A DNA stretch of 64,000 nucleotides, from NCBI RefSeq assembly GCF_921293095.1, contig NC_060253.1, positions 75,677,992-75,741,991 on the forward strand. Reading direction: 5' to 3'. Under the pieces are notes generated by a model, which ran no database searches, was not told the DNA's origin, and saw nothing but the letters and a program-made list of their open reading frames with translations. Shown one piece after another: positions 1-64,000 of this stretch (positions within the stretch are counted from its first letter, which is position 1; the number at the start of each line of letters is the position of its first letter). Position numbers and translations under genes: made by a program. The stretch comes from Ischnura elegans (lineage: Eukaryota > Arthropoda > Insecta > Odonata > Coenagrionidae).

Positions 1-130
1 TTTTGATCTATCTCTAGGAGTTTAAGAGCTATTGTCTGTCGTAATGCGATCCACCCTCCAGGGCGCTATCCCCACCACCACGGCGCCGCTGAAGTACGGC
101 CGCAACGCAGTGTATATACACCAAAGATGA
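1..130. other. GC-rich patch of unknown nature
   Basis: A GC-rich block of about 90 bases sits at the very edge of an otherwise AT-rich region. Two minus-strand frames stay open across it, ending in stops near bases 18-27, and one plus-strand frame is open to about base 129. It could be the end of an exon or of a repeat cut by the window edge. I recognise no domain in any frame, so no function is assigned. Confidence 0.15.
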
Positions 131-2681
131 AATTCACTATGAAAAAATCATTTGGCTAACCCGGTAACCTAATTCTCCCGATTGTCGTTCAGGTATGCTA
201 TCAGTCCATCTTCAAGCCAGCTTATTGCAAGGGCTAACCGATTTGTTTGTATCTTAAAAAATCTCAAAACTACGCAGATAAAATGGGTTGCAGGCGAATG
301 TTGTCAAGATTCAGGTTTATGTGCTATGAAATTTCAAAAAAATTGATTCAGTTTTGGCAATTAATCGTCCCGTTCCGAAAACACAGAGGTAGATGGGGAA
401 TGGTGCCTTGTCTTTACTTGGTGCAAAGACTTTGTGATTACGAAATTAAATTCTAATTTACTTAAACTGTGGACAATAATGATGCCTGCACTGCTATTAT
501 TTTAATTTTATTAAAGTGTACAATTCTAACCCCTTTTATCCTCTTTATTTTTCATGCTATGCAAATGTTAGAATTTGAGATAAAAAATGCATTATTTGGT
601 TGTCGTGGAGTAAGTTGGGGACATTGTTGAATTATTCTACATCACAACTTATTTAAACATGTACGTTAGTTAAATAAAAAAGCTGCCTTTTCTACCCTGA
701 TTCCGTAATATCCACAGAGCATGTTTCAAATAAAAATTAAGTGAGCCCTTACTTTTGAAACCAGAATTAGTGCAGGTGCTTTTAGTAATTAATAAATTAG
801 GAAAATGCGGAGTTAATCTCGTTGAATGGTATAAAACATTTTGCGCACTTTCTCAGATTTCATTTTCGTGAGCAATCGATTAAAATGTCACTACACGGAA
901 ATAATCATTGATAAAAATTGGGAACGGATAATATATCTCAGAGGTTATATTTAGTGTTTTTCCACAATTAATATGCTTAAAGTTATATTACTCCTCATTG
1001 CAGAGTAAGCTTCATGAGAGTGACCTAGGTCATTGTTCTTAAGCCCTTTATTTCGAAGGTGTTTTCCTCGGCGTATCTCACTCTCGCAGTTTATGACTTT
1101 ACTTTCATTTTAATTTATGCTTTTTGTTATAATAACTTTTATTCAAATAAAGCTTTAGGACATAAACTATATTTATATACCATATCATTGGGAATTCCGG
1201 ATAAACATTGAAACGAAGGACGAATTTGAGCATATCCAGTTCTTAATTCAAGAAAATGATTAAAAGTGATGTTTCAAGCTCATACTTGAGACACGAAGAG
1301 CGCCTCTACTTACAATAATTTTCTAAATTAACCAATCGTATGTTCCTTTTATCATTGTCAACTTTTCTGAAGATACTTATCATATTTTTAGTTAAGTTGA
1401 GCGAATGGGATAATTACCTAAATCATCGATAAGTAAGCAATGCTTTCCGCAAGCAGTGAATAATAGATATTGAATTTTGGCCGTTTCAGTAAGTCCTATG
1501 AAAGTATCTTACAAGTTTTGGAAAAGCTTAACTTTTATTCAGCTGAACAAGAGAGTTCTAGAATGGAAGAAATCGAACCGAGCATTTTTTTTATCGATTC
1601 TAATCAATTAGATTTGAAAATCTCTACATCCCTCAGTACTAGGTGAAATAGAACTAAGGTGCCAGAACTGGACGTCTCGTGTCAAGTCGTTGAGATACAT
1701 TAATCACTCATCTAGGATAAGGCGGCTTATTCTTTTTCTTGGACTCCATTGAATGAAATATTGGCGATGTTCAGGAAGTTATACCATAAGATTTGAAGAC
1801 CTGCTTATCCAAAGGCTAAAAATATAATTAATTGGTCCAAATCAAGAATATAAGCTCTTTTTAACTTGTGTAACTAGAGATATGGAAAGGCGTTCGTAGA
1901 GGTGAAAGTAGGTTGCCATTTATCCTTACACTAATTGGTACATGTGACAGAAACAGAAGGTTCTCGGCTATTGTGCTTAATCCTTCATTATTGCTTCGTA
2001 TAATGATAGGCAAGTCATTCCATGGAAATGGAAAATTAATTCTCGGCTGATTTATATTTATCATCCGCTCTGAATTATTTTACAGTTAGCGAAAACGGTC
2101 GTGAATGAAGTTTTTTTTGTTGGAGTTGTTAGGTTAACAGTTGTAAAGGCATAAATAGGTGAAATATTTATCATGGAAATAAGTTAAATAGTAAGCAAAG
2201 ATATTTTTTATCCGTTAAGGTTGTAAAAATATTTTCAGTATTTTTTGTCCCTGTGTATGAAGAAAAAAGCGAGGCGTTAAAAATGTGGGGCTGGCAACCT
2301 ATTCTGAAGATCGAGTAAAAGAAGAATATTGAATATGAAAAGAAGGATGAATTACATTAATCTCTTTCCCAGATTGTTTTGAGTAATTGACGTATTTACC
2401 AGATGAAATATTCAATAATGCATCACTGATGGCGCAATGGAAATGCAACCGATAATTGATCTTAAATTTAGGAATCGATAATTATACTGTGTCATAAATA
2501 TTTTACTTACTTTGCATCTTTATAAATTGAAAAGGGAACAGGCCAGAATCTCATTTCCAAAATGCCCATGATAATAAAAAATTGCCCTTATCGTGATGGA
2601 ATAGAGTTTGATGATAATAAAATATAATGTCGTTTTCGCTAGCCGATGGCTCATGGTTCATGGTAAATTGTTCTCCCTTAA
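131..2681. other. AT-rich sequence, nothing recognised
   Basis: No gene, RNA or repeat family is recognisable. The short open frames have no conserved motif and look random. Confidence 0.5.
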
Positions 2682-3010
2682 AACTCCCTTACAAATCATT
2701 TTATACTATGGCAGTAAGTATAAACTGTAAAAAAATTTGACCGTGTGAACTCCCTTACAAATCATTTTATACCATGGTAGTAAGTATAAACTGAAAAAAA
2801 AATTGACCATTCACTATTTCCGTGTAGAAGAATAATAATTATTTTTATGAATAGCTTTGCAAAATAGCCCTTGGATACCTGATTCATCTCATGATATGGC
2901 AGTAAGCAAGCACTTTAAATAAATTTTAGACTCCTAACTATACCCGTGTGGAAGAATAATTATTATTTTATTCAGATAGCATTACAAAATAGACTTTGGG
3001 TACCTGCATA
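2682..3010. repeat. Short diverged tandem array
   Basis: Two adjacent 66-bp units (2682-2747 and 2748-about 2813) both start AACTCCCTTACAAATC and carry a CAGTAAGTATAAACTG-type segment; they differ at few positions. A second, more diverged pair follows with a period of about 124 bp: CGTGTRGAAGAATAAT recurs near 2821 and 2945, each followed by a TTRCAAAATAG segment. The 124-bp step is roughly two 62-66-bp units, so the whole block may derive from one short satellite monomer. Confidence 0.7.
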
Positions 3011-3060
3011 ATCTTAGACTTCGATCCTTTGGGAAATTATGTTAGTAACGATTCTCATAC

Positions 3061-3207
3061 CTTACGGTTGAACTCCGAATAGGTTCCGTATGATTTGGGA
3101 GGCATTTCTTTATTCAGAGTACTAGAATCTCTTGTTACGCATGTAACTAGCCTACTCTAAGTTATGCATGCGTTTTTGCATGACTTCTTTTTCATCCAAC
3201 CGTAAAG
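3061..3207. repeat. Weak inverted repeat, possible MITE remnant
   Basis: CTTACGGTTG at 3061 is mirrored by CAACCGTAAAG ending at 3207. The arms are only 10-11 bp and the interior is not obviously symmetrical. It may be the eroded ends of a small DNA element or chance. Confidence 0.25.
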
Positions 3208-5019
3208 TTTGCTAATTTACATGCATATTAAACTTAATAATCAAGTGTGAATTTAGATTTCAAAACCATAATAAGGTTACCATGGTTTATATTGACCCAG
3301 CTGATGTAATTTAAATTTTTCGTATTGGTATAGTTGTTACCTTTTTAATCAGCTTGACTTGATCCTTTAATGCGAACGAATCCGTGGAAAGAAAGTGGTT
3401 ATCAGACGAGAATGCTTAATTTATACTTTTCCATTACGCTACATTTTTTTTTTATGCTGTACCTATGAGAGGTGATTCATTCGGCTGTAATAATCGTAAG
3501 AAGTTCATGAAGTCATTCAGGATCAAGTTATCTTAAAAAAACAACAAATTCAATTCATTTTTCTAACAATTTAACTTGAAAATAGTTCATTCCCAATATC
3601 TTAGTAAGATTAGGGATATTTTCACAGTGCAAATGGCATGATATATTAGACTACTGTGTGGAATAATAAACGTATTTTAATTGTTGGGGATACTTCTTCC
3701 TGAATCAAGATCGTGGCTAGTGGACAAAAGCTTGATTAATTCATTTTTTCGCATACCTATGCATACAAGAAGGACACGCGTTAGTATTTATGTGTTGCCT
3801 TCAACTGCGCCATAAATTAATAGCACCAAAAATATGGGAGGAGTTACTTAAACAATAATTATTTAAATTCTTAAATGAGGGCTTGACATATAACTCGATT
3901 TAAATAGACAGTAGTGCAGACATCAATTAAATTAATTGTACGAGGTTGTAAATTGCAGTTGCTTTGAAAAAATGATTGGAGTGATTGCCTTTTTAAAAAA
4001 TAAAATGATGTCATGAGCTTGGAAAATTGTTTTGGATCAAAGCTTAGTCAAAACTCATATGCACCAGCATGCACTCAAATTTTTACAAGACCCGAATGCT
4101 TATAACTAAGTTTAAATGCTTAGAAATATCACGATTTATTATTATTGTTATTGCATTATTACGTACTGTGCTTAAGAGCGTAATAAGTAATTATGACTAA
4201 TTATTGATATTATACGTATTTATTATTATGACTAAATGTTAATTATTGTTTCGAATTATAGTATCTAATACATGCCCAATCCGTAATTAGTTGGGCTGGT
4301 GACCATCACATGGGAAAGGTGCGTAACTATTGCACATTTTATGTATCGCAGATTCAGTGAAAGAGCTGCCTCATGTAACAGGCCCACAAAGGCGAGCATT
4401 GATAAAAATAAACGTCCTCTACTAACGCTTGAAGAATTACGCAGAATAAACTGTGGTAATAGATCTCAAAGATCGGGATGTAATTGTCATGTTTGTCCTC
4501 CTGGTAAGTCCGAGCTCGTAGGTTAAACTTAGAGTACGAAATATAGACTACATCAATAATGTTAGAGAAACCTTAACTTGGCTCATGTCGAACTACATTA
4601 AAGGCGCGAACATTTCATAAAATCATTTGCCCTGGCCTTGAGTCAAACAATTCAAATTACCAAGGAGTCTTTTGTGCATATAACTAATGTATACATAATA
4701 TATTGTGGAAATAACCTGTGTCCCACAAGCCGTAGAACCCATGGAAAACCCATTACTAAATAATAATTGACGCATAGGATGCCCCATGAAAACTTATACG
4801 GAAAGTTAATTTTTCTTTCATCATTCGATCGAGATGCTTGCCGCATAACATTGTCCCATCGGCTGTAGTCAGCGTAGGGTACGACGTTAGAATTGTATGG
4901 ATAACGGTGTGTTGAATCAGGGAGAGACCTCACTAATACAGGAACCTTGTCGTCATTTCACCAGGCAGATGAATAAAGCTTCATTAACAAAATGAAGGCA
5001 ACAATTACGTCAAGGCATT
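3208..5019. other. AT-rich sequence, nothing recognised
   Basis: Only simple AT-rich runs are visible, for example the TTATTATTATTG-type stretch near 4135-4165. The open frame at 4299-4526 (+) has no recognisable motif. Confidence 0.45.
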
Positions 5020-5216
5020 TACAAGGTGTGATCAAAAAAAGATTGGACTGATTTTATTCTGCGCAAACCGTTCAACGGATCGAAACGAAACAAAAAATGA
5101 CATCTTGCGATACATCTGACGACTAAAAAGAGGCGTTGCGTTTATTTATGTCAAGTCGTTACTTAGCAGCAGCGGTACGTATCTTCACCTGTTCGTTGCC
5201 GCGTACAACGGCGGTA

Positions 5217-5999
5217 ATGAAGGAACAGCGTGCGTGCGTGAAATTTTGTTTCAAACTTGGCAAAAACGTTACCGAGACGTTTGTAATGATTCATTATGAC
5301 TTAGTTAATGAATCTATGAGTCGAAGCAAGTGTTTTGAGAGGTACAGTTGTTTTTAATCGGACAGAAACTCGAGAGATGAAGATTCGCGAACGGGGTGGC
5401 CTTCCACATCGACAGATCTCAACTATGTCAAATTGGTGAACGATTTGGTGCGGAAAAATCGTTTTTGAAACGTAATAGAGGTAGCCGAAGATTTGAGCAT
5501 TAGCTTGAGATACTATCAGAAAATTTTAATAGACATTTTAGGCATGACGCGCATCGCATCAAAATTCGTTCCTCATGATGGCGTTTCCACCACGGTAACG
5601 CGTCAGCTCACACGCTGATCGTGACATATTTTTTCGCCATAGCCAGAACTTCTGTGGCCACCTTACTCTCCAGAAGTGGCTCCATTAGACTTCTTGTTGT
5701 TTTAATAGCTAAAAATCAATCTTGAAAGGGCACCGATTCAACTCTATGGCGGACATTAAAACTCATTGTACGGTGGAATTGAAGAAGATCCCTTAGGCGG
5801 CTTACCAGGCAGGGTTCATGATCTGGAAGAAACGTTGGAAAAAGTGTCTCGAGCCAAGGCATGTACTTTGAGGGTGACAAGTTTGATTAGCACTAGAATT
5901 ACCGGCTGGCTCAAGTCGACCCAAAAGAGAATATTTGTGTTAAATATTTTGAAAGGAAGACAACTTTTAGACTCATATTTCATGGATTTTAATAATTAA
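5217..5999 (+). pseudogene. Broken mariner transposase
   Basis: Starting at the ATG at 5217, the translation MKEQRACVKFCFKLGKN matches the N-terminal helix-turn-helix region of mariner transposases. It is followed by an SRSKCFERY block and, after a frame change, a segment ending near GMTRIASKFVP. A NAPAHTA-like segment near 5610 comes from the region just before the last catalytic aspartate in this family. Near 5725-5830 a KGHRFNSMADIK-type segment and following residues match the C-terminal part. Frameshifts and stops interrupt the reading. The span gives about 261 codons against roughly 345 for the family, and the middle part with the first catalytic aspartate appears deleted. It is clearly non-functional. 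Confidence 0.85.
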
Positions 6000-6065
6000 G
6001 TTTGGTTTACCACTGTGCAAAAGTTAGGCCTGATATTATTATTTTTTCTCATCACTTATAACTGC

Positions 6066-6464
6066 TATGCCCGGATGGCTCATTTTGACCCAGACTGTCA
6101 AATACATTTGAAGCCTTTCTACTTTTCCTTTGTATTCAATGGAACGGTGTATTTTATACTGATTTTTTGTCAAAATTCTTCTGTAATTTTGTTTAACCTG
6201 ATACCATTGAAATTCATTGTACCTCCCAAACTCATCAGAGGATAAGTGATAGGTATTCACAAATTTGTGGAAGCTAGTTTCCCATAACACCGTAGAAATT
6301 GTTGAACAACTACAGTTTTAATATTTTTCGTCTAATTAAATTTTCTACTACCTTCCCATATGCTTTATAAACAATATTGATTAATAAACTGGGAAGGAAT
6401 GAAATATTTTGGGTAAAATATGCAAAAATGGTCATATAGGGTCAGATTAACCCACTCGGGCATA
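6066..6464. mobile_element. Inverted-repeat element nested in the mariner
   Basis: TATGCCCG at 6066 is mirrored by CGGGCATA ending at 6464. Similarity continues inward, with a TGACCC block near both ends. The element lies after the transposase remnant and accounts for the excess length of the mariner. I see no clean target duplication, so the superfamily is unknown. The open frames at 6015-6290 fall inside or across it and look incidental. Confidence 0.45.
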
Positions 6465-6565
6465 ATAGGGTATAAGGATTGGTCGGGCATGCTAGTTGTA
6501 AGCTGTATCCGTCGAAATAAATAAGTTATAAATTCAGTCCGGTCTTTTTTTGATCACATCTTGTA

Positions 6566-7199
6566 TGTCTGCTTATATGCTATCCTGTAAAGTTATCCTG
6601 TCCCCTTACAAGAAAATCCTAAGTTTTAAATGCCCAATAAATTTAATCAACTGGGGAATATCACGAGCATACGCTCAAGAAATCCAAAGGAAAAATATGA
6701 ACCACTGAGTAATATACAATAGTTTACAAATAAAACTGTTAAAGAATTGCATTTTCTTACATAAGTATGGATTTTTCACCCAGAAATAGCAGTATTAATA
6801 CAAGTCATATTAGTTGGATTTAGGCATACAGATACTAGTTGAAATTATGGCTCTTTGGGCTATAGATGCAACGTCCATTTTCCATGTCAAAATTTAATGT
6901 TAATTTGCAGTACTGATCTCCAAATCTGCATGCTCTTTTCATCTAGGTGATATTTTGGTTGCAGTATCTCAAAAGCGCAATTGCCATGGGGGTATAACAT
7001 TCATGTATGAATGGAACTATATATGAAAACGTAGTTACTAATTAATTTTTATGTATTAAAATTATGGACTCATTTTCATTCCTAGCCCTGATGAAGGTAA
7101 ACATAAATATACCGAAGCGTTGTCAACAATTGGTTTTTAAAAGTTATCTAGTCCTACCCTCCAATACGCTGATACAATATTAAATATAGAGGTCTAAAG
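6566..7199. other. AT-rich sequence, nothing recognised
   Basis: No gene or repeat is recognisable between the mariner and the diverged tandem array that follows. Confidence 0.4.
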
Positions 7200-9930
7200 A
7201 GAAAATACTCAATTTTTGAAACCATTGAGAAATATATTCAAGTAGGATGCATGATAAGGGAAACTTTTAAGGTGAACCTTACGGGGATGAAATAATCCCT
7301 ACTTTCATGTTTTTAATTAACATGATAGGCGAATATTTAACATAATAAAGCATAGGTTGATAATGATGGACCCCCGCGAAAATCCGAAAAAAACTAGTCA
7401 GGAAAACTGAGGGTCCCTCAATTGCTATGAAGAGCGAATCAGAGACGAGACGCAAGAAGGATTGATTGCACTCTGAGCACAAAATCGACTCAGCTGGGGT
7501 AATAAGCGAAACACAAAAACCTGTTCCTCTTATCAAGTTCCTTCTTGGATTCTGATTTCACACTAACCAAGAAAATTACAGAAATGATAATGAAAGTCAA
7601 TATTAATAATGATAAGAGTGTATGATGAACGAGGATTAAATAAGTTTAATGACGTAAAGTAAAAGCATCTACCGATCTAAACTTAAAAGTCTTGTATTCA
7701 GTCATATACTTTAAACGTGATCTATCGTTGGTTGATAAGGGAACCTGTTCTGAAGTATACTTATTCATGGATTCATTCGTTGGTTAGAAAAATCAGCTCC
7801 ATAATCCGACAGCATCTGTACGTTACCCTGATTGCTAAATATGGCTAGGGATAATAAGGAAAGGTTCTTTTTGAGAATTCAAGGCATCTGGATTGTACTC
7901 CAGTTCAAATTTGACTCAGCTGCGGTGATAAGGGAGCCCATCTAACATTTTCCTCGTAGCGATATAATACTTCGGTAATAAATATCACTTGAGCACAGTC
8001 GCCATGGGTATATTACAAGTTTAATAGAAAGAAAACTCAGGAGTTGAGAGTGAGCGTAGGGTATGTAGTAGGTGGAAAGATCGTAAGCAATATCGATTTA
8101 GTCGTAAACAGAAATTATCTTATAACAGTTTGGAATCCATTAATATTCATTAATAATTGTTTGTGGTACATAACGTACCTTAAGATGCACGACTATTGAG
8201 TTATCAGCTCGCGAAAGGAGAGTGTGTTCAAGAGACACCCCCACGAAAATCCTAATGAAATCATGCGGGGTAGCCCGGAGGCAAATAACCAGGAGTAAGG
8301 TCTCAGGTATAGAATTCCTGGAAACGGGACCTGTATTAGGCAAGAATATACACATTGTAATAATGTAAAAAAACTAAGGCAAAGGTTACTAGAGAAACTC
8401 CCCCTCGAGACTCGTAGAGTAATCACGCAAATACTTCACCAGTTTACCAGAATCTTTTCTAGCGAAAATGTAGCTGGGTTGCACTCAGAGCTCCAAATCA
8501 ACACTTATATGTATACGAGGGAAGTCCATTGGCCTGTTTCTCATACCGAGCCAATTCTCCGGACCTATTATTTCATTGATGCTCGCGATTGTAGAAAGCA
8601 CATGATAAAAGATAAGATCTTGGGTAGAGACGAGTCGAAATGAATAAATTTAGTAAATTCTACGCTAGGATAAGGGAAGAACATCTAAAAATAAGAACAG
8701 TCTGCTACTTTTTCATATGCATTAATTGCTCCTATTTGGAAAAGTAGCCGATTTTTAATGGAAAATTTTTAGCTCTCGCAAGGAGAGATTTCTAGTGGAT
8801 ATGCCTCCGTTGAGATGGTCTGAAAAATTGCAAAGGATAAAACAGGGTTGCAAACAGAGCAATATGAAAACCCTTGGGCCAAGTAATCACTAGCAATCAG
8901 CGTCATCTTTTCGAGCTGCAAAGCAGCTGGGTTGCACTGCGAGCCCAAAATCGACTCAGCTATGGAGATATGAGAGGCACATTAACCTGTTACTCATCAT
9001 AAGCTAGCTCGTAGGTCGTATTTTCTTGCTGAGATATCTATAGACATGATAAGAAATCAGCACGGATACTGAAGAAGAGAAATATACTTTTAGGTGTATA
9101 AAGATGTATTCGGGCATAAAGAAATCGTACGTACGAAAAGTTTTCCGTCAATCTTAGCATTCAAAGAAAACATGGATCAATTTGTTAGCCTACAACGTCC
9201 AATAGAATAAACAAATAAGGAAAATTTCTATGCAGGAATTGAAAGCTATAGATTTAAAATTTAATTGCTTCCAGCCATACGTTTGTTGACTTCAACGTAC
9301 CTGTCTCCGTTTTATATGGGTGCATGAAGAGTAGGTAAACCACTAAGCCGGGATCGCTTAATAAAAACCTCGTAATATTTATTGAAAAATTCCATACGAT
9401 AGCCATGAGTTCATAGATCGCTTAGAATAACTATTTAGTGTCCTTTTTTTCAAACCGCTGGGTTCTTCAAGTTCACAATCGGCACAGCTTTGAGAACAGA
9501 GGGACGAACTTTTCTGTCCTTGTAAGCTAGCAATTCCTTATGCTTACATCTCTTACTCAGCTGGAAAGAGGGACAAACTAACTTTTTCCGGTAAAATATT
9601 TTGAAGTCTAATTAAAAGTCATAGATATGAATATAATTATATTAGCGGTGCAAGTATAAACAGATAATACCGTAGAGTCTTGTAGTAGGTAGCAAAAATG
9701 TATGCCACTAAAAAGTATGGTCGAATCAGAAACACACTTGTAAAGATCCTTAAGATATTGCACGGGGTAGCTTAGTGGCAGATAAATCACTTAAACGCAC
9801 GTTAAATCACAAAAAAGAACGGCATTTTGTTTTAGGGCTCCGCAAAGCAGCTGGGTTGCACTGCGAGCCCAAAATCGACACAGCCCCGGATAATAAGGGA
9901 GGCACACTAACCTGTTCCTCTTAACGAGCT
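7200..9930. repeat. Diverged tandem (satellite-like) array
   Basis: A set of motifs recurs in the same order and strand. AGCTGGGTTGCACT followed by CCCAAAATCGACTCAGCT recurs with variation near 7481, 7907, 8494, 8947, 9476 and 9871. Each is usually followed 15-30 bp later by a GATAAGGGAGGCAC...AACCTGTT segment, near 7498, 7735, 7926, 8517, 8967, 9497 and 9893. Secondary markers (CACGAAAATCC near 8245, GGGGTAGC near 8270 and 9764, TAGTAGGT near 8067 and 9683) keep a similar order. Spacing between main markers is about 395-590 bp, with hints of a half-unit near 240 bp. The copies are old and indel-rich. The short minus-strand open frames here (7279-7536, 8140-8426, 9608-9790) are incidental. 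Confidence 0.65.
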
Positions 9931-12200
9931 AATCCCAAAGTCCCCATATCTCCTCCGTCATCTCGTTCTCCGCATCCAGGTGACGAGGACCGGTGGATGT
10001 GTGGCGATGAGGTGGAGGGAAAAAAATCCTCTCTAGGTGCGGGCGCGGGGCGGGAACCCAGGGTTCCCTGGCTCCCGCGCCGGGGTAAGAGGCGGGAAAA
10101 TTCGTGGGGCGACCCCTTATCAGCGGACAAAGAGGTTCAGAGGCAGACTCGTCGGAGAAAGAAGAGAGGAAGACGAAAGCGGAGATAGAGAAGGATAGAT
10201 AGACGCGAAGGAGACGGGAGATGGACTGAATATTTTGAATCTGGAAACCTGTTAGAAATCAGCTCCGTTTCTCCCCATTATATGTTTTTTTTTTTACTTT
10301 GGAGCGTGAAAATATAAAAAGTAAAATGTTATTGGGAGGGTTGAATTTGGTGTATTTGAGATCTGTCCTGTCGAGACCTGTCCACTTCGCAGTGTTTTAT
10401 TGTATTCCTTTTTTTCTCCTTTGATCGGGTCGCAACCGGATGCTCTTGTTGGCCTGGTGGTCTCTCCTTTTCCAGGCGGTGTTCCCCTAGGGTCCGGACA
10501 CTTAATCTTACGATGTTGGACCTCTCGGGTCAAACACTATTCCCTTGAGGGGAGCACAATAAGATCCACCACAGAAACGAAAAAAAAATCACCGACCACC
10601 AACACAGCGAAAAAAATAGAACCTTTCTGAGTTGCCACAGCGCAGCGGGAGGGTCAGGGGGAGGTGGAATTGCCACACCGTTTTGATAAGGGGCGACGCA
10701 CAGCGTCCCCGTGTTGGGCGATAAGGGGGGATCACCTCACCTTATCCGGGCCACAGACTTCGCTGCACTCTTGTACCACCTTCTTCCTTCTCCCTCAAAA
10801 ACCCCTCTGTTGCCCTTCGTGTTACCCCTTCTCTCCGCAATCCTACGGAGGAAAAAAAACCTCCCCACAATAAAAAATTACAGGGGAATCCCGTCCGTTT
10901 AACCTACTTATCGATCTTTTCCTTCTCCACACTATGCCACTCTCATTTCTACTTTCATATTCTCTCTCTTTTACTCCCTCAAAACTCACACATACATACA
11001 CGGTTCACGTACACTCGTATATATATGTACATATATATTTTTTTCTCCATCTCCATTATTTCGCCTTCGGGAATGTTTTTTTCCGTTCTGTCGTAGGGGG
11101 AGAGAGCTCCTCCCGCTCTCCCTTTGCTATTATATATCCTTTTCCCTAGCACCCTTTCTGCCGCCCCTTCCGCGGAGAGTTAAGATGTAGGCTGCGTTGT
11201 GCGCTCCGTATCCTGTCAGGGGTGGTAGGAGGACCTTGGGTCCACCTCTCTCCGGCAAGGGCTGTCCGGTTTCCCCGCTCCGAGCTATCAGGAGGATAGG
11301 CCGCAGTTGCTCCTCGCCTATTTGTTGTGCCGAAGGGTATATCTCCTACCCCAGGGTGGGGACTATTGGTAGAAGATATTGTAGGTTATCCCTCAGTGAC
11401 CTTTTTTCGCCTAGAGGGCTCCTATCGTCCGAACTAGGGTGCAACACACAAACACTTTGTTTGACACTGTTTTAGTTGTTTTGAGGGTGGAACACAGCTC
11501 AGTCGGGTTTGAGTCCGTCGTCAGGGCACCGGGGGGGCGTTTGTTGTGTTCTCCTCTCCCAGGGCGGGAGACTGGCTACCCCGGACACTGCGGGCTTATG
11601 CGGGCGGAGCGGTGGGATCGTTGGGCCGGGACCGGCGGCGGCTCGCGGTCGCCATCTTCCGAATGGGGAGCCCGGGATAGGGTGTCGTAGCGAAGGGGAG
11701 AGAGCGCGAAAAGCTCTCGGAAGGTGGGGACGGTCCTGTCCCTTCCCCTATATTTCTGCCCCTCCGCTGCTGGGGGGCTTGCGCGGCTGGTCCCTCAGTC
11801 ACACACACCCCCGCGGAACGGGTGGGGAAGTAGAGCGGGAGCACACACACACACACACAGACTACCGAGAGATCTTTCTGGGTCTGCACGATTCCGCGAC
11901 GTAGTCCGTGTGCTCGATAAAAGATGGCAGTGCGCGCCGGGCGGAGGAGCGGCGCGCGGGGAATTTCCTCCGTTTCCCGTCAGTTCGCCGTCCTTCCGCC
12001 AGGTTCGTCGCGTGCAGTATTTTTAAGCGGGCCACATCCTCCCGCGTTTTTTTTTTTAAGAAGAATTTTTTATTTCTGTGGGACGTGCTTTTTTTCGCAA
12101 ATTCCTTTTTATTTTTAACGATAGCGTGAAAAAATTGCGCGATCGTCCGTGATCGAGCTTCGCTTTATTTCGTGCCGGTCATCGGAGTTGAATCACGATT
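9930..12200. promoter_or_regulatory. CpG-rich block, likely promoter / 5' exon region
   Basis: About 2.2 kb of GC- and CpG-rich DNA stands out sharply from the AT-rich surroundings, most strongly at 10000-10150, 11500-11730 and 11890-12010. It holds many overlapping open frames on both strands, as expected from high GC, and none has a recognisable domain. TATA-like runs lie near 11017-11040 and 11128-11138, and insect-type TCAGT initiator-like words near 11792 and 11979. A good plus-strand donor (GAG then GTGAGT) is at 12570, but a good minus-strand donor (GTAAGT) lies at about 12583-12588, so the direction is open. This fits a promoter with untranslated first exon(s) of a gene whose coding exons I cannot identify. 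Confidence 0.35.
11842..11859. repeat. (CA)n microsatellite
   Basis: About nine CA units lie inside the GC-rich block. The cysteine/valine-rich stretch it creates in overlapping open frames is an artefact. Confidence 0.9.
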
Positions 12201-15200
12201 GTGCATTCCGCATCATCGGGAAAAATGAGTGCCTGGTGACTGCTTGAGGCTCGAATTGTTATGGCTGAGCGCGATTTTTTTTAAGAGTCGTTGTTAATGA
12301 TTCTTTAAAATTAACCGGTTCCAGAACTTTTATGTTTTATTGGCATTATCAGGGTCTATTTAAGGTAAAGTATCGGCCAATATTAAAAAATGGCAGTGAC
12401 ACTTATTCCAAATGTAATAACTTGATGGCGAGGGGCGCAATTTGACGCCACATCAAGGTAATGTGAGAATGACTCATGGAGCATTTTTTTCACTAAGATC
12501 TATCGCAGTCATTCTCTAATATTAAGTGTGAAAAAAGGGATATCTGCGAAGTATTTTATCTGCAATGAGGTGAGTGCTTCATAGACTTACCGTTGTAACC
12601 GGGAACTGCCTGTTTAAATACTTTTTATACCGTAAACCTTTTCTTGCTGCGTTGAAAATCACTGTGTCTCTGCAATGAAATCTAATTTTATACAGCTAAG
12701 GGCGAATGCCGTGTCAAAGGATGACTGACCAAGAGATGATTTTATATTGAAATATGGAAAAAGATCATGTGGCCAAAATTAATGATATCCAGTTGATTCT
12801 TTTTTTAAGCGTATAAATTACGAGGAAACATTTTTTACTTTTGTATTAATGTTAATGACTACTACGAGAATAACACTAATGTAATGTATGATAATTTTAG
12901 CTTTGATGGTTTACAGTAAAACAATCAACATAAGCGATTTACTTGGAACTCACTTCACATGTTCCTTAAAAAGCCTTTTTACTTGGCAACAGTGGAGAGA
13001 AATTAGTTCTTCGCACGAAAACATAGTTTATAGTTTGCACGCCCTCCTAACGACATTGAACTGAGCGTTACATACTAAGCTGCACATGAATATTTATCAC
13101 TTTTTGGTGTGAAAATTTATGCGGGTGCAGTATCCGAAAACAAGAATTACAGTTTAAGTGTTGAGCTTCACATGGGCTTCATTACTTCTGGGTGGTAAGT
13201 TTTATTTTGGCCCCTGACATTAAAATATTCCCGAAGGTGCCGAAATGTCAACATTTGGGGTAATCCTGATATTATATATGAATTCACCCCATCAAATGAC
13301 TTCGAAAAACAATAGTTATAAGTTGTATAGTGTACTCCAAGCCTTATAACTTGCAACTCATCGGTATTTGCTAGTGATGCAAAAGCCACATGATCTTCTA
13401 AGGAATACAGGTGATGCGGTTGTTATAAATTCGTATTTAACAACAGTAGCGTGTGCGTATTGCCTGGGAGAGTCTCGATCCCATATCCTTACTCGTGTCT
13501 CAAAAGCCACCTTCCAAATAGCTAAGTTATGTGTATTGTTTCCTTTGTACAGCTCCCACCAAACGGTTTTGATATCTATGCATTTCGATTCTATGATTCC
13601 ATCGTCCGTTTATTGAAGAGATGCAATTCAAGTCCCTCTCAACCGAGCTCCTCAATCGATTATGGACTTCGTTTCGTAAGTTTTAGGCTATTACTTTTAA
13701 TTAATCATAGATTCGAGATAAGTCTCGTCATGTTAGAAACCGCTTACGTGTAAAACGAAATCGATAATGATTATATATAATTTTAGTTCTTACATATCAT
13801 AAAAATAAGCGGAACTTAAACCAGAAATCAGATCATGGAATACGTTCTGGCTACATAGTTATTTCAATGCCATTATTCAATAAGTTATTTTCATTTTGAT
13901 GTAGATGTCATTTAATTTTTTTATAAATAGACATACTTTTTACATTATAATTTGGCTAGACTTTTTATCGTATCAGTATCTGTATGGTGGAGTTGGTTTC
14001 TCTAAAGCGTTATCGTTCTTAGACCAATCAAAATTTGGTGACCACTTAAAGAGTAGGAAATTAGTTTCGCTCATACTCACCATTACTGATTTTTTTCTTC
14101 TGAGGACAGACTTTGAAGATGAACAGATACTCTTTGACAGTGTCATGTATAATACAGGTCGTCATCGAAATCTCGGTTTTAGACAAAAGCCTTAATGATG
14201 AGAGATATTCGAGGAATATAGTTCGCAGCACTGCTCAGAAAGGATGCAGTACCCTAACAGTAGGAAAAATCTAACTTTTCCTCATAAACGAACTAAACAG
14301 CATTTTCTTGTAAATTGAGGAAATGTTTGATCCCCCATGTAGTTACATACAGTTTGTGCGTAGTAAGGTTTACAGAAGCGAAACGTTGACTTCATCATTG
14401 AAATAGTTTTGAAAGTAGGTATATGTAGCTATCTGTTGTGCCTGGTAATGTTTAGCCCTTGTTTTTCTATGGTGTGAATTGGTGATGGTTGTTTGATCTT
14501 TAAAAAGTTCATTTACCTTCTTGTGCTATAATTTATGCTTTGCTCAAGTATTTTTCCATTTTTGAGAATAAGTTCTCCCTCATATCTCGTTTTTCACGAC
14601 TTGCTTTACCGCTATGAAATATTTAAATAAAGGTAGAGTTATGAGATTAGAAGTCGACACAATCACTAAAAAGCATCTGATGTATTTGTTGTACTCAATA
14701 ATGCACCAGACTGGGGCAAAAGTTCATATTCTATGTTTTGAGAAGGATTGAATCTTTTTACATGCCTCGAATGATAAATTATACCTTAATTTCTCAAATT
14801 TTAGTGATTATTATATTTTTTTACTCAATTTACTCGCACTAAAAATTATTGGCTAATTAAAAATTTGGATATGGACTTTAAATTTTCCAGATTTCAATTC
14901 GGGCAACGCCCTTCTGGATCGATAGTGATTATTTTTTAATAAAGTGGATCTTTTAGATATGTACGTGAGATATCTGCCGTCTAGGTGATTAAAATCAGCT
15001 TTGTTCTCAACTTCCTGTTGTTGATTGATACCGTAGTGGCTTTTAAGAGCGATTTCCTGGAGTTGATGGCTTGTTTGGGGATCATATTCTCCGCTGGATG
15101 TGTCTGGTTCTTCGCAGGTCTAAAGACTCTGATAAAAAGCACATAAGCCAATAATGATTCAAGGATAAGGTTTACAAAGTAATAATTTATCTTTTGGAGC

Positions 15201-17293
15201 CCTTTAATATAGTTAGGCTATGATAATTTTCTCTCTGTTTAGTTTTAATGAAACCGAATTTCGTTAATTCATCAACACATAATTTTTATTATAGAAATAT
15301 ATTTTTTTACAATACAGGTCTCATTTACATGTTATAAAATACATTTCTAAAACTTATGGACTTATAAATACAAATGAACCAAAGTTATCATTTTCACGTG
15401 AAGGGCAAGATGCAACGATCTAGGTAGAAATTACAATTTTCTTTCCAGATTTATTTCAGCTTGCCCCACCAAACAAAAACAATACAGAATAATTTTAGAA
15501 GACATGATAATATATATTACAAATATAAGGTCATACATACGAATGATGTCTATGAACTATGCCCACATGTTGGAATTCAACATATGAAGGTTTTGGTTAA
15601 AGTGTTTTCATGCAATTGTTTAATCGAGTGAGGTAAGAAAAGATGAAACAACTTTTGTACACTACATGCAAAGAATTTCGACCACTCCGTACCGTCACAT
15701 GAGGTGGACAACAAATGAAATGGAGAGGTTTGATGATTTAGATTTACATATATCCGACGAGAGTAGCAAAACCATGTCCAGTGATACACCGTCTCCATGT
15801 AAGTGTACCAGATAACTAGGAAAGGCTGTATATTTCAAAATTTATACCACTCAAAGTGTGATTTTTGTAAGAGCATAAACATTTGATGATAAGTGTGAAG
15901 CACGATCAGAAAGAGTTCGTTATGCTATGTAATCTCGTAGTTCACTATGTATCCTCGAAACTTGGGATAGTCTGGTATATTGTCTTCAAGTACACCTTAA
16001 GTGATACCTCAACACGTATTTTTTTCCCTGAATTTTTTTGTCCGAGCCATCATGCTCAAATTAGTCCACTGGAAATTTATCATAATCTTGATGAGAGGGC
16101 AGCAGTGTGTCTTTGGAGGAACATGTCGCTGGAGGCAATGCCAGGATAGAGATTCGAGAAAAGTTATTTACGCATTTCACTCATTAATTTCCGCGTCATT
16201 CTACTTTTTTCGCGGGATTCTCAGATGGCAACATTTTTTGGTTTGCCAAAATGATATCTTTTCAAAAATAATTGTCATTTTTGTCTGGGTTGACTCTTAG
16301 GATTGTTTTTACCTCTTTACAAAATTTTTAATCGCAAGGGATCGTGATGAAAATGCCACAGTTTACATATATTTGCAGTGTTCCATCTCAGAGAGAGATT
16401 TAACTTATTGTACCTTCAAAGAAATGGTTACCTTTTTGAAGGTACAAGATCTGCTAAAACTTACGACCAAACGAATCGAAGAAATTATTTTAAACATGCA
16501 TCATTCTCTTCAGGTTACCCAAAGTTGCTTTGACTACCTGAGAAGTATCCTTTTTTTTATTCCTTCATTCACTCATGCTTTCCCTGAGGGTGTATTTATT
16601 TATACTGAAAAAAGTAATATGAATTCCGATGGCACAGTTTCTCTTTTGGCAAACATCAGCTTCATCGTGCGAAGCAGCAAGCGGTGAAAAATGCAAACGA
16701 AGAAAAAATGCTAATAAGACGAATTTATTTAAGTCATTTACGCAGAGAAATAAAATTTCCAAATATTGTTATTCCCATATGGGTGCAGAGGCGATATCTA
16801 GGATTTACTAATGAAAATATGCGTGTCATTATTATTTTTCATCTCTTTTCATTTCATGCCATAAATCGGGCGATTTCATGTAAAATTCTGAAATATAACT
16901 GAATGTGACGTTTGAGTAAGTTGGAAGTATTACGGATCATACGATCATCTCTTTAAAGTGACGACTTATTCATAGGAAAAATATAATTCTCTCCTCAACG
17001 AATATAATCAATCCAACGTCTATATTAAACCCCTGCTTTTCCATCGTTGGCGAGTGTGAATGGTATACGCTCTTTCTCCTAAGTCTGCTTTACCCAAGCA
17101 ATCGCTTGTCGTACCATTTGTCTTGGAAAGATCTCCCTCCTGGTCCTCTTGCTTCCAGCGATCATTCCCTCCCACACGTCATCACTACGACACACGTCCA
17201 TCAGCCAATGGGAACGCGTAGCTTCAATAGCTGCCGTCCCTCATTGGATCCCCCCTCTATTGCGTCCTTGTCCACTGTTGCCAGATCGTTCCA
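12201..17293. other. No recognisable genes; two small hairpins
   Basis: Two modest hairpins lie close together: CTTGATG...CATCAAG at about 12421-12456 and GAGAATGACT...AGTCATTCTC at about 12465-12516. The rest is AT-rich with no recognised repeat or coding motif. On the minus strand the part next to 17294 should be the 3' UTR of the lectin terminal exon. The nearest AATAAA on that strand is near 16725, so the transcript end could lie there, but this is a guess. Confidence 0.4.
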
Positions 17294-17532
17294 TCACTGC
17301 ACCTCACAGACGAAATACGTTTCGAACGAGCACGGTGTGTCGTTCCACTTGAGTCCCTTGCCGTCTCTGTTCCAGAGTTCCAGGCAGTGTTCCTCCTCTC
17401 CGTTCTCGTAGCGGAAGTTGTTGGGTTCTCCAGCGTTCCAATTGGTGTACGTTACTGGGCGACCGTTCGACAGCCAGAAGAAGGTACCCTCCTCACCCTG
17501 GTCGGTGCCGGATGTCCAGAAGTGCTCGAGAC
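17294..17532 (-). CDS. C-type lectin, terminal exon (EPN/WND, stop)
   Basis: Read on the minus strand from 17532, the exon completes a split glycine codon and then encodes 78 residues and a TGA stop (17294-17296). It starts LEHFWTSGTDQGEEG, the typical second half of an insect C-type lectin domain. EPN at exon residues 35-37 is the mannose-type calcium and sugar motif and WND at 62-64 is the second calcium motif. Cysteines at 49 and 67 form the inner disulphide pair. The cysteine at 75, in FVCEVQ just before the stop, should pair with the cysteine in the upstream exon. An AG acceptor lies at 17533-17534 and fits the phase-1 donors of the exons at 52805 and 63247. With intact EPN and WND, calcium-dependent sugar binding is expected. 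The product is probably secreted, but the signal-peptide exon is not visible. Confidence 0.9.
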
Positions 17533-18002
17533 CTAGGCCTATTGATAAAGAAGAGAAATTTCGAGATAAATATTCGTATTGTTTGAATTATTCCGGGAAT
17601 AGCCATGGTAATAACAATAAATATTGTATACAGGATTTTCCACTCTTCCGATTCCGTCGATTCCCGCCGGAAATAGTGACGCTCCAATCGCTAGGATGCT
17701 TGTCAATAGCCCGCTAGAGATACGCTAGGCGGCAAATTTAATCGCTCATTAATAGTAATGTGTTTCTACACAGCTGGCATGAGCTTATTTTTTTGCAATA
17801 TGCATATTCACCGCGTAGCGTATCTCTTGAGGGCTAATACATATAGTCACATGTATCCTAGCGACTGGAGCGCCACTAATTACGCCGACCGGTGGTAGTC
17901 AGTGAAGTCGCGGGAATGGAGAATAGTAGGATCTCCTGCTATTATAAACTCTTTGGTGATAACTTTACTAAGTCACCCACAATGCACAAATGTGAGGAAA
18001 AA
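17533..18002. other. Flank of the lectin exon, nothing further recognised
   Basis: Beyond the acceptor the sequence is AT-rich with a pyrimidine-poor start. No other lectin exon or repeat is recognised before the tRNA-like segments. Confidence 0.4.
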
Positions 18003-18090
18003 TCATCCGCCTTGATAGCGAATCGAACTGGGATTACTCTTTTTCTGGCAGAGGGATTTAGCTAGTTTAGCAACCGATGCATCAATCCCC
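18003..18090 (-). repeat. tRNA-derived SINE-like segment
   Basis: On the minus strand a degraded A-box region (GTTGCTAAACTAGC) is followed about 40 bases later by CCCAGTTCGATTCGC, which matches the B box of a tRNA-type RNA polymerase III promoter. A CTCT...AGAG stem sits where the anticodon arm would be. It does not fold into a full tRNA. With the plus-strand tRNA-like segment at 18158 it forms a head-to-head pair. Confidence 0.45.
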
Positions 18091-18157
18091 TCCGTGGAAA
18101 TTTGTGCGGTATTGTGTTGACCGGTATATTCCACAAATATCCACATAATGGGTTGAT

Positions 18158-18215
18158 GCTTTCGTAGCTTAGCTGGGTAAAGCACTCGGCTGGAAGTCGA
18201 GGGGTAATTTATCGT
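18158..18215 (+). repeat. tRNA-derived SINE-like segment
   Basis: TAGCTTAGCTGGGTAAAGC near 18165 is a good A box and D arm. It is followed by an anticodon arm with CTCGG pairing TCGAG around a seven-base loop containing GGA, a serine-type anticodon. The T arm and B box are not recognisable after 18210, so this is a 3'-decayed tRNA pseudogene or SINE head, not a working tRNA. Confidence 0.45.
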
Positions 18216-20619
18216 ATATCGGTTTGGGCGATTGATTTTTTTCGTCAGTAGAATATCGCACATTAGTACCCTGAAGCAAACAATTCACATGGGATAACTG
18301 TCATAATGTCCGTATTGGTGAAGAATGGCGTTGTTATATTTTAATGCTCCGTACCTGGGATATCAGAAAATAATGACTATTTTTAGGATCTCCACCATAG
18401 TATTTTATTATTGTATTTTTGATATTTTATATTCCTTGCGGTGATCATTGGAATTATTCCCACTTGAGTAAATGCCCGGACAAACAAAATATAGCGTTTA
18501 TATATGAGCCGGGGACCAGTTGCATATTAACATATATGTAACAACTAGTGCTATTTGGATTTTTAAATTGGGTTATAATATTCCTTGGAAAATCGGGAAA
18601 TGAAAAACAAATTCACCACCACCATGAAAGCATCACAACATTTAGTGTTATATATTCCTAACATGTAGGGCTAAGTATTTACTAGAGTATATAGTCATGC
18701 AGCAAATTCTAGTCAAGTAGGGAAAGTTAGTTTATTTTCAAGAATTTAGCTCTCCAGAAAAAAAGAAATGTCTTTTTATTAGAATTTTATTATAGCCAGC
18801 ACCGTGTATGCAACAAATGCCCTTACTTGTGTTCAAGTTAGGGCATTTGTTGAATAATATTCCTTTAGCGGAAGAAGCAAAGTATTTTTATGCAAGATGT
18901 AGTACATACGTAATGCAATGCAAGCTATTGTTTAAAACGAAATAGCTTACCTCAGAATTGAGTTAAGTAGGCTTAAATAAATGTAGCTGAAGCCCATTAG
19001 CAAATCTCTCGGTGAATTTGAAAAGTGCCATTTTCAGGCTTTATAAAACTCTCGCATTATTTTATTCCGATTTCTCAAAGAGGTGCAATGCCATTTTTTC
19101 AATTAGCTGTTGATATCAACTCAGTCACCATGGTAGCACTCTCTAACACTCTCCCACTTTTTTATAAAAAACAATAGCAAATGTTATTTACGGATCAATA
19201 AATCTTGCAGTAAGTTATCCCTGAATATTTCTCTCGCTCTCTTTGGTTTTTGAATACGTTTGGGTGGCGGTTGGCGTGGTACTGCCGGTTCATTTCAATC
19301 AGCTCATTTAACTATATAAGTTTCAAAAGAGTTACATGTGGCGCAAAATATGCTTTTTCCTTCCAAAAAATCTATGCATGAAAAAAATATTTTTACATAG
19401 GCTATTTTAAAATATTTATTTTATCGCAGTTTATTCATAAAATAGATCTGCCATACGGTGAATCTATTAAGAAAAAATATTAATACATCCCCATTTTCAT
19501 TGGCATATGTCATTTATATCTTAATTACTGCAAAAACATTAGCTGTGTTTTTTGCACCACCCTCGTGGCTATCAGAGTAGTCTTTTAGTTATTTCAGGCG
19601 TTGAACATGACCCTACCTTTGGGAACGCTAGTACATTTTGCTGTAGTTGACCCCTTTGACGGTCATTTTACGGTTGCTTCCATCAAAGTCAGCTTTTTGG
19701 GTCTAATTTGTAATGGAGACGTGAAATATGCTGTCATTATGGGCCCTACTTTCTACACTATCTTGTTCCCATTTCTCTATGGCCTCTGCTGGCATCGTTT
19801 GAGTATAACGGAATTTATTTTGCTTCAAGCTAATTCATTAAATTATATTCCTCCTTCTTAAAGTTTTTTTTAAATCTGAATAAAGTGTTTTTCCGAGTCA
19901 AGGATGGCTGTATTCCGGTAGTGCGGCAGGATATGTATTATGGATAAATTTGTCCTAAATAGTTTTGAACTGTCATCTGAGACACTTTTGGAATATAGGT
20001 CAGATATTGAATCTTATATTAGGCATATTTGGAGAAGGAAATATTTAAATTAATCTACACAATTGCCCTCGAAGATGATTCTTCAATTGGTTCAAGTATT
20101 TCTCATTTTAATTAATATTGTATTTGCTGAATTTCATCCTCAGGCTTCCAGGGTAACTCTTGCCAATATTAGTATAATAACTTTTTAAAAGGGAGAGTTA
20201 TTAATGGAAGATATTCAAAGCGTTTTCATTTATTTCTCTTTTTCACTAGTAATATTTCCCCAATTTCCTTCCCTAATTAAATTTTGAGTTAAAAATATAA
20301 ATTGAGGGAGAAATAATATTGACGTGTTGACATCAGATGGGAACTTTGGAAAAAACATTACTTCCTGCTTCGCACCTTTTCCATGTTTTGTTAATTCTTT
20401 ATCGAATGTTTAAGGACTGCTGTATATTTATGTTACCGTTATTGTTGCAAACCGAGGTCGACGTTCGCAAACGGAAATATTCGCTTTAATACTATCGTCG
20501 TAATCATTAATCAACAATACTAACATTGGTTTGACGCAGCTTGGTTTGGTTCTTCCATCATCAATGCTAAGGTTGGCTCTGTTCCTCTCTCATATCCACT
20601 AGCCTTTTCATAGCGATGT
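18216..20619. other. No genes recognised; one short hairpin inside
   Basis: This is AT-rich sequence. The only clear structure is the 42-nt hairpin at 18811-18852. The 86-codon open frame at 19601-19861 has no recognised motif. Confidence 0.4.
18811..18852. repeat. Short near-perfect hairpin
   Basis: CAACAAATGCCCTTACTTG is followed by a four-base loop and its reverse complement with one mismatch (19-bp arms). It could be a palindromic remnant of a small element. The loop is short for a typical animal pre-miRNA. Confidence 0.7.
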
Positions 20620-20940
20620 ATATCTTCCGTTTTACTTCCTTTACACCCCCTATCCTATGTATTTTTTGTTCTACCCTGTCATATATTTAGCCGCATTCAA
20701 TGAAATCAGATGTATTTATGAGTTCATACGTTTGTCTTGCTGTTAATTATATACATATATGATTTTTTTGTTCCACTCTGTCATATATTTAGTCGCATTC
20801 TGAGAAATCGACGTATAATGTAAATCTACTTATTCTTGTAATATGTCTGACTCTATTATATTTATAACCATAAATGTTCCTACGGGACAAACTTGTCCCG
20901 GAATAATTAATTTCTATTCTATTCTATTCTATTTCTATCC
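20620..20940 (+). repeat. LINE-like 3' end with (TTCTA)n tail
   Basis: Near 20884-20899 a small hairpin (GGGACAAACTTGTCCC) is followed by AATAATTAAT and a tail of TTCTA units to about 20940. This is the arrangement seen at 3' ends of CR1/L2-like LINEs. Two similar segments about 100 bp apart upstream (CTGTCATATATTTAGYCGC near 20677 and 20778) suggest an internal duplication in the 3' UTR. No reverse transcriptase is recognisable upstream, so the copy is strongly 5'-truncated. Confidence 0.45.
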
Positions 20941-21065
20941 TGTGCAACTGATTCGGGGCTGACCCTTGTCAATCTTGTACAGTTCTAATGAAGTTGATGA
21001 TTGGTGAATTAACTTTGTGGAAGTTATACATGATAAAATATATAAAATTACTTGGTACTTTCCAC

Positions 21066-21210
21066 ACAATTTTCAATGTTTTGCGACCGGTCTCGACGTG
21101 TTCTACTTCATTTTCAAGCTAGACTGCCTAGCTTGAATCTGGCGTGCAACGGTCTAGCTTGAAAGTGACGTAGAACACGTCGAAACCGGTCGCAAAACAT
21201 TAAAAATTGT
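21066..21210. repeat. 145-bp hairpin with GAAACCGGTCGC motif
   Basis: The arms of about 59 bp (21066-21124 and 21152-21210) are close to perfect complements and contain GCGACCGGTYTCGACGTG and its mirror. On the plus strand the right arm reads a short ACGT/ACGT stem followed by CGAAACCGG. The hairpin adjoins the left arm of the Penelope palindrome and has no counterpart on the right, so it was probably a separate unit. Confidence 0.85.
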
Positions 21211-21648
21211 ACTATTATAATTCATTTTCGGGAATACGTCTGCGTGCTATTAATATTTAACTCAACGTTTCGTTCCACTTACTGGGAACGTCGTCAGGAG
21301 AATGAAAATATAAACACCTATCATACCGTTGGAAAAACTGGTCCATTGTTGTTAAGGTATTTAAAAAAGTAAATAAAAATAAAATAAAAGCCAACTTCTT
21401 TAAAACATCTAATATAAAAAAAAAGGAAGATGAAAGGTGGAATATTGTAATTAAATTTTCGAAATGTATCTCTTCCACACATGGCTTAAATTATATCCAT
21501 CATCCCTGTTAAAATTCATTGGTCTTTTAGAAATTTCTATCGCCTCTCTAATAAGCCGTGGATAATATGCAGATTTTCTTGCAATGGCTTTGGCCTCATC
21601 CAGGAGGATCTTGTGTCCTGGCCCCGACATAAAATGATCGGCGACAGC
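21211..21648 (-). repeat. Left arm of 438-bp inverted repeat
   Basis: It begins ACTATTATAATTCATTTTCG and is mirrored by 21994-22431. Arm sums are constant (21211+22431 = 21648+21994), showing no net length change between arms. It carries the C-terminal part of the GIY-YIG protein and the 3' UTR of the Penelope-like element. Confidence 0.9.
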
Positions 21649-22029
21649 TGAAGTTTCCCATTGCCTTGCCTTCAGCGCCCTTTCATGCTCTTTCAGCCTT
21701 GTCACTATCTTCCGTTTGGTCTGTCCGATGTAACTAGACCCACATGAACACGGAATCTCATATATGCCTTCCATTTGTAATGGGGGAACAGCATCAATGA
21801 CGGATGGAAGTAGGTCTCTGATCTTCCTCAACGTGCCAAACCTGGTTTCAACGTTGGCTTTTCCAAGGATGCGAGCAATCCGGTCCGTTGTTCCTGATAC
21901 GTAAGGCAGAACTGCAAAAGCACTTGGTTTTGTTTTCTCCATCGGGGCCTTGACTTCCCTTAAAGCTCTCCTAATGAATGAATTAGCATATCCGCTGTCG
22001 CCGATCATTTTATGTCGGGGCCAGGACAC
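21451..22029 (-). pseudogene. Penelope-like element GIY-YIG endonuclease, 5'-truncated
   Basis: The 192-codon open frame has the GIY motif at residues 88-90 (GIYEIPCSCG) and YIG at 100-102 (SSYIGQTKRK). A likely catalytic arginine is at 111 in TRLKEH, and a DHFMSGPGHKI segment is near 131-141. This is the GIY-YIG nuclease found at the C-terminus of Penelope-like retroelement proteins, where it nicks target DNA. Residues 41-75 (LPYVSGTTDRIARIL and following) match the linker between reverse transcriptase and endonuclease. The reverse transcriptase itself is absent. The apparent start MSWPRHK is an artefact of reading across the junction with the inverted arm. The domain is open to its natural end, but without the polymerase it is a dead fragment. 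Confidence 0.88.
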
Positions 22030-22431
22030 AAGATCCTCCTGGATGAGGCCAAAGCCATTGCAAGAAAATCTGCATATTATCCACGGCTTATTAGAGAGGC
22101 GATAGAAATTTCTAAAAGACCAATGAATTTTAACAGGGATGATGGATATAATTTAAGCCATGTGTGGAAGAGATACATTTCGAAAATTTAATTACAATAT
22201 TCCACCTTTCATCTTCCTTTTTTTTTATATTAGATGTTTTAAAGAAGTTGGCTTTTATTTTATTTTTATTTACTTTTTTAAATACCTTAACAACAATGGA
22301 CCAGTTTTTCCAACGGTATGATAGGTGTTTATATTTTCATTCTCCTGACGACGTTCCCAGTAAGTGGAACGAAACGTTGAGTTAAATATTAATAGCACGC
22401 AGACGTATTCCCGAAAATGAATTATAATAGT
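21994..22431 (+). repeat. Right arm of 438-bp inverted repeat
   Basis: This is the inverted copy of 21211-21648. It starts within the codons for the AVADHFM segment of the endonuclease and runs to the element's 3' end. It has no start or upstream domain of its own and is a 5'-truncated partial copy. Confidence 0.9.
22345..22375 (+). other. Hammerhead-ribozyme-like core motif
   Basis: CTGACGAC is followed by a GTTCC/GGAAC stem with an eight-base loop and then GAAACG. The identical motif lies on the minus strand at 21267-21297 in the mirror arm. The order CUGANGA, stem, GAAA is that of a hammerhead ribozyme core, and hammerheads are known in Penelope-like elements. One extra C lies before the stem, and I cannot find a convincing stem I or stem III, so activity is doubtful. 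Confidence 0.35.
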
Positions 22432-22492
22432 GCATCTAATCGCTGCGAAAACCTTAAAACTAAAATTAAAAATTGTGTTGAAAGTACTAAGT

Positions 22493-25301
22493 GATTTTAT
22501 TTTATCTTCTACAGTTCCATTTTTATGTACTGAAATTTAATTTAAAGCGCATCGAAACCATATTATTTCCAGAAATAATTTTTGCATTGTTTAAAAAATA
22601 CTTATATCAACGCGAGTAAGGGTTAGAATATATTTTTTTCACACACGTCAGTGAAATTTGTCCTGCTTTCTTTCCCCTTCTCACCGTCTCTATCGAGTCT
22701 TCTTCCCTCCGCGTAGTGGTTCCTCCTCTTTCATATTTAATTACTATTTTGACTCATTCCCCAGCGTCTGGACCGCCGGTAATCGAGGTCACGTCTTCAT
22801 GGCCACGGAGTTATCCCCAAGTAGGATGGGGCGGACAGCAGAGGCCATTGGCTGGAAACCTTTGGCATCAATCGTTTTCGATCGTATTTCGAAAGTTCAA
22901 TTCGTTTAAATCTATCTCATAAGGAAATTGCGTTGTGAAGCTGTGCCTCAGTCCATCCCGTGTAGTGATGTACCAAATCGATTGATTAAATTAGCTATTA
23001 CAGCTTTTCGCACAGTTCTTGATCTTGTACTTATATTGCCTGCCAAAGGTTGACCTGAATCAATCACTGGCATATTTAATTTCCATTCAACATAACGGAT
23101 ATCAAATAAAATTTTATCACATCTCCATGCCAAAATTTCTGCATTAAAATTGATAATATAGGAATTCACATCACATTAGAATTAACACAATTCAGTGTTA
23201 GAAACCCTTTGCGCCTTTCGTTAAGACCAGGCTAGCTGACCAGATGTTAAAATTAGTTTATTCTGTGTGTTTCTATATCTATTAATTCTATTTAATATCA
23301 GCAAACACCGTGAAAATTTTCGAGAGAATGTCATTTTTGGCAAAGTTTTATCTAATATCATGTCTTTTTATTCAAACTAATTCACTACTTTACTAATTAT
23401 AAGCAACATTCAATAAATAGCTGTAAAAAGATATTCGTGAAAGTTGCTTATTTTTATAATATTTTGGTTATCGATGGTTATTTCTATTTAAAATTTTAGA
23501 TCCAGCCACGCTGAAAACCTTGTATGAATCTACCCATTTATAGAGCAGAACTCAACGACGGATCACTAAGGTAAGCCAAAATGTCATCAAATTCATCATT
23601 GCTTAAAATACAATATCTCCACTTTCATTTTAACACTGTATAATGTTATAAAGACATTTATTTCGCTAATATATCACTCGAAACATATTTACTACAGTAA
23701 ATGCTTGGAATAGGCTGCGATTCTTCAAAATACTGGACGTTTTTCCATCATTACTACAGTTGTGTTTATGCTTTATTCGCGAGTTCGATAAAATGATGAC
23801 AAATGCTGCATAATGATTATGATTCATGAAAGTTTGATTTTTTGGCATTCAATTTAAAATTCTCCACTGTACAGTTTAATGTTTCAGCATTTAAAAAATA
23901 CCCTATATTTGTTTCAGTTCTTCATTTATCAACTCGTTTTGCAGAATAGAAATTGGAGTAGGACCGTGTTGTCTCCATATAATATATACGATTTCAATCA
24001 AATTATGGCGGTCGTGTTGGATTTTGGGCCAAGTAATTAATCAGTTCTATTTAATTTAAGCGCGCCTGTCATTCGCATGCTGAAGTTATTAAAAACGACC
24101 CCCTTTTTTGCTTTTCGGCTCTGCTATTTCGTTACTTTTTTCCAATAAAATGAACGTAACCTTATCGCATGACGGAAAAAGGCCTTTACGCATGCGACTG
24201 CCATTATGACCTACTTCAGTCCGAGGGCATAAATCGGTCAATGATTGAAATGCGACGAAGATTGCGTTGATGAAATGAAAATTAGTCCGCACGGAAGAAG
24301 ACTGGAAAAATGAAATAATAATCACTCATATTGAGCTGCTAAAAACTCTAGTGAGCGATGCGTTTGAAGTGTTAATTTATGGCACCCAGAGCAATCAAAT
24401 TTCTTGTTAATTTCATTTATAATTGATTGCCGATATTATGAATCTGCTCATACTGTCCAACCCTTGTGATTTTGCAATTGAGATATTATATCAATTGAAA
24501 AGTCATTTTCATTTAACGGATATTTGCTGCTCATTAGAGCTACAAATTCTACCCTCATTACGAAACATGTTGTAAGAATGCTATACTCATTGGTATTTTT
24601 CCAGTAAAAAGGCTTCTCGACTTTCCCAAATGTTCTCACAAAGAGATTACATCATAGGTGTGGATAAAATAATTTATTTTAATTTAAACAAAATTTCGCA
24701 CTTAATGCCATATGCATTCAGTCCAGTGCATGTAAAAAATCAAACAATTTTGCTGCATTTGTTGGTCACTATGACATCATTTTTCTATTTTGGACCAACC
24801 AGAGTGTATCAGTGGACATTACCGTCGTCTTGCGGTGCCTTTCTTTTTTAATTTTTAGGTAACTAGTTTTAGAAAAACGCCATCAGGTGTTGTTGAATTT
24901 GGCTTTCAAATTTTCATCTGTTTCGGCCTGCGACAGGGAACATACTTTTAATAGGAGTTGATAACAATCTGCAATTATGGAGTAACTATTTTTTTCTTTC
25001 TTTCATCAAAATCGTGACATATTTTCATCAAAGTGGTCTTTGATTGGAATCTTCTTTGAATTTTTTAAAAATATTCCTTATTTAATTTATCTTTCAATTG
25101 TTTGGAACTCGTCATGTGTACCTACTACGTGTGAATAACATGAAACTGTATTGCTCATTGACATCCCTACATCTCACAAAGTAAACACGTATCTCAATCA
25201 TGTATCTATTTTACAAATAAATGAACGTTCCAAGTTTCACGTTTAACAGTTGAAAGAAATTAATTCCCGAAGTAAATGGTACGACCACGAATACTATAAA
25301 A
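22493..25301. other. AT-rich sequence, nothing recognised
   Basis: No supported gene or repeat. A GC-richer segment at 22750-22880 (+) has an open frame containing VWTAGNR, faintly like a C-type lectin strand, but it lacks the cysteines and calcium motifs. Confidence 0.4.
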
Positions 25302-25440
25302 GAGGATCCTCAAATCTCCCTCTAAATGTGGTGACACCCTCCTCGCATTTTAATGGATTTACAAAAGTCACCACACGCGTCGCTGAGGCAAAATGCGATC
25401 CTAGTTTCACGGGTAAATAAGGTATAAGTAATTCTGAGTT
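25302..25440 (+). repeat. Dispersed repeat, copy 1
   Basis: The segment from AAAAGAGGATCCTCAA through CTCTAAATG, GGATTTACAAAAGTC and CGCGTCGCTGA to GTTTCACGGG recurs in inverted orientation at 32215-32345. The order of blocks is kept and identity is roughly three quarters by eye. The family is not recognised. Confidence 0.65.
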
Positions 25441-26188
25441 TTAACCGAAATTTTTTATGCATAGTTATGTAATCCATCTAATTCATAATTTTTTAATGCT
25501 ATTCCACGCAATTACAAACATTTTACTGGAAAATATTAGAAAACAGTATGGATCCCATTGTACTCATTACCGCGTAGTGGACATTTTTGAAAACCGATCA
25601 AATTGCGACCGAAGTGGCAACAGAAAGTAGCCTACTGTAGGATTGAATTAGGCCTCCTCTGAGCAATCCTCTTGAATACGGCCATGGGGAATTCATTCCT
25701 TTCAACCATATATTCATGCTCTTTAAGTGCACTTTACCGTAACTCAGGGGTATAATTTTTCTCGTGAGACTCCCACCCGCGATCTTAGAAGGTACGGTGG
25801 CTCTGGTGGAGGGATAAGTGACCTTTCAGGGTTATTGCGTGAGGAGTCGCGGGTAGGGTTGGAAGCGGGAGCTGCTTCATCGTGGGGTGTTTATCCGACT
25901 GTGAAAATGCCACTGTCAAGGAATCCTGGGAACCCCAAAAGGCTTCTGCCGTCCCCAAGGACCGATCCAAACTCTAAGCGCTGGGTGCATAGGGGGAGAC
26001 TAAGGGAAGGAGTCGCTAAATCGCCTCCACGTCCATTGAGAAAGTCATCAGAAAAGAAAATTATGCCATTAATCATCAGAGTTATAATCAGAAAATATAA
26101 AAAATAACTTGTCTTTTGTATGAAAAACTCGTGTGTTTAGAAATACATGTCAAAATCACATTAAATACACATCACACTACATTATCAT
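25441..26188. other. Mixed sequence with GC-richer part, nothing recognised
   Basis: A GC-richer stretch at 25780-26060 has a 126-codon plus-strand open frame (25727-26107) rich in Arg, Pro and Ser, without any motif I recognise and also open in part on the other strand. I do not call it a gene. Confidence 0.35.
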
Positions 26189-26333
26189 CAGTGCTGTAGT
26201 TAGAAAAAAAATTAGGTGGTTCTCATCAAAAATTCCAACAGCTAAACATGTATTATACATCCGGTCACGAACCGATAACCGATACGCGTTTGGATTTTAG
26301 GGGGTACGCCGTACCGGCCCAATTACAGCACTG
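26189..26333. mobile_element. Small hAT-type MITE
   Basis: The ends CAGTGCTGTAGTT and its mirror AATTACAGCACTG bound a 145-bp segment without coding capacity. The eight bases on each side (ATTATCAT and TTCATCAT) match at six of eight positions, as expected for an old hAT-type 8-bp duplication. CAG...CTG ends and an 8-bp target site are hAT traits. Confidence 0.55.
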
Positions 26334-27226
26334 TTCATCATAAATTATTTGCGGAGATGAACGAATACTGAATAAAACGTAAGTAAACGTGTACAGAAGA
26401 AAAAATCTCAGATCTCTGTAATGTTGGTGACATTTTCGAGGTAATTCCATGGCAACATTGCCATAGCGCAATATTACGTGTGGAAAAGTTTAACGGCAAT
26501 AGCTAACGAAAATATCCCAATCTTATTAATACGCTGTCATAATAACTACATCTGCGTATGGAGTTTTCTGTAGTTATCCGCAAGTGGAAGGTGACTAAAT
26601 TTAGCTCTTTTTTTGTTCTTTCAAATTTGTTAATTTTTTGTCTTTAAAGAAGTAAAGACGTCAAGAAAATTAGTGTTAAGGTGAAATATCTATCCATTCG
26701 GCGCTGAATAGGGTTCATTCAGTAAATCTCCACCGCCATTCTGATGCATTTTAACCCGGAACTTCGAATTAGGATACCCACACCCTTTCTACATAGTTTT
26801 GTAAAATGCTATAGGATTGCAAGATTAGTAAAAGCCTAAGTTTTAAGTTTATTAAAGTGGGCAAATATAGGAGCTTTCATGAACGTTTATTTTTTGCCAA
26901 ATGTTTTGAGTAAATTGTTTCACTTTCGGCGGTGGAGGGCGTGGTTTGAGGAATCATTATTTTTTTCGATCGCCCACATTTTTACCTGATAACTTATACT
27001 GAAATTCGACACACGCAAGTTATATTACTCTCATTCAATCTAGGGGCTCTTCAAATTAAGAATTTTTCCAAGAAATTTGGCACTCATTTAATTTTTTTTT
27101 CCTTCATTATCTTTCATATATATTTCTTAAAATCTAGTCATTGCAGATCTTAAAACTTAGTTTCATTAAACTTTATCTGAATAGAATTTTTTTCTACGAA
27201 CTCTGAGAGGGTTTTTTCCGTGGTAA
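26334..27226. other. AT-rich sequence, nothing recognised
   Basis: No gene, RNA or repeat family is recognisable here. Confidence 0.4.
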
Positions 27227-27322
27227 TACCAAAATGGGTCTTGTAAAGGACTTGCAGATGATACCAAAATGGGTCTTGTGAAGGAATTGTACCTAATACC
27301 TAATACCTAATAAATACCTAAT
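27227..27322. repeat. Two short tandem repeats
   Basis: ATACCAAAATGGGTCTTGTR occurs twice with a period of about 36 bp (27228 and 27259 regions). Three to four copies of the 7-mer TACCTAA follow at about 27290-27322. These look like replication-slippage repeats. Confidence 0.75.
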
Positions 27323-27559
27323 TTTCGCTCAAATCAGACTTCTAGCTTAAAATCTATACAACATTCCAGCAGGATGAGTTTATACAAATGGAGTAAAATG
27401 CATATTGAACTAATTCTTAACGGTCAATGTGGATTAAATGCTTATTTCTTGCGTATGTATATTCAGCGTCACATTTTTTATGACATTTTATCTGGAAAGT
27501 ATGTTTTATTATTTAAGATGGTTATAATTCGAGTTTCCGGGATATCCACCCGCAAGTTA

Positions 27560-28400
27560 ATGCACATGTTGAAATTTTACCAGTAACATAGAGGTATACG
27601 ATGCCTGAAGACTTCTCCTGAAATTATTTATATTGGTCTCAGTCGTTTGAAGTACATGAATAACGATTGGTAAAAGGTATTGGTAGGTTCATGATACTAA
27701 ACTCAAACCTCTAAAAATAATTTTTCCCAGCTAATAAGATACGAAATCCCGGTAACGCACACACTATATTTTTCTATATTTCTCATATCCACTGCATAAC
27801 ATTGCTACCCTAGCTGCAGTTTGCGGAGCTCTCGTGTTTTCTGGTGACTTAGTGAATCCATTCTCTGCAATTTCCTAATCCGAGTAGATGTCATATATTT
27901 GGTCCGAATTACCAAAAAGCTCTCATGCAGCTGGCATCATCCAACAGTTTTTGTAGATATCATTTCGTATTGTTTGGGTTTCATTCAGCCCAATGATCCG
28001 TTAGATTTCGAGTGTGCTACACTTCTATCATAAAAGCTTCGTTAAGCCAAACATGGGCTGACAAAATATCTGTCTACCAACTTGTCGAAATTGAGTGTGC
28101 AATACATAGTGGTGAAAAACCACCGGCCTTTGCCTGTTATGCTATTGGGAGATATATAAGAAATTAATGGATTGGTGAGAAAATGCATCGAAATTTTGGG
28201 CTTCATTCTTATTATACAAAGTGGGCAGATTGCAGGTAAATACTTCTAGAGGATATACCTAAAGACTTCTTCTGGATTTTTTTTATATTTGACTCAGTCG
28301 TTTTAAGTACAAGTCTAACAATGCGAAGTAAGTATTGTTATGTTGAGGATGCTGAAATCAAACCTCTAAAATGTGTTCTTCCTAGCCTTGAATACATAGA
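27560..28400. repeat. Diverged direct duplication, period about 656 bp
   Basis: The block at 27603-27730 (AAGACTTCT, CTCAGTCGTTT, AAGTACA, AAACCTCTAAAA, TTCCYAG) recurs in the same order at 28259-28385. The upstream flank (AGAGGTATACGATGCC) also has a counterpart at 28249 (AGAGGATATACCTAA). It is an old tandem duplication or a pair of copies of one repeat. Confidence 0.6.
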
Positions 28401-29039
28401 TTGAGATGATGATCATTTACGAACTATTACCAATCAATTGGTAGAAATTGGTCGAAATATTTTAGGGAGTTGGAATTTTAGACACCATAATATTATATTA
28501 TACTGGGGGGACATACAACAAGAAAATCCTTGGACAGGAGTTATTGGCAAGCAAATAAATTTTCCGGGAAAACAATGGAGAAAGCCCCGGAAATGATTAA
28601 GTGAACTGTCCATTACGACCATCAATCAATTGGTTAGCTGCCTGAATGCTGTCGATTCATGGTTGGACCTGCCTAAGTGAAGTATTAACGGCGCTCAGGT
28701 TATCTTCTGGGAGGCGAAGTGATTGACTCGTTCGCGATTTGGTCGGGTGGCGATGCTTTTGAAGGGCCTGCCGTAGTCACGGGGATATCACGACCGCGTC
28801 CCGGTGTTCCACTTTCAAAAATACCGACGGCTTTTTATTCGCACTCGCTTCTGACGGGATGCTTTGCCAGCGGATCACTAACTCCCTGTCGCGTCGATAT
28901 TTATTTTGTGGGTCGTCATATGCTCTATGTTACCAAATGCTTTATTATTTTAACGGTCGTATACTGTACGAATGAACGCAGTGCTTTGACTCAGGGTGGT
29001 TTACCGAATCCAAACACCTTTTTGTGAGGCTAGATGAGA
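28401..29039. other. Unassigned sequence with a GC-richer open frame
   Basis: The 102-codon plus-strand open frame at 28719-29027 lies in a GC-richer stretch but has no recognised domain, and its neighbours give no support. Confidence 0.3.
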
Positions 29040-29159
29040 TTCATTTAAGTTTTATGCAAATGAGGATCTCTTTGAGGATAGGTATTAGTTTTATCACTTT
29101 CCCGGACCGAATAAAAACCTGTTGTTTTCGGATTCTAAATGCTTGAAATTTACGTGATG

Positions 29160-29880
29160 AATACATTGCTAGATTTTATCGCACATATTCAGGAATTGAA
29201 TCCCAATGGAGTTTACGTATTCCTTCAATGTTTTACTCAGTATTTATAATCTTCATACGAATCAAAATATTTTAGCTAATGATATCCTCTTTTATTTCTA
29301 ATATGCATCTATAAACTTAAAGGAATGGCAAGTTAAGTGCGTCAATTTGATACCCGTCGATTTTTGTGGATTCGTTAAAACTAAAATAATGTTAGGATTT
29401 TAATGCTTCTCGACTGCATTTTGAATACCTCGAAGTTTGTAAGAGTTTCTGTAATTAAGTTTTTATCAATAATATTTATGTGATAATAGTTTCACTTCAG
29501 AATAAGGAAATTTAAAATGTTTTGAAATGAGTTTATGCCAGTAAATTGAATTCATGCCTGAAATGCAATAATCATTACGAAGCATCACAAAAAATTCGTC
29601 GTGCTTTAGCACGATTTATCGCTCATGGTGAAGATAATTTCTATAATGCGGATCATACTCTATATCAAATTTGATTGTTTCATCGCAATCACGTCATAAA
29701 TAAGTCACAAGGAAAAATTGTACCTATTTCGTAATTGAATCCCGATGGAATGATTTACGTATTGCTTCAGTGTTTTTCTCAGTATTGTAAAATCTTCAAT
29801 CGAATCAAAATATCTGAGCGAGTAATATCCTTTTTAATTGCATAATGTATCACTGTGGACTTAAATATTTTTATCCGGAT
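29160..29880. repeat. Diverged direct duplication, period about 545 bp
   Basis: The block at 29186-29310 (AATTGAATCCCAATGGA, TTTACGTATT, TTCAATGTTTT, CTCAGTATT, CGAATCAAAATAT, ATATCCT) recurs in order at about 29731-29870 with roughly 75-80% identity by eye. No coding motif is present. Confidence 0.65.
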
Positions 29881-31604
29881 AATTAATTAAATAAATCAAT
29901 CCCTGATTCACTCTGGCAAATCGAGAATTCCATTTCAAGCATTGCTTTAATTTAATCAAAATTATTTTTTAATTTTGATCCCGATTGCCTCTATTCCAAT
30001 GATGTTCCCTTAAATTATGATAAGTTAACCCTGCTCATATCAGCATTTTACGTCCCAAAAGAAATTCGGAAACTCATCTTGCTGTTTTCACAATCTGTTG
30101 TATCAACAGGTATTATTGTATTAAGCTCATTCATGTCGTGCAATCTCGTATCAATGACAGCTTTCATATTTGATCATGCGTTTCATAAAATTTTGATAAA
30201 TACACCTTGCGTAATTGGCGCAATTTCTATTACCGATATTTGTTGCAGTCTTTCACGTATTGATCTCCGCTGAGTTACTTTATTTAGATATAAAGTCAGT
30301 AACGGAATTTATCGCAGTTAGTATCGCAAATCGTTCTCACCGAACCTTTTCTTTTTTTTACTTTTCATTCTTGAATACTCTATTTGATGTTTTTCTCGAC
30401 CATTCGATAGTTTGTGTTAGCAAACTATCAGTTTCTTCTGCAGTTATTGTTTCGGCAAAAATACCATTGTCATGTGTATTTGGAGCCATTACCATGGACG
30501 GAAGGTTGAAATCAAAAGACGGCCAAGTTTAAAGCCATTGCAAGAAAATAATTTTTCAAATTTCAGCGGAGGATATTAATGGGTATTTGGCTTATCTTTG
30601 GGAACTTTTTTCCACCAGCATTCTTTCTAACAGCGGATCCAACTCTTAAGTTTCTTGCCTGCGAAACAGAACCATCTTAATGGTTCTGTTCCGCAGGCAA
30701 GAAAATCAAGAGACGAGACCTAAAAAAAACATGAGTAGCGGCGTTCTGGCACCCTCTTATAGCGGAATGGGAAGCAGTAGTTTAACATTGTGTATTTATC
30801 GACTCTCATTAGGGAGAAAAAAATCGATTTATCGAGATGAGAAAGTCCGAAAGGTTTAAGTGCTTTCATTTCAAGGGTACATGCTTGGGGTGCCGACAAG
30901 GGGATTGAAAAAAGTCACGGGGAAAGTATGGGACGTATTTGCCGCAAAGGGTAATTTATTTTCCTCTCCCAATTATCCAAAGCTCACGTTCGAAAGATGA
31001 GGAGAGGCGAAACGGAGTGAAAATAAGAGTAACGGCGAAGATGAGACGAAGGTGTGAGATAGTTTCGCTTCGTTACTCGTCCGTATGTTGTTTCTCCATG
31101 CCATGGTAACTCTTTGCTCGAAATAAATAACAGTGATTGTAACCGAAATAAAGGAAATATGTTGTTGAAGGCATGCTATGTTACTTCTGCTGCTTAGCCC
31201 CATGTCGTTATTTGGATTTTGATCCTCTCGATTGCTGCAATATACAAAAATACATCATTTCTCTAAATAGTAGATTCGTTTTGCTTACCAAGTATCCATA
31301 TCGGTAATGATATTAATTTCCAAAAAGTTGTTCACTTTTAATAAACTTTTCAATTCATTATTCTTTAAATGGAATATAGTGTACCGGTGAAACTTTGTTT
31401 CGTGCGCTGTAATGTTATTCTAGCAAGTAGAAAAGGTTTTTCGAAACTTTTTGAGTATTTAAAATTTGGTTTTATAAATTAAAATCCTTTTTTTCCATAT
31501 TTTATTTTCAAGTTTAAAGTCAATTGTTCCATTCTAATATTGTTATACGAGGAGGAAATTTCTAGATTCCAAGATTCACGAATAAATAAACAATTGCAGC
31601 TAAA
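29881..31604. other. No gene recognised; one strong hairpin inside
   Basis: The 105-codon open frame at 30215-30532 (+) is hydrophobic and AT-driven, with no motif. The clear structure is the hairpin at 30651-30704. Confidence 0.35.
30651..30704. repeat. 25-bp-arm hairpin
   Basis: TTTCTTGCCTGCGAAACAGA plus five more bases, then CTTA, then the reverse complement with a single mismatch. In a plus-strand RNA that position is A opposite C. In a minus-strand RNA it becomes a G-U pair, giving an unbroken 25-bp stem. It may be a recent palindrome or a small-RNA precursor; the four-base loop is short for a canonical miRNA. Confidence 0.85.
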
Positions 31605-33450
31605 TTTATGATTTCTAACAGCTGCTGTTTAGGTTGAATTCACTTCTACGCTTTTTCTCTCAAGAAGTCCACCAAGTTATCTAGCATAAATGGCGTTATT
31701 TTTATTATTCACCACGGACTTTGCATTATTACTTAGTGGTTCATGTTGGTGAATTGAAAAAAACAGTTACATATTTTAATCTTAATCATAGTTTTTATGA
31801 AGTATTAATTAAAATATTTTGGAACCTTGGTGGGTTAACATACTTGAAACTACTTAGGGAGAATGCGGTTCTATCACAGGTCAAAGCACTCCATTTGAGT
31901 GTGATCCTGTGGTAACTCCGCGGAATGTTTGCTCCAACTTATAAGTCAAAGTTTTCACCCAAGAAATAGTATGTGAGCCAATAAGCGCAGTCAAGTGGAC
32001 CGCATAGAGGAGGCCCAATTCCATCCCATAGTAGGCTAATTTTTGTTGCCACATAGGTCGCATTTGAATCGGTTTTCAAAAAGGCCCGCAATGATGATAT
32101 GTGATCCACTTTACTCTAATATTTTGCAGTATAATGTTTTTAATTCCGAGGAGTAGCATTGAAAAATGAAGAATGAATGTTAAGTTAATAATTCATATAT
32201 AAATTTCGGTTAAAATCCCTAATTATTTCTTATTTCCCCGTGAAACTCGGATCACTTTGTCCGTCAGCGACGCGAGTGGCGACTTTTGTAAACCCATTTA
32301 AATCCGCGCTGGGTGAGAACTCATTTAGAGGTGTACTTGATGATCCTCTTTTCTAACATTCGTGAGTGCAGTACAGGCACAGCTTACAAACTCTCAGTTT
32401 TTAGCTATATGTCCTTCAATCCGGTGCGCTGATCAGTCGTTACGGTCTTCTGGCCACGCGACTACAACCACATGCTGGGAAAAATCGGGAGGATAGATAA
32501 ACCTTTGTCTCGTTACTCGTGGAGTCGGCCTCTATTATGACCTCCTCTCATGCAGTCTAGAGGCGGTAAAGGTATTATGGAGTGGAATAGTCCACCCTTA
32601 TCGCGTTAGGAGATCTCTTTTATGAGCGGCACTTGTAAGCGAGTGATCGTGAATAATAGAGCCGGTCTCCTGCACCCACTAGTACAGGACGGTGTCGAAA
32701 AAACTATAAGTGAAAAAAGAGGGGAGGAGTCGTGCTTGCGAAATGATAAATGGATGAGTCCTGGGGAAAATATGCCGCGCCGATTGGTCGTAACAAGTAC
32801 GGTTTTCGCGCAGTACGCATTTCACTTGTTTTGGGGAGAGTTCCTGAGAGTTGAACGTTGTCTCTGTTTACGGGAGAGTTTTGTTTTTCTCCCCTCGCGG
32901 TGGACACTGGAATTTGATTTATCTCTACCCCCAGAAGTCTGGAGTACGTAACTCATTCTGTGTCGATTGTGAATCTGGATTGATCCACATGTTCCCGATT
33001 TGTTTTTGAGCCATACCCCCTCGTTCCTTCAATGCCAAATGCTACGAAACGGCAAGCGGATCCAGATTTTGGTCAGTTTCATCACAAAGAAATAAACGAT
33101 TATTGGTAAACTTGTGAATACTAAAACCGCCATCAATGGCGATTCATTTGAAACTTATGATAGCACAGAAATTATTTAGGTTAAATTCGCTTCCTCCCTT
33201 AATTCTCTCAATAGCTCCATCAAGTTATCTACAAAAACTCCGTTTTTTTATTATTCACGACGGGCTATGCATCATTTATGTGTTGTTCATATGGGTGAAC
33301 TAAAAAAACTGTTTTTATTTCAATCAAAGTTTTTATAGAATATTAATAAAAATACTTTGGAACCTTTGTAGCTTAATGTACTCGAAATTAATTTGCGTCA
33401 AAACACTCAAAATGCGTAAGATCCTTTGGTAACTCTTTTTTTCGTAAAAG
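31605..33450. repeat. Direct duplication pair, about 1.55 kb apart
   Basis: 31605-31920 and 33165-33450 share an ordered series of blocks: GTTTAGGTTGAATTC versus ATTTAGGTTAAATTC, CAAGTTATCTA, TTTATTATTCAC, GGTGAA, GTTTTTAT, TATTTTGGAACCTT, TACTTGAAACTA versus TACTCGAAATTA, and GATCCT-TGGTAACTC. Identity is roughly 70-75% with indels. No coding motif is seen, and the family is unknown. Confidence 0.6.
32215..32345 (-). repeat. Dispersed repeat, copy 2 (inverted)
   Basis: Reverse complement of the family at 25302-25440: AAAAGAGGATCATCAAG, CACCTCTAAATGAG, GGGTTTACAAAAGTCGCC, CGCGTCGCTGA and GTTTCACGGGGAAATAAG appear in the same order. It lies between the two copies of the 31.6/33.2 kb duplication. 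Confidence 0.65.
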
Positions 33451-35529
33451 TAACTCGTGTTTTGGTCATAAATAAGTATTTAAGGGTCTCTCAGTCTTAT
33501 GCTGGTAGCAATTTATGTGGTTTCGTCGCAAATAAGTAGCACTGTACAGGACAAACCAGTTTTATGCTGGAAAAAATTCAGATTTTCCGTTATAAATAGC
33601 ACATATGTGTCATTTATTATTTTTTATGTGGATCAAGTAGATTTAAGGGAATTTAAAAAATAGAATAGTCATATAATTAATTAATAATATCTTTCATAAT
33701 CGGCTCTAAAACACTTTATAGTGTAGAATATTTTATGGCCCAGAATGCACGAATTCCGTATAACGCATAACGTCTTCCCCTCTTGCTGACATGATTGTAT
33801 GTTTTGAAGCTTTTGAGGTTTCTAAAGCCTTAGTATTTCAAAATTAGATATTATATATATTTTTAGCTGACTTACGTATATGACCGTGTTTTATGCATTG
33901 CTTTGAAAGGTATTCAACGCGTGACTGTTGCTTACTACACCTTTCAGCGTTAACACATTTGTGACGTCAAAAGCAATGATAGACGAGGTTTTCCCAGTTT
34001 TCGTTACCAGAGAGAGTTTAGTATCTATACAGTCAGTAGTAGTTTACGGACTTTGAATCTGCGGAGGAGAAAAAAACCTAAGAATATAATTTATTTTAAT
34101 ACATTTTCTGCATTCTCATGGTAAAATCTGTCTTACTTATAGCATTATCGTTACAGAGAAACATTAGCACCTTGGTTTGTAAGGAAACAATACATTCACT
34201 CTTCGGGACATAAACTTGAAAATTCCCTAGATAGTTTACGCTCCGTACGATATGCGCATCTATTGCTTTTTCGAGCTTGGCTCGGTGGAGAAACTAGTAT
34301 GTGGCAGAAATATTGTCTGCATCAAGTCGATGACGTGGTGAATAGGGTCATTGTACCATCGTATCATCCCAGCCGGTGGACATTTATGCGGTTTTATTTA
34401 CCCTGAGCATAAAAAAAGGGATTCACCACGTTCGTTGACACTTATTTGGCTCCCGTGACTCGTTCAGGCAAGAATGGTAACACTGACCAGTAATGGGGGA
34501 GGACAGACCGGTTCCGAAGCTGTCGCTGGATCACCATCATCCCTGGGATGGCTTCCTTTCTTCGTTCTTACGGCGAATGACTCCTTTATACGGCCATTGC
34601 CATGGATTTGTCCACACCCCATCAAAACTATTGTCAATTTCAGCGACCTCTGTGTCAAAGAAACAGTATCTCGACAAGCTATAAATTTGAGCTACTCTTC
34701 AGATACTTGGCAATTAAGGGCATTCCTGATTTTGCATGTGCAACCTATCCTGTGAGCCATCAAATAGGAGCAGGTCACATGTTTGCAACCGTCAGTAAAT
34801 GAGAAAGAGGAAAAAAATAGATTATCTTCCGAAATTAAACAATTTCGAAGACGCAGTGCTTCTGTGATCCTGGAACGAGTAATATTCATATACGATCGGG
34901 TAGTAGATTATTGTGCCAGCAAAGGAGTATATTTCAATGAGTATGAGTCAATATTTTAAGGCGTTAAAATATAGCGGTGAATGTACTGGATTTATGATGG
35001 GAAAGTAAGGTTACTACAATTGGTGCCACCGCCAGATCCATCACGCTCATGAGTTTTGTGGGTTGGGAAATGATTCAAAAAATTTCTTGGTAAACATTCA
35101 GTAATATGAAAGCTGTTTTCAAATGAATATTATAATCTATGTATACTTACAAGACGCAAAAAAAAGAAAAAAAATATTCTTTATCAGAAAGCTTTAAAAT
35201 GATGAACTGTATTGTATCTCCGTTGTAGTGAATGTAGATGAAGATATTATATTAATTTGAATTGTAAGGAAGTTTTATTTAATACTCACACATAGCAGTG
35301 ATAGGCCTAAAACGGTACTGACCGAAAAAATTGTATGTAGTTACTTATTTGTTGGCAAAATTATCTCTATTACAATGATTGGATAATCCGTGACGTGGTT
35401 GGAAGACGGGGCATTAAATGTTTGGACTTAAACAAATATTTTGTGACCAAAATTAACCGAATTGCATTAGCCATGTTGTAGTTTTTTTTCGAGAAGAACT
35501 AACCGAAATTGATTTTGGTATTTATAGAT
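33451..35529. other. AT-rich sequence, nothing recognised
   Basis: No supported gene. The open frames at 34464-34889 overlap on both strands and show no motif. An A-rich run lies at about 35157-35178. Confidence 0.35.
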
Positions 35530-35989
35530 AGTTTACCGGGTCATCTCAGGAAATTCGAAGAAGATATTTTCTCAGACGACGTGAATCATATCCTTCGTTT
35601 ACCATCGTACTATAGTAGACGTGATCATGAGAATAAAATTAAAGAAATAGACTGCAAAACAGAGAGATTTAAAATGTCATTCTTCCCTCGTACTATTAAG
35701 GATAGCAACGTTGTCTCAATTGATAGGATTAATGGCGTCGCTCGCTAGGATCACTCGTTGGATGTTTTTTCATAGTTCTAACCTCGCATGTATTTGCTCT
35801 AGGAATTACTAACCATTAGCAATTTTTTTATGAATAAGCATGTATATTTTTCTAGTGCGCGTAATATTTCTATGACCGTGCGGTGTGCATGTGGCGGTCC
35901 TCTTGCATGCTGCGTGTTGGTGATTGGTCACCCCCTGCCAAACACCCTAGAGGTGCCTCGCAGGGTATTATGTAGATGTAGATGTAGAT
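35530..35989 (+). mobile_element. 5'-truncated LINE, C-terminus and 3' UTR (copy 1)
   Basis: The open frame from about 35530 to 35748 matches the second half of the LINE protein at 36530-36912: FEEDIFSDDVNHIL against FETSVFSNEVSHIL, a YYSRRDHENKIKEID block and SFFPRTIKDSN. This SFFPRTI ending is typical of the reverse transcriptase C-terminus in jockey/CR1-type LINEs. The 3' UTR is shared with copy 2 (CACCCTAGAGGTG, CTCGCAGGGTATTATG) and ends in a GTAGAT repeat tail at 35972-35989. Confidence 0.75.
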
Positions 35990-36164
35990 CTGGTGCAACA
36001 TAATAATGTACTCATATTCACCAAGAGCCCTGGTGAAAGTGTATCAATATTTTTATCGAATCGTTGGCAAAAATTTACATTTAACATAGAGCATCAACAG
36101 CTGAGTCTGATTTAAAGTTATCAGTGCTAATTCGCGATATGTTTAACTAAGGACTTTTCACGTC

Positions 36165-36500
36165 ATGGTCCGATACGTCTGCTATAGGGGCGGAGAGCAG
36201 GGCCAACGCCCAGTGACGACGACTCACCCCCATTACTTGTTCTCCCTGCCCACTCCATCCCCATCCGTGTCCACTTTCCCTCCTTACTTACACCAACAAC
36301 TTTCGCGCCCCCCTCCCACCTCCATCACCGCGACTACTTCCCCCACATGCAATCCCCCTCCCTACCCCACCCACCAAGGTCACCCTCCAGGCAGTCATGG
36401 CCTTGGAAGGCGCAAGGTTTCGAAGAAAAAGGCGGAGACCCCTGCCTCCTTCCAGATGGGCGTGGCACGGATGGTTGGCTCCGCGGAGTTCTATCCATGC
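36165..36500. repeat. C-rich, pyrimidine-biased low-complexity stretch
   Basis: Runs of CCCC, CCACC and CTCC dominate the plus strand. The 131-codon proline/serine/threonine-rich open frame here (36165-36560) is a product of this composition. I see no gene motif. Confidence 0.6.
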
Positions 36501-36529
36501 AGTCGCTCTTTATTTATCTCGGCGCATAA

Positions 36530-37154
36530 ATTACGCGGATGGAAAGGCGAAAGATGCTAGCATAGACGCACGCTTAAAAGACCTACTCGCCTCTAATACT
36601 ATTTTCCAGAAATATTATTGCAATCCACGGTACGTGAAAGGTCGTTACGATAGTCTTGTTCGTGTAACTGACCTCTTAGATAAACTGGGATGGGAATCTT
36701 TGTCAGACCGTAGAATGAAAAATAGACTAAACCTTCTAGAAAAATTTGAGACCAGTGTCTTTTCTAACGAAGTTAGCCATATCTTACGGACGCCAAAATA
36801 CTACGGGAGATCAGATCATATAATTAAAATAAGAGAGATAGACTATAGAATAGACAGATTCAGAATGTCTTTTTTTTCCACGATCAATAAGAGATTATAT
36901 CGGCTGCGATAAAAATCAAAAATAGATTTGATGACTTGTAGTGTGGCCTGCTAACCTATGTAAAACTTAATAATGGTCTTAATTTTAATATCATTTCTAA
37001 CTGCATACGGTAGTATAATTTGTTAGTATGCGTGACGTTTTTTGTACTGTGTGGTGTGCATGTGGGAGTCCAATTGCATGCTGCATGCTGGTGATTGATC
37101 ACCCCGTGCCAAGCACCCTAGAGGTGGCTCGCAGGGTATTATGTAGATGTAGAT
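36530..37154 (+). mobile_element. 5'-truncated LINE, C-terminus and 3' UTR (copy 2)
   Basis: From about 36530 the frame ending at 36912 reads a LINE reverse transcriptase C-terminal region: KGRYDSLVRVTDLLDKLGW, then LSDRRMKNRLNLLEKF, then a YYGRSDHIIKIREID block and RMSFFSTINK. The upstream part of that 171-codon open frame lies in the C-rich stretch and is not LINE sequence. The 3' UTR matches copy 1, with the same CACCCTAGAGGTG block, and ends in a short GTAGAT tail at 37143-37154. Copies 1 and 2 have the same orientation, about 1.2 kb apart. Confidence 0.8.
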
Positions 37155-38340
37155 ATGATGATACCACCCGAAAGTAATGCAATATACTTGCATGCTCAAA
37201 GGGCCGGTTCTCGACATTTTTATAGCCTATGTGAACAATTTCCTCCCCTTAAAAATAACCTAAGAGTTGGTAGTGATTCTCCCTGGATACATTTTGAAAA
37301 TAAACTCAGATAATTTAGGAGTTAGGATCAAGACTTAAATATCAGCATGGACTTATAACACGCTTGCTTTTGTATACTGAATGTGATATTTTTAGGACTC
37401 AAAAACGATCGTTTAGGCGCGTTTAGTTTTGCTTGGCGCGGCCTCGCGATTTGCTTGCGCTTAAACCGGCCATGCACGCTCATGAAATATTCGGCAAATC
37501 CCACGAATGTCTTTGTATTGTCGTGGTATACCATCTAGCGATTTGATCGTTGGATTATTCTTCCTCATAGGATAATCCTCTAAAATCGCTGGCACAGTAA
37601 TGGCTTCGCCTGGTTTCGCTAGCTAGTGGGCCCTTTTCGCTTCTATAGCGCTAAGGTGTTTTTTCCCGTCCCATCCCTTCCAACCATTTCCCTACCCTAG
37701 AGGCGTCGTCGGGGTCCTATCGCGGCGGCGCGGGCGCCTCTTTCCAATACCAATAGCGAATAATGATTTTGGAGAATTTTTTGTTTGCTCATGAATATGT
37801 TAACTGTGATTGAATTTTTAATTGATAGAGTACAATTATTCTCACAGTCTCCTCATCGCATTTTGTTAAACGAATGCTGCAGTTGAAAGGGAAAAATAGA
37901 TTACGAAAAAATAAAAAAATATTCCTCATTCACCTCTTCTGTCATTATTTTTATAATATAATTACAGGAACCGCCCCCTTTTCATGAGTTGATGACGTTA
38001 TCACAGGTCTAGGTCATTTTATCGTTCAGAGAATGTCTTTGGTTGCGGGAAGGAATCGCTCACAAGTGTATTCACAGTAGGTGGTGGAATGATAAATATG
38101 CGTTCCTTTTTCCGTGGGCATTTGATACAAAAAGATATTACTCGTTGGAGAAAACATTTATGAGATTATGTGCTATGTGGAGATAATTTCCAGTTGAGCA
38201 TTCAGTGACAACATTCCGTGCAATTTATGCGAATAAATATGCGCATTCGCTATTCGTTGCTCAGCAACTTCTCGTAAACACGTAATAATTTACTATCATC
38301 AAATGAACGTATTATTTAAGTCAAGGAATCTGAAATAAAT
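37155..38340. other. No gene recognised
   Basis: A GC-richer stretch at 37660-37740 has no open frame with recognisable content. The remainder is AT-rich. Confidence 0.35.
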
Positions 38341-39390
38341 TTCTATAATAATAATAAATTTATTTCACGGGCTTAAGCCCTTTTACATTATCACAAATTT
38401 AAAATTGCACAAAGTTATCACAATAACATCAAGACAACACTACAAAACTGAAAAGGGTACCTTAGGAAATGCACCGCAAACAGTCCATCAAGAATTTTTT
38501 AAAAGAAACTTTTGACATTTGGAAAATATCAGAATTTACACATATGTTATTATAATCTCTCGCTATCCTGAACATAGGCAAAAAATAAATGTAATGTAAC
38601 TGCAGTGCGGGAGATAAAAAAGATTATGAGTTCTAGAGTGTAAGGCAGGAACTTCAATATTGATTAAACTTAGTAGATCCGGACATATAATTAGGTTATT
38701 TAGCAGGCCATACAAAAACAAAAGACCTAATTGTTTTCTTCTATTACATAAGGAACTGAGATTGAGTAGATTTAACAGTTCAACATATGATCCTCTTTCT
38801 CTTTCTAAGTTAAATCTAAAAGCAACAAGTCTTAAAAAAAAGTTTCTGAACCCGCTCAATAGCAGCGTCATATGTCAAATAGTATGGATTCCATACTACT
38901 GAGCAGTATTCAAGCATAGATCTTACTAAGGTAATATACAGAATACGGTAACTGAAAATACTGTTAAAATCTTTACAGTGTCGGCAAATGAAACCAAGAG
39001 ATTTATACCTATGCTTTACTAACTATAGTATCGATATGTGTGTCAAACTTAAGTTGAGAGTCAAACAAAATGCCTAGGTCCTGTTTACGTTCGACTCTAT
39101 CTAGTGTACTCCCAGATAAAATGTAGTTCTTTAGGTATGGGATTTTCCCTCGACAAAAGGTAAGTACATTACATTTACTTAAGTTCAGCTTCAACGAATT
39201 ATTATCACACCAGTCAGCAAGAGAGGTTAAACACCTCTGGAGATCCACAGCATCATTGTCTGAATCAATAGGATGAAAGATCTTCAAGTCATCTGCATAG
39301 ATTAGATGTTTTATTGGGTTTAGTGAGGCACCAATATCGTTTATGAAAATCAGGAACAGAAGGGGACCCAAATGTGAGCCTTGGGGAACC
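38341..39390 (-). pseudogene. LINE reverse transcriptase fragment, 5'-truncated and frameshifted
   Basis: The frame at 39009-39390 reads PQGSHLGPLLFLIFINDI, then a catalytic LIYADDLKIF block and SLKLNLSKCNVLTFCRG. These are reverse transcriptase motifs of jockey/CR1-type LINEs. A stop follows at 39009; the protein continues in another frame with LVRSMLEYCSVVWNPYY and shifts again near 38860 before LRLVAFRFN, down to about 38540. There are thus at least two frameshifts. The 3' UTR has a GGGCTTAAGCCC palindrome (38369-38380) and an ATT-type tail near 38346-38357. The copy begins abruptly near 39390, just after an in-frame stop, so it is 5'-truncated. It belongs to a different family from the 35.5/36.5 kb copies, judging by the 3' end. 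Confidence 0.88.
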
Positions 39391-41167
39391 TACATATTTG
39401 TAACTTTTATCTCGCCGTATATTTTTTGGCACGTTTTTTGTTTATGCTTTTGAAAAAACTTGAGCATAAACTTGAATCATCATCTTAGCCATAAGTTCAA
39501 CCTATATTGTTCATCCGTAACATTTGTGCTTGGAAAAATGATGTCTTCAATAGCATAAGTAGTGCCTTCCCTTAAAATATATGTAGAGCACGAATTATCA
39601 ACTCACACAATGCAGTAGCGTAAAAGAATATCCTTTCATTTTAATCACGTAGTTTGGAATTTTCAACTTAAACCTTCAATTTTAAATATATTTGGGCTAT
39701 TTATCACACTTTATGAACAGATTTCGGTGTTTATCTCATCTTATGCATAATAGTTTTCTATATATTTCACTGTTGTCTTTCATGAATACATCTTGACGGC
39801 AAAATGTGTTTAAATTTAGTAAATTTGCCCGAGAGGCAGTTATTGAAAAATGGGCCGAGATATTCATAATTTTGACTGGCAACGCTTCATTGAGGAGCGA
39901 TTCTTTCCTGTTCCTGCTCGTCCTGATACTAATAAATCTCCTCACCATTTCCTGATCATAGGTCTGCGAAAACACCTTCGAGAAAATTACACCTACTCGC
40001 TCCGGAGACTTGAATTGTGTGACGCGAAAATTACGTTGATTCACTCGACGGTAGTGGTATCAAACTCGAGTTTGCCCCCAGGGAGTCGCATCCACGTAGT
40101 CTTTTTTTTCTCTGCCAGCCTCTCCTTTACTCGACTCGAATCTGGTCTAATTCACAAGGATGATAACTCGGCGCCACGCTTTTCAAGCAGCGCCGTCGTC
40201 ATGACAACATCGCGAAATCCGAGGGCCGATTCAGTGAGGTGACGTCAAGCAGCCCTCAGTTTGTCGTCGTATGGACGATTTCCTCACAAAAGGGCTCTTC
40301 AGGAGCGATGCTCGCTTTTTTTCCCCGTCCTTGGACGAGTTGAAGCTCATCCCTCGAATTTGCGTCAAAACAGCATGGCCTGATATTTTTTATCTAATGC
40401 GTAAAAACAATTTTCTCGTAAGGCCTGTGGACGTGGATGCTCTTTTTACCATTCTATGCGTGTTGAGGTCAGGCACATTACAGTAATGGATCGTCGTATC
40501 CTGTTCACGTGATATTACGTGAGGTCGAGCCATTACGAAATTTACTCGTGAGATTGATGCTTGGTATGATCGTCATTTAGTTTGAAAAAAACCGCTCGAT
40601 TGTATGGAAGTCGGGTTCATGCTCCATGGAGTATTTTTTTGAGATATAATGTTGTTTCCTTTGCTTTTCGTGTCTTGAGAATAATATTGCTTCTTATATT
40701 CCCACCAATATTATTATATTAAAAGTTATTTTCCTATTTATTTCCTCCTTCTTATGATAAGGGCGAAACCGTTAAGTGATTAAGTGAAAAGTGAAAAAAT
40801 GAAAGTTTGAAAGTATTCTGTATTTTCTTAGTAAAAATTTAAAAGTCAAAATCCCAGAAATGAATGAAATATGATCCGTTAGAGGGTTTCCTTGCTTAGC
40901 GCTATCAGGGTTAGCCATGTTATCAACATGAGGATATTGAACTTAGTCTAATGATGAATATAACCTCTATCACTACGGAAAAACAGCAAATTGCTTGTTT
41001 AAATAAAAAGAAATAAGCAAAAGAGTTGTCAAGGGTCAAGAGTTGTTGATTAGTTACAGGAGAAGATCAATCAGTCAAAGAGACAACAACGACGTGTATA
41101 ATTTGAGATTAGTAAGATCATTATTTAAAAATATCTTGCATGCTGTTGGGCATGGTGGAAGTTCTTA
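39391..41167. other. No gene recognised
   Basis: The 130-codon plus-strand open frame at 39850-40242 and the minus-strand frame 39736-40044 overlap and show no motif. A TGACGTCA word lies at 40239, alone. Confidence 0.3.
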
Positions 41168-41172
41168 ATATT

Positions 41173-41324
41173 AGTAAAATAAGACATTGCAACATTTCCA
41201 CTGAGTTTTAGTATGGCACTAAGCGTTCCGTCGTTACAAACAACACTTGATAATGCTGTTTCTAACGACGAAACGCGTAGTGTCATAATAAAACTCAGTG
41301 GAAATATTGCAGTCTTATTTTACT
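41173..41324. repeat. 152-bp palindromic element
   Basis: AGTAAAATAAGAC at 41173 is mirrored by GTCTTATTTTACT ending at 41324. The arms of about 65-70 bp include CATTTCCACTGAGTTTTA and its diverged mirror. The right arm carries CTAACGACGAAACGCG, a tiny hairpin context followed by GAAAC like the other palindromes in this window. A few more matching bases outside take it to about 41168-41329. No protein is encoded. Confidence 0.8.
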
Positions 41325-42075
41325 AGTATCATTATTTACATTAATACTGTGTCTAATAGCTATTTGTGGAGGAAAAGAAGAAATAATTCCAACAGAAACT
41401 TATAGGTTTTTAAAATTGCTAGGATCTCATGTAGCCTCTTCGATTTAAGATAATGGTGATGTCTACGTTAGTTTGAGTGAGTCATCAGGAAAAGTTTTCC
41501 GTCAGTGCCAAAGACTTGATTAGCAAGATATCAATTTACTTTTTGTGCGGTGAATGGTATTTTATGCATAACTATTTGTACCGTTTGTGAGGATTATATT
41601 TGACTCATGCATAATTCCTAGAATGAGGTTCTCATTAATCACTTTAATTTACTTCGATGTCCTTGCCGCTAAATCAGTTTTACCATTGTGCTGACATTTA
41701 CTTAGACATATCCGTAAAGTTAATCCCTTATTTGTCTCTTCTTTAGGGAAAATACTGATAATTTGTCGTAAAATTTAATATCTTAAAATTTTTTCCATGA
41801 ATTGGTTGTGGTAATGAAGTTAATATTTTGGTGCTGAATGGCTCCCTCCCCTAATATTTTTTATCGATACTGTATCAAAAACATTCATTTCTGAGAATTT
41901 TGCGCATCATTTTTTCATTGTTACCACTCTCAACTATTATTTCTTCAACTGATTAACATTTGAATGAGTTCTTAAAAGCCTAAAAAACTTGGCTATCTTC
42001 CGGCCACGAAATATGACAAACATTTTAGATGATCATAAAATGATAATATTTCATTGCAATTTTTATAACATTGAT

Positions 42076-43639
42076 CTATATTTTAATGATGAAATTTCAT
42101 ATGCAAGCTAAATCTGGCCTTTTTATTTAAGCCTTGAAGTCATCCTAAAATAGTATCCGATTCTATCTCACACACTCTCATGCATTTACTGCTCTTTAAT
42201 TATCGATGCTTTCCGATCAGATAGCTGACTTTGAATCAGATACCTCGGGTGCCTGAGGACGAAGGACCACTTTCCCTCTCTTAACGATGCCCACGTACGA
42301 TCCCGATCACTCCTTCAGGCCAGAGAATTATTTCCACCTCCGCGTCTTTTATTTCGTCTTCTTCATCCCTTCGTGGGCGTTCTCAACCATTGTCCGTTGT
42401 CTTCTCGTAGCGGATCCGCGGTCGACTTCACGATATGTCCCGTTGCCCTAATAGCAAGCGATCCGTCCATAAATCCTATCGCCTCCTCCTAATAACGATT
42501 CAATGGTCAGTTCACCTCTGCTTTATGCCGCATTGAGGTAGGGTAGAAACTGTTTTTTAACGCCATGGGTGTCATGTGTGCAGTGAAAGAGAGATACGTA
42601 AATCGTTATAACATCATTTCAAAGACTTAAGTGTGCAATAATAATAATGGATTTATCTGAGATGCAAAGCAGAAGAGCGCATTTTGCCCCCTTTCACGTT
42701 ATAGAGCATTTGATGTTTTGTGAATAATTGGCAGAAGTGGTTTATGAACCTATATAATGAAGTTTTTAGTTTTGTTTAGGCATTTAAATAATAAAGAGCA
42801 TGATAAAAGTTTATTCAGGATTGATATGAGAAGATATTCTAATAAGAAGGCAATGAGACCTTGAAGTTAGAAGTCATGCTTACTGACTGAAATGAATTTT
42901 TTATTTGTATCAATATTTACGGGTATAGCAATGCTTGGTAAAAACTGGTAAATGTGATCACACCTCCGTTTCTAGCTATGTAAGAGCCAATATGGAATTT
43001 TTTACTGCAAATAATTCCATTTTTAATGCAAAATTCAAATACTTTCCAAAACCGCATGTATATTGCCGTACGTTTCTAGGTTTAAAAATAAGAAAGTTTT
43101 AAGTTTATATAGGCACATACTTTCGACCAACATAAAGATTGTTGCCAATTGTTTTTATTTAAAAAAAAATCTGAACTGTCTTTGTATATTCATATCATTC
43201 AATCTCGATGAATCTTTCTAAAAATGGAGAGAAGTTGTTGGTCGTGAGACCCCGTTATGTAATTATGTGATTTATATTTTCCTCTATGTCATGAGATTTT
43301 ATACTTTTAGCATAGAAATGTGTATCATCTGAAAAATTCTTTTTCCTAATTTTTTAATATGCTGATTTCAAAATTAAGTCAATTCACTTGGAATAATTAT
43401 TTTGATTTGAGAGGCTAAACTGCAACTCATGGGTCAACCAAGTTCGTAATTCGAGAGGCGTCTTCGGCTATTCTGGATTCGTTGGCTTAGGAAGTATTGA
43501 GGCGAGTGGTCTTTGTGTGATTAGATTGGCGAACGGAAGTTAGACACGTTGTGGAGAGAGGGAAGTGCATTCATAATAAGCGGCCATCGGAAGAATCAAT
43601 GGTCTGAAAAAGGAAAGGAAATGACACGAAGCGTTCGTG
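42076..43639. other. No gene recognised
   Basis: A GC-richer part at 42240-42540 has no open frame with a motif; the rest is AT-rich. Confidence 0.35.
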
Positions 43640-43768
43640 CATGGAGGTAATGGGCACGAAAACAATTTCCCTCTCTGACAATGCCAATTTGCAGACCACT
43701 ACGCTATCCAGGTTCTTAAATTCCCATGGCAATTATGCTAAGCCTCATGGTACTAGGTGTTAGGCCCT
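43640..43768 (-). mobile_element. tRNA-derived SINE copy (minus)
   Basis: Read on the minus strand, it runs from a CACCTAGTACCATGAGGC leader through ATAATTGCCATGG to an A box in GGATAGCGTAGTGGTCTGC. It then gives way to sequence without a clear B box. It matches the plus-strand copy at 43885-44050 over about 95 bp, so the two form a head-to-head inverted pair. Confidence 0.7.
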
Positions 43769-43884
43769 CGCGGTCCATCAACGATGGCAATGCGAGGGAG
43801 AAAGGACTTCCACGAAGCCACAACCAGTTGAGAGTCTCTAATCTAATTCTAATCCTGCCGATTTAACGGCGGTGAACTAAACAA

Positions 43885-44050
43885 GAACACCAAGTACCAT
43901 GAGCCTCAGTATAATTGCCATGGGGACAAAAGAACCAGGATAGCGTAGTGGTCTGCACATTGGCACGGAAAGCCAAGGGTCCGTAATTCGATTCCCGGTC
44001 CAGGGGTCCATTTTTCTCATGGCGATTCTTGTATATTTCACCGCCATTCA
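43885..44050 (+). mobile_element. tRNA-derived SINE copy (plus)
   Basis: After a CACCAAGTACCATGAGCC leader, 43935-44007 is tRNA-like. It has an A box in GGATAGCGTAGTGG, a perfect TTGGC/GCCAA anticodon stem around a seven-base loop with GGA, and a B box in GTAATTCGATTCCC. Both internal RNA polymerase III promoter boxes look intact. The first half is shared with the inverted neighbour at 43640-43768. The leader upstream of the tRNA-like part argues for a SINE or a retroposed unit over a host tRNA gene. Confidence 0.72.
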
Positions 44051-44535
44051 CGCTGCAGGATAAGAAATATTACATCATTTTCTATGTTTGCTTGTTCAGC
44101 CACCACCGTGGACACCATAAGTCACTAGGGATTCCTAAGTCTCAATTCTTGGCGTAAAGTTTGAATTTTAAAGTGTGAATCTGGCTAAGGCTTACCGCTT
44201 TATCAAATATATATTGGTGCTCCTATTTATTGTTGTCATTATTTTTGCTGGGTACATTTTCGTGAACTAATCGTCTTAATATTATTTTATGCTCCAAATG
44301 ATATGCTTGGAGAACGTTAGTATAAACTCTCATGGCAAAAACATTCATTTCTTAGACATTAGCGCGTAATTTCTATTCTATTTCTATTATCATTATTTCT
44401 TCGATTGATTAAAATTTTTAGGGAATCTTAAAAGACTCAAAAATTTTACTTCTCTGAAAATCATCCGGCTGGGTAGTAGAACAAATAGATGATCATTAAA
44501 AGGTAAAAGTTATTGTATATTTCCATTAAATCGAC

Positions 44536-45889
44536 TTATTGCCGGCGCAAATACTTCATTTCCATATTTAGTGTATGGTTACTTAAAAATGTGGTAGTAT
44601 GCGCTTTAAAAATGAAAAAATTCGTGAAGTTCCGATAATCAGGGGACGATATGACATCTTTTATTCATTTTAATTTGTTAAATTTTATCGTGACTTCATC
44701 ACACTGGTCTTTATTTTCAGTAAAAAACTTGCTACTTAAGTGGTTGGATTTCATGAGTCTTTCTATAGCTTCGGGAACGTATCGATATTTTTTTTTCTAA
44801 ACTAAGGTAATTATTGTTGCTTATATAGATATATTTGGCGAAGGCAAGTAAAAAATCGTAAGGTGGGAGGGGGAACCCATGTATTTTTGAATCCCTGCTT
44901 TATAATGCCATTTGGCCATGTTCAGTACTGAAGCCTCGCCTTGAAATATTTTTACATAATAATGATGTAAATAGTCTAATTATGGCATTATCAGACCTCA
45001 TTTTGCATTAAAACTCGGATATGCGTTCCTACGTGGTATATCGCCCATTTTAAGTAGATTATTGCCTTGTGTTTTCACCATTATACTGAGTCTTCACTTT
45101 CCAACGAGGTTGTGTGCTCCCTTGAGGAGAAAAGGGGTTAGATCAATGCTCACATAGGCTATTGGGTCATAATACAACTTAGATCGAGGGGTTATGAGGT
45201 GTGCTGGAGAGATTTGATCAAGGTATGGGACATGGCATGTACACAAAATAAAAAAATAAAATATTTTAAATGTATGCATATTATACCAAGTAAGCATGTT
45301 TGATGCTGAATACTTCACATTTCAACATTCATCATAACATGCAGCGGAGAACTCCGCTTCTGAGTTTTTTCAGTTCACTTTTTTTCATCCCATGGATGGA
45401 AATCTGCGCTTGTGGAGGATCGGCCTCTTTGGTGTCATCCACCTCCTTGTCCCTTTCTGAGTGCACCTGGTGACTGAGTGAGCTTTGAGGGTTTGGGAGG
45501 GGAGAGAAAGCGAAGACTCCGCGTGCAGAGGAGGTTGCAAGTGGCGTCTTGCCCGCTAGCTGAATTTATTGTTCGCCTTTCCGTAGCAGTCCTTATGTCT
45601 GACTGCTTGGACACCGTTGGAGCGCTCACTTTTTGCCGGCGAGCGAACACGAAAATTCATTGAAAGCAGTTTTGTTCTTATCTCTTACTGGGTAGACATT
45701 TTTCGCAATTATTGCTACCTTGACACGCCATTAAATAGAGATAAATTATTTTCGCCGGAAATATATTTATTGTATGAAAAGTACAATAAAATTATCTTTT
45801 TAATGAACATCTAAGCGTTTTGTTAAATTTCCTCGCCGGAAAACAATCAAAATTTTTTAGCTTTTAAGATTTCTTTAGAATTTTAGCCC
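44536..45889. other. No gene recognised
   Basis: Overlapping short open frames at 45435-45814 in a GC-richer patch have no recognised motif. The remainder is AT-rich. Confidence 0.35.
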
Positions 45890-46590
45890 TTAACTTAGCG
45901 TGGGGTGATGGTAGATCCTCTGCTAAATTTGTTATTTACTCCCAGGGTGATTTGGCAGAATCGCTTAGCTACATAGTAGCTTCAAGTCTACTTCCCCTCC
46001 CACCAAACTGGTTTTTGTCAGTCTATCTCAAAGACTGACAAAAGGTGAAGTTAGTCTAGTTGTACCTATAACTAGACCAACTTCAGTCGACTGTAGTTGG
46101 ACTTCAGTATAGGTGAAGTTGAAAGTTTTTTGAGTCATACCGATATTTCTCCAAGTAAAAGCATCGATCATTGACTGTACTTGGTCACTAGTAGTACTGA
46201 TGATACTCAGAATGATGCTGATATCATCAGACGCATCATTTCAATAAATTTGACGTGGAAATGCAAGGAAGGAATAATTATATGTGATCAGGTTGAAAGT
46301 TTTTTTAAATTAATGACGAGATTTTACCAAGTGAACGCATCGATCATTGGCCATCTTGCTCACTAATAATGTTAACCCTTAACTGCTGGGTCTGGTGATG
46401 GTAGATCCACAGGCAGCTAAATTTTTTATTTACTTCCAGGGGGATTCGCAGCATCGCTAGGCTACTTAGTAGTTTCAAGTCTACTCCCCCCCCCCTCCCA
46501 TCAAAATGGTTTTTGTCACTCTTTCTCACCCTTGTGAAGTGTAAACACTGTGCAAAGTGATCTGGGGACTCGGTATGTCCCCGCGCCACT
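45890..46590. repeat. Direct duplication with embedded hairpins
   Basis: CCCTTAACT, GGTGATGGTAGATCC, GCTAAATTT, TTATTTACT, TAGTAGYTTCAAGTCTACT and GGTTTTTGTCA occur in order at 45890-46035 and again at 46372-46525, a period near 483 bp. A second pair, GTTGAAAGTTTTTT then GCATCGATCATTG, recurs at about 46119 and 46290. Between the copies are two hairpins: TTTTTGTCAGTCT with its mirror (about 46012-46040), and GAAGTTAGTCTAGTT with its mirror carrying one mismatch (about 46050-46087). Confidence 0.65.
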
Positions 46591-47715
46591 AGTTGCGTTA
46601 TAGATACCTCGCTTTTTGTGCATTGAAGTAATTACCATAGTGAAGTGAAGTGATGTATATTACTTTATTGCATTTTGTTATAATAATTGAATTATGAGTT
46701 CCCAGGACCAGAATGAAGAGAAAATTAAATATGATTTTACGTTTTCACAAAAAAATGCAAGTTTGTTTCCTAAAAATATGAAAAAATATTAAATATCCAA
46801 ATATAATAATATGCAACTGTTGAAAAAAATTTAAACTTTCAAAAATGCATGGTGGCTTCGACAAATTATCAGTAGTTATTCAGAAATTAAATAAATAATT
46901 AGGGGATCTGGTATGTCACCACGTCAGTAGGTACTAACGTCTCGAAAAACTGCGCCAGTAGTTAAAGGCCATTTGAAAGAATAACATAAAAAGTTGGGAA
47001 TGGGAATGACGATAATTTGACTTGCAAATGTTAACTTTTTCTCCAGTCCCGTTGAAAAATATTAGGAAAAGAGATGCATCCATAAGAGCTATTTTATCAA
47101 CTATGAATCGATCGTATAAAAAGTAAAAAATGAAGAGTAATCATCCCATACATTCTTCACCGATACATATAATCTTAGATGCGTATACATCTTCAAAAAT
47201 AATTTGATCAATTTAATGCTATAATAAACTTTATTGAGTAATACCAAGGCCCCATTCTAAGACCTTAGAAGAGTGTGTTAAGCAATACCAATTGCATCAA
47301 ATTTCATAGTAGAGAGGTGGTCTAAAATATTTTAAGACGAATTGTTTTGATTAACCTTTATGCCTAGTTGCTTAGTCTTCCAGTAGTCTTAATTAATGTG
47401 TCATCCTGTTGCTTATGCAACAATTCGAGACTTATTTAATTGCTGCAGCACTAGCACATCAGAATGCATGGTACAGCGTCCCTGCATTGCGCTTCACTTT
47501 AAAGGGCCTTTCTTATCCTTCTCCGCAGTCCTCCTCATCTGTCATCCTCATCTCACGTACCTTCTGTGATTAATCACGGAGCGGTGTGCTATTTCTTACC
47601 CCCCTTCAGTACATTGCAGCTATCAGAGGCATTTTAAGTGATCAAGCTATCCAAGAGACCGTGTTGTTCATTATTCAATATATGCTGAATGCAGTCGAAA
47701 AGATTGTGATGTCAC
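46591..47715. other. AT-rich sequence, nothing recognised
   Basis: A GGGGATCTGGTATGTC segment near 46900 weakly resembles GGGGACTCGGTATGTC near 46564. Otherwise nothing is recognisable. Confidence 0.35.
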
Positions 47716-47945
47716 TGTAAATAGGTAAACTAAAGCCAAAGTTTGAAGAGTCAATGGCGAGTTTCTCTAAGAATTAAGTTGGAGGAGACTTCGGATATTC
47801 GTCTTTACTATTAGGAAACCTAAAACCTCTGTAAACTGGCAAACTAAGTCAAAAGTTTGAAGAGTGAACGTTGGGTTTCTCTGGCAATGTACTTCGGGGA
47901 GACTACTGATATTCGTCTTAAGTATTCTGAAACCTAAAAGGGAAA
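47716..47945. repeat. Two-unit tandem repeat, about 114 bp
   Basis: GTAAATAGGTAAACTAAAGC at 47718 and GTAAACTGGCAAACTAAGTC at 47832 start two units. These share AAGTTTGAAGAGT, GGGTTTCTCT-like, GGAGACT, GATATTCGTCTT and GAAACCTAAAA in order. Confidence 0.8.
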
Positions 47946-50439
47946 CCTTCTAATATTTATACACACATTGGTTTTATAATCATCACGCCGTTGGAAAATT
48001 AATTTACCTTATTCTTTATGCGATTGGTACAACTTCATAAACTGAGGTTGAAGAATGTAATAAAGGTTGTATACATACATCGTATTTCCTTTACTTTAAG
48101 GGCTTAATTTACCTCGCTCTTTTGACCTAAAGCTATAGAAATTTACACAATTATTTTTCAGATGAAATGAACATAACAGAATGAACTCGAGAAAAAAATT
48201 GAATTGAATATTGTGATCATTTACGAAAAAAAGATGCAACATAGCACACAAATTCAAAGAGGTTTGTTTATCTAATATGTACTTTTTATGAGTTGAAATG
48301 TAATGAAAGTGGTATTTGCTAAAATAAAAGTAATAAAATCGTTCAAAAATTAGTTAATAGGTACCATTAGAATAAATGAGTCATTAAGTTCATTATAATT
48401 TATTAGCTATTGAATGATTTTCGTGATAATCTTAATAATTTAGCGTTCGAATAGATTTGGCAGTGATATTTTCATGAAATTAATAAGTCAACCTATTAAT
48501 TGCTACTTAAAAATCCTATATTTTACTACCCACTTACTTTTTTTGGAGTGATGTTAACAAGGTGCAATTATTTAGCTAACATGTCGGCTTAGACAACGGC
48601 TCAACAGTTCAGCTGATACGCTAACAATGTAGCCATCAAGTAGTCCTCTATTGAAAATTCCTATTTTATATATTCCCATTACTATAATTTCGTAAAAGTG
48701 AATGGTAATGACCAATTTGTCCCAATAAAGTCATTAAAGTTACGCTAAAAGCTTCTTGGGCGACCACATTTTTTTGTCCATTTAACGCAATCGGCGATAT
48801 AAATGGCCACCGGGAAGGAATTTATATTAGCAAGGGATACGACCGTACGTGACACAAACAAGTGTGGGAAGGCATTCTGTTTTTATTCGCATATATTTCT
48901 CGGACCTTTCAGGGAAACAAAAGCTTTAAACACACAGCTGTTGGAAAAATTCCGTCCACGACCCCATCCCGAGTTTGAAAGGCATGGTTCAAAAAATAAT
49001 TAAGGCTAATAGCTTAAGAATAAATATGAGAAGGGTAGGGAGGAGATTGGAGAATCTTCATATTTTCCAGCCCTCGGAAAGCGAATCACGTAATTCGCTC
49101 GTGGAAAAATTCTCAGGCACACATCATCGCTAGCATCCGTTTCTCTTGTCCTTTGGATGCCTCCAGGAGAGATATAACGAGCAGTGCATCCATGGAAGGG
49201 GCAAAATGCCATGGGTAGAGAGATCCGAGGGTAGCTGCTGTCTGTCTCCATGACCGTAGTTGGGAAATGCGAAACTTCTGCTCAGATAATTTATTTATGC
49301 CATTAATTCGTGCGGAATGGAGGAATGAAAACTTATTTCAAGTAGCATTATTATCAGCCAATATATACCTATGTAATTGTAGACGTTGTTGGCAATTACT
49401 CATTAGTGACCCTGAGATCTCGTGGGGCACAATAGAACCAAGAACGAAACTCATCGACGCCCCAAGAATGTTCATCTTTTTCAAAATTTATAATTGCCCT
49501 TTTCATATATAATATGCAAGTAGCTTTGAAATTTACAGCTTAAGTATAAAATATAATTTTTGGCTTCATTTGGAATGAAATGACTTGAATCTGAATTATT
49601 GAACTACGAGGTTTGGTGAAATTACTGCCTATAAATACTTTATCATGGTTTTATCGAGTTCTCGAACATGGCTGCTTCTCCTAAACTAAATCTTTTGGTG
49701 AAATGATATTATTTAACTATCTTGTCAGTTGAAGTTGGTTTTTAATATTTGGTTTAGCTTTTTTATCCTTTTTTAGAAAATTTTCACCAACAATTTGAAA
49801 AAATTATGCTATTTTTAAAATAAACAGTAAAAAATACAATAATACATTTAATAAGTTAAAGTCTAGTCAAATGCAATGCCAAATTAAGTAATAAAAGTTG
49901 TTACTTATTTTTTCTGCATTCATTTTCATGGATTTAGTTTAATCCGTATTTCATTTCACGCGATTATGGAGCCTTGAGGTAGGTGGCGTTGGCGTGGACG
50001 CAAGGAAAAAATAAATGAGTATCCCCTTGCGGCAGAGGTTTCTTTCTTCAACCTTCCTTGAACCCGCACGAGGGCTATAGCCTGTGTCATCTTCACCTCA
50101 GCCGCCAATAAGGGTCGTTAACTCTTTATCCTCCCCGTCAATCCTCCTTATCTCCTCTCTTTCCCGTCCCAATCGTCCTTGGAGAGTAGATTTTAGACGA
50201 TCCTTATCCGCACCTCCCCTTATTGGACCGAAGGAGTCTCGCCATTTTCGTACCGTCCTATTGTCGTCTCGGATTTGCGGAAAGGGGAAACAATAGGCTG
50301 TTGGTTCTTTTTTTTCCTAGCCTATCCCTGCAGTGGAGGATCGCTAATTTATTTTCTCTCTGTTTATGGCGAATTTTTTTTTCTCGGGGTGTAGTGTACG
50401 GTATGCCCTTGTTGGAAGTGATCCTGACTGCTGGGGTAG
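47946..50439. other. No gene recognised
   Basis: Short open frames at 48803-49512 and 50084-50447 show no motif. The stretch at 50080-50300 is pyrimidine-rich on the plus strand. Confidence 0.35.
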
Positions 50440-50461
50440 TATCATAATTATTTATTTTAAA

Positions 50462-50935
50462 ACTAAAATTTCTTGCAGGACTTTACCGAGTTCTGTATCT
50501 CTGTAGTATGCTATTGAGGCAATCTAAACTGAGGCATGTCATTGAGGCGAGACTTGACCGAGTTTTATAGCTTGTAATTGTAGTATCATAATTATTTCTT
50601 TTAATAATACTAAAATTTCGTGCAAGACTTTGCCGAGTTCTGTAGCATGCTATTGAGGTAATCTTAACCAAGGCGAGTCATTGAGGCATGACTTGACCGA
50701 GTGCTGTAGCATTTCATTGTGGTATCATAATTTTTTTCTTTTGAAATTAAAATTTCGTGGAAGACTTTACTGATTTCTGCAGTACTTTTGCATGCCTTTG
50801 AGGTAACCTCAATCGAGACAAGTTATTGACGCAAGACTCTTCCGAGTTCTGTAGCATGTTATTGTAGTGTCATAATTATTTAATTAAAAACTAAAATTTC
50901 AGCAAGAGTTAACCGAGTACTGTATCACATCATTC
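50462..50935. repeat. Minisatellite, about 143-bp unit, 3.3 copies
   Basis: ACTAAAATTTC-type unit starts lie at 50462, 50609, 50746 and 50890. Each unit carries GCARGACTTTRCCGAGTTCTG, GCATGCTATTGAGG, TTGACCGAGT and TATCATAATTATTTCTTTT blocks. A weaker half-unit symmetry is visible: GACTT-ACCGAGT occurs twice per unit. Confidence 0.85.
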
Positions 50936-52232
50936 AAGGCTTAATGAGAAAAATGTTGTACTCTGTGGAACTTACTAAAGTACTATTCCACATGTTTAGT
51001 TTTTTATAAGCGTTAATATGAATTAATGTACGCATTCTTTAAATGGAACTCATTTTAAGCTTCGATCGACTCGGTCGGTGTTATATTTACTATCTTCTTT
51101 AAACTCAAGATCTGTGCTGTTTTATCGGTGCTTTTCTTTATTTGGCTGTTTATGAATGTTCAATAAAATTTGAGACCTTACAATATATGCCGTGAAAATT
51201 TCTCAAAATTAATTATTTAGCTTAAAGAAATTGATTTTAGCAATCATTTTATTTCGTTCTTACGAAAATAGGTTCAAAATTTTGTATATTAATTAATATA
51301 AGTACCTCTTAAGTAAAAACTACTTTCAAATGATGAATGTACGATCAACTTGCGTAGATTGATGGGTGATATTTTAGGCTGCTAATATGCTTTTCTATTA
51401 AACTTATCGAATTGAAAAAACTCATAATATGAAAACTTTATTTTAGTTAGAACACCAATTTATCTAATCATAAATAATTCTCGATTAAATAAATAAAAGC
51501 GAACAAACTATGTATAAATCCACCAATTTATTTATGTGGTACTACTAGTTTCGGCGCAGCGGCGTCATCATCAGGTACCTTCTCGATTCTCGATTAATTA
51601 CGTAATCCAATGCTGTATGTAAGGCATTCTATTGTCTTAATTTTGTTAGATTATTGAATCCTCATTGAAAAAAATAGTAATTGGAATGATTTTGACGAAT
51701 ACCACGCGGAAATATGATGTCACCTTGAATCGTTTGATCGCACCTTGCGTTATTCCCACCCACGTGGAAACTGTTGAACAACACGCCGCGGCAAGCCGTC
51801 ACCGCCTTACTTCATATTTAGAGGCAATAGGCCTCCATTAAAGGAGGCTCTATGACATGGCGGTTTAGCGTTACATCTGTTGCTGTTTTGCATGCATTCT
51901 ATTCACAAAAAATTGTAATAAAATGTAAGTAATAACCTAAAATAAAAACCAAACGTAACAATATTTCGCTAAAAAGTCAAGGAAAGTGCGTTTCGGCAAG
52001 GCAAATTTTGCCATGACGTCACACCTATTAACAGTAGTGGAAGTGGTCTTTGTCATCAACTTGATTTATTGGCTCATTTAAGTTTTACTGCCGTGTATTT
52101 CCTCGTGAAAAAGTGGAATTCGATGACTGGTTGCGTCCCGAGCGGCGATTTTGAAAACTTGAAATTTTAATGCGCGCGGAGCGACAACAATTTTAGCGAC
52201 GGACCTAAGAATCTTCTAATGCAATATTCATG
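50936..52232. other. AT-rich sequence with one hairpin-GAAAC motif
   Basis: Nothing is recognised except the motif at 51548-51574 and a small CCTCC-AAAGGAGG hairpin near 51831-51851. Confidence 0.35.
51548..51574 (-). other. Hammerhead-like core motif
   Basis: On the minus strand it reads CTGATGA, TGACGCCGCTGCGC and then CGAAAC. CTGATGA and GAAAC are exact hammerhead core words, but the intervening stem pairs only as CGC/GCG. A CCAC...GTGG context near 51520 hints at further pairing. It may be the remnant of a Penelope-like element end or retrozyme. Confidence 0.3.
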
Positions 52233-52495
52233 GGTAAAATTTTCTCGGGTTTGGCACCAGGTACAGTTGTTTAAGGCCAACGTTTCGATGAGAAACTCCC
52301 TCATCGTTATCAGGGTTAAGACTGACTGGACATAATCACTGAAGTGACGGCATAAGAATTACTGCACTTCACTGTTGATATGGCGTGATTTTATATATGC
52401 AGTCGGTCTTTGCATCGATGATGATGAGGGAGTTTCTTATCGAAACGTTGGCCTTTAACAGCCTTATCCGGTGCCAATCCCGAGAAGATTTTATC
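52233..52495. repeat. 263-bp palindromic element with hairpin-GAAAC motifs
   Basis: GGTAAAATTTTCTCGGG at 52233 is mirrored by CCCGAGAAGATTTTATC ending at 52495. The arms of about 80 bp share the GGCACC-AGG segment, the AAGGCCAACGTTTCGAT segment and GAGAAACTCCCTCATC at roughly 80% identity. The outward reading of each arm is a GATGAG/CTCATC stem followed by GAAACGTTGG, at 52282-52313 (minus) and about 52415-52446 (plus). The open frames over it (52369-52599) are incidental. Confidence 0.8.
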
Positions 52496-52804
52496 AATAG
52501 TATTCTCTGGGAAAGCTTACGATCTTTTGAAATATTCGTGCGTCGAAGCAACATTACTGATAGAAAATTCACGGAAGGTACAATGAAATGAGTCGGCAAC
52601 CATCCCTTGTACCGCCTTGAACTTTAAGTGGGGTCATACTCTTAGCACCCACTCTCCCTCGATGACGCGAAAATGCATTGTCCTCGCGGCCTTGCTCGCA
52701 AGGGAAGCAAGTCGGCGACGCAAGAATCCCGATTCAGCCTCTCGTCCAGCCCAGTAACGGCCTCGCCCACGGCTGCTGCTGCTTCTTGGAAAAAAATGAC
52801 TCAC

Positions 52805-52913
52805 CATAGTCCCGTATGTGTTTCTCCAGCTTGTCGCTCTCCTCTTGACTCTCGATGCTGGCCAAATGCATCCCGTGGTACCTGCAGTACTGCGCCGCTC
52901 TGTACCAGTTGGC
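52805..52913 (-). CDS. C-type lectin internal exon, variant B
   Basis: On the minus strand an AG acceptor (52914-52915) precedes 109 nt encoding 36 residues plus one base of a split glycine codon. A consensus donor GTGAGT follows at 52804. The peptide starts ANWYRAAQYCRYHGMHLASI and continues ESQEESDKLEKHIRDY: the first helix and following strand of a C-type lectin domain, with the conserved WY, the cysteine that pairs with the last one of the domain, and LASI. The phase-1 end joins the terminal exon at 17532 to give DYG-LEHFW without a break. It is 20/36 identical to the exon at 63247-63355 and has the same length and phases. The exon with the signal peptide and first strand is not visible. 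A longer 142-codon open frame over this exon (52634-53062) is a different frame and not the product. Confidence 0.88.
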
Positions 52914-55569
52914 CTGGGGATCACAAGTGGTTTGGAAAGGGAGGAGGGAGAAAAATGGATAGGAAGGAAGCCGAAGGAATCGGTTGAGGGAGAGGTATGT
53001 GTGGAAGGTTTTGAAGGAAAGGGTTGCGTGCGTCGAAGCGCATGTTTATTACAATCCACCAATAAAAAAAACCTTTAGTGGGGGTTTCAGTCGAGACAGG
53101 TTTCCTTGGCTTGGGGTTTTTGACTCTTTGTCTTTCTTTCTTGGCTGAGTTCTAAGAGTTGAAGGTCATACAGTCAAGGTATAAAAATGAGGTCTATCAC
53201 CTTACGTGCTCGCTCTGTGGATAAAATATGAAGCGAAATACCTTAGATCCTTTAGGCTTCTTTAGGTTTATTTCTTTGCATGTATAAACGCCGGGAGAGG
53301 TAATCATGTGTCGTTTTTTAATTCTTGTCCTCAAGCTGGAAACATATTCGCAGCGCTAAAAGCCTATTAATCATCAGTCTTACAGAACTCACCTTTCTTA
53401 GCGAAGCAAAATCATACATGGAAATATATTTTATACTTCTTTCATTATAAAAGCATGTTACGACTAAAAAAAAACAAAAAATGATCGCACTTCCATGAAA
53501 TAGATTCATCATGCGCATTTATTTTGTCAAACGTTGATTTCACGGTATTATTGTGCGAATACTTACTAGATATTATTTTTTCAAATCGATCGGGGTTTAA
53601 CGTGACAAAAACTCAAAGTCAATATCAAACAGCTTGGATTTTTCAAGTTTAAATCGTCATCCATAAATTCCAACACAATTAATGATCGTATCAGGATTGT
53701 GGTTTTGAATTTGAGGGACGATTGCAGTGAATTTATTCTCCGTATCTGTAGGTAGTCAAAAGAAAGTGGATGTATTGTTAATTTGAACTGTTCAACTCAA
53801 GGCGATGGAATAAATATTATCTTATTTAAGCATATAATACGTACATGCATGCATTTTTAAAATTAAAGTTGCCTAATTTTATGTTTTTAAAACCTTCTCA
53901 TTTCATAACCTCTGCATTATTAAGTACATCCTCAGCTCGGCTTATTTTATGTTATGCAAGTATGCGTTTTCTAAACTGTAATGAATAATGACGCCCTTTT
54001 GAATGGAGTCTCTACGTAGTTCTTATAATATCTGCTCTAAAAGTAAGGCTTGGCACGGCGCGAAGAGATTCACAATAAATGCAGGAGTGGATAAAGTAAG
54101 AAAATTGCCGTGTTTGAGAGAAAAAATTAGTTATTAACAATTTCCAATTGAAGTTTCAGCTCTATTTATAATATTTTTTTAAAAATAAAGTTAGCATTAT
54201 TTTCGAATTTTTGACTCGCTATAGAGCAAATGAAGAATGTTCGTAAAGGATGTAGTATATGTCAACTTTAATGTGTTCAAAAACTGTTGCAATAATAATG
54301 TAGACACATGCTACATCAATCCCGTATTTCTTTTACATAATTATGTTGCGAAACATCTCGCCGCATACCGTTGATTTTACTTTACAACATTTTCAACAAA
54401 TCTAAACAAAGGAGTAGGTTGTATTCGGCGGTACATAGTGGAATTCTAAGAAAATTTTGAATGAATAAAACTTAAAATTTGTGTTTTTTTCTACAGAATT
54501 TTTTATTCAATCACGGCCATGGTTTCGACGGTGTTACCAATAGATGACGTCAAAAATCTAAAAAATCGTCGTGATTTAAAAAAAGAATCTGTGGAATAAC
54601 AAATTTAAAATTCTAAACACAGGAAAGGGATTGGATCGCAACAAGGTTCTTAGACTGTACCTTAGTACCCTGGATCGCAAAAAGTGCAGTACATCGAAAA
54701 AATTAATTTTTTTTCTCCTCCACCGGGTATTTTTACAAGAATCACAACCAATTTATGCCAAGTTTCTCACGAATACATGCGAAGAAAAAATGCGCAGTGC
54801 AGCCTTAAGCTGTTTGCAAAAAAATGGGATGCGGATTGAGAGAGAAAATTTTGGCTTGCCTCCTCCTTTTGAGTGAGCTTTTGGAAGCTGTCGAGCCCGG
54901 CCCTCATGATTGGCGAGAGCAGAAGCCGACTCCTTAATTGCTTCCTTCTGTTTATCGCCGGACGCATTTTCATAAGTGGATTCTCGGAAGAGAGACGTTT
55001 CACATTCGTGAATTTAAATTGGTGTGGGATTTTTCCATGGAAAGATTCCTCGTGCTCGTTGAAGGTCGATAGCATGGGCCAAGTTTTGTCCATTGACCCA
55101 TTATAAGGCATCGACCTCCTCCCAAAAGGAAATAAACTCACTTTCGTTTCCGATTTTTACATATTATGTCATAAACTATTCGAGATAAATATACGGTGGT
55201 GAGATTTTTAAATATAATTATGGCCACTCCAACATCTTTTATAATAAAAATTGTAAAACATTCTATTCGGCTCCATGATTTATGATATTATTATTGCGCT
55301 TATGTGTTTACCCAAGAGATTCCCAAACCTTGACGGCAAATATGTAATCAAACCCCTGGGTTTGGTGTGTTTGGGCTGTTAAGCATGGACATATTTTTAG
55401 AGGTCAGTGCCCGGAAAGGAATGGCAGATGGATCTCTAACCTCCGCTAAGCCTTTTAATGAGCTCTTACGGTCGTTATTGCTAAGATTCCAAATTCAAAT
55501 TAAATGGTATTTTGAGGAGACGACCGACAGCTGAGGTCATTTGCGCCATGAGGGAAGGGGTAGGTAAAG
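52914..55569. other. No gene recognised
   Basis: This lies between the two lectin variant exons. Open frames at 54767-55141 (minus) and 54873-55106 (plus) overlap and have no motif. A TGACGTCA-like word lies near 54545. Confidence 0.35.
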
Positions 55570-55805
55570 AAGGGTGGAGAGAATCCCAGCGTCGGCATTA
55601 GCCTGCTCTTAACGTGAGGCGCCAAGGGGACCACGGCCTAACGTCCCATCCGACGGACGGAGTGTTGCGTTTGAAATGTCCTCCACACAACACTCAAGCA
55701 GGGATCGGGCAGTCTCTGAGAATTCTCTGCCACCGCCGGGATTTAAACTCGAGCCCGCCTGCTGGGAAGCCAACACTCTAGCCACCACACCAACCCGATC
55801 CCCCC
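55570..55805 (-). mobile_element. tRNA-derived SINE
   Basis: On the minus strand the head at about 55800-55735 reads GTTGGTGTGGTGGCTAGAGT, GTTGGCTTCCCAGC and GAGTTTAAATCCCGGC. This is a tRNA-like A region, an anticodon-like TTCCCAG loop (glycine type) and a B box close to the consensus. The body continues GGCAGAGAATTCTCAGAGAC and GACGTTAGGCCGTGGTCCCC, a segment I recall from arthropod SINEs. The pairing of the anticodon stem is poor, so it is a SINE and not a tRNA gene. Confidence 0.75.
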
Positions 55806-58499
55806 GAATTCAAATTAAAATTTTTGAAAAGCAAAGACTGAGTGGTCGGATAAAGATCAGCATTATCAAATTTTAAGTGAATTTCATATGCATCGCATTG
55901 TTTTTAGTGTACTCAAGAGAGGAGTCAATCATCTTTCCTTATTGAGAACTTATCGATTAGTCTTGCATGATTTAATTCTTCAACCTCAACCCCCTCATGC
56001 GGCTTTGAATTCGTCAAACGTCCTCACATTCTCTCGGAGTATAACATCGCATGGAATGGTTTCCACGTTAAAATGATTGACACATTAATGGTGGGCTCTC
56101 AATAGCCCTGGACCCTGTAATTTTCGGATACGGATGAGAGCTTGAGTTACGTGATCTTATTACTCTTCCCCCTCGAGTCGCAAATAAACGAGAGCACTTA
56201 ATGGCTGAATTAATCTGGGGAGACAGCGTAGATGGGTATCTCAGAGAGAGAAAAAAATAAGCGATAAAAAGTATTGCCCATCGGTGACGAAGTCGAAATA
56301 AACATATATTGTCAATAGAGAGACGTATGTCTTGCGGTGTAAGCGGATTCTTATGAAATAACTGACTTATCTTTCACTTACTTATTGTTCATATCTCTAA
56401 AATAGTTGCATAAATATCCTGATTAAAATGCTGCCCATATATCTAAATGCACGGAAAGAGGTACTTAATGTGAAAAACTGAAATTCATATATGTTTATCA
56501 TTAAAAAAAAATAAACTGACTCATATTTAAGTCTGTATTTCATTGCTACTCCCAGATTGCTAGCTTAAAGTATAATATTGATCATGCAACAAGGCTTTTT
56601 AAGCAATTTTAATATCTCGGGAAATGCTGCGAATCATTATTATTATTTATCATTGAAATGTCACCTCCCTCGCGCATTTGAATGTAATGCAAGCCTGATA
56701 ATGAGGATTAAGAAGCCAAATCGAATGCCATTGTGCATTATGGATGAAGAGATATTTATTCTATCTATTCGTATAACCACCGAAATTTGATAAATCTGCT
56801 GCTTTAGTCTTCACCACAGGTCTATATTTTGGAAGCTATGGTTCTCACAGTGAGTTCCCGATATTTTCCGCCCTGTCGTAGCTCACTCTTGCAGAAACCG
56901 GTGGGGGTCAGATTTGGAGGGACTAATTGCCGACCTTTCATCCCGTGACTCTGACCCAGAAATGAATAGGCGACTCTTCCCGCTACATCTTGGCTGTGGA
57001 CATTACGCACATGCCTTTTTTTAACGAGCGTCCCCCTCCTCCACGCGTCCCAGATTCGTCCACGTGACAAATCCGGATGGCGGAATGCGGACATGGGGCG
57101 ACACAGTCTCGCGGATTTAAATGAGGAGGTCCTGAAAAACGAAACACCGGGCGTATATATCCGCACGCAAAAATTTTCGTCCCCGATACGCGGAATTTTT
57201 CCCAATATTTCCTCGATTTCCCGAGAATTCTGAACCTTTCCGAATGCACAGATTTATTTACTCTTGAAAACATTTTGATGCTATTCCCACTATTGATAAA
57301 ATAAGCATTCTTTTGCCTTTATTATCAAATACGCCTTCCTCTCCAATTTGTTTTCTAGATATCGTGCTCCCATCCTATAGTGTCCTGTGGTTCTTTTTTC
57401 AATGAAATGGTAGGAAATAAAATGTAGTTTTTAATCAAAGTAAAACAGTGAAATAAAAAGTGGTTATAATTTCATATTGTAAAGCATCGAATTAAATACA
57501 TCGAGAAGAGCTATCGCTACTCGTATGAAATAATTTTTGCGTCCAATGCATCATATTTCATGAAATATGACTTTTTAAATATACATTACGGATGTTTTAA
57601 ACATTATTTAACTTAAACTTTCAAAATATTTACACTGTTCCCCTAGATTGTGCTAAAATTATGAAAATCTGTTGACGTGCAATGCCTACGGTTGAATTTG
57701 ACAATGCTTTTAATTCACGATTTTTGCTGACATGTGGTATTTCTGCTGAAGAATTAATAGTATTAGATATATTAAGCACATTTTATTATTAACAATATTT
57801 TTAGTACTAAATATGCATTGACTATGAGGACCCTTCGTAATTTGAATACATTTTTTCCCCAATGATATCATTTAAATAGGTATGTATACGCTGCTGACTG
57901 TAGCATGGAAGGGCGTACGAATGAAATGGCAGTTCCTTCGAATATGTTACATTCTGTGTTTCACTCATTATTTTCGTAATTGTTGCATTACTGTTGTCGG
58001 ACTTTAGAATATTGACAATTTTTATTTAAAATAATCAAATTCTCAAAAAATAAAATAAAACTCGCCCGTCGTTCTATTTCCCGAAGGGCTCTTAAATTGG
58101 CAAGGGTCAATGGCTGCCGTAAGTGGGCGATCGAATATTTTATTCAAAATTTAACGAAGGTAAGACCATCAGTCCTTATTTGGGCCTTAATCATCAGGTA
58201 TGAAAAGTTTCCTGCTCCACTCTCTGACCATGAACGGCTTGCGTTGCTCCCGCGTATAATTTCACCGATTGTCGTGTCGCCTGTTATTATTTGATGGAAA
58301 CATTCATGAATTTGTTTCTTCGTTTTAGCGATCGGTGCATTGATGACAGAGCTAAAACCGTGTAATTTTTTCTGCTGTTGAGGGGTATGATTTTCTTTAC
58401 CTCTTGAGATCGTGGATAGAGGCTGGAATTATCGAGATTTCTATAATTTCGGGGCCTGGAAGATTGCGGAAAGAAAACAATAGGAACACTTATCTGATT
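55806..58499. other. No gene recognised
   Basis: Overlapping minus-strand open frames at 56822-57273 in a GC-richer part carry no recognised motif. The remainder is AT-rich. Confidence 0.35.
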
Positions 58500-58588
58500 A
58501 AGTTTTACTGGATATCAGATAATTACTTATACCCCTTGTTTTTGAGAGTGTAATTTTTTTTGTAATTGTCTGATATCCAGGAAAACTT
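58500..58588. repeat. 89-nt hairpin with 27-bp arms
   Basis: AAGTTTTACTGGATATCAGA plus seven bases (58500-58526) is mirrored at 58562-58588 with two mismatches, around a 35-base loop. Size and loop are compatible with a pre-miRNA, though near-perfect pairing also fits a small palindromic element remnant. Confidence 0.8.
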
Positions 58589-59363
58589 ACAATGGAATAC
58601 CACAAAGTAAATCAAGAGTTAGTGAATTTTGACGTATCTGATTATCTTGGGTTTCTATTAAAATGCATGATACAATGGCTAAGGCTTTTATCAAAATTCT
58701 AACATTAAAATCGCCATTTGTTTTTTAACGGGTATACGTTCTAAAAATCTTGACCAAAGCCCATTCCTTTGCAATTTAACAAATATATCAACTCAATTTT
58801 GACGAAATTTTCTCGTATTCCTAATAAATCAATGAAAACTTATCGATGTCGACCAAATCACCTGACGAAAAAAATCCGTATTCATATATATTTGGCAAGG
58901 GGTCCCTCCTCACCTCACTTTATCCAAACGACATCTAACGTCTTCCAGGTTTGGCCGACTTTTAACGGCCAAATGATCGAACTCTATGGTCGTACTATAA
59001 TACCTAAGTTTTTATGCACCTCCAATTTTGTCAATATAGATTCCAGGGTCAATTTTGCCATGATTTCTTTATCCAAGCACTAGGGACTAATAGATTAGAG
59101 AGGCGTTTCTAACAACAATCGATGTGCTTGATTATCTTTTGTCATATTGTACCTTAAAAATAAACTCAGAGCTTATACCGTAAAACCTTTGATTAGGTAG
59201 TCCACTTAAACCGGATTTATTTATAAAAATGACTCTAAAAAGGAATCTTAATTAATTTTGGATTCTTCTCTAAATTATCTGTGATATATTTAATTTGATT
59301 CCCACCTTGATAAAATAGCATGCCTGGAATAATCCTCAGTTAAAATTCGAAGGCTATGCATGG
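58589..59363. other. No gene recognised
   Basis: The 104-codon open frame at 58769-59083 (+) has no motif I recognise. Confidence 0.35.
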
Positions 59364-59793
59364 CAGTGGCGGATGTATGGGGGGGCCTATAGTCCCCCCT
59401 TGGGTCAGTGGCATAGCCAGGAATTTCGTTCGGGGGGGGGGGGGGTCCAAAACCAGGGAAGAAAATTTTTGAAAAACAGGGTAATAAATAGAGGGTTTTT
59501 AACTAATTTTTATACTTTTCATAATCGAAAACACTTCATTCGTTAAAGAAATATTTATATATTAAAAAATTTATGATTCTTCAATATTTTGTTTTTCTTT
59601 TATGAAGGAAAATAATTTTTTTTCTGTATTTCGGAGGGGTCCGGACCCCCCGAACCTTCCCCCCTGGCTACGCCACTGCCTTGGGTATCCAATTTACAAT
59701 AGATAGAATGGTAATTTTTTCCGACCCCCACTACTGCTTGAATTTTAACCCCCACTTAGTCCCCCCCTTTTCCCTATCCTGGATCCGCCACTG
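59364..59793. mobile_element. hAT-like MITE (outer), interrupted
   Basis: CAGTGGCGGATGTATGGGGG at 59364 and its mirror ending GGATCCGCCACTG at 59793 are the ends. Without the inner insertion and its duplication the element is only about 149 bp. The flanking eight bases (ATGCATGG and GTGTGGCA) no longer match, so this is an older insertion. Confidence 0.7.
59406..59678. mobile_element. hAT-like MITE (inner), with 8-bp target duplication
   Basis: The 273-bp element starts CAGTGGCATAGCCAGG and ends CCTGGCTACGCCACTG. It is flanked by a perfect 8-bp duplication CCTTGGGT (59398-59405 and 59679-59686), the hAT signature. A run of 14 G follows the left end. It inserted inside the outer element and has no coding capacity. 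Confidence 0.9.
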
Positions 59794-62700
59794 GTGTGGC
59801 ACAAGTTATGACTTTTCTGTGGCTATCTAATCCTTAAAACCAGCACTAGATGTTTTGAAACCTGTTTACCATGCCCTTTCTCGACTCAACTCAATTCTTA
59901 TCTCGAATTAATCGGATGATATATCCTTTCTGCGATGTCCTCACGAAGTTGAAAGCCTTATATTTGCGGTGCTGTAATGCCAGAACGTAGTGGACTGGTA
60001 TAGGGAGGACTAATATGGAGCGAGGAGGTTAGGCTATTATTTAAACAGAGCAGAGAGAGGGAGGAGGAAAGTGTGAAATTCTTTTACAGCCTTCATTTTT
60101 AGGGAAGGGGAATCGCGGATATTTTTTGGCCGCGCCTGAGCGGAGGCAACGTCCGCTATTTTATTTTTTTCTGCCCGGCCGGGAGAAAGAAATGCTTGGG
60201 CGGCCGATTTTTGGGAAAATGGTTTCGCGTGGGCAGGGTGTGGCTTCAGGGGTTCTCTGTGCTCGGGAGAGGTGGAGGTGAAGGACCGCTTGTTTGTTGG
60301 AACCACCGCGGCCAGTAACACGAAAGGGTACGATGTTAAAAGTGCTCTCGACCTGCAGGGAACTGGTCGTTGAACTGTGGGGGGTCATTGAGCGTCGTGT
60401 CCTGCGGTCAAAATCCATCAAGGACACGCAAAAGTGCGCCAAATGGTGGAAGGAGGGGAGAAATGAGACGAAGTAATTTGCGACCACTCCAATGAGATGG
60501 CTGAGTTACAGAGGCGACCGTGAGACTCGGAAAATATATACATCCGTCAGATGATCTCGTGAGATAAGAATGTACGACAGTAATCAAAAAATGATTATGC
60601 TGATGAGAAGCTTCACTTGAAAATTTTATTTAAAGAAAATACTGTTGAATATTATTTGAACAAGACAAGGCCATTCCTCTATTTTTGAGGTTATTTTCGT
60701 AACCAAATTATTGCGTTTCCTAGCAGCTTGAACACAAGCACCTATGACTGAAACGATCGTGACACAGATAAAAAAGCTTTTATATCAATCCCTTAAAATA
60801 CTAAAAGCTATTATTTAGTGTCTTTAGGAAAAAATATCAAAAATCTTCGTATTATTTTGATGCTCATGTGTATTCATTTTTTTCTAATCAATTTACTAGA
60901 AAACCGATGTCGTACCCGCTATGCTTTTGAAATGTATAATATCATTTGTATACGTTCACCTATATCAAATTTTAGTCGTTACAAACAGGCTAAGTATTTA
61001 TCTTCTATCAAGTCGATTAATCTGAATAATCCTCTGATATACTGATATCATATTTAAAGGCTATATCTTACATGTAGCCTATAGCCTAGCTTAGCGTATA
61101 ATACAGGCCTAAATAGTTAAAAACGGTTACAGCCTATCTATGTCATCATAAAGTGTAACTATATAACTTTTTACCAATAAATGGGGCAATTGTAATGTTT
61201 AGTATTCATATTTTTTTCTTTCAGATTATTGTAAAATGAATCATCTTGTTCTAAGAATTGACACAGGAGATTTTCATTCATCTTTCGTAAAAAGGTTGTC
61301 ATTTTGGCCTCAACGTACCCAGAATTAAATTCCACTTCTACGGTCCTAATATTCTCTTAGATATTCCTTTTATATGAAGTTGCCAAATAGGGTAGTTTCC
61401 TTCATCAAAGGAAACTAAAGGCATTGATTGCGATCCGTTACCCACGATTAGTGTATTCATAATATAAAAATTATTTGGTTTTAGAATTTCCAGTTTAGAC
61501 GAATGTTTATTTTAACGAATGTCAATTTTAACATCATTTGAAAAAGTCCAGATTGGCGCCCATGCGATGCCACTCCACGTGACGTCACAGGGATCTAGAT
61601 GCTATTCGAGCAGTCAGGAGTTTTACATCGTCTGAGATTACCATTGCATGCATGAGGCACAGAGCTCAGGCAAACATCTCTTAATAATCACCTATTAAAA
61701 TTGCCTAAGATCGGAAAGCTTCCTTCGTTTGAAAGGATAGTGGTATCTAATCCTTATTTAAGCCAAGCGCTACCTGTTAGCTGGGTACTCTGCTACCTGC
61801 TAGCAGCCTGCATCGTAGCGGTGCTTATAGCCTCGCACCAAGGTGGCTTCACACAGCGGCAGCCGGAACGAAGTGAAGAACCAGAATGAAGTCACACGGG
61901 CTTTTCCCAGCATTCATACATAGCCGTCGCGTTTTCGTTCGCTTGAAAATTTTCACTTTTCATTTAATCGCGAAAAATAGATATCGTCATTTAAACATCA
62001 AAAAGCGTGAATACGTACTCCAAGAGTAATAATCTTTCGATTTAGGCAATAAAAAATGATAAGAAACCATCCTATTTTTCTACGCTAGTGGCGGTGTTTA
62101 ATCGGCTTGTAATTTAAAACATAACTTCACTAGTTTGGCTTTTAATCATACGCATTTTATGATTATCTTACATCTCTGGTTTTTATTTACCGAGCCACGC
62201 TGTCCTTTCGCTTTCATTAAAACTTTCCGGGTCGCGTGACTTGGGAAATGACGTGAAATATATCTCGGTAGCGCCCAAATTAAAAATTAAGTTCAGATTC
62301 TGTCTCATGCGAAGAGTATAAATTCAGCTATTTTAATGGATGGCTGCCAAATACGAGCTCGTTACGACTAAAAACTTGATAACTAAGCACTAGAATTAAT
62401 TACATTTTAATCAGCGATTCTATATTATCTGAACCTATTTTATGATTTAATTTTTGTTTATGAACAATCTTTTTGCATCCTAATTATACATTTATTTTAT
62501 GAATGCAATGAGGAATAGGACCAAATTGATACAAGAATATTGCTCCAAAAAGTGCTTCATGGAGCTTAAAATCCTTCATTTGTCAAGATATATGGGCAGA
62601 AGTTCTTATTTTAGTTAAATAGGTATTTTAACTCTATTGACAACTTGCAGTAGCTGAAATTAACGACATTTATCCAAATTTTGCGTTAATTAGCTAATCC

Positions 62701-63246
62701 ATCCGGCCTTTACACAGTGTGAGAGTTCATCAAAAAGATAATATATCGCTTTAAAAAATTGATTAAAATCAAAATACTAAAGACAATAGTCATCTGTTGA
62801 AGCATGAGTATGTATCCGTAAAATTTATCATAAATACCCAAGGTGATAAGGCAAAGTTATTAAAGCATAACCTATGTGTATATAAAAAAATAGGTGCGGT
62901 AGATACGAATCACATTATGTGAGAAGTAATAATTAAAACTATTCTAAGCATGCAAATAGAACTAATTTAAAAATGCGAAAAGGAGATGAAAAGTATTTTT
63001 CCTGTGAAGTAAGTGGTTAACAGATTCCGACATCAGTCAAGTCACCAGGAGTTAGTGGAACAGTGAAGAATTTTATAGCAACCAGAAATGTGTGAATAAT
63101 GAGTCCTGTGATGGAAATGGTTAATGAATTCCGACCACACCATGTTACCAGGAGACAGAAGAATGATGAAGAAGATTCGTTCCGAGAAAAGAGAGTGACA
63201 TAGGTTATTTACGTATAGAATGTTTATATTTTGCTTGCATTGCTAC
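59794..63246. other. No gene recognised
   Basis: A GC-richer part at 60040-60480 has overlapping open frames on both strands with no motif. ACGTGACGTCACAGG near 61577 contains a CRE-type word. The open frame at 61701-61889 is unassigned. Confidence 0.35.
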
Positions 63247-63355
63247 CTTGTGCCTTAACGTGGTCCTCTAGGAGTTGGTTTTCCTCCGCGGATGAGATGC
63301 TAGCGAGCTGCATGCCGTGAAAGCGACAGAATCTGTTGGCCTTGTACCAGTTGGC
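63247..63355 (-). CDS. C-type lectin internal exon, variant A
   Basis: On the minus strand, TGCAG acceptor (63356-63357) then 109 nt encoding 36 residues plus the first base of a glycine codon, then a GT donor (GTAGCA, weaker than variant B). The peptide starts ANWYKANRFCRFHGMQLASI and continues SSAEENQLLEDHVKAQ. It has the WY, the helix cysteine and LASI of a C-type lectin domain. Length and phases are the same as variant B, at 56% identity. It joins the terminal exon at 17532 in frame (AQG-LEHFW). It is either the upstream member of a mutually exclusive pair or part of a neighbouring lectin gene whose other exons lie outside the window. Confidence 0.86.
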
Positions 63356-64000
63356 CTGCAAAAGCAAAGATGATATCGGGGCTTGAGGTGGCGGTGAGGT
63401 GAAGGCGGATATTGAGGCTCTTTCGAATGTACATTTTAAATGAGAGCGGTGAGGAGGAAACTCGACAGAAAGGTGCGGGTGTTAGATGCAGCCGATCACA
63501 TCCTGCGGCTTCTGGATGTGATTTCAAAGCGTAGAAAATGAAGTGGAGAGGTGGAGGAGCATTTGAATATCGAAAGTAATGGAGATAATGAGTTTCAATG
63601 TGATAGCAGGTCTGCACTAAAAAAAATCATTTGGAAATCTTACACATACTGGAAGTAAAACGAAATTGACTGACCCGAGGAGATGGATCATTGCGTGTCA
63701 ACTATAAGCATTATATTATTTATTATGCAACTATATTGTATTATTTTATTTCATATGGATTTTTTCCTGAACAATACATATTTTTCTATCTATCTATTAC
63801 GATGTTCTAAGAGAGCGAACTTGCTATGTATATTTACATAGCTACTTATGTATAGTGGTATAGTGTAGTATATTTACATACATAAGTATACTTATTGTCG
63901 AGGTATTTCAGTAGCTACTCAATAGCTATTTGACGTGAAAAAACTACCGGTGGAAGCAATCTACTTACAATACATTCTCAGAAATAGTGCCGAATTGTAC
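63356..64000. other. Intron-like sequence upstream of variant A
   Basis: No earlier lectin exon (signal peptide or first strand) is visible before the window ends. A TATATTTACATA segment recurs near 63828 and 63871. Confidence 0.4.

Follow-up and report, generated by a model that had tools for sequence, protein, structure and literature searches.

The arthropod genes Mhc and Dscam1 are among the closest described parallels to the locus analysed here: their mutually exclusive exons are tandem duplicates, homologous and equal in length and phase, which lie between shared exons and code for the same structural elements. The diversity of insect lectins is usually ascribed to gene duplication. Equal length, homology and frame compatibility are the preconditions for mutually exclusive exons used by Kassiopeia (PMC3923563). 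In this study we examined a C-type lectin gene on the minus strand of chromosome 8 of the damselfly Ischnura elegans, within and around a window of 64,000 nucleotides (the whole stretch of DNA analysed, to whose first letter all positions refer). The locus resembles Mhc and Dscam1 in all of the above respects, and differs from them in having just two copies of the exon, in coding for a small secreted lectin, and in that exclusivity is deduced from the reading frames. In the literature searches made, no such exon pair was named in this lectin. Our preferred interpretation, to which we assign a probability of about 0.7, is that of one lectin gene in which either of two exons, A or B, would be included between shared exons to the exclusion of the other.

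Both exons were found at the positions proposed by an earlier, sequence-only reading of this DNA, all features being on the minus strand. Exon A (63247..63355), encoding ANWYKANRFCRFHGMQLASISSAEENQLLEDHVKAQ, and exon B (52805..52913), encoding ANWYRAAQYCRYHGMHLASIESQEESDKLEKHIRDY, each span 109 nt, read openly from phase 0 to phase 1 and have canonical AG/GT ends, with acceptor TTTTGCAG/GCC and the weak donor AAG/GTAGCA in A, and acceptor ATCCCCAG/GCC and the strong donor ATG/GTGAGT in B. They are separated by an intron of 10,333 nt (52914..63246), whereas B is followed by one of 35,266 nt (17539..52804) that contains a reverse-transcriptase fragment. The shared terminal coding exon (17294..17538) carries the EPN and WND motifs and a TGA stop. 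Its start, previously placed at 17532, is less certain, as there are two AG acceptors at a distance of 6 nt (TAG/GCCTAG/GTC): an in-frame acceptor does exist at 17532 (CCTAG/GTC), but that at 17538 (TATCAATAG/GCC) is likelier because it yields GLGLEHFW, which equals GLGHEHFW in length and resembles the homologues. With the acceptor at 17538, the intron from A to the terminal exon measures 45,708 nt. The intron upstream of A occupies the remainder of the window (63356..64000), and the common upstream exon was located just beyond it, at the equivalent of 68304-68428 (L015:4304-4428); it has 125 nt, runs from phase 1 to phase 0 and ends in ...YYLGIFFK (...NRWTMPLLKLGEKRYYLGIFFK/GTGAGT). A search with strict criteria for a signal-peptide exon, covering about 145 kb of upstream sequence, returned 0 candidates.

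The upstream exon ends in phase 0 and the terminal exon starts in phase 1, and A and B each fit between them; joining the sequences bore out that either one leads into the terminal exon in frame. If both A and B are skipped, a stop is reached at the second terminal-exon codon (Ala-stop), while joining both brings a TGA into frame, as had been claimed, at codon 14 of the terminal exon begun at 17532; counted from where A starts, this is 87 residues on, so that the product is truncated before the sugar site and lacks EPN and WND. Exactly one of the two exons is thus needed, since none or both shifts the frame, and their mutual exclusion in the mRNA is predicted from the frame alone.

As we envisage it, the shared upstream exon would be spliced to A or to B, and either of these to the single terminal exon with its EPN/WND sugar site. 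B would be the ordinary, strongly spliced version, and A an older duplicate whose inclusion is probably confined to settings in which a splicing factor promotes it; the weak donor of A predicts such regulated use. The two isoforms would share their sugar-site residues and be distinguished by the alpha1-alpha2 face of the lectin domain, a swap that would more probably affect how the protein assembles or which partners it binds than which sugars it selects. Exchange of an exon within the sugar-binding domain of a highly conserved, single-copy arthropod lectin, the sugar-site residues staying constant, would parallel the Dscam and Mhc clusters on a small scale.

The name triforce is given by RefSeq to two homologues, P0027 from Arctopsyche and P0052 from Oratosquilla, and P0026 from Drosophila obscura is 82% identical across the whole query. 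Judged by homologue names, similarity and single genomic copy, the damselfly gene is a probable orthologue of triforce (tfc, CG9134), which is described as a C-type lectin associated with a phenotype in pigmentation (PMC4416719). The homologous proteins inspected carry a B-like exon, including those of the Drosophila relatives P0026 and P0028, which differ in this from the damselfly gene. Cloeon apart, the A signature N7/R8 was absent from the 120 homologous proteins listed. The protein library was clustered at 90% identity, and since the two isoforms of a given species would be told apart, by simple arithmetic, by about 16 residues out of some 180, those containing A in other species may be hidden inside clusters.

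The exception is the mayfly Cloeon dipterum, in which the gene models P0124 and P0125 show nearly the same upstream exon spliced onto an A-like exon and, unlike the damselfly gene, end without a terminal exon. The mayfly exon and A have N7, R8, Q16 and Q36 in common, residues found in 1, 0, 7 and 3, respectively, of 93 other segments. Both cluster in the tree with 92/85 support, a clade based on 36 columns and not starred; a clade uniting A with damselfly B lies 11.3 log-likelihood units below but is retained by the AU test (p-AU 0.242), and in plain identity to A some crustacean-like segments (24/36) exceed Cloeon (23/36). This resemblance to an exon in a mayfly gene model suggests that A is old, and with moderate support for the grouping exon A may be ancient. 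If the mayfly exon is indeed the same exon, the choice would have been retained since the early winged insects. We tentatively entertain a broader possibility: in the arthropod triforce lectin, A would be a switch exon of ancient date, one that predates the damselfly/mayfly split and has been dropped or concealed in most other insects. The conserved poor donor of A would then let the gene make any of three products, namely the standard lectin, a second one presenting another helical face, or a half-lectin that is short and lacks the sugar site.

The poor donor and the mayfly models also bear on where transcripts end. On a splice-donor matrix, the donor of A scores 4.2 bits, compared with 10.3 bits for that of B and 12.3 bits for that of the upstream exon; of all the GTs in the region, 10.6% do as well as the donor of A. 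Reading past A in the damselfly adds GSNASKI before a stop, and the hexamer AATAAA occurs 750 nt downstream of the donor. Similarly, P0124 and P0125 run past their A-like exon (SWAGQVASQRLTLGGFLSLPRE after the G, then a stop), ending 22 residues after that exon plus its closing glycine; from the Gly-Ser codons just beyond the exon we infer that a donor there cannot be GTRAGT, so that the A donor would be weak in the mayfly too. The models are assumed to derive from the Cloeon genome annotation, which used RNA-seq hints (PMC7250882). With a weak donor and mayfly models reading through, a transcript that ends after A is a live rival, and exon A may sometimes end the transcript rather than join the terminal exon. 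In its full form, an unlikely one in our judgement, A would be an alternative last exon: its donor would go unused, cleavage would occur in the next intron, and a truncated product of the upstream exon plus A would lack the sugar site, the full lectin being made from B only. Such a role would not, however, need the 109 nt and the phase end of B that A retains; poly(A) hexamers follow B as well (633 and 734 nt), as is expected in AT-rich introns, and the Cloeon models may be incomplete predictions.

A and B are identical at 20/36 residues, as first noted, and at 62/109 nucleotides (homology E about 4e-12 in 264 kb). Their third codon positions agree in just 14/36, and the NG86 dS was not computable (it returned -1, which we took as saturation); we therefore rejected the idea that A is a copy from a second haplotype or a duplicate created by the assembly. 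Nor is the duplication recent, since the flanks share almost no intron sequence: a 16-nt match at the exon starts and two short, chance-level matches. When B was mutated by the observed 47/108 nucleotide differences in 20,000 runs of simulated drift, the 20 identical residues were kept in 0/20,000 (mean 9.2, maximum 16), and 12.8% of the runs remained without a stop. The identity between the proteins exceeds drift in all runs, and exon A has thus been maintained by selection over a long time. This weighs against A being a relic or seldom-used duplicate without present importance, with only the B form made, as do the lack of a stop in A, its intact splice signals and its unusual residues, partly common to Cloeon. 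We regard that reading as improbable, even though the weak donor, the absence of A-signature protein among the listed homologues except Cloeon, and an end branch longer in A than in B (0.32 vs 0.09) would fit it.

The sequence-only reading had left room for a tandem lectin cluster, some exons of which it would have missed, and had called for a lectin profile search. We searched 264 kb: the window with 150 kb added at its high-coordinate end and 50 kb at its low-coordinate end. A profile of the swapped segment, which has A and B among its own members, recovered the two exons with E values of 3.5e-22 (A) and 4.6e-25 (B), the next best being 0.42, and a terminal-exon profile built from 113 homologues returned 17297-17587 at 1.8e-52, with the next best at 1.4; tblastn agreed, and by these methods no extra copy of the segment was found in the intron between A and B, nor any additional lectin exon in that between B and the terminal exon. 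Genome-wide, the terminal exon had one strong match (1.6e-52; next 0.165), and a query of the upstream exon plus B gave a single match to the upstream exon. Both alternative exons therefore sit between the same flanking exons, one upstream and one terminal, which argues for a single gene whose middle exon comes in two interchangeable versions. Two adjacent lectin genes, one of whose sets of shared exons escaped detection or fell out of the assembly, are highly improbable, for although insect C-type lectins frequently form gene families and even a curated assembly could have local gaps, the 264 kb contain no N and a single terminal exon, and the whole-genome searches gave one match to the upstream exon and one strong match to the terminal exon.

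The protein data place the exchange within the lectin domain. The earlier proposal of isoforms with different first-helix regions on a common sugar site holds as to EPN and WND, which lie in the shared terminal exon; in the structure model of the homologue P0001, the 36 swapped residues correspond to helices 62-71 and 82-94, and the swap covers two helices, not the first only. Among the solved sequences closest to the protein of B plus the terminal exon are the phospholipase A2 receptor CTLD (7qsr, E 3.4e-23) and mosGCTL-1 (PDB 9t9z, E 4.2e-20), which have the same C-type lectin domain but belong to other genes; these matches imply no alternative exon. The terminal exon alone exceeds the Pfam cut-off of PF00059 (Lectin C-type) with 37.6 vs 22.6 bits, and the homologue P0001 scores 62.5 bits.

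The two homologous C-type lectin exons, A (63247-63355, minus strand) and B (52805-52913, minus strand), were re-found in the sequence as the sequence-only reading had described them, each of 109 nt, bounded by AG and GT, running from phase 0 to phase 1 and sharing 20/36 residues with the other. In pairwise comparison 62/109 bases are identical, with agreement at codon positions 1, 2 and 3 in 23/36, 24/36 and 14/36 codons, respectively. The upstream exon common to both lies outside the window (window-equivalent 68304-68428, minus strand; L015:4304-4428), encodes CANCVDDSGFGNSLGSNSLNRWTMPLLKLGEKRYYLGIFFK followed by GTGAGT, and runs from phase 1 to phase 0; it was the one strong place for the N-terminal parts of homologues aligned (best 60 rows) to 264 kb, i.e. 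the window with 150 kb on its high-coordinate side and 50 kb on the other. The shared terminal exon (17294-17538, minus strand) has two candidate acceptors 6 nt apart, at 17538 and 17532. The latter, from which this exon had been taken to start, is in frame, but 17538 is preferred because the resulting GLGLEHFW has the same length as GLGHEHFW, GYGNEHFW and similar stretches in homologues. Switching between these tandem acceptors (TAG/GCCTAG/GTC, 17532-17538, minus strand) could lengthen or shorten the beginning of the terminal exon by two residues (LG), whichever isoform is made.

The upstream exon, either A or B, and the terminal exon form a frame open to the TGA, and inclusion of both shifts the frame, both as originally claimed, with a stop before EPN and WND, 87 residues past the start of A. 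Since this stop lies in the last exon, we make no claim of removal by exon-junction type mRNA decay. Skipping both exons reads the residue A and then a stop with the 17538 acceptor, and 26 codons with 17532. Judged from its sequence, we interpret the locus as one gene with two alternative exons, exclusive by frame.

Whole-genome searches (1,722,721,009-base, 110-contig assembly; best candidates alone scored) with the upstream-exon end plus exon B recovered B (2.2e-18), A (4.9e-8) and the upstream exon (1.5e-7), together with, on other contigs, two weak matches (0.19 and 4.0), while the terminal exon gave one match at 1.6e-52 and the next at 0.165. The sequence-only reading had suggested searching both strands with a lectin profile for further exons; run over 264 kb, this returned A, B and one terminal exon. 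Two profiles were used, one for the 36-residue segment (96 rows, with A and B among them) and one for the terminal exon, built from 113 homologues; against 11,988 six-frame fragments of the 264 kb they detected neither a further segment copy beyond A and B (next-best E 0.42) nor a second terminal exon (next-best E 1.4).

Protein searches yielded 255 and 232 homologues (E up to 1e-3; 120 listed for each), and the matches listed include named homologues from Hymenoptera, flies, beetles, butterflies, bugs, stick insects, crickets, springtails and crustaceans, at least two of them named triforce. We regard the damselfly gene as a probable orthologue of triforce (CG9134), which in Drosophila is described as a C-type lectin whose phenotype concerns pigmentation (PMC4416719).

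Exon B is the ordinary version of the segment. Among 123 proteins fetched, a simple pattern found the full segment in 95, two from the mayfly Cloeon dipterum and 93 others. The identity of damselfly B to other segments reaches 92%, and a single one of its residues is rare among them; A has eight rare residues. For five copepod-like sequences (P0064, P0066, P0085, P0088 and P0089) the pairwise score is the same with A as with B or favours A by 1 to 2 points; they are labelled B-like from the absence of A signature residues, not from the pairwise score. In the predicted proteins P0023, P0029 and P0044, B-like and terminal exons are continuous, and the residues before them resemble translated intron and end in Q, which would fit a loss of the B-terminal intron in these species.

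When the score was confined to the A region, a search returned two candidates, both from Cloeon dipterum (E 1.2e-11 and 1.5e-11). In these gene models, P0124 and P0125, YYLGIFFK, the end of the upstream exon, is followed by ANWYKANRYCRYHGMQLASIDTEEENKFLQETIASQG. N7, R8, Q16 and Q36 are common to the Cloeon exon and damselfly A, whereas of the 93 others 1, 0, 7 and 3, respectively, have them; four of A's eight rare residues are also in Cloeon, against three in the next best row. In a tree of 96 segments A and Cloeon grouped at 92/85, a value not starred. Against this kinship, plain identity of A is 23/36 to Cloeon but 24/36 to ten other proteins, and a clade of A with damselfly B, although its log-likelihood is 11.3 lower, was not rejected (p-AU 0.242); for these two reasons we grade an ancient origin of A as likely and no firmer. 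P0124 and P0125 differ in their first exons and have the upstream and A-like exons in common, so that alternative starts are possible in the mayfly gene too.

Both Cloeon models continue past the A-like exon until they meet a stop, and neither has the terminal exon. PMC7250882 describes Cloeon gene models made by Augustus with RNA-seq hints, and these two are assumed to belong to that set, so that transcripts ending after A are possible. The A donor is also weak, scoring 4.2 compared with 10.3 for B and 12.3 for the upstream exon on a donor matrix, and of the GTs across the 264 kb 10.6% score at least as high. In Cloeon, Gly and then Ser follow the A-like exon, where a GTRAGT donor would not be encodable; damselfly read-through past A would add GSNASKI before a stop.

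Exon A has been constrained over a long time, since simulated drift never preserved its likeness to B: in none of 20,000 runs starting from B with 47 random changes in 108 bases did 20 identical residues survive (mean 9.2, maximum 16); 12.8% remained without a stop. The introns around A and B share short matches at chance level.

Under the reading of two exclusive exons, the swap had been expected to change the first helix. In a structure model of homologue P0001 (mean pLDDT 67, pTM 0.53; 78 to 83 over residues 61-100), segment 60-95 does contain a helix at 62-71, but the second helix (82-94) is included too. The common EPN/WND sugar site proposed earlier holds, both motifs being in the shared terminal exon, and for this reason we would expect the swap to act on the binding of partners, on assembly or on stability, and not on the choice of sugar.

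The alternative-exon mechanism is ordinary, and its likely counterpart in the mayfly adds to its interest; our literature searches found no report of such an exon pair in this lectin. At 21451-22152 (minus strand), a 233-residue open frame with SYIGQTKR...RLKEHERAL looks by eye like a GIY-YIG (Penelope-like) endonuclease, but a Pfam search at E 0.01 gave no match for it. A reverse-transcriptase fragment at 39009-39389 (minus strand; RVT_1, E 2.4e-15), which lies within the B-terminal intron, is a retrotransposon remnant.
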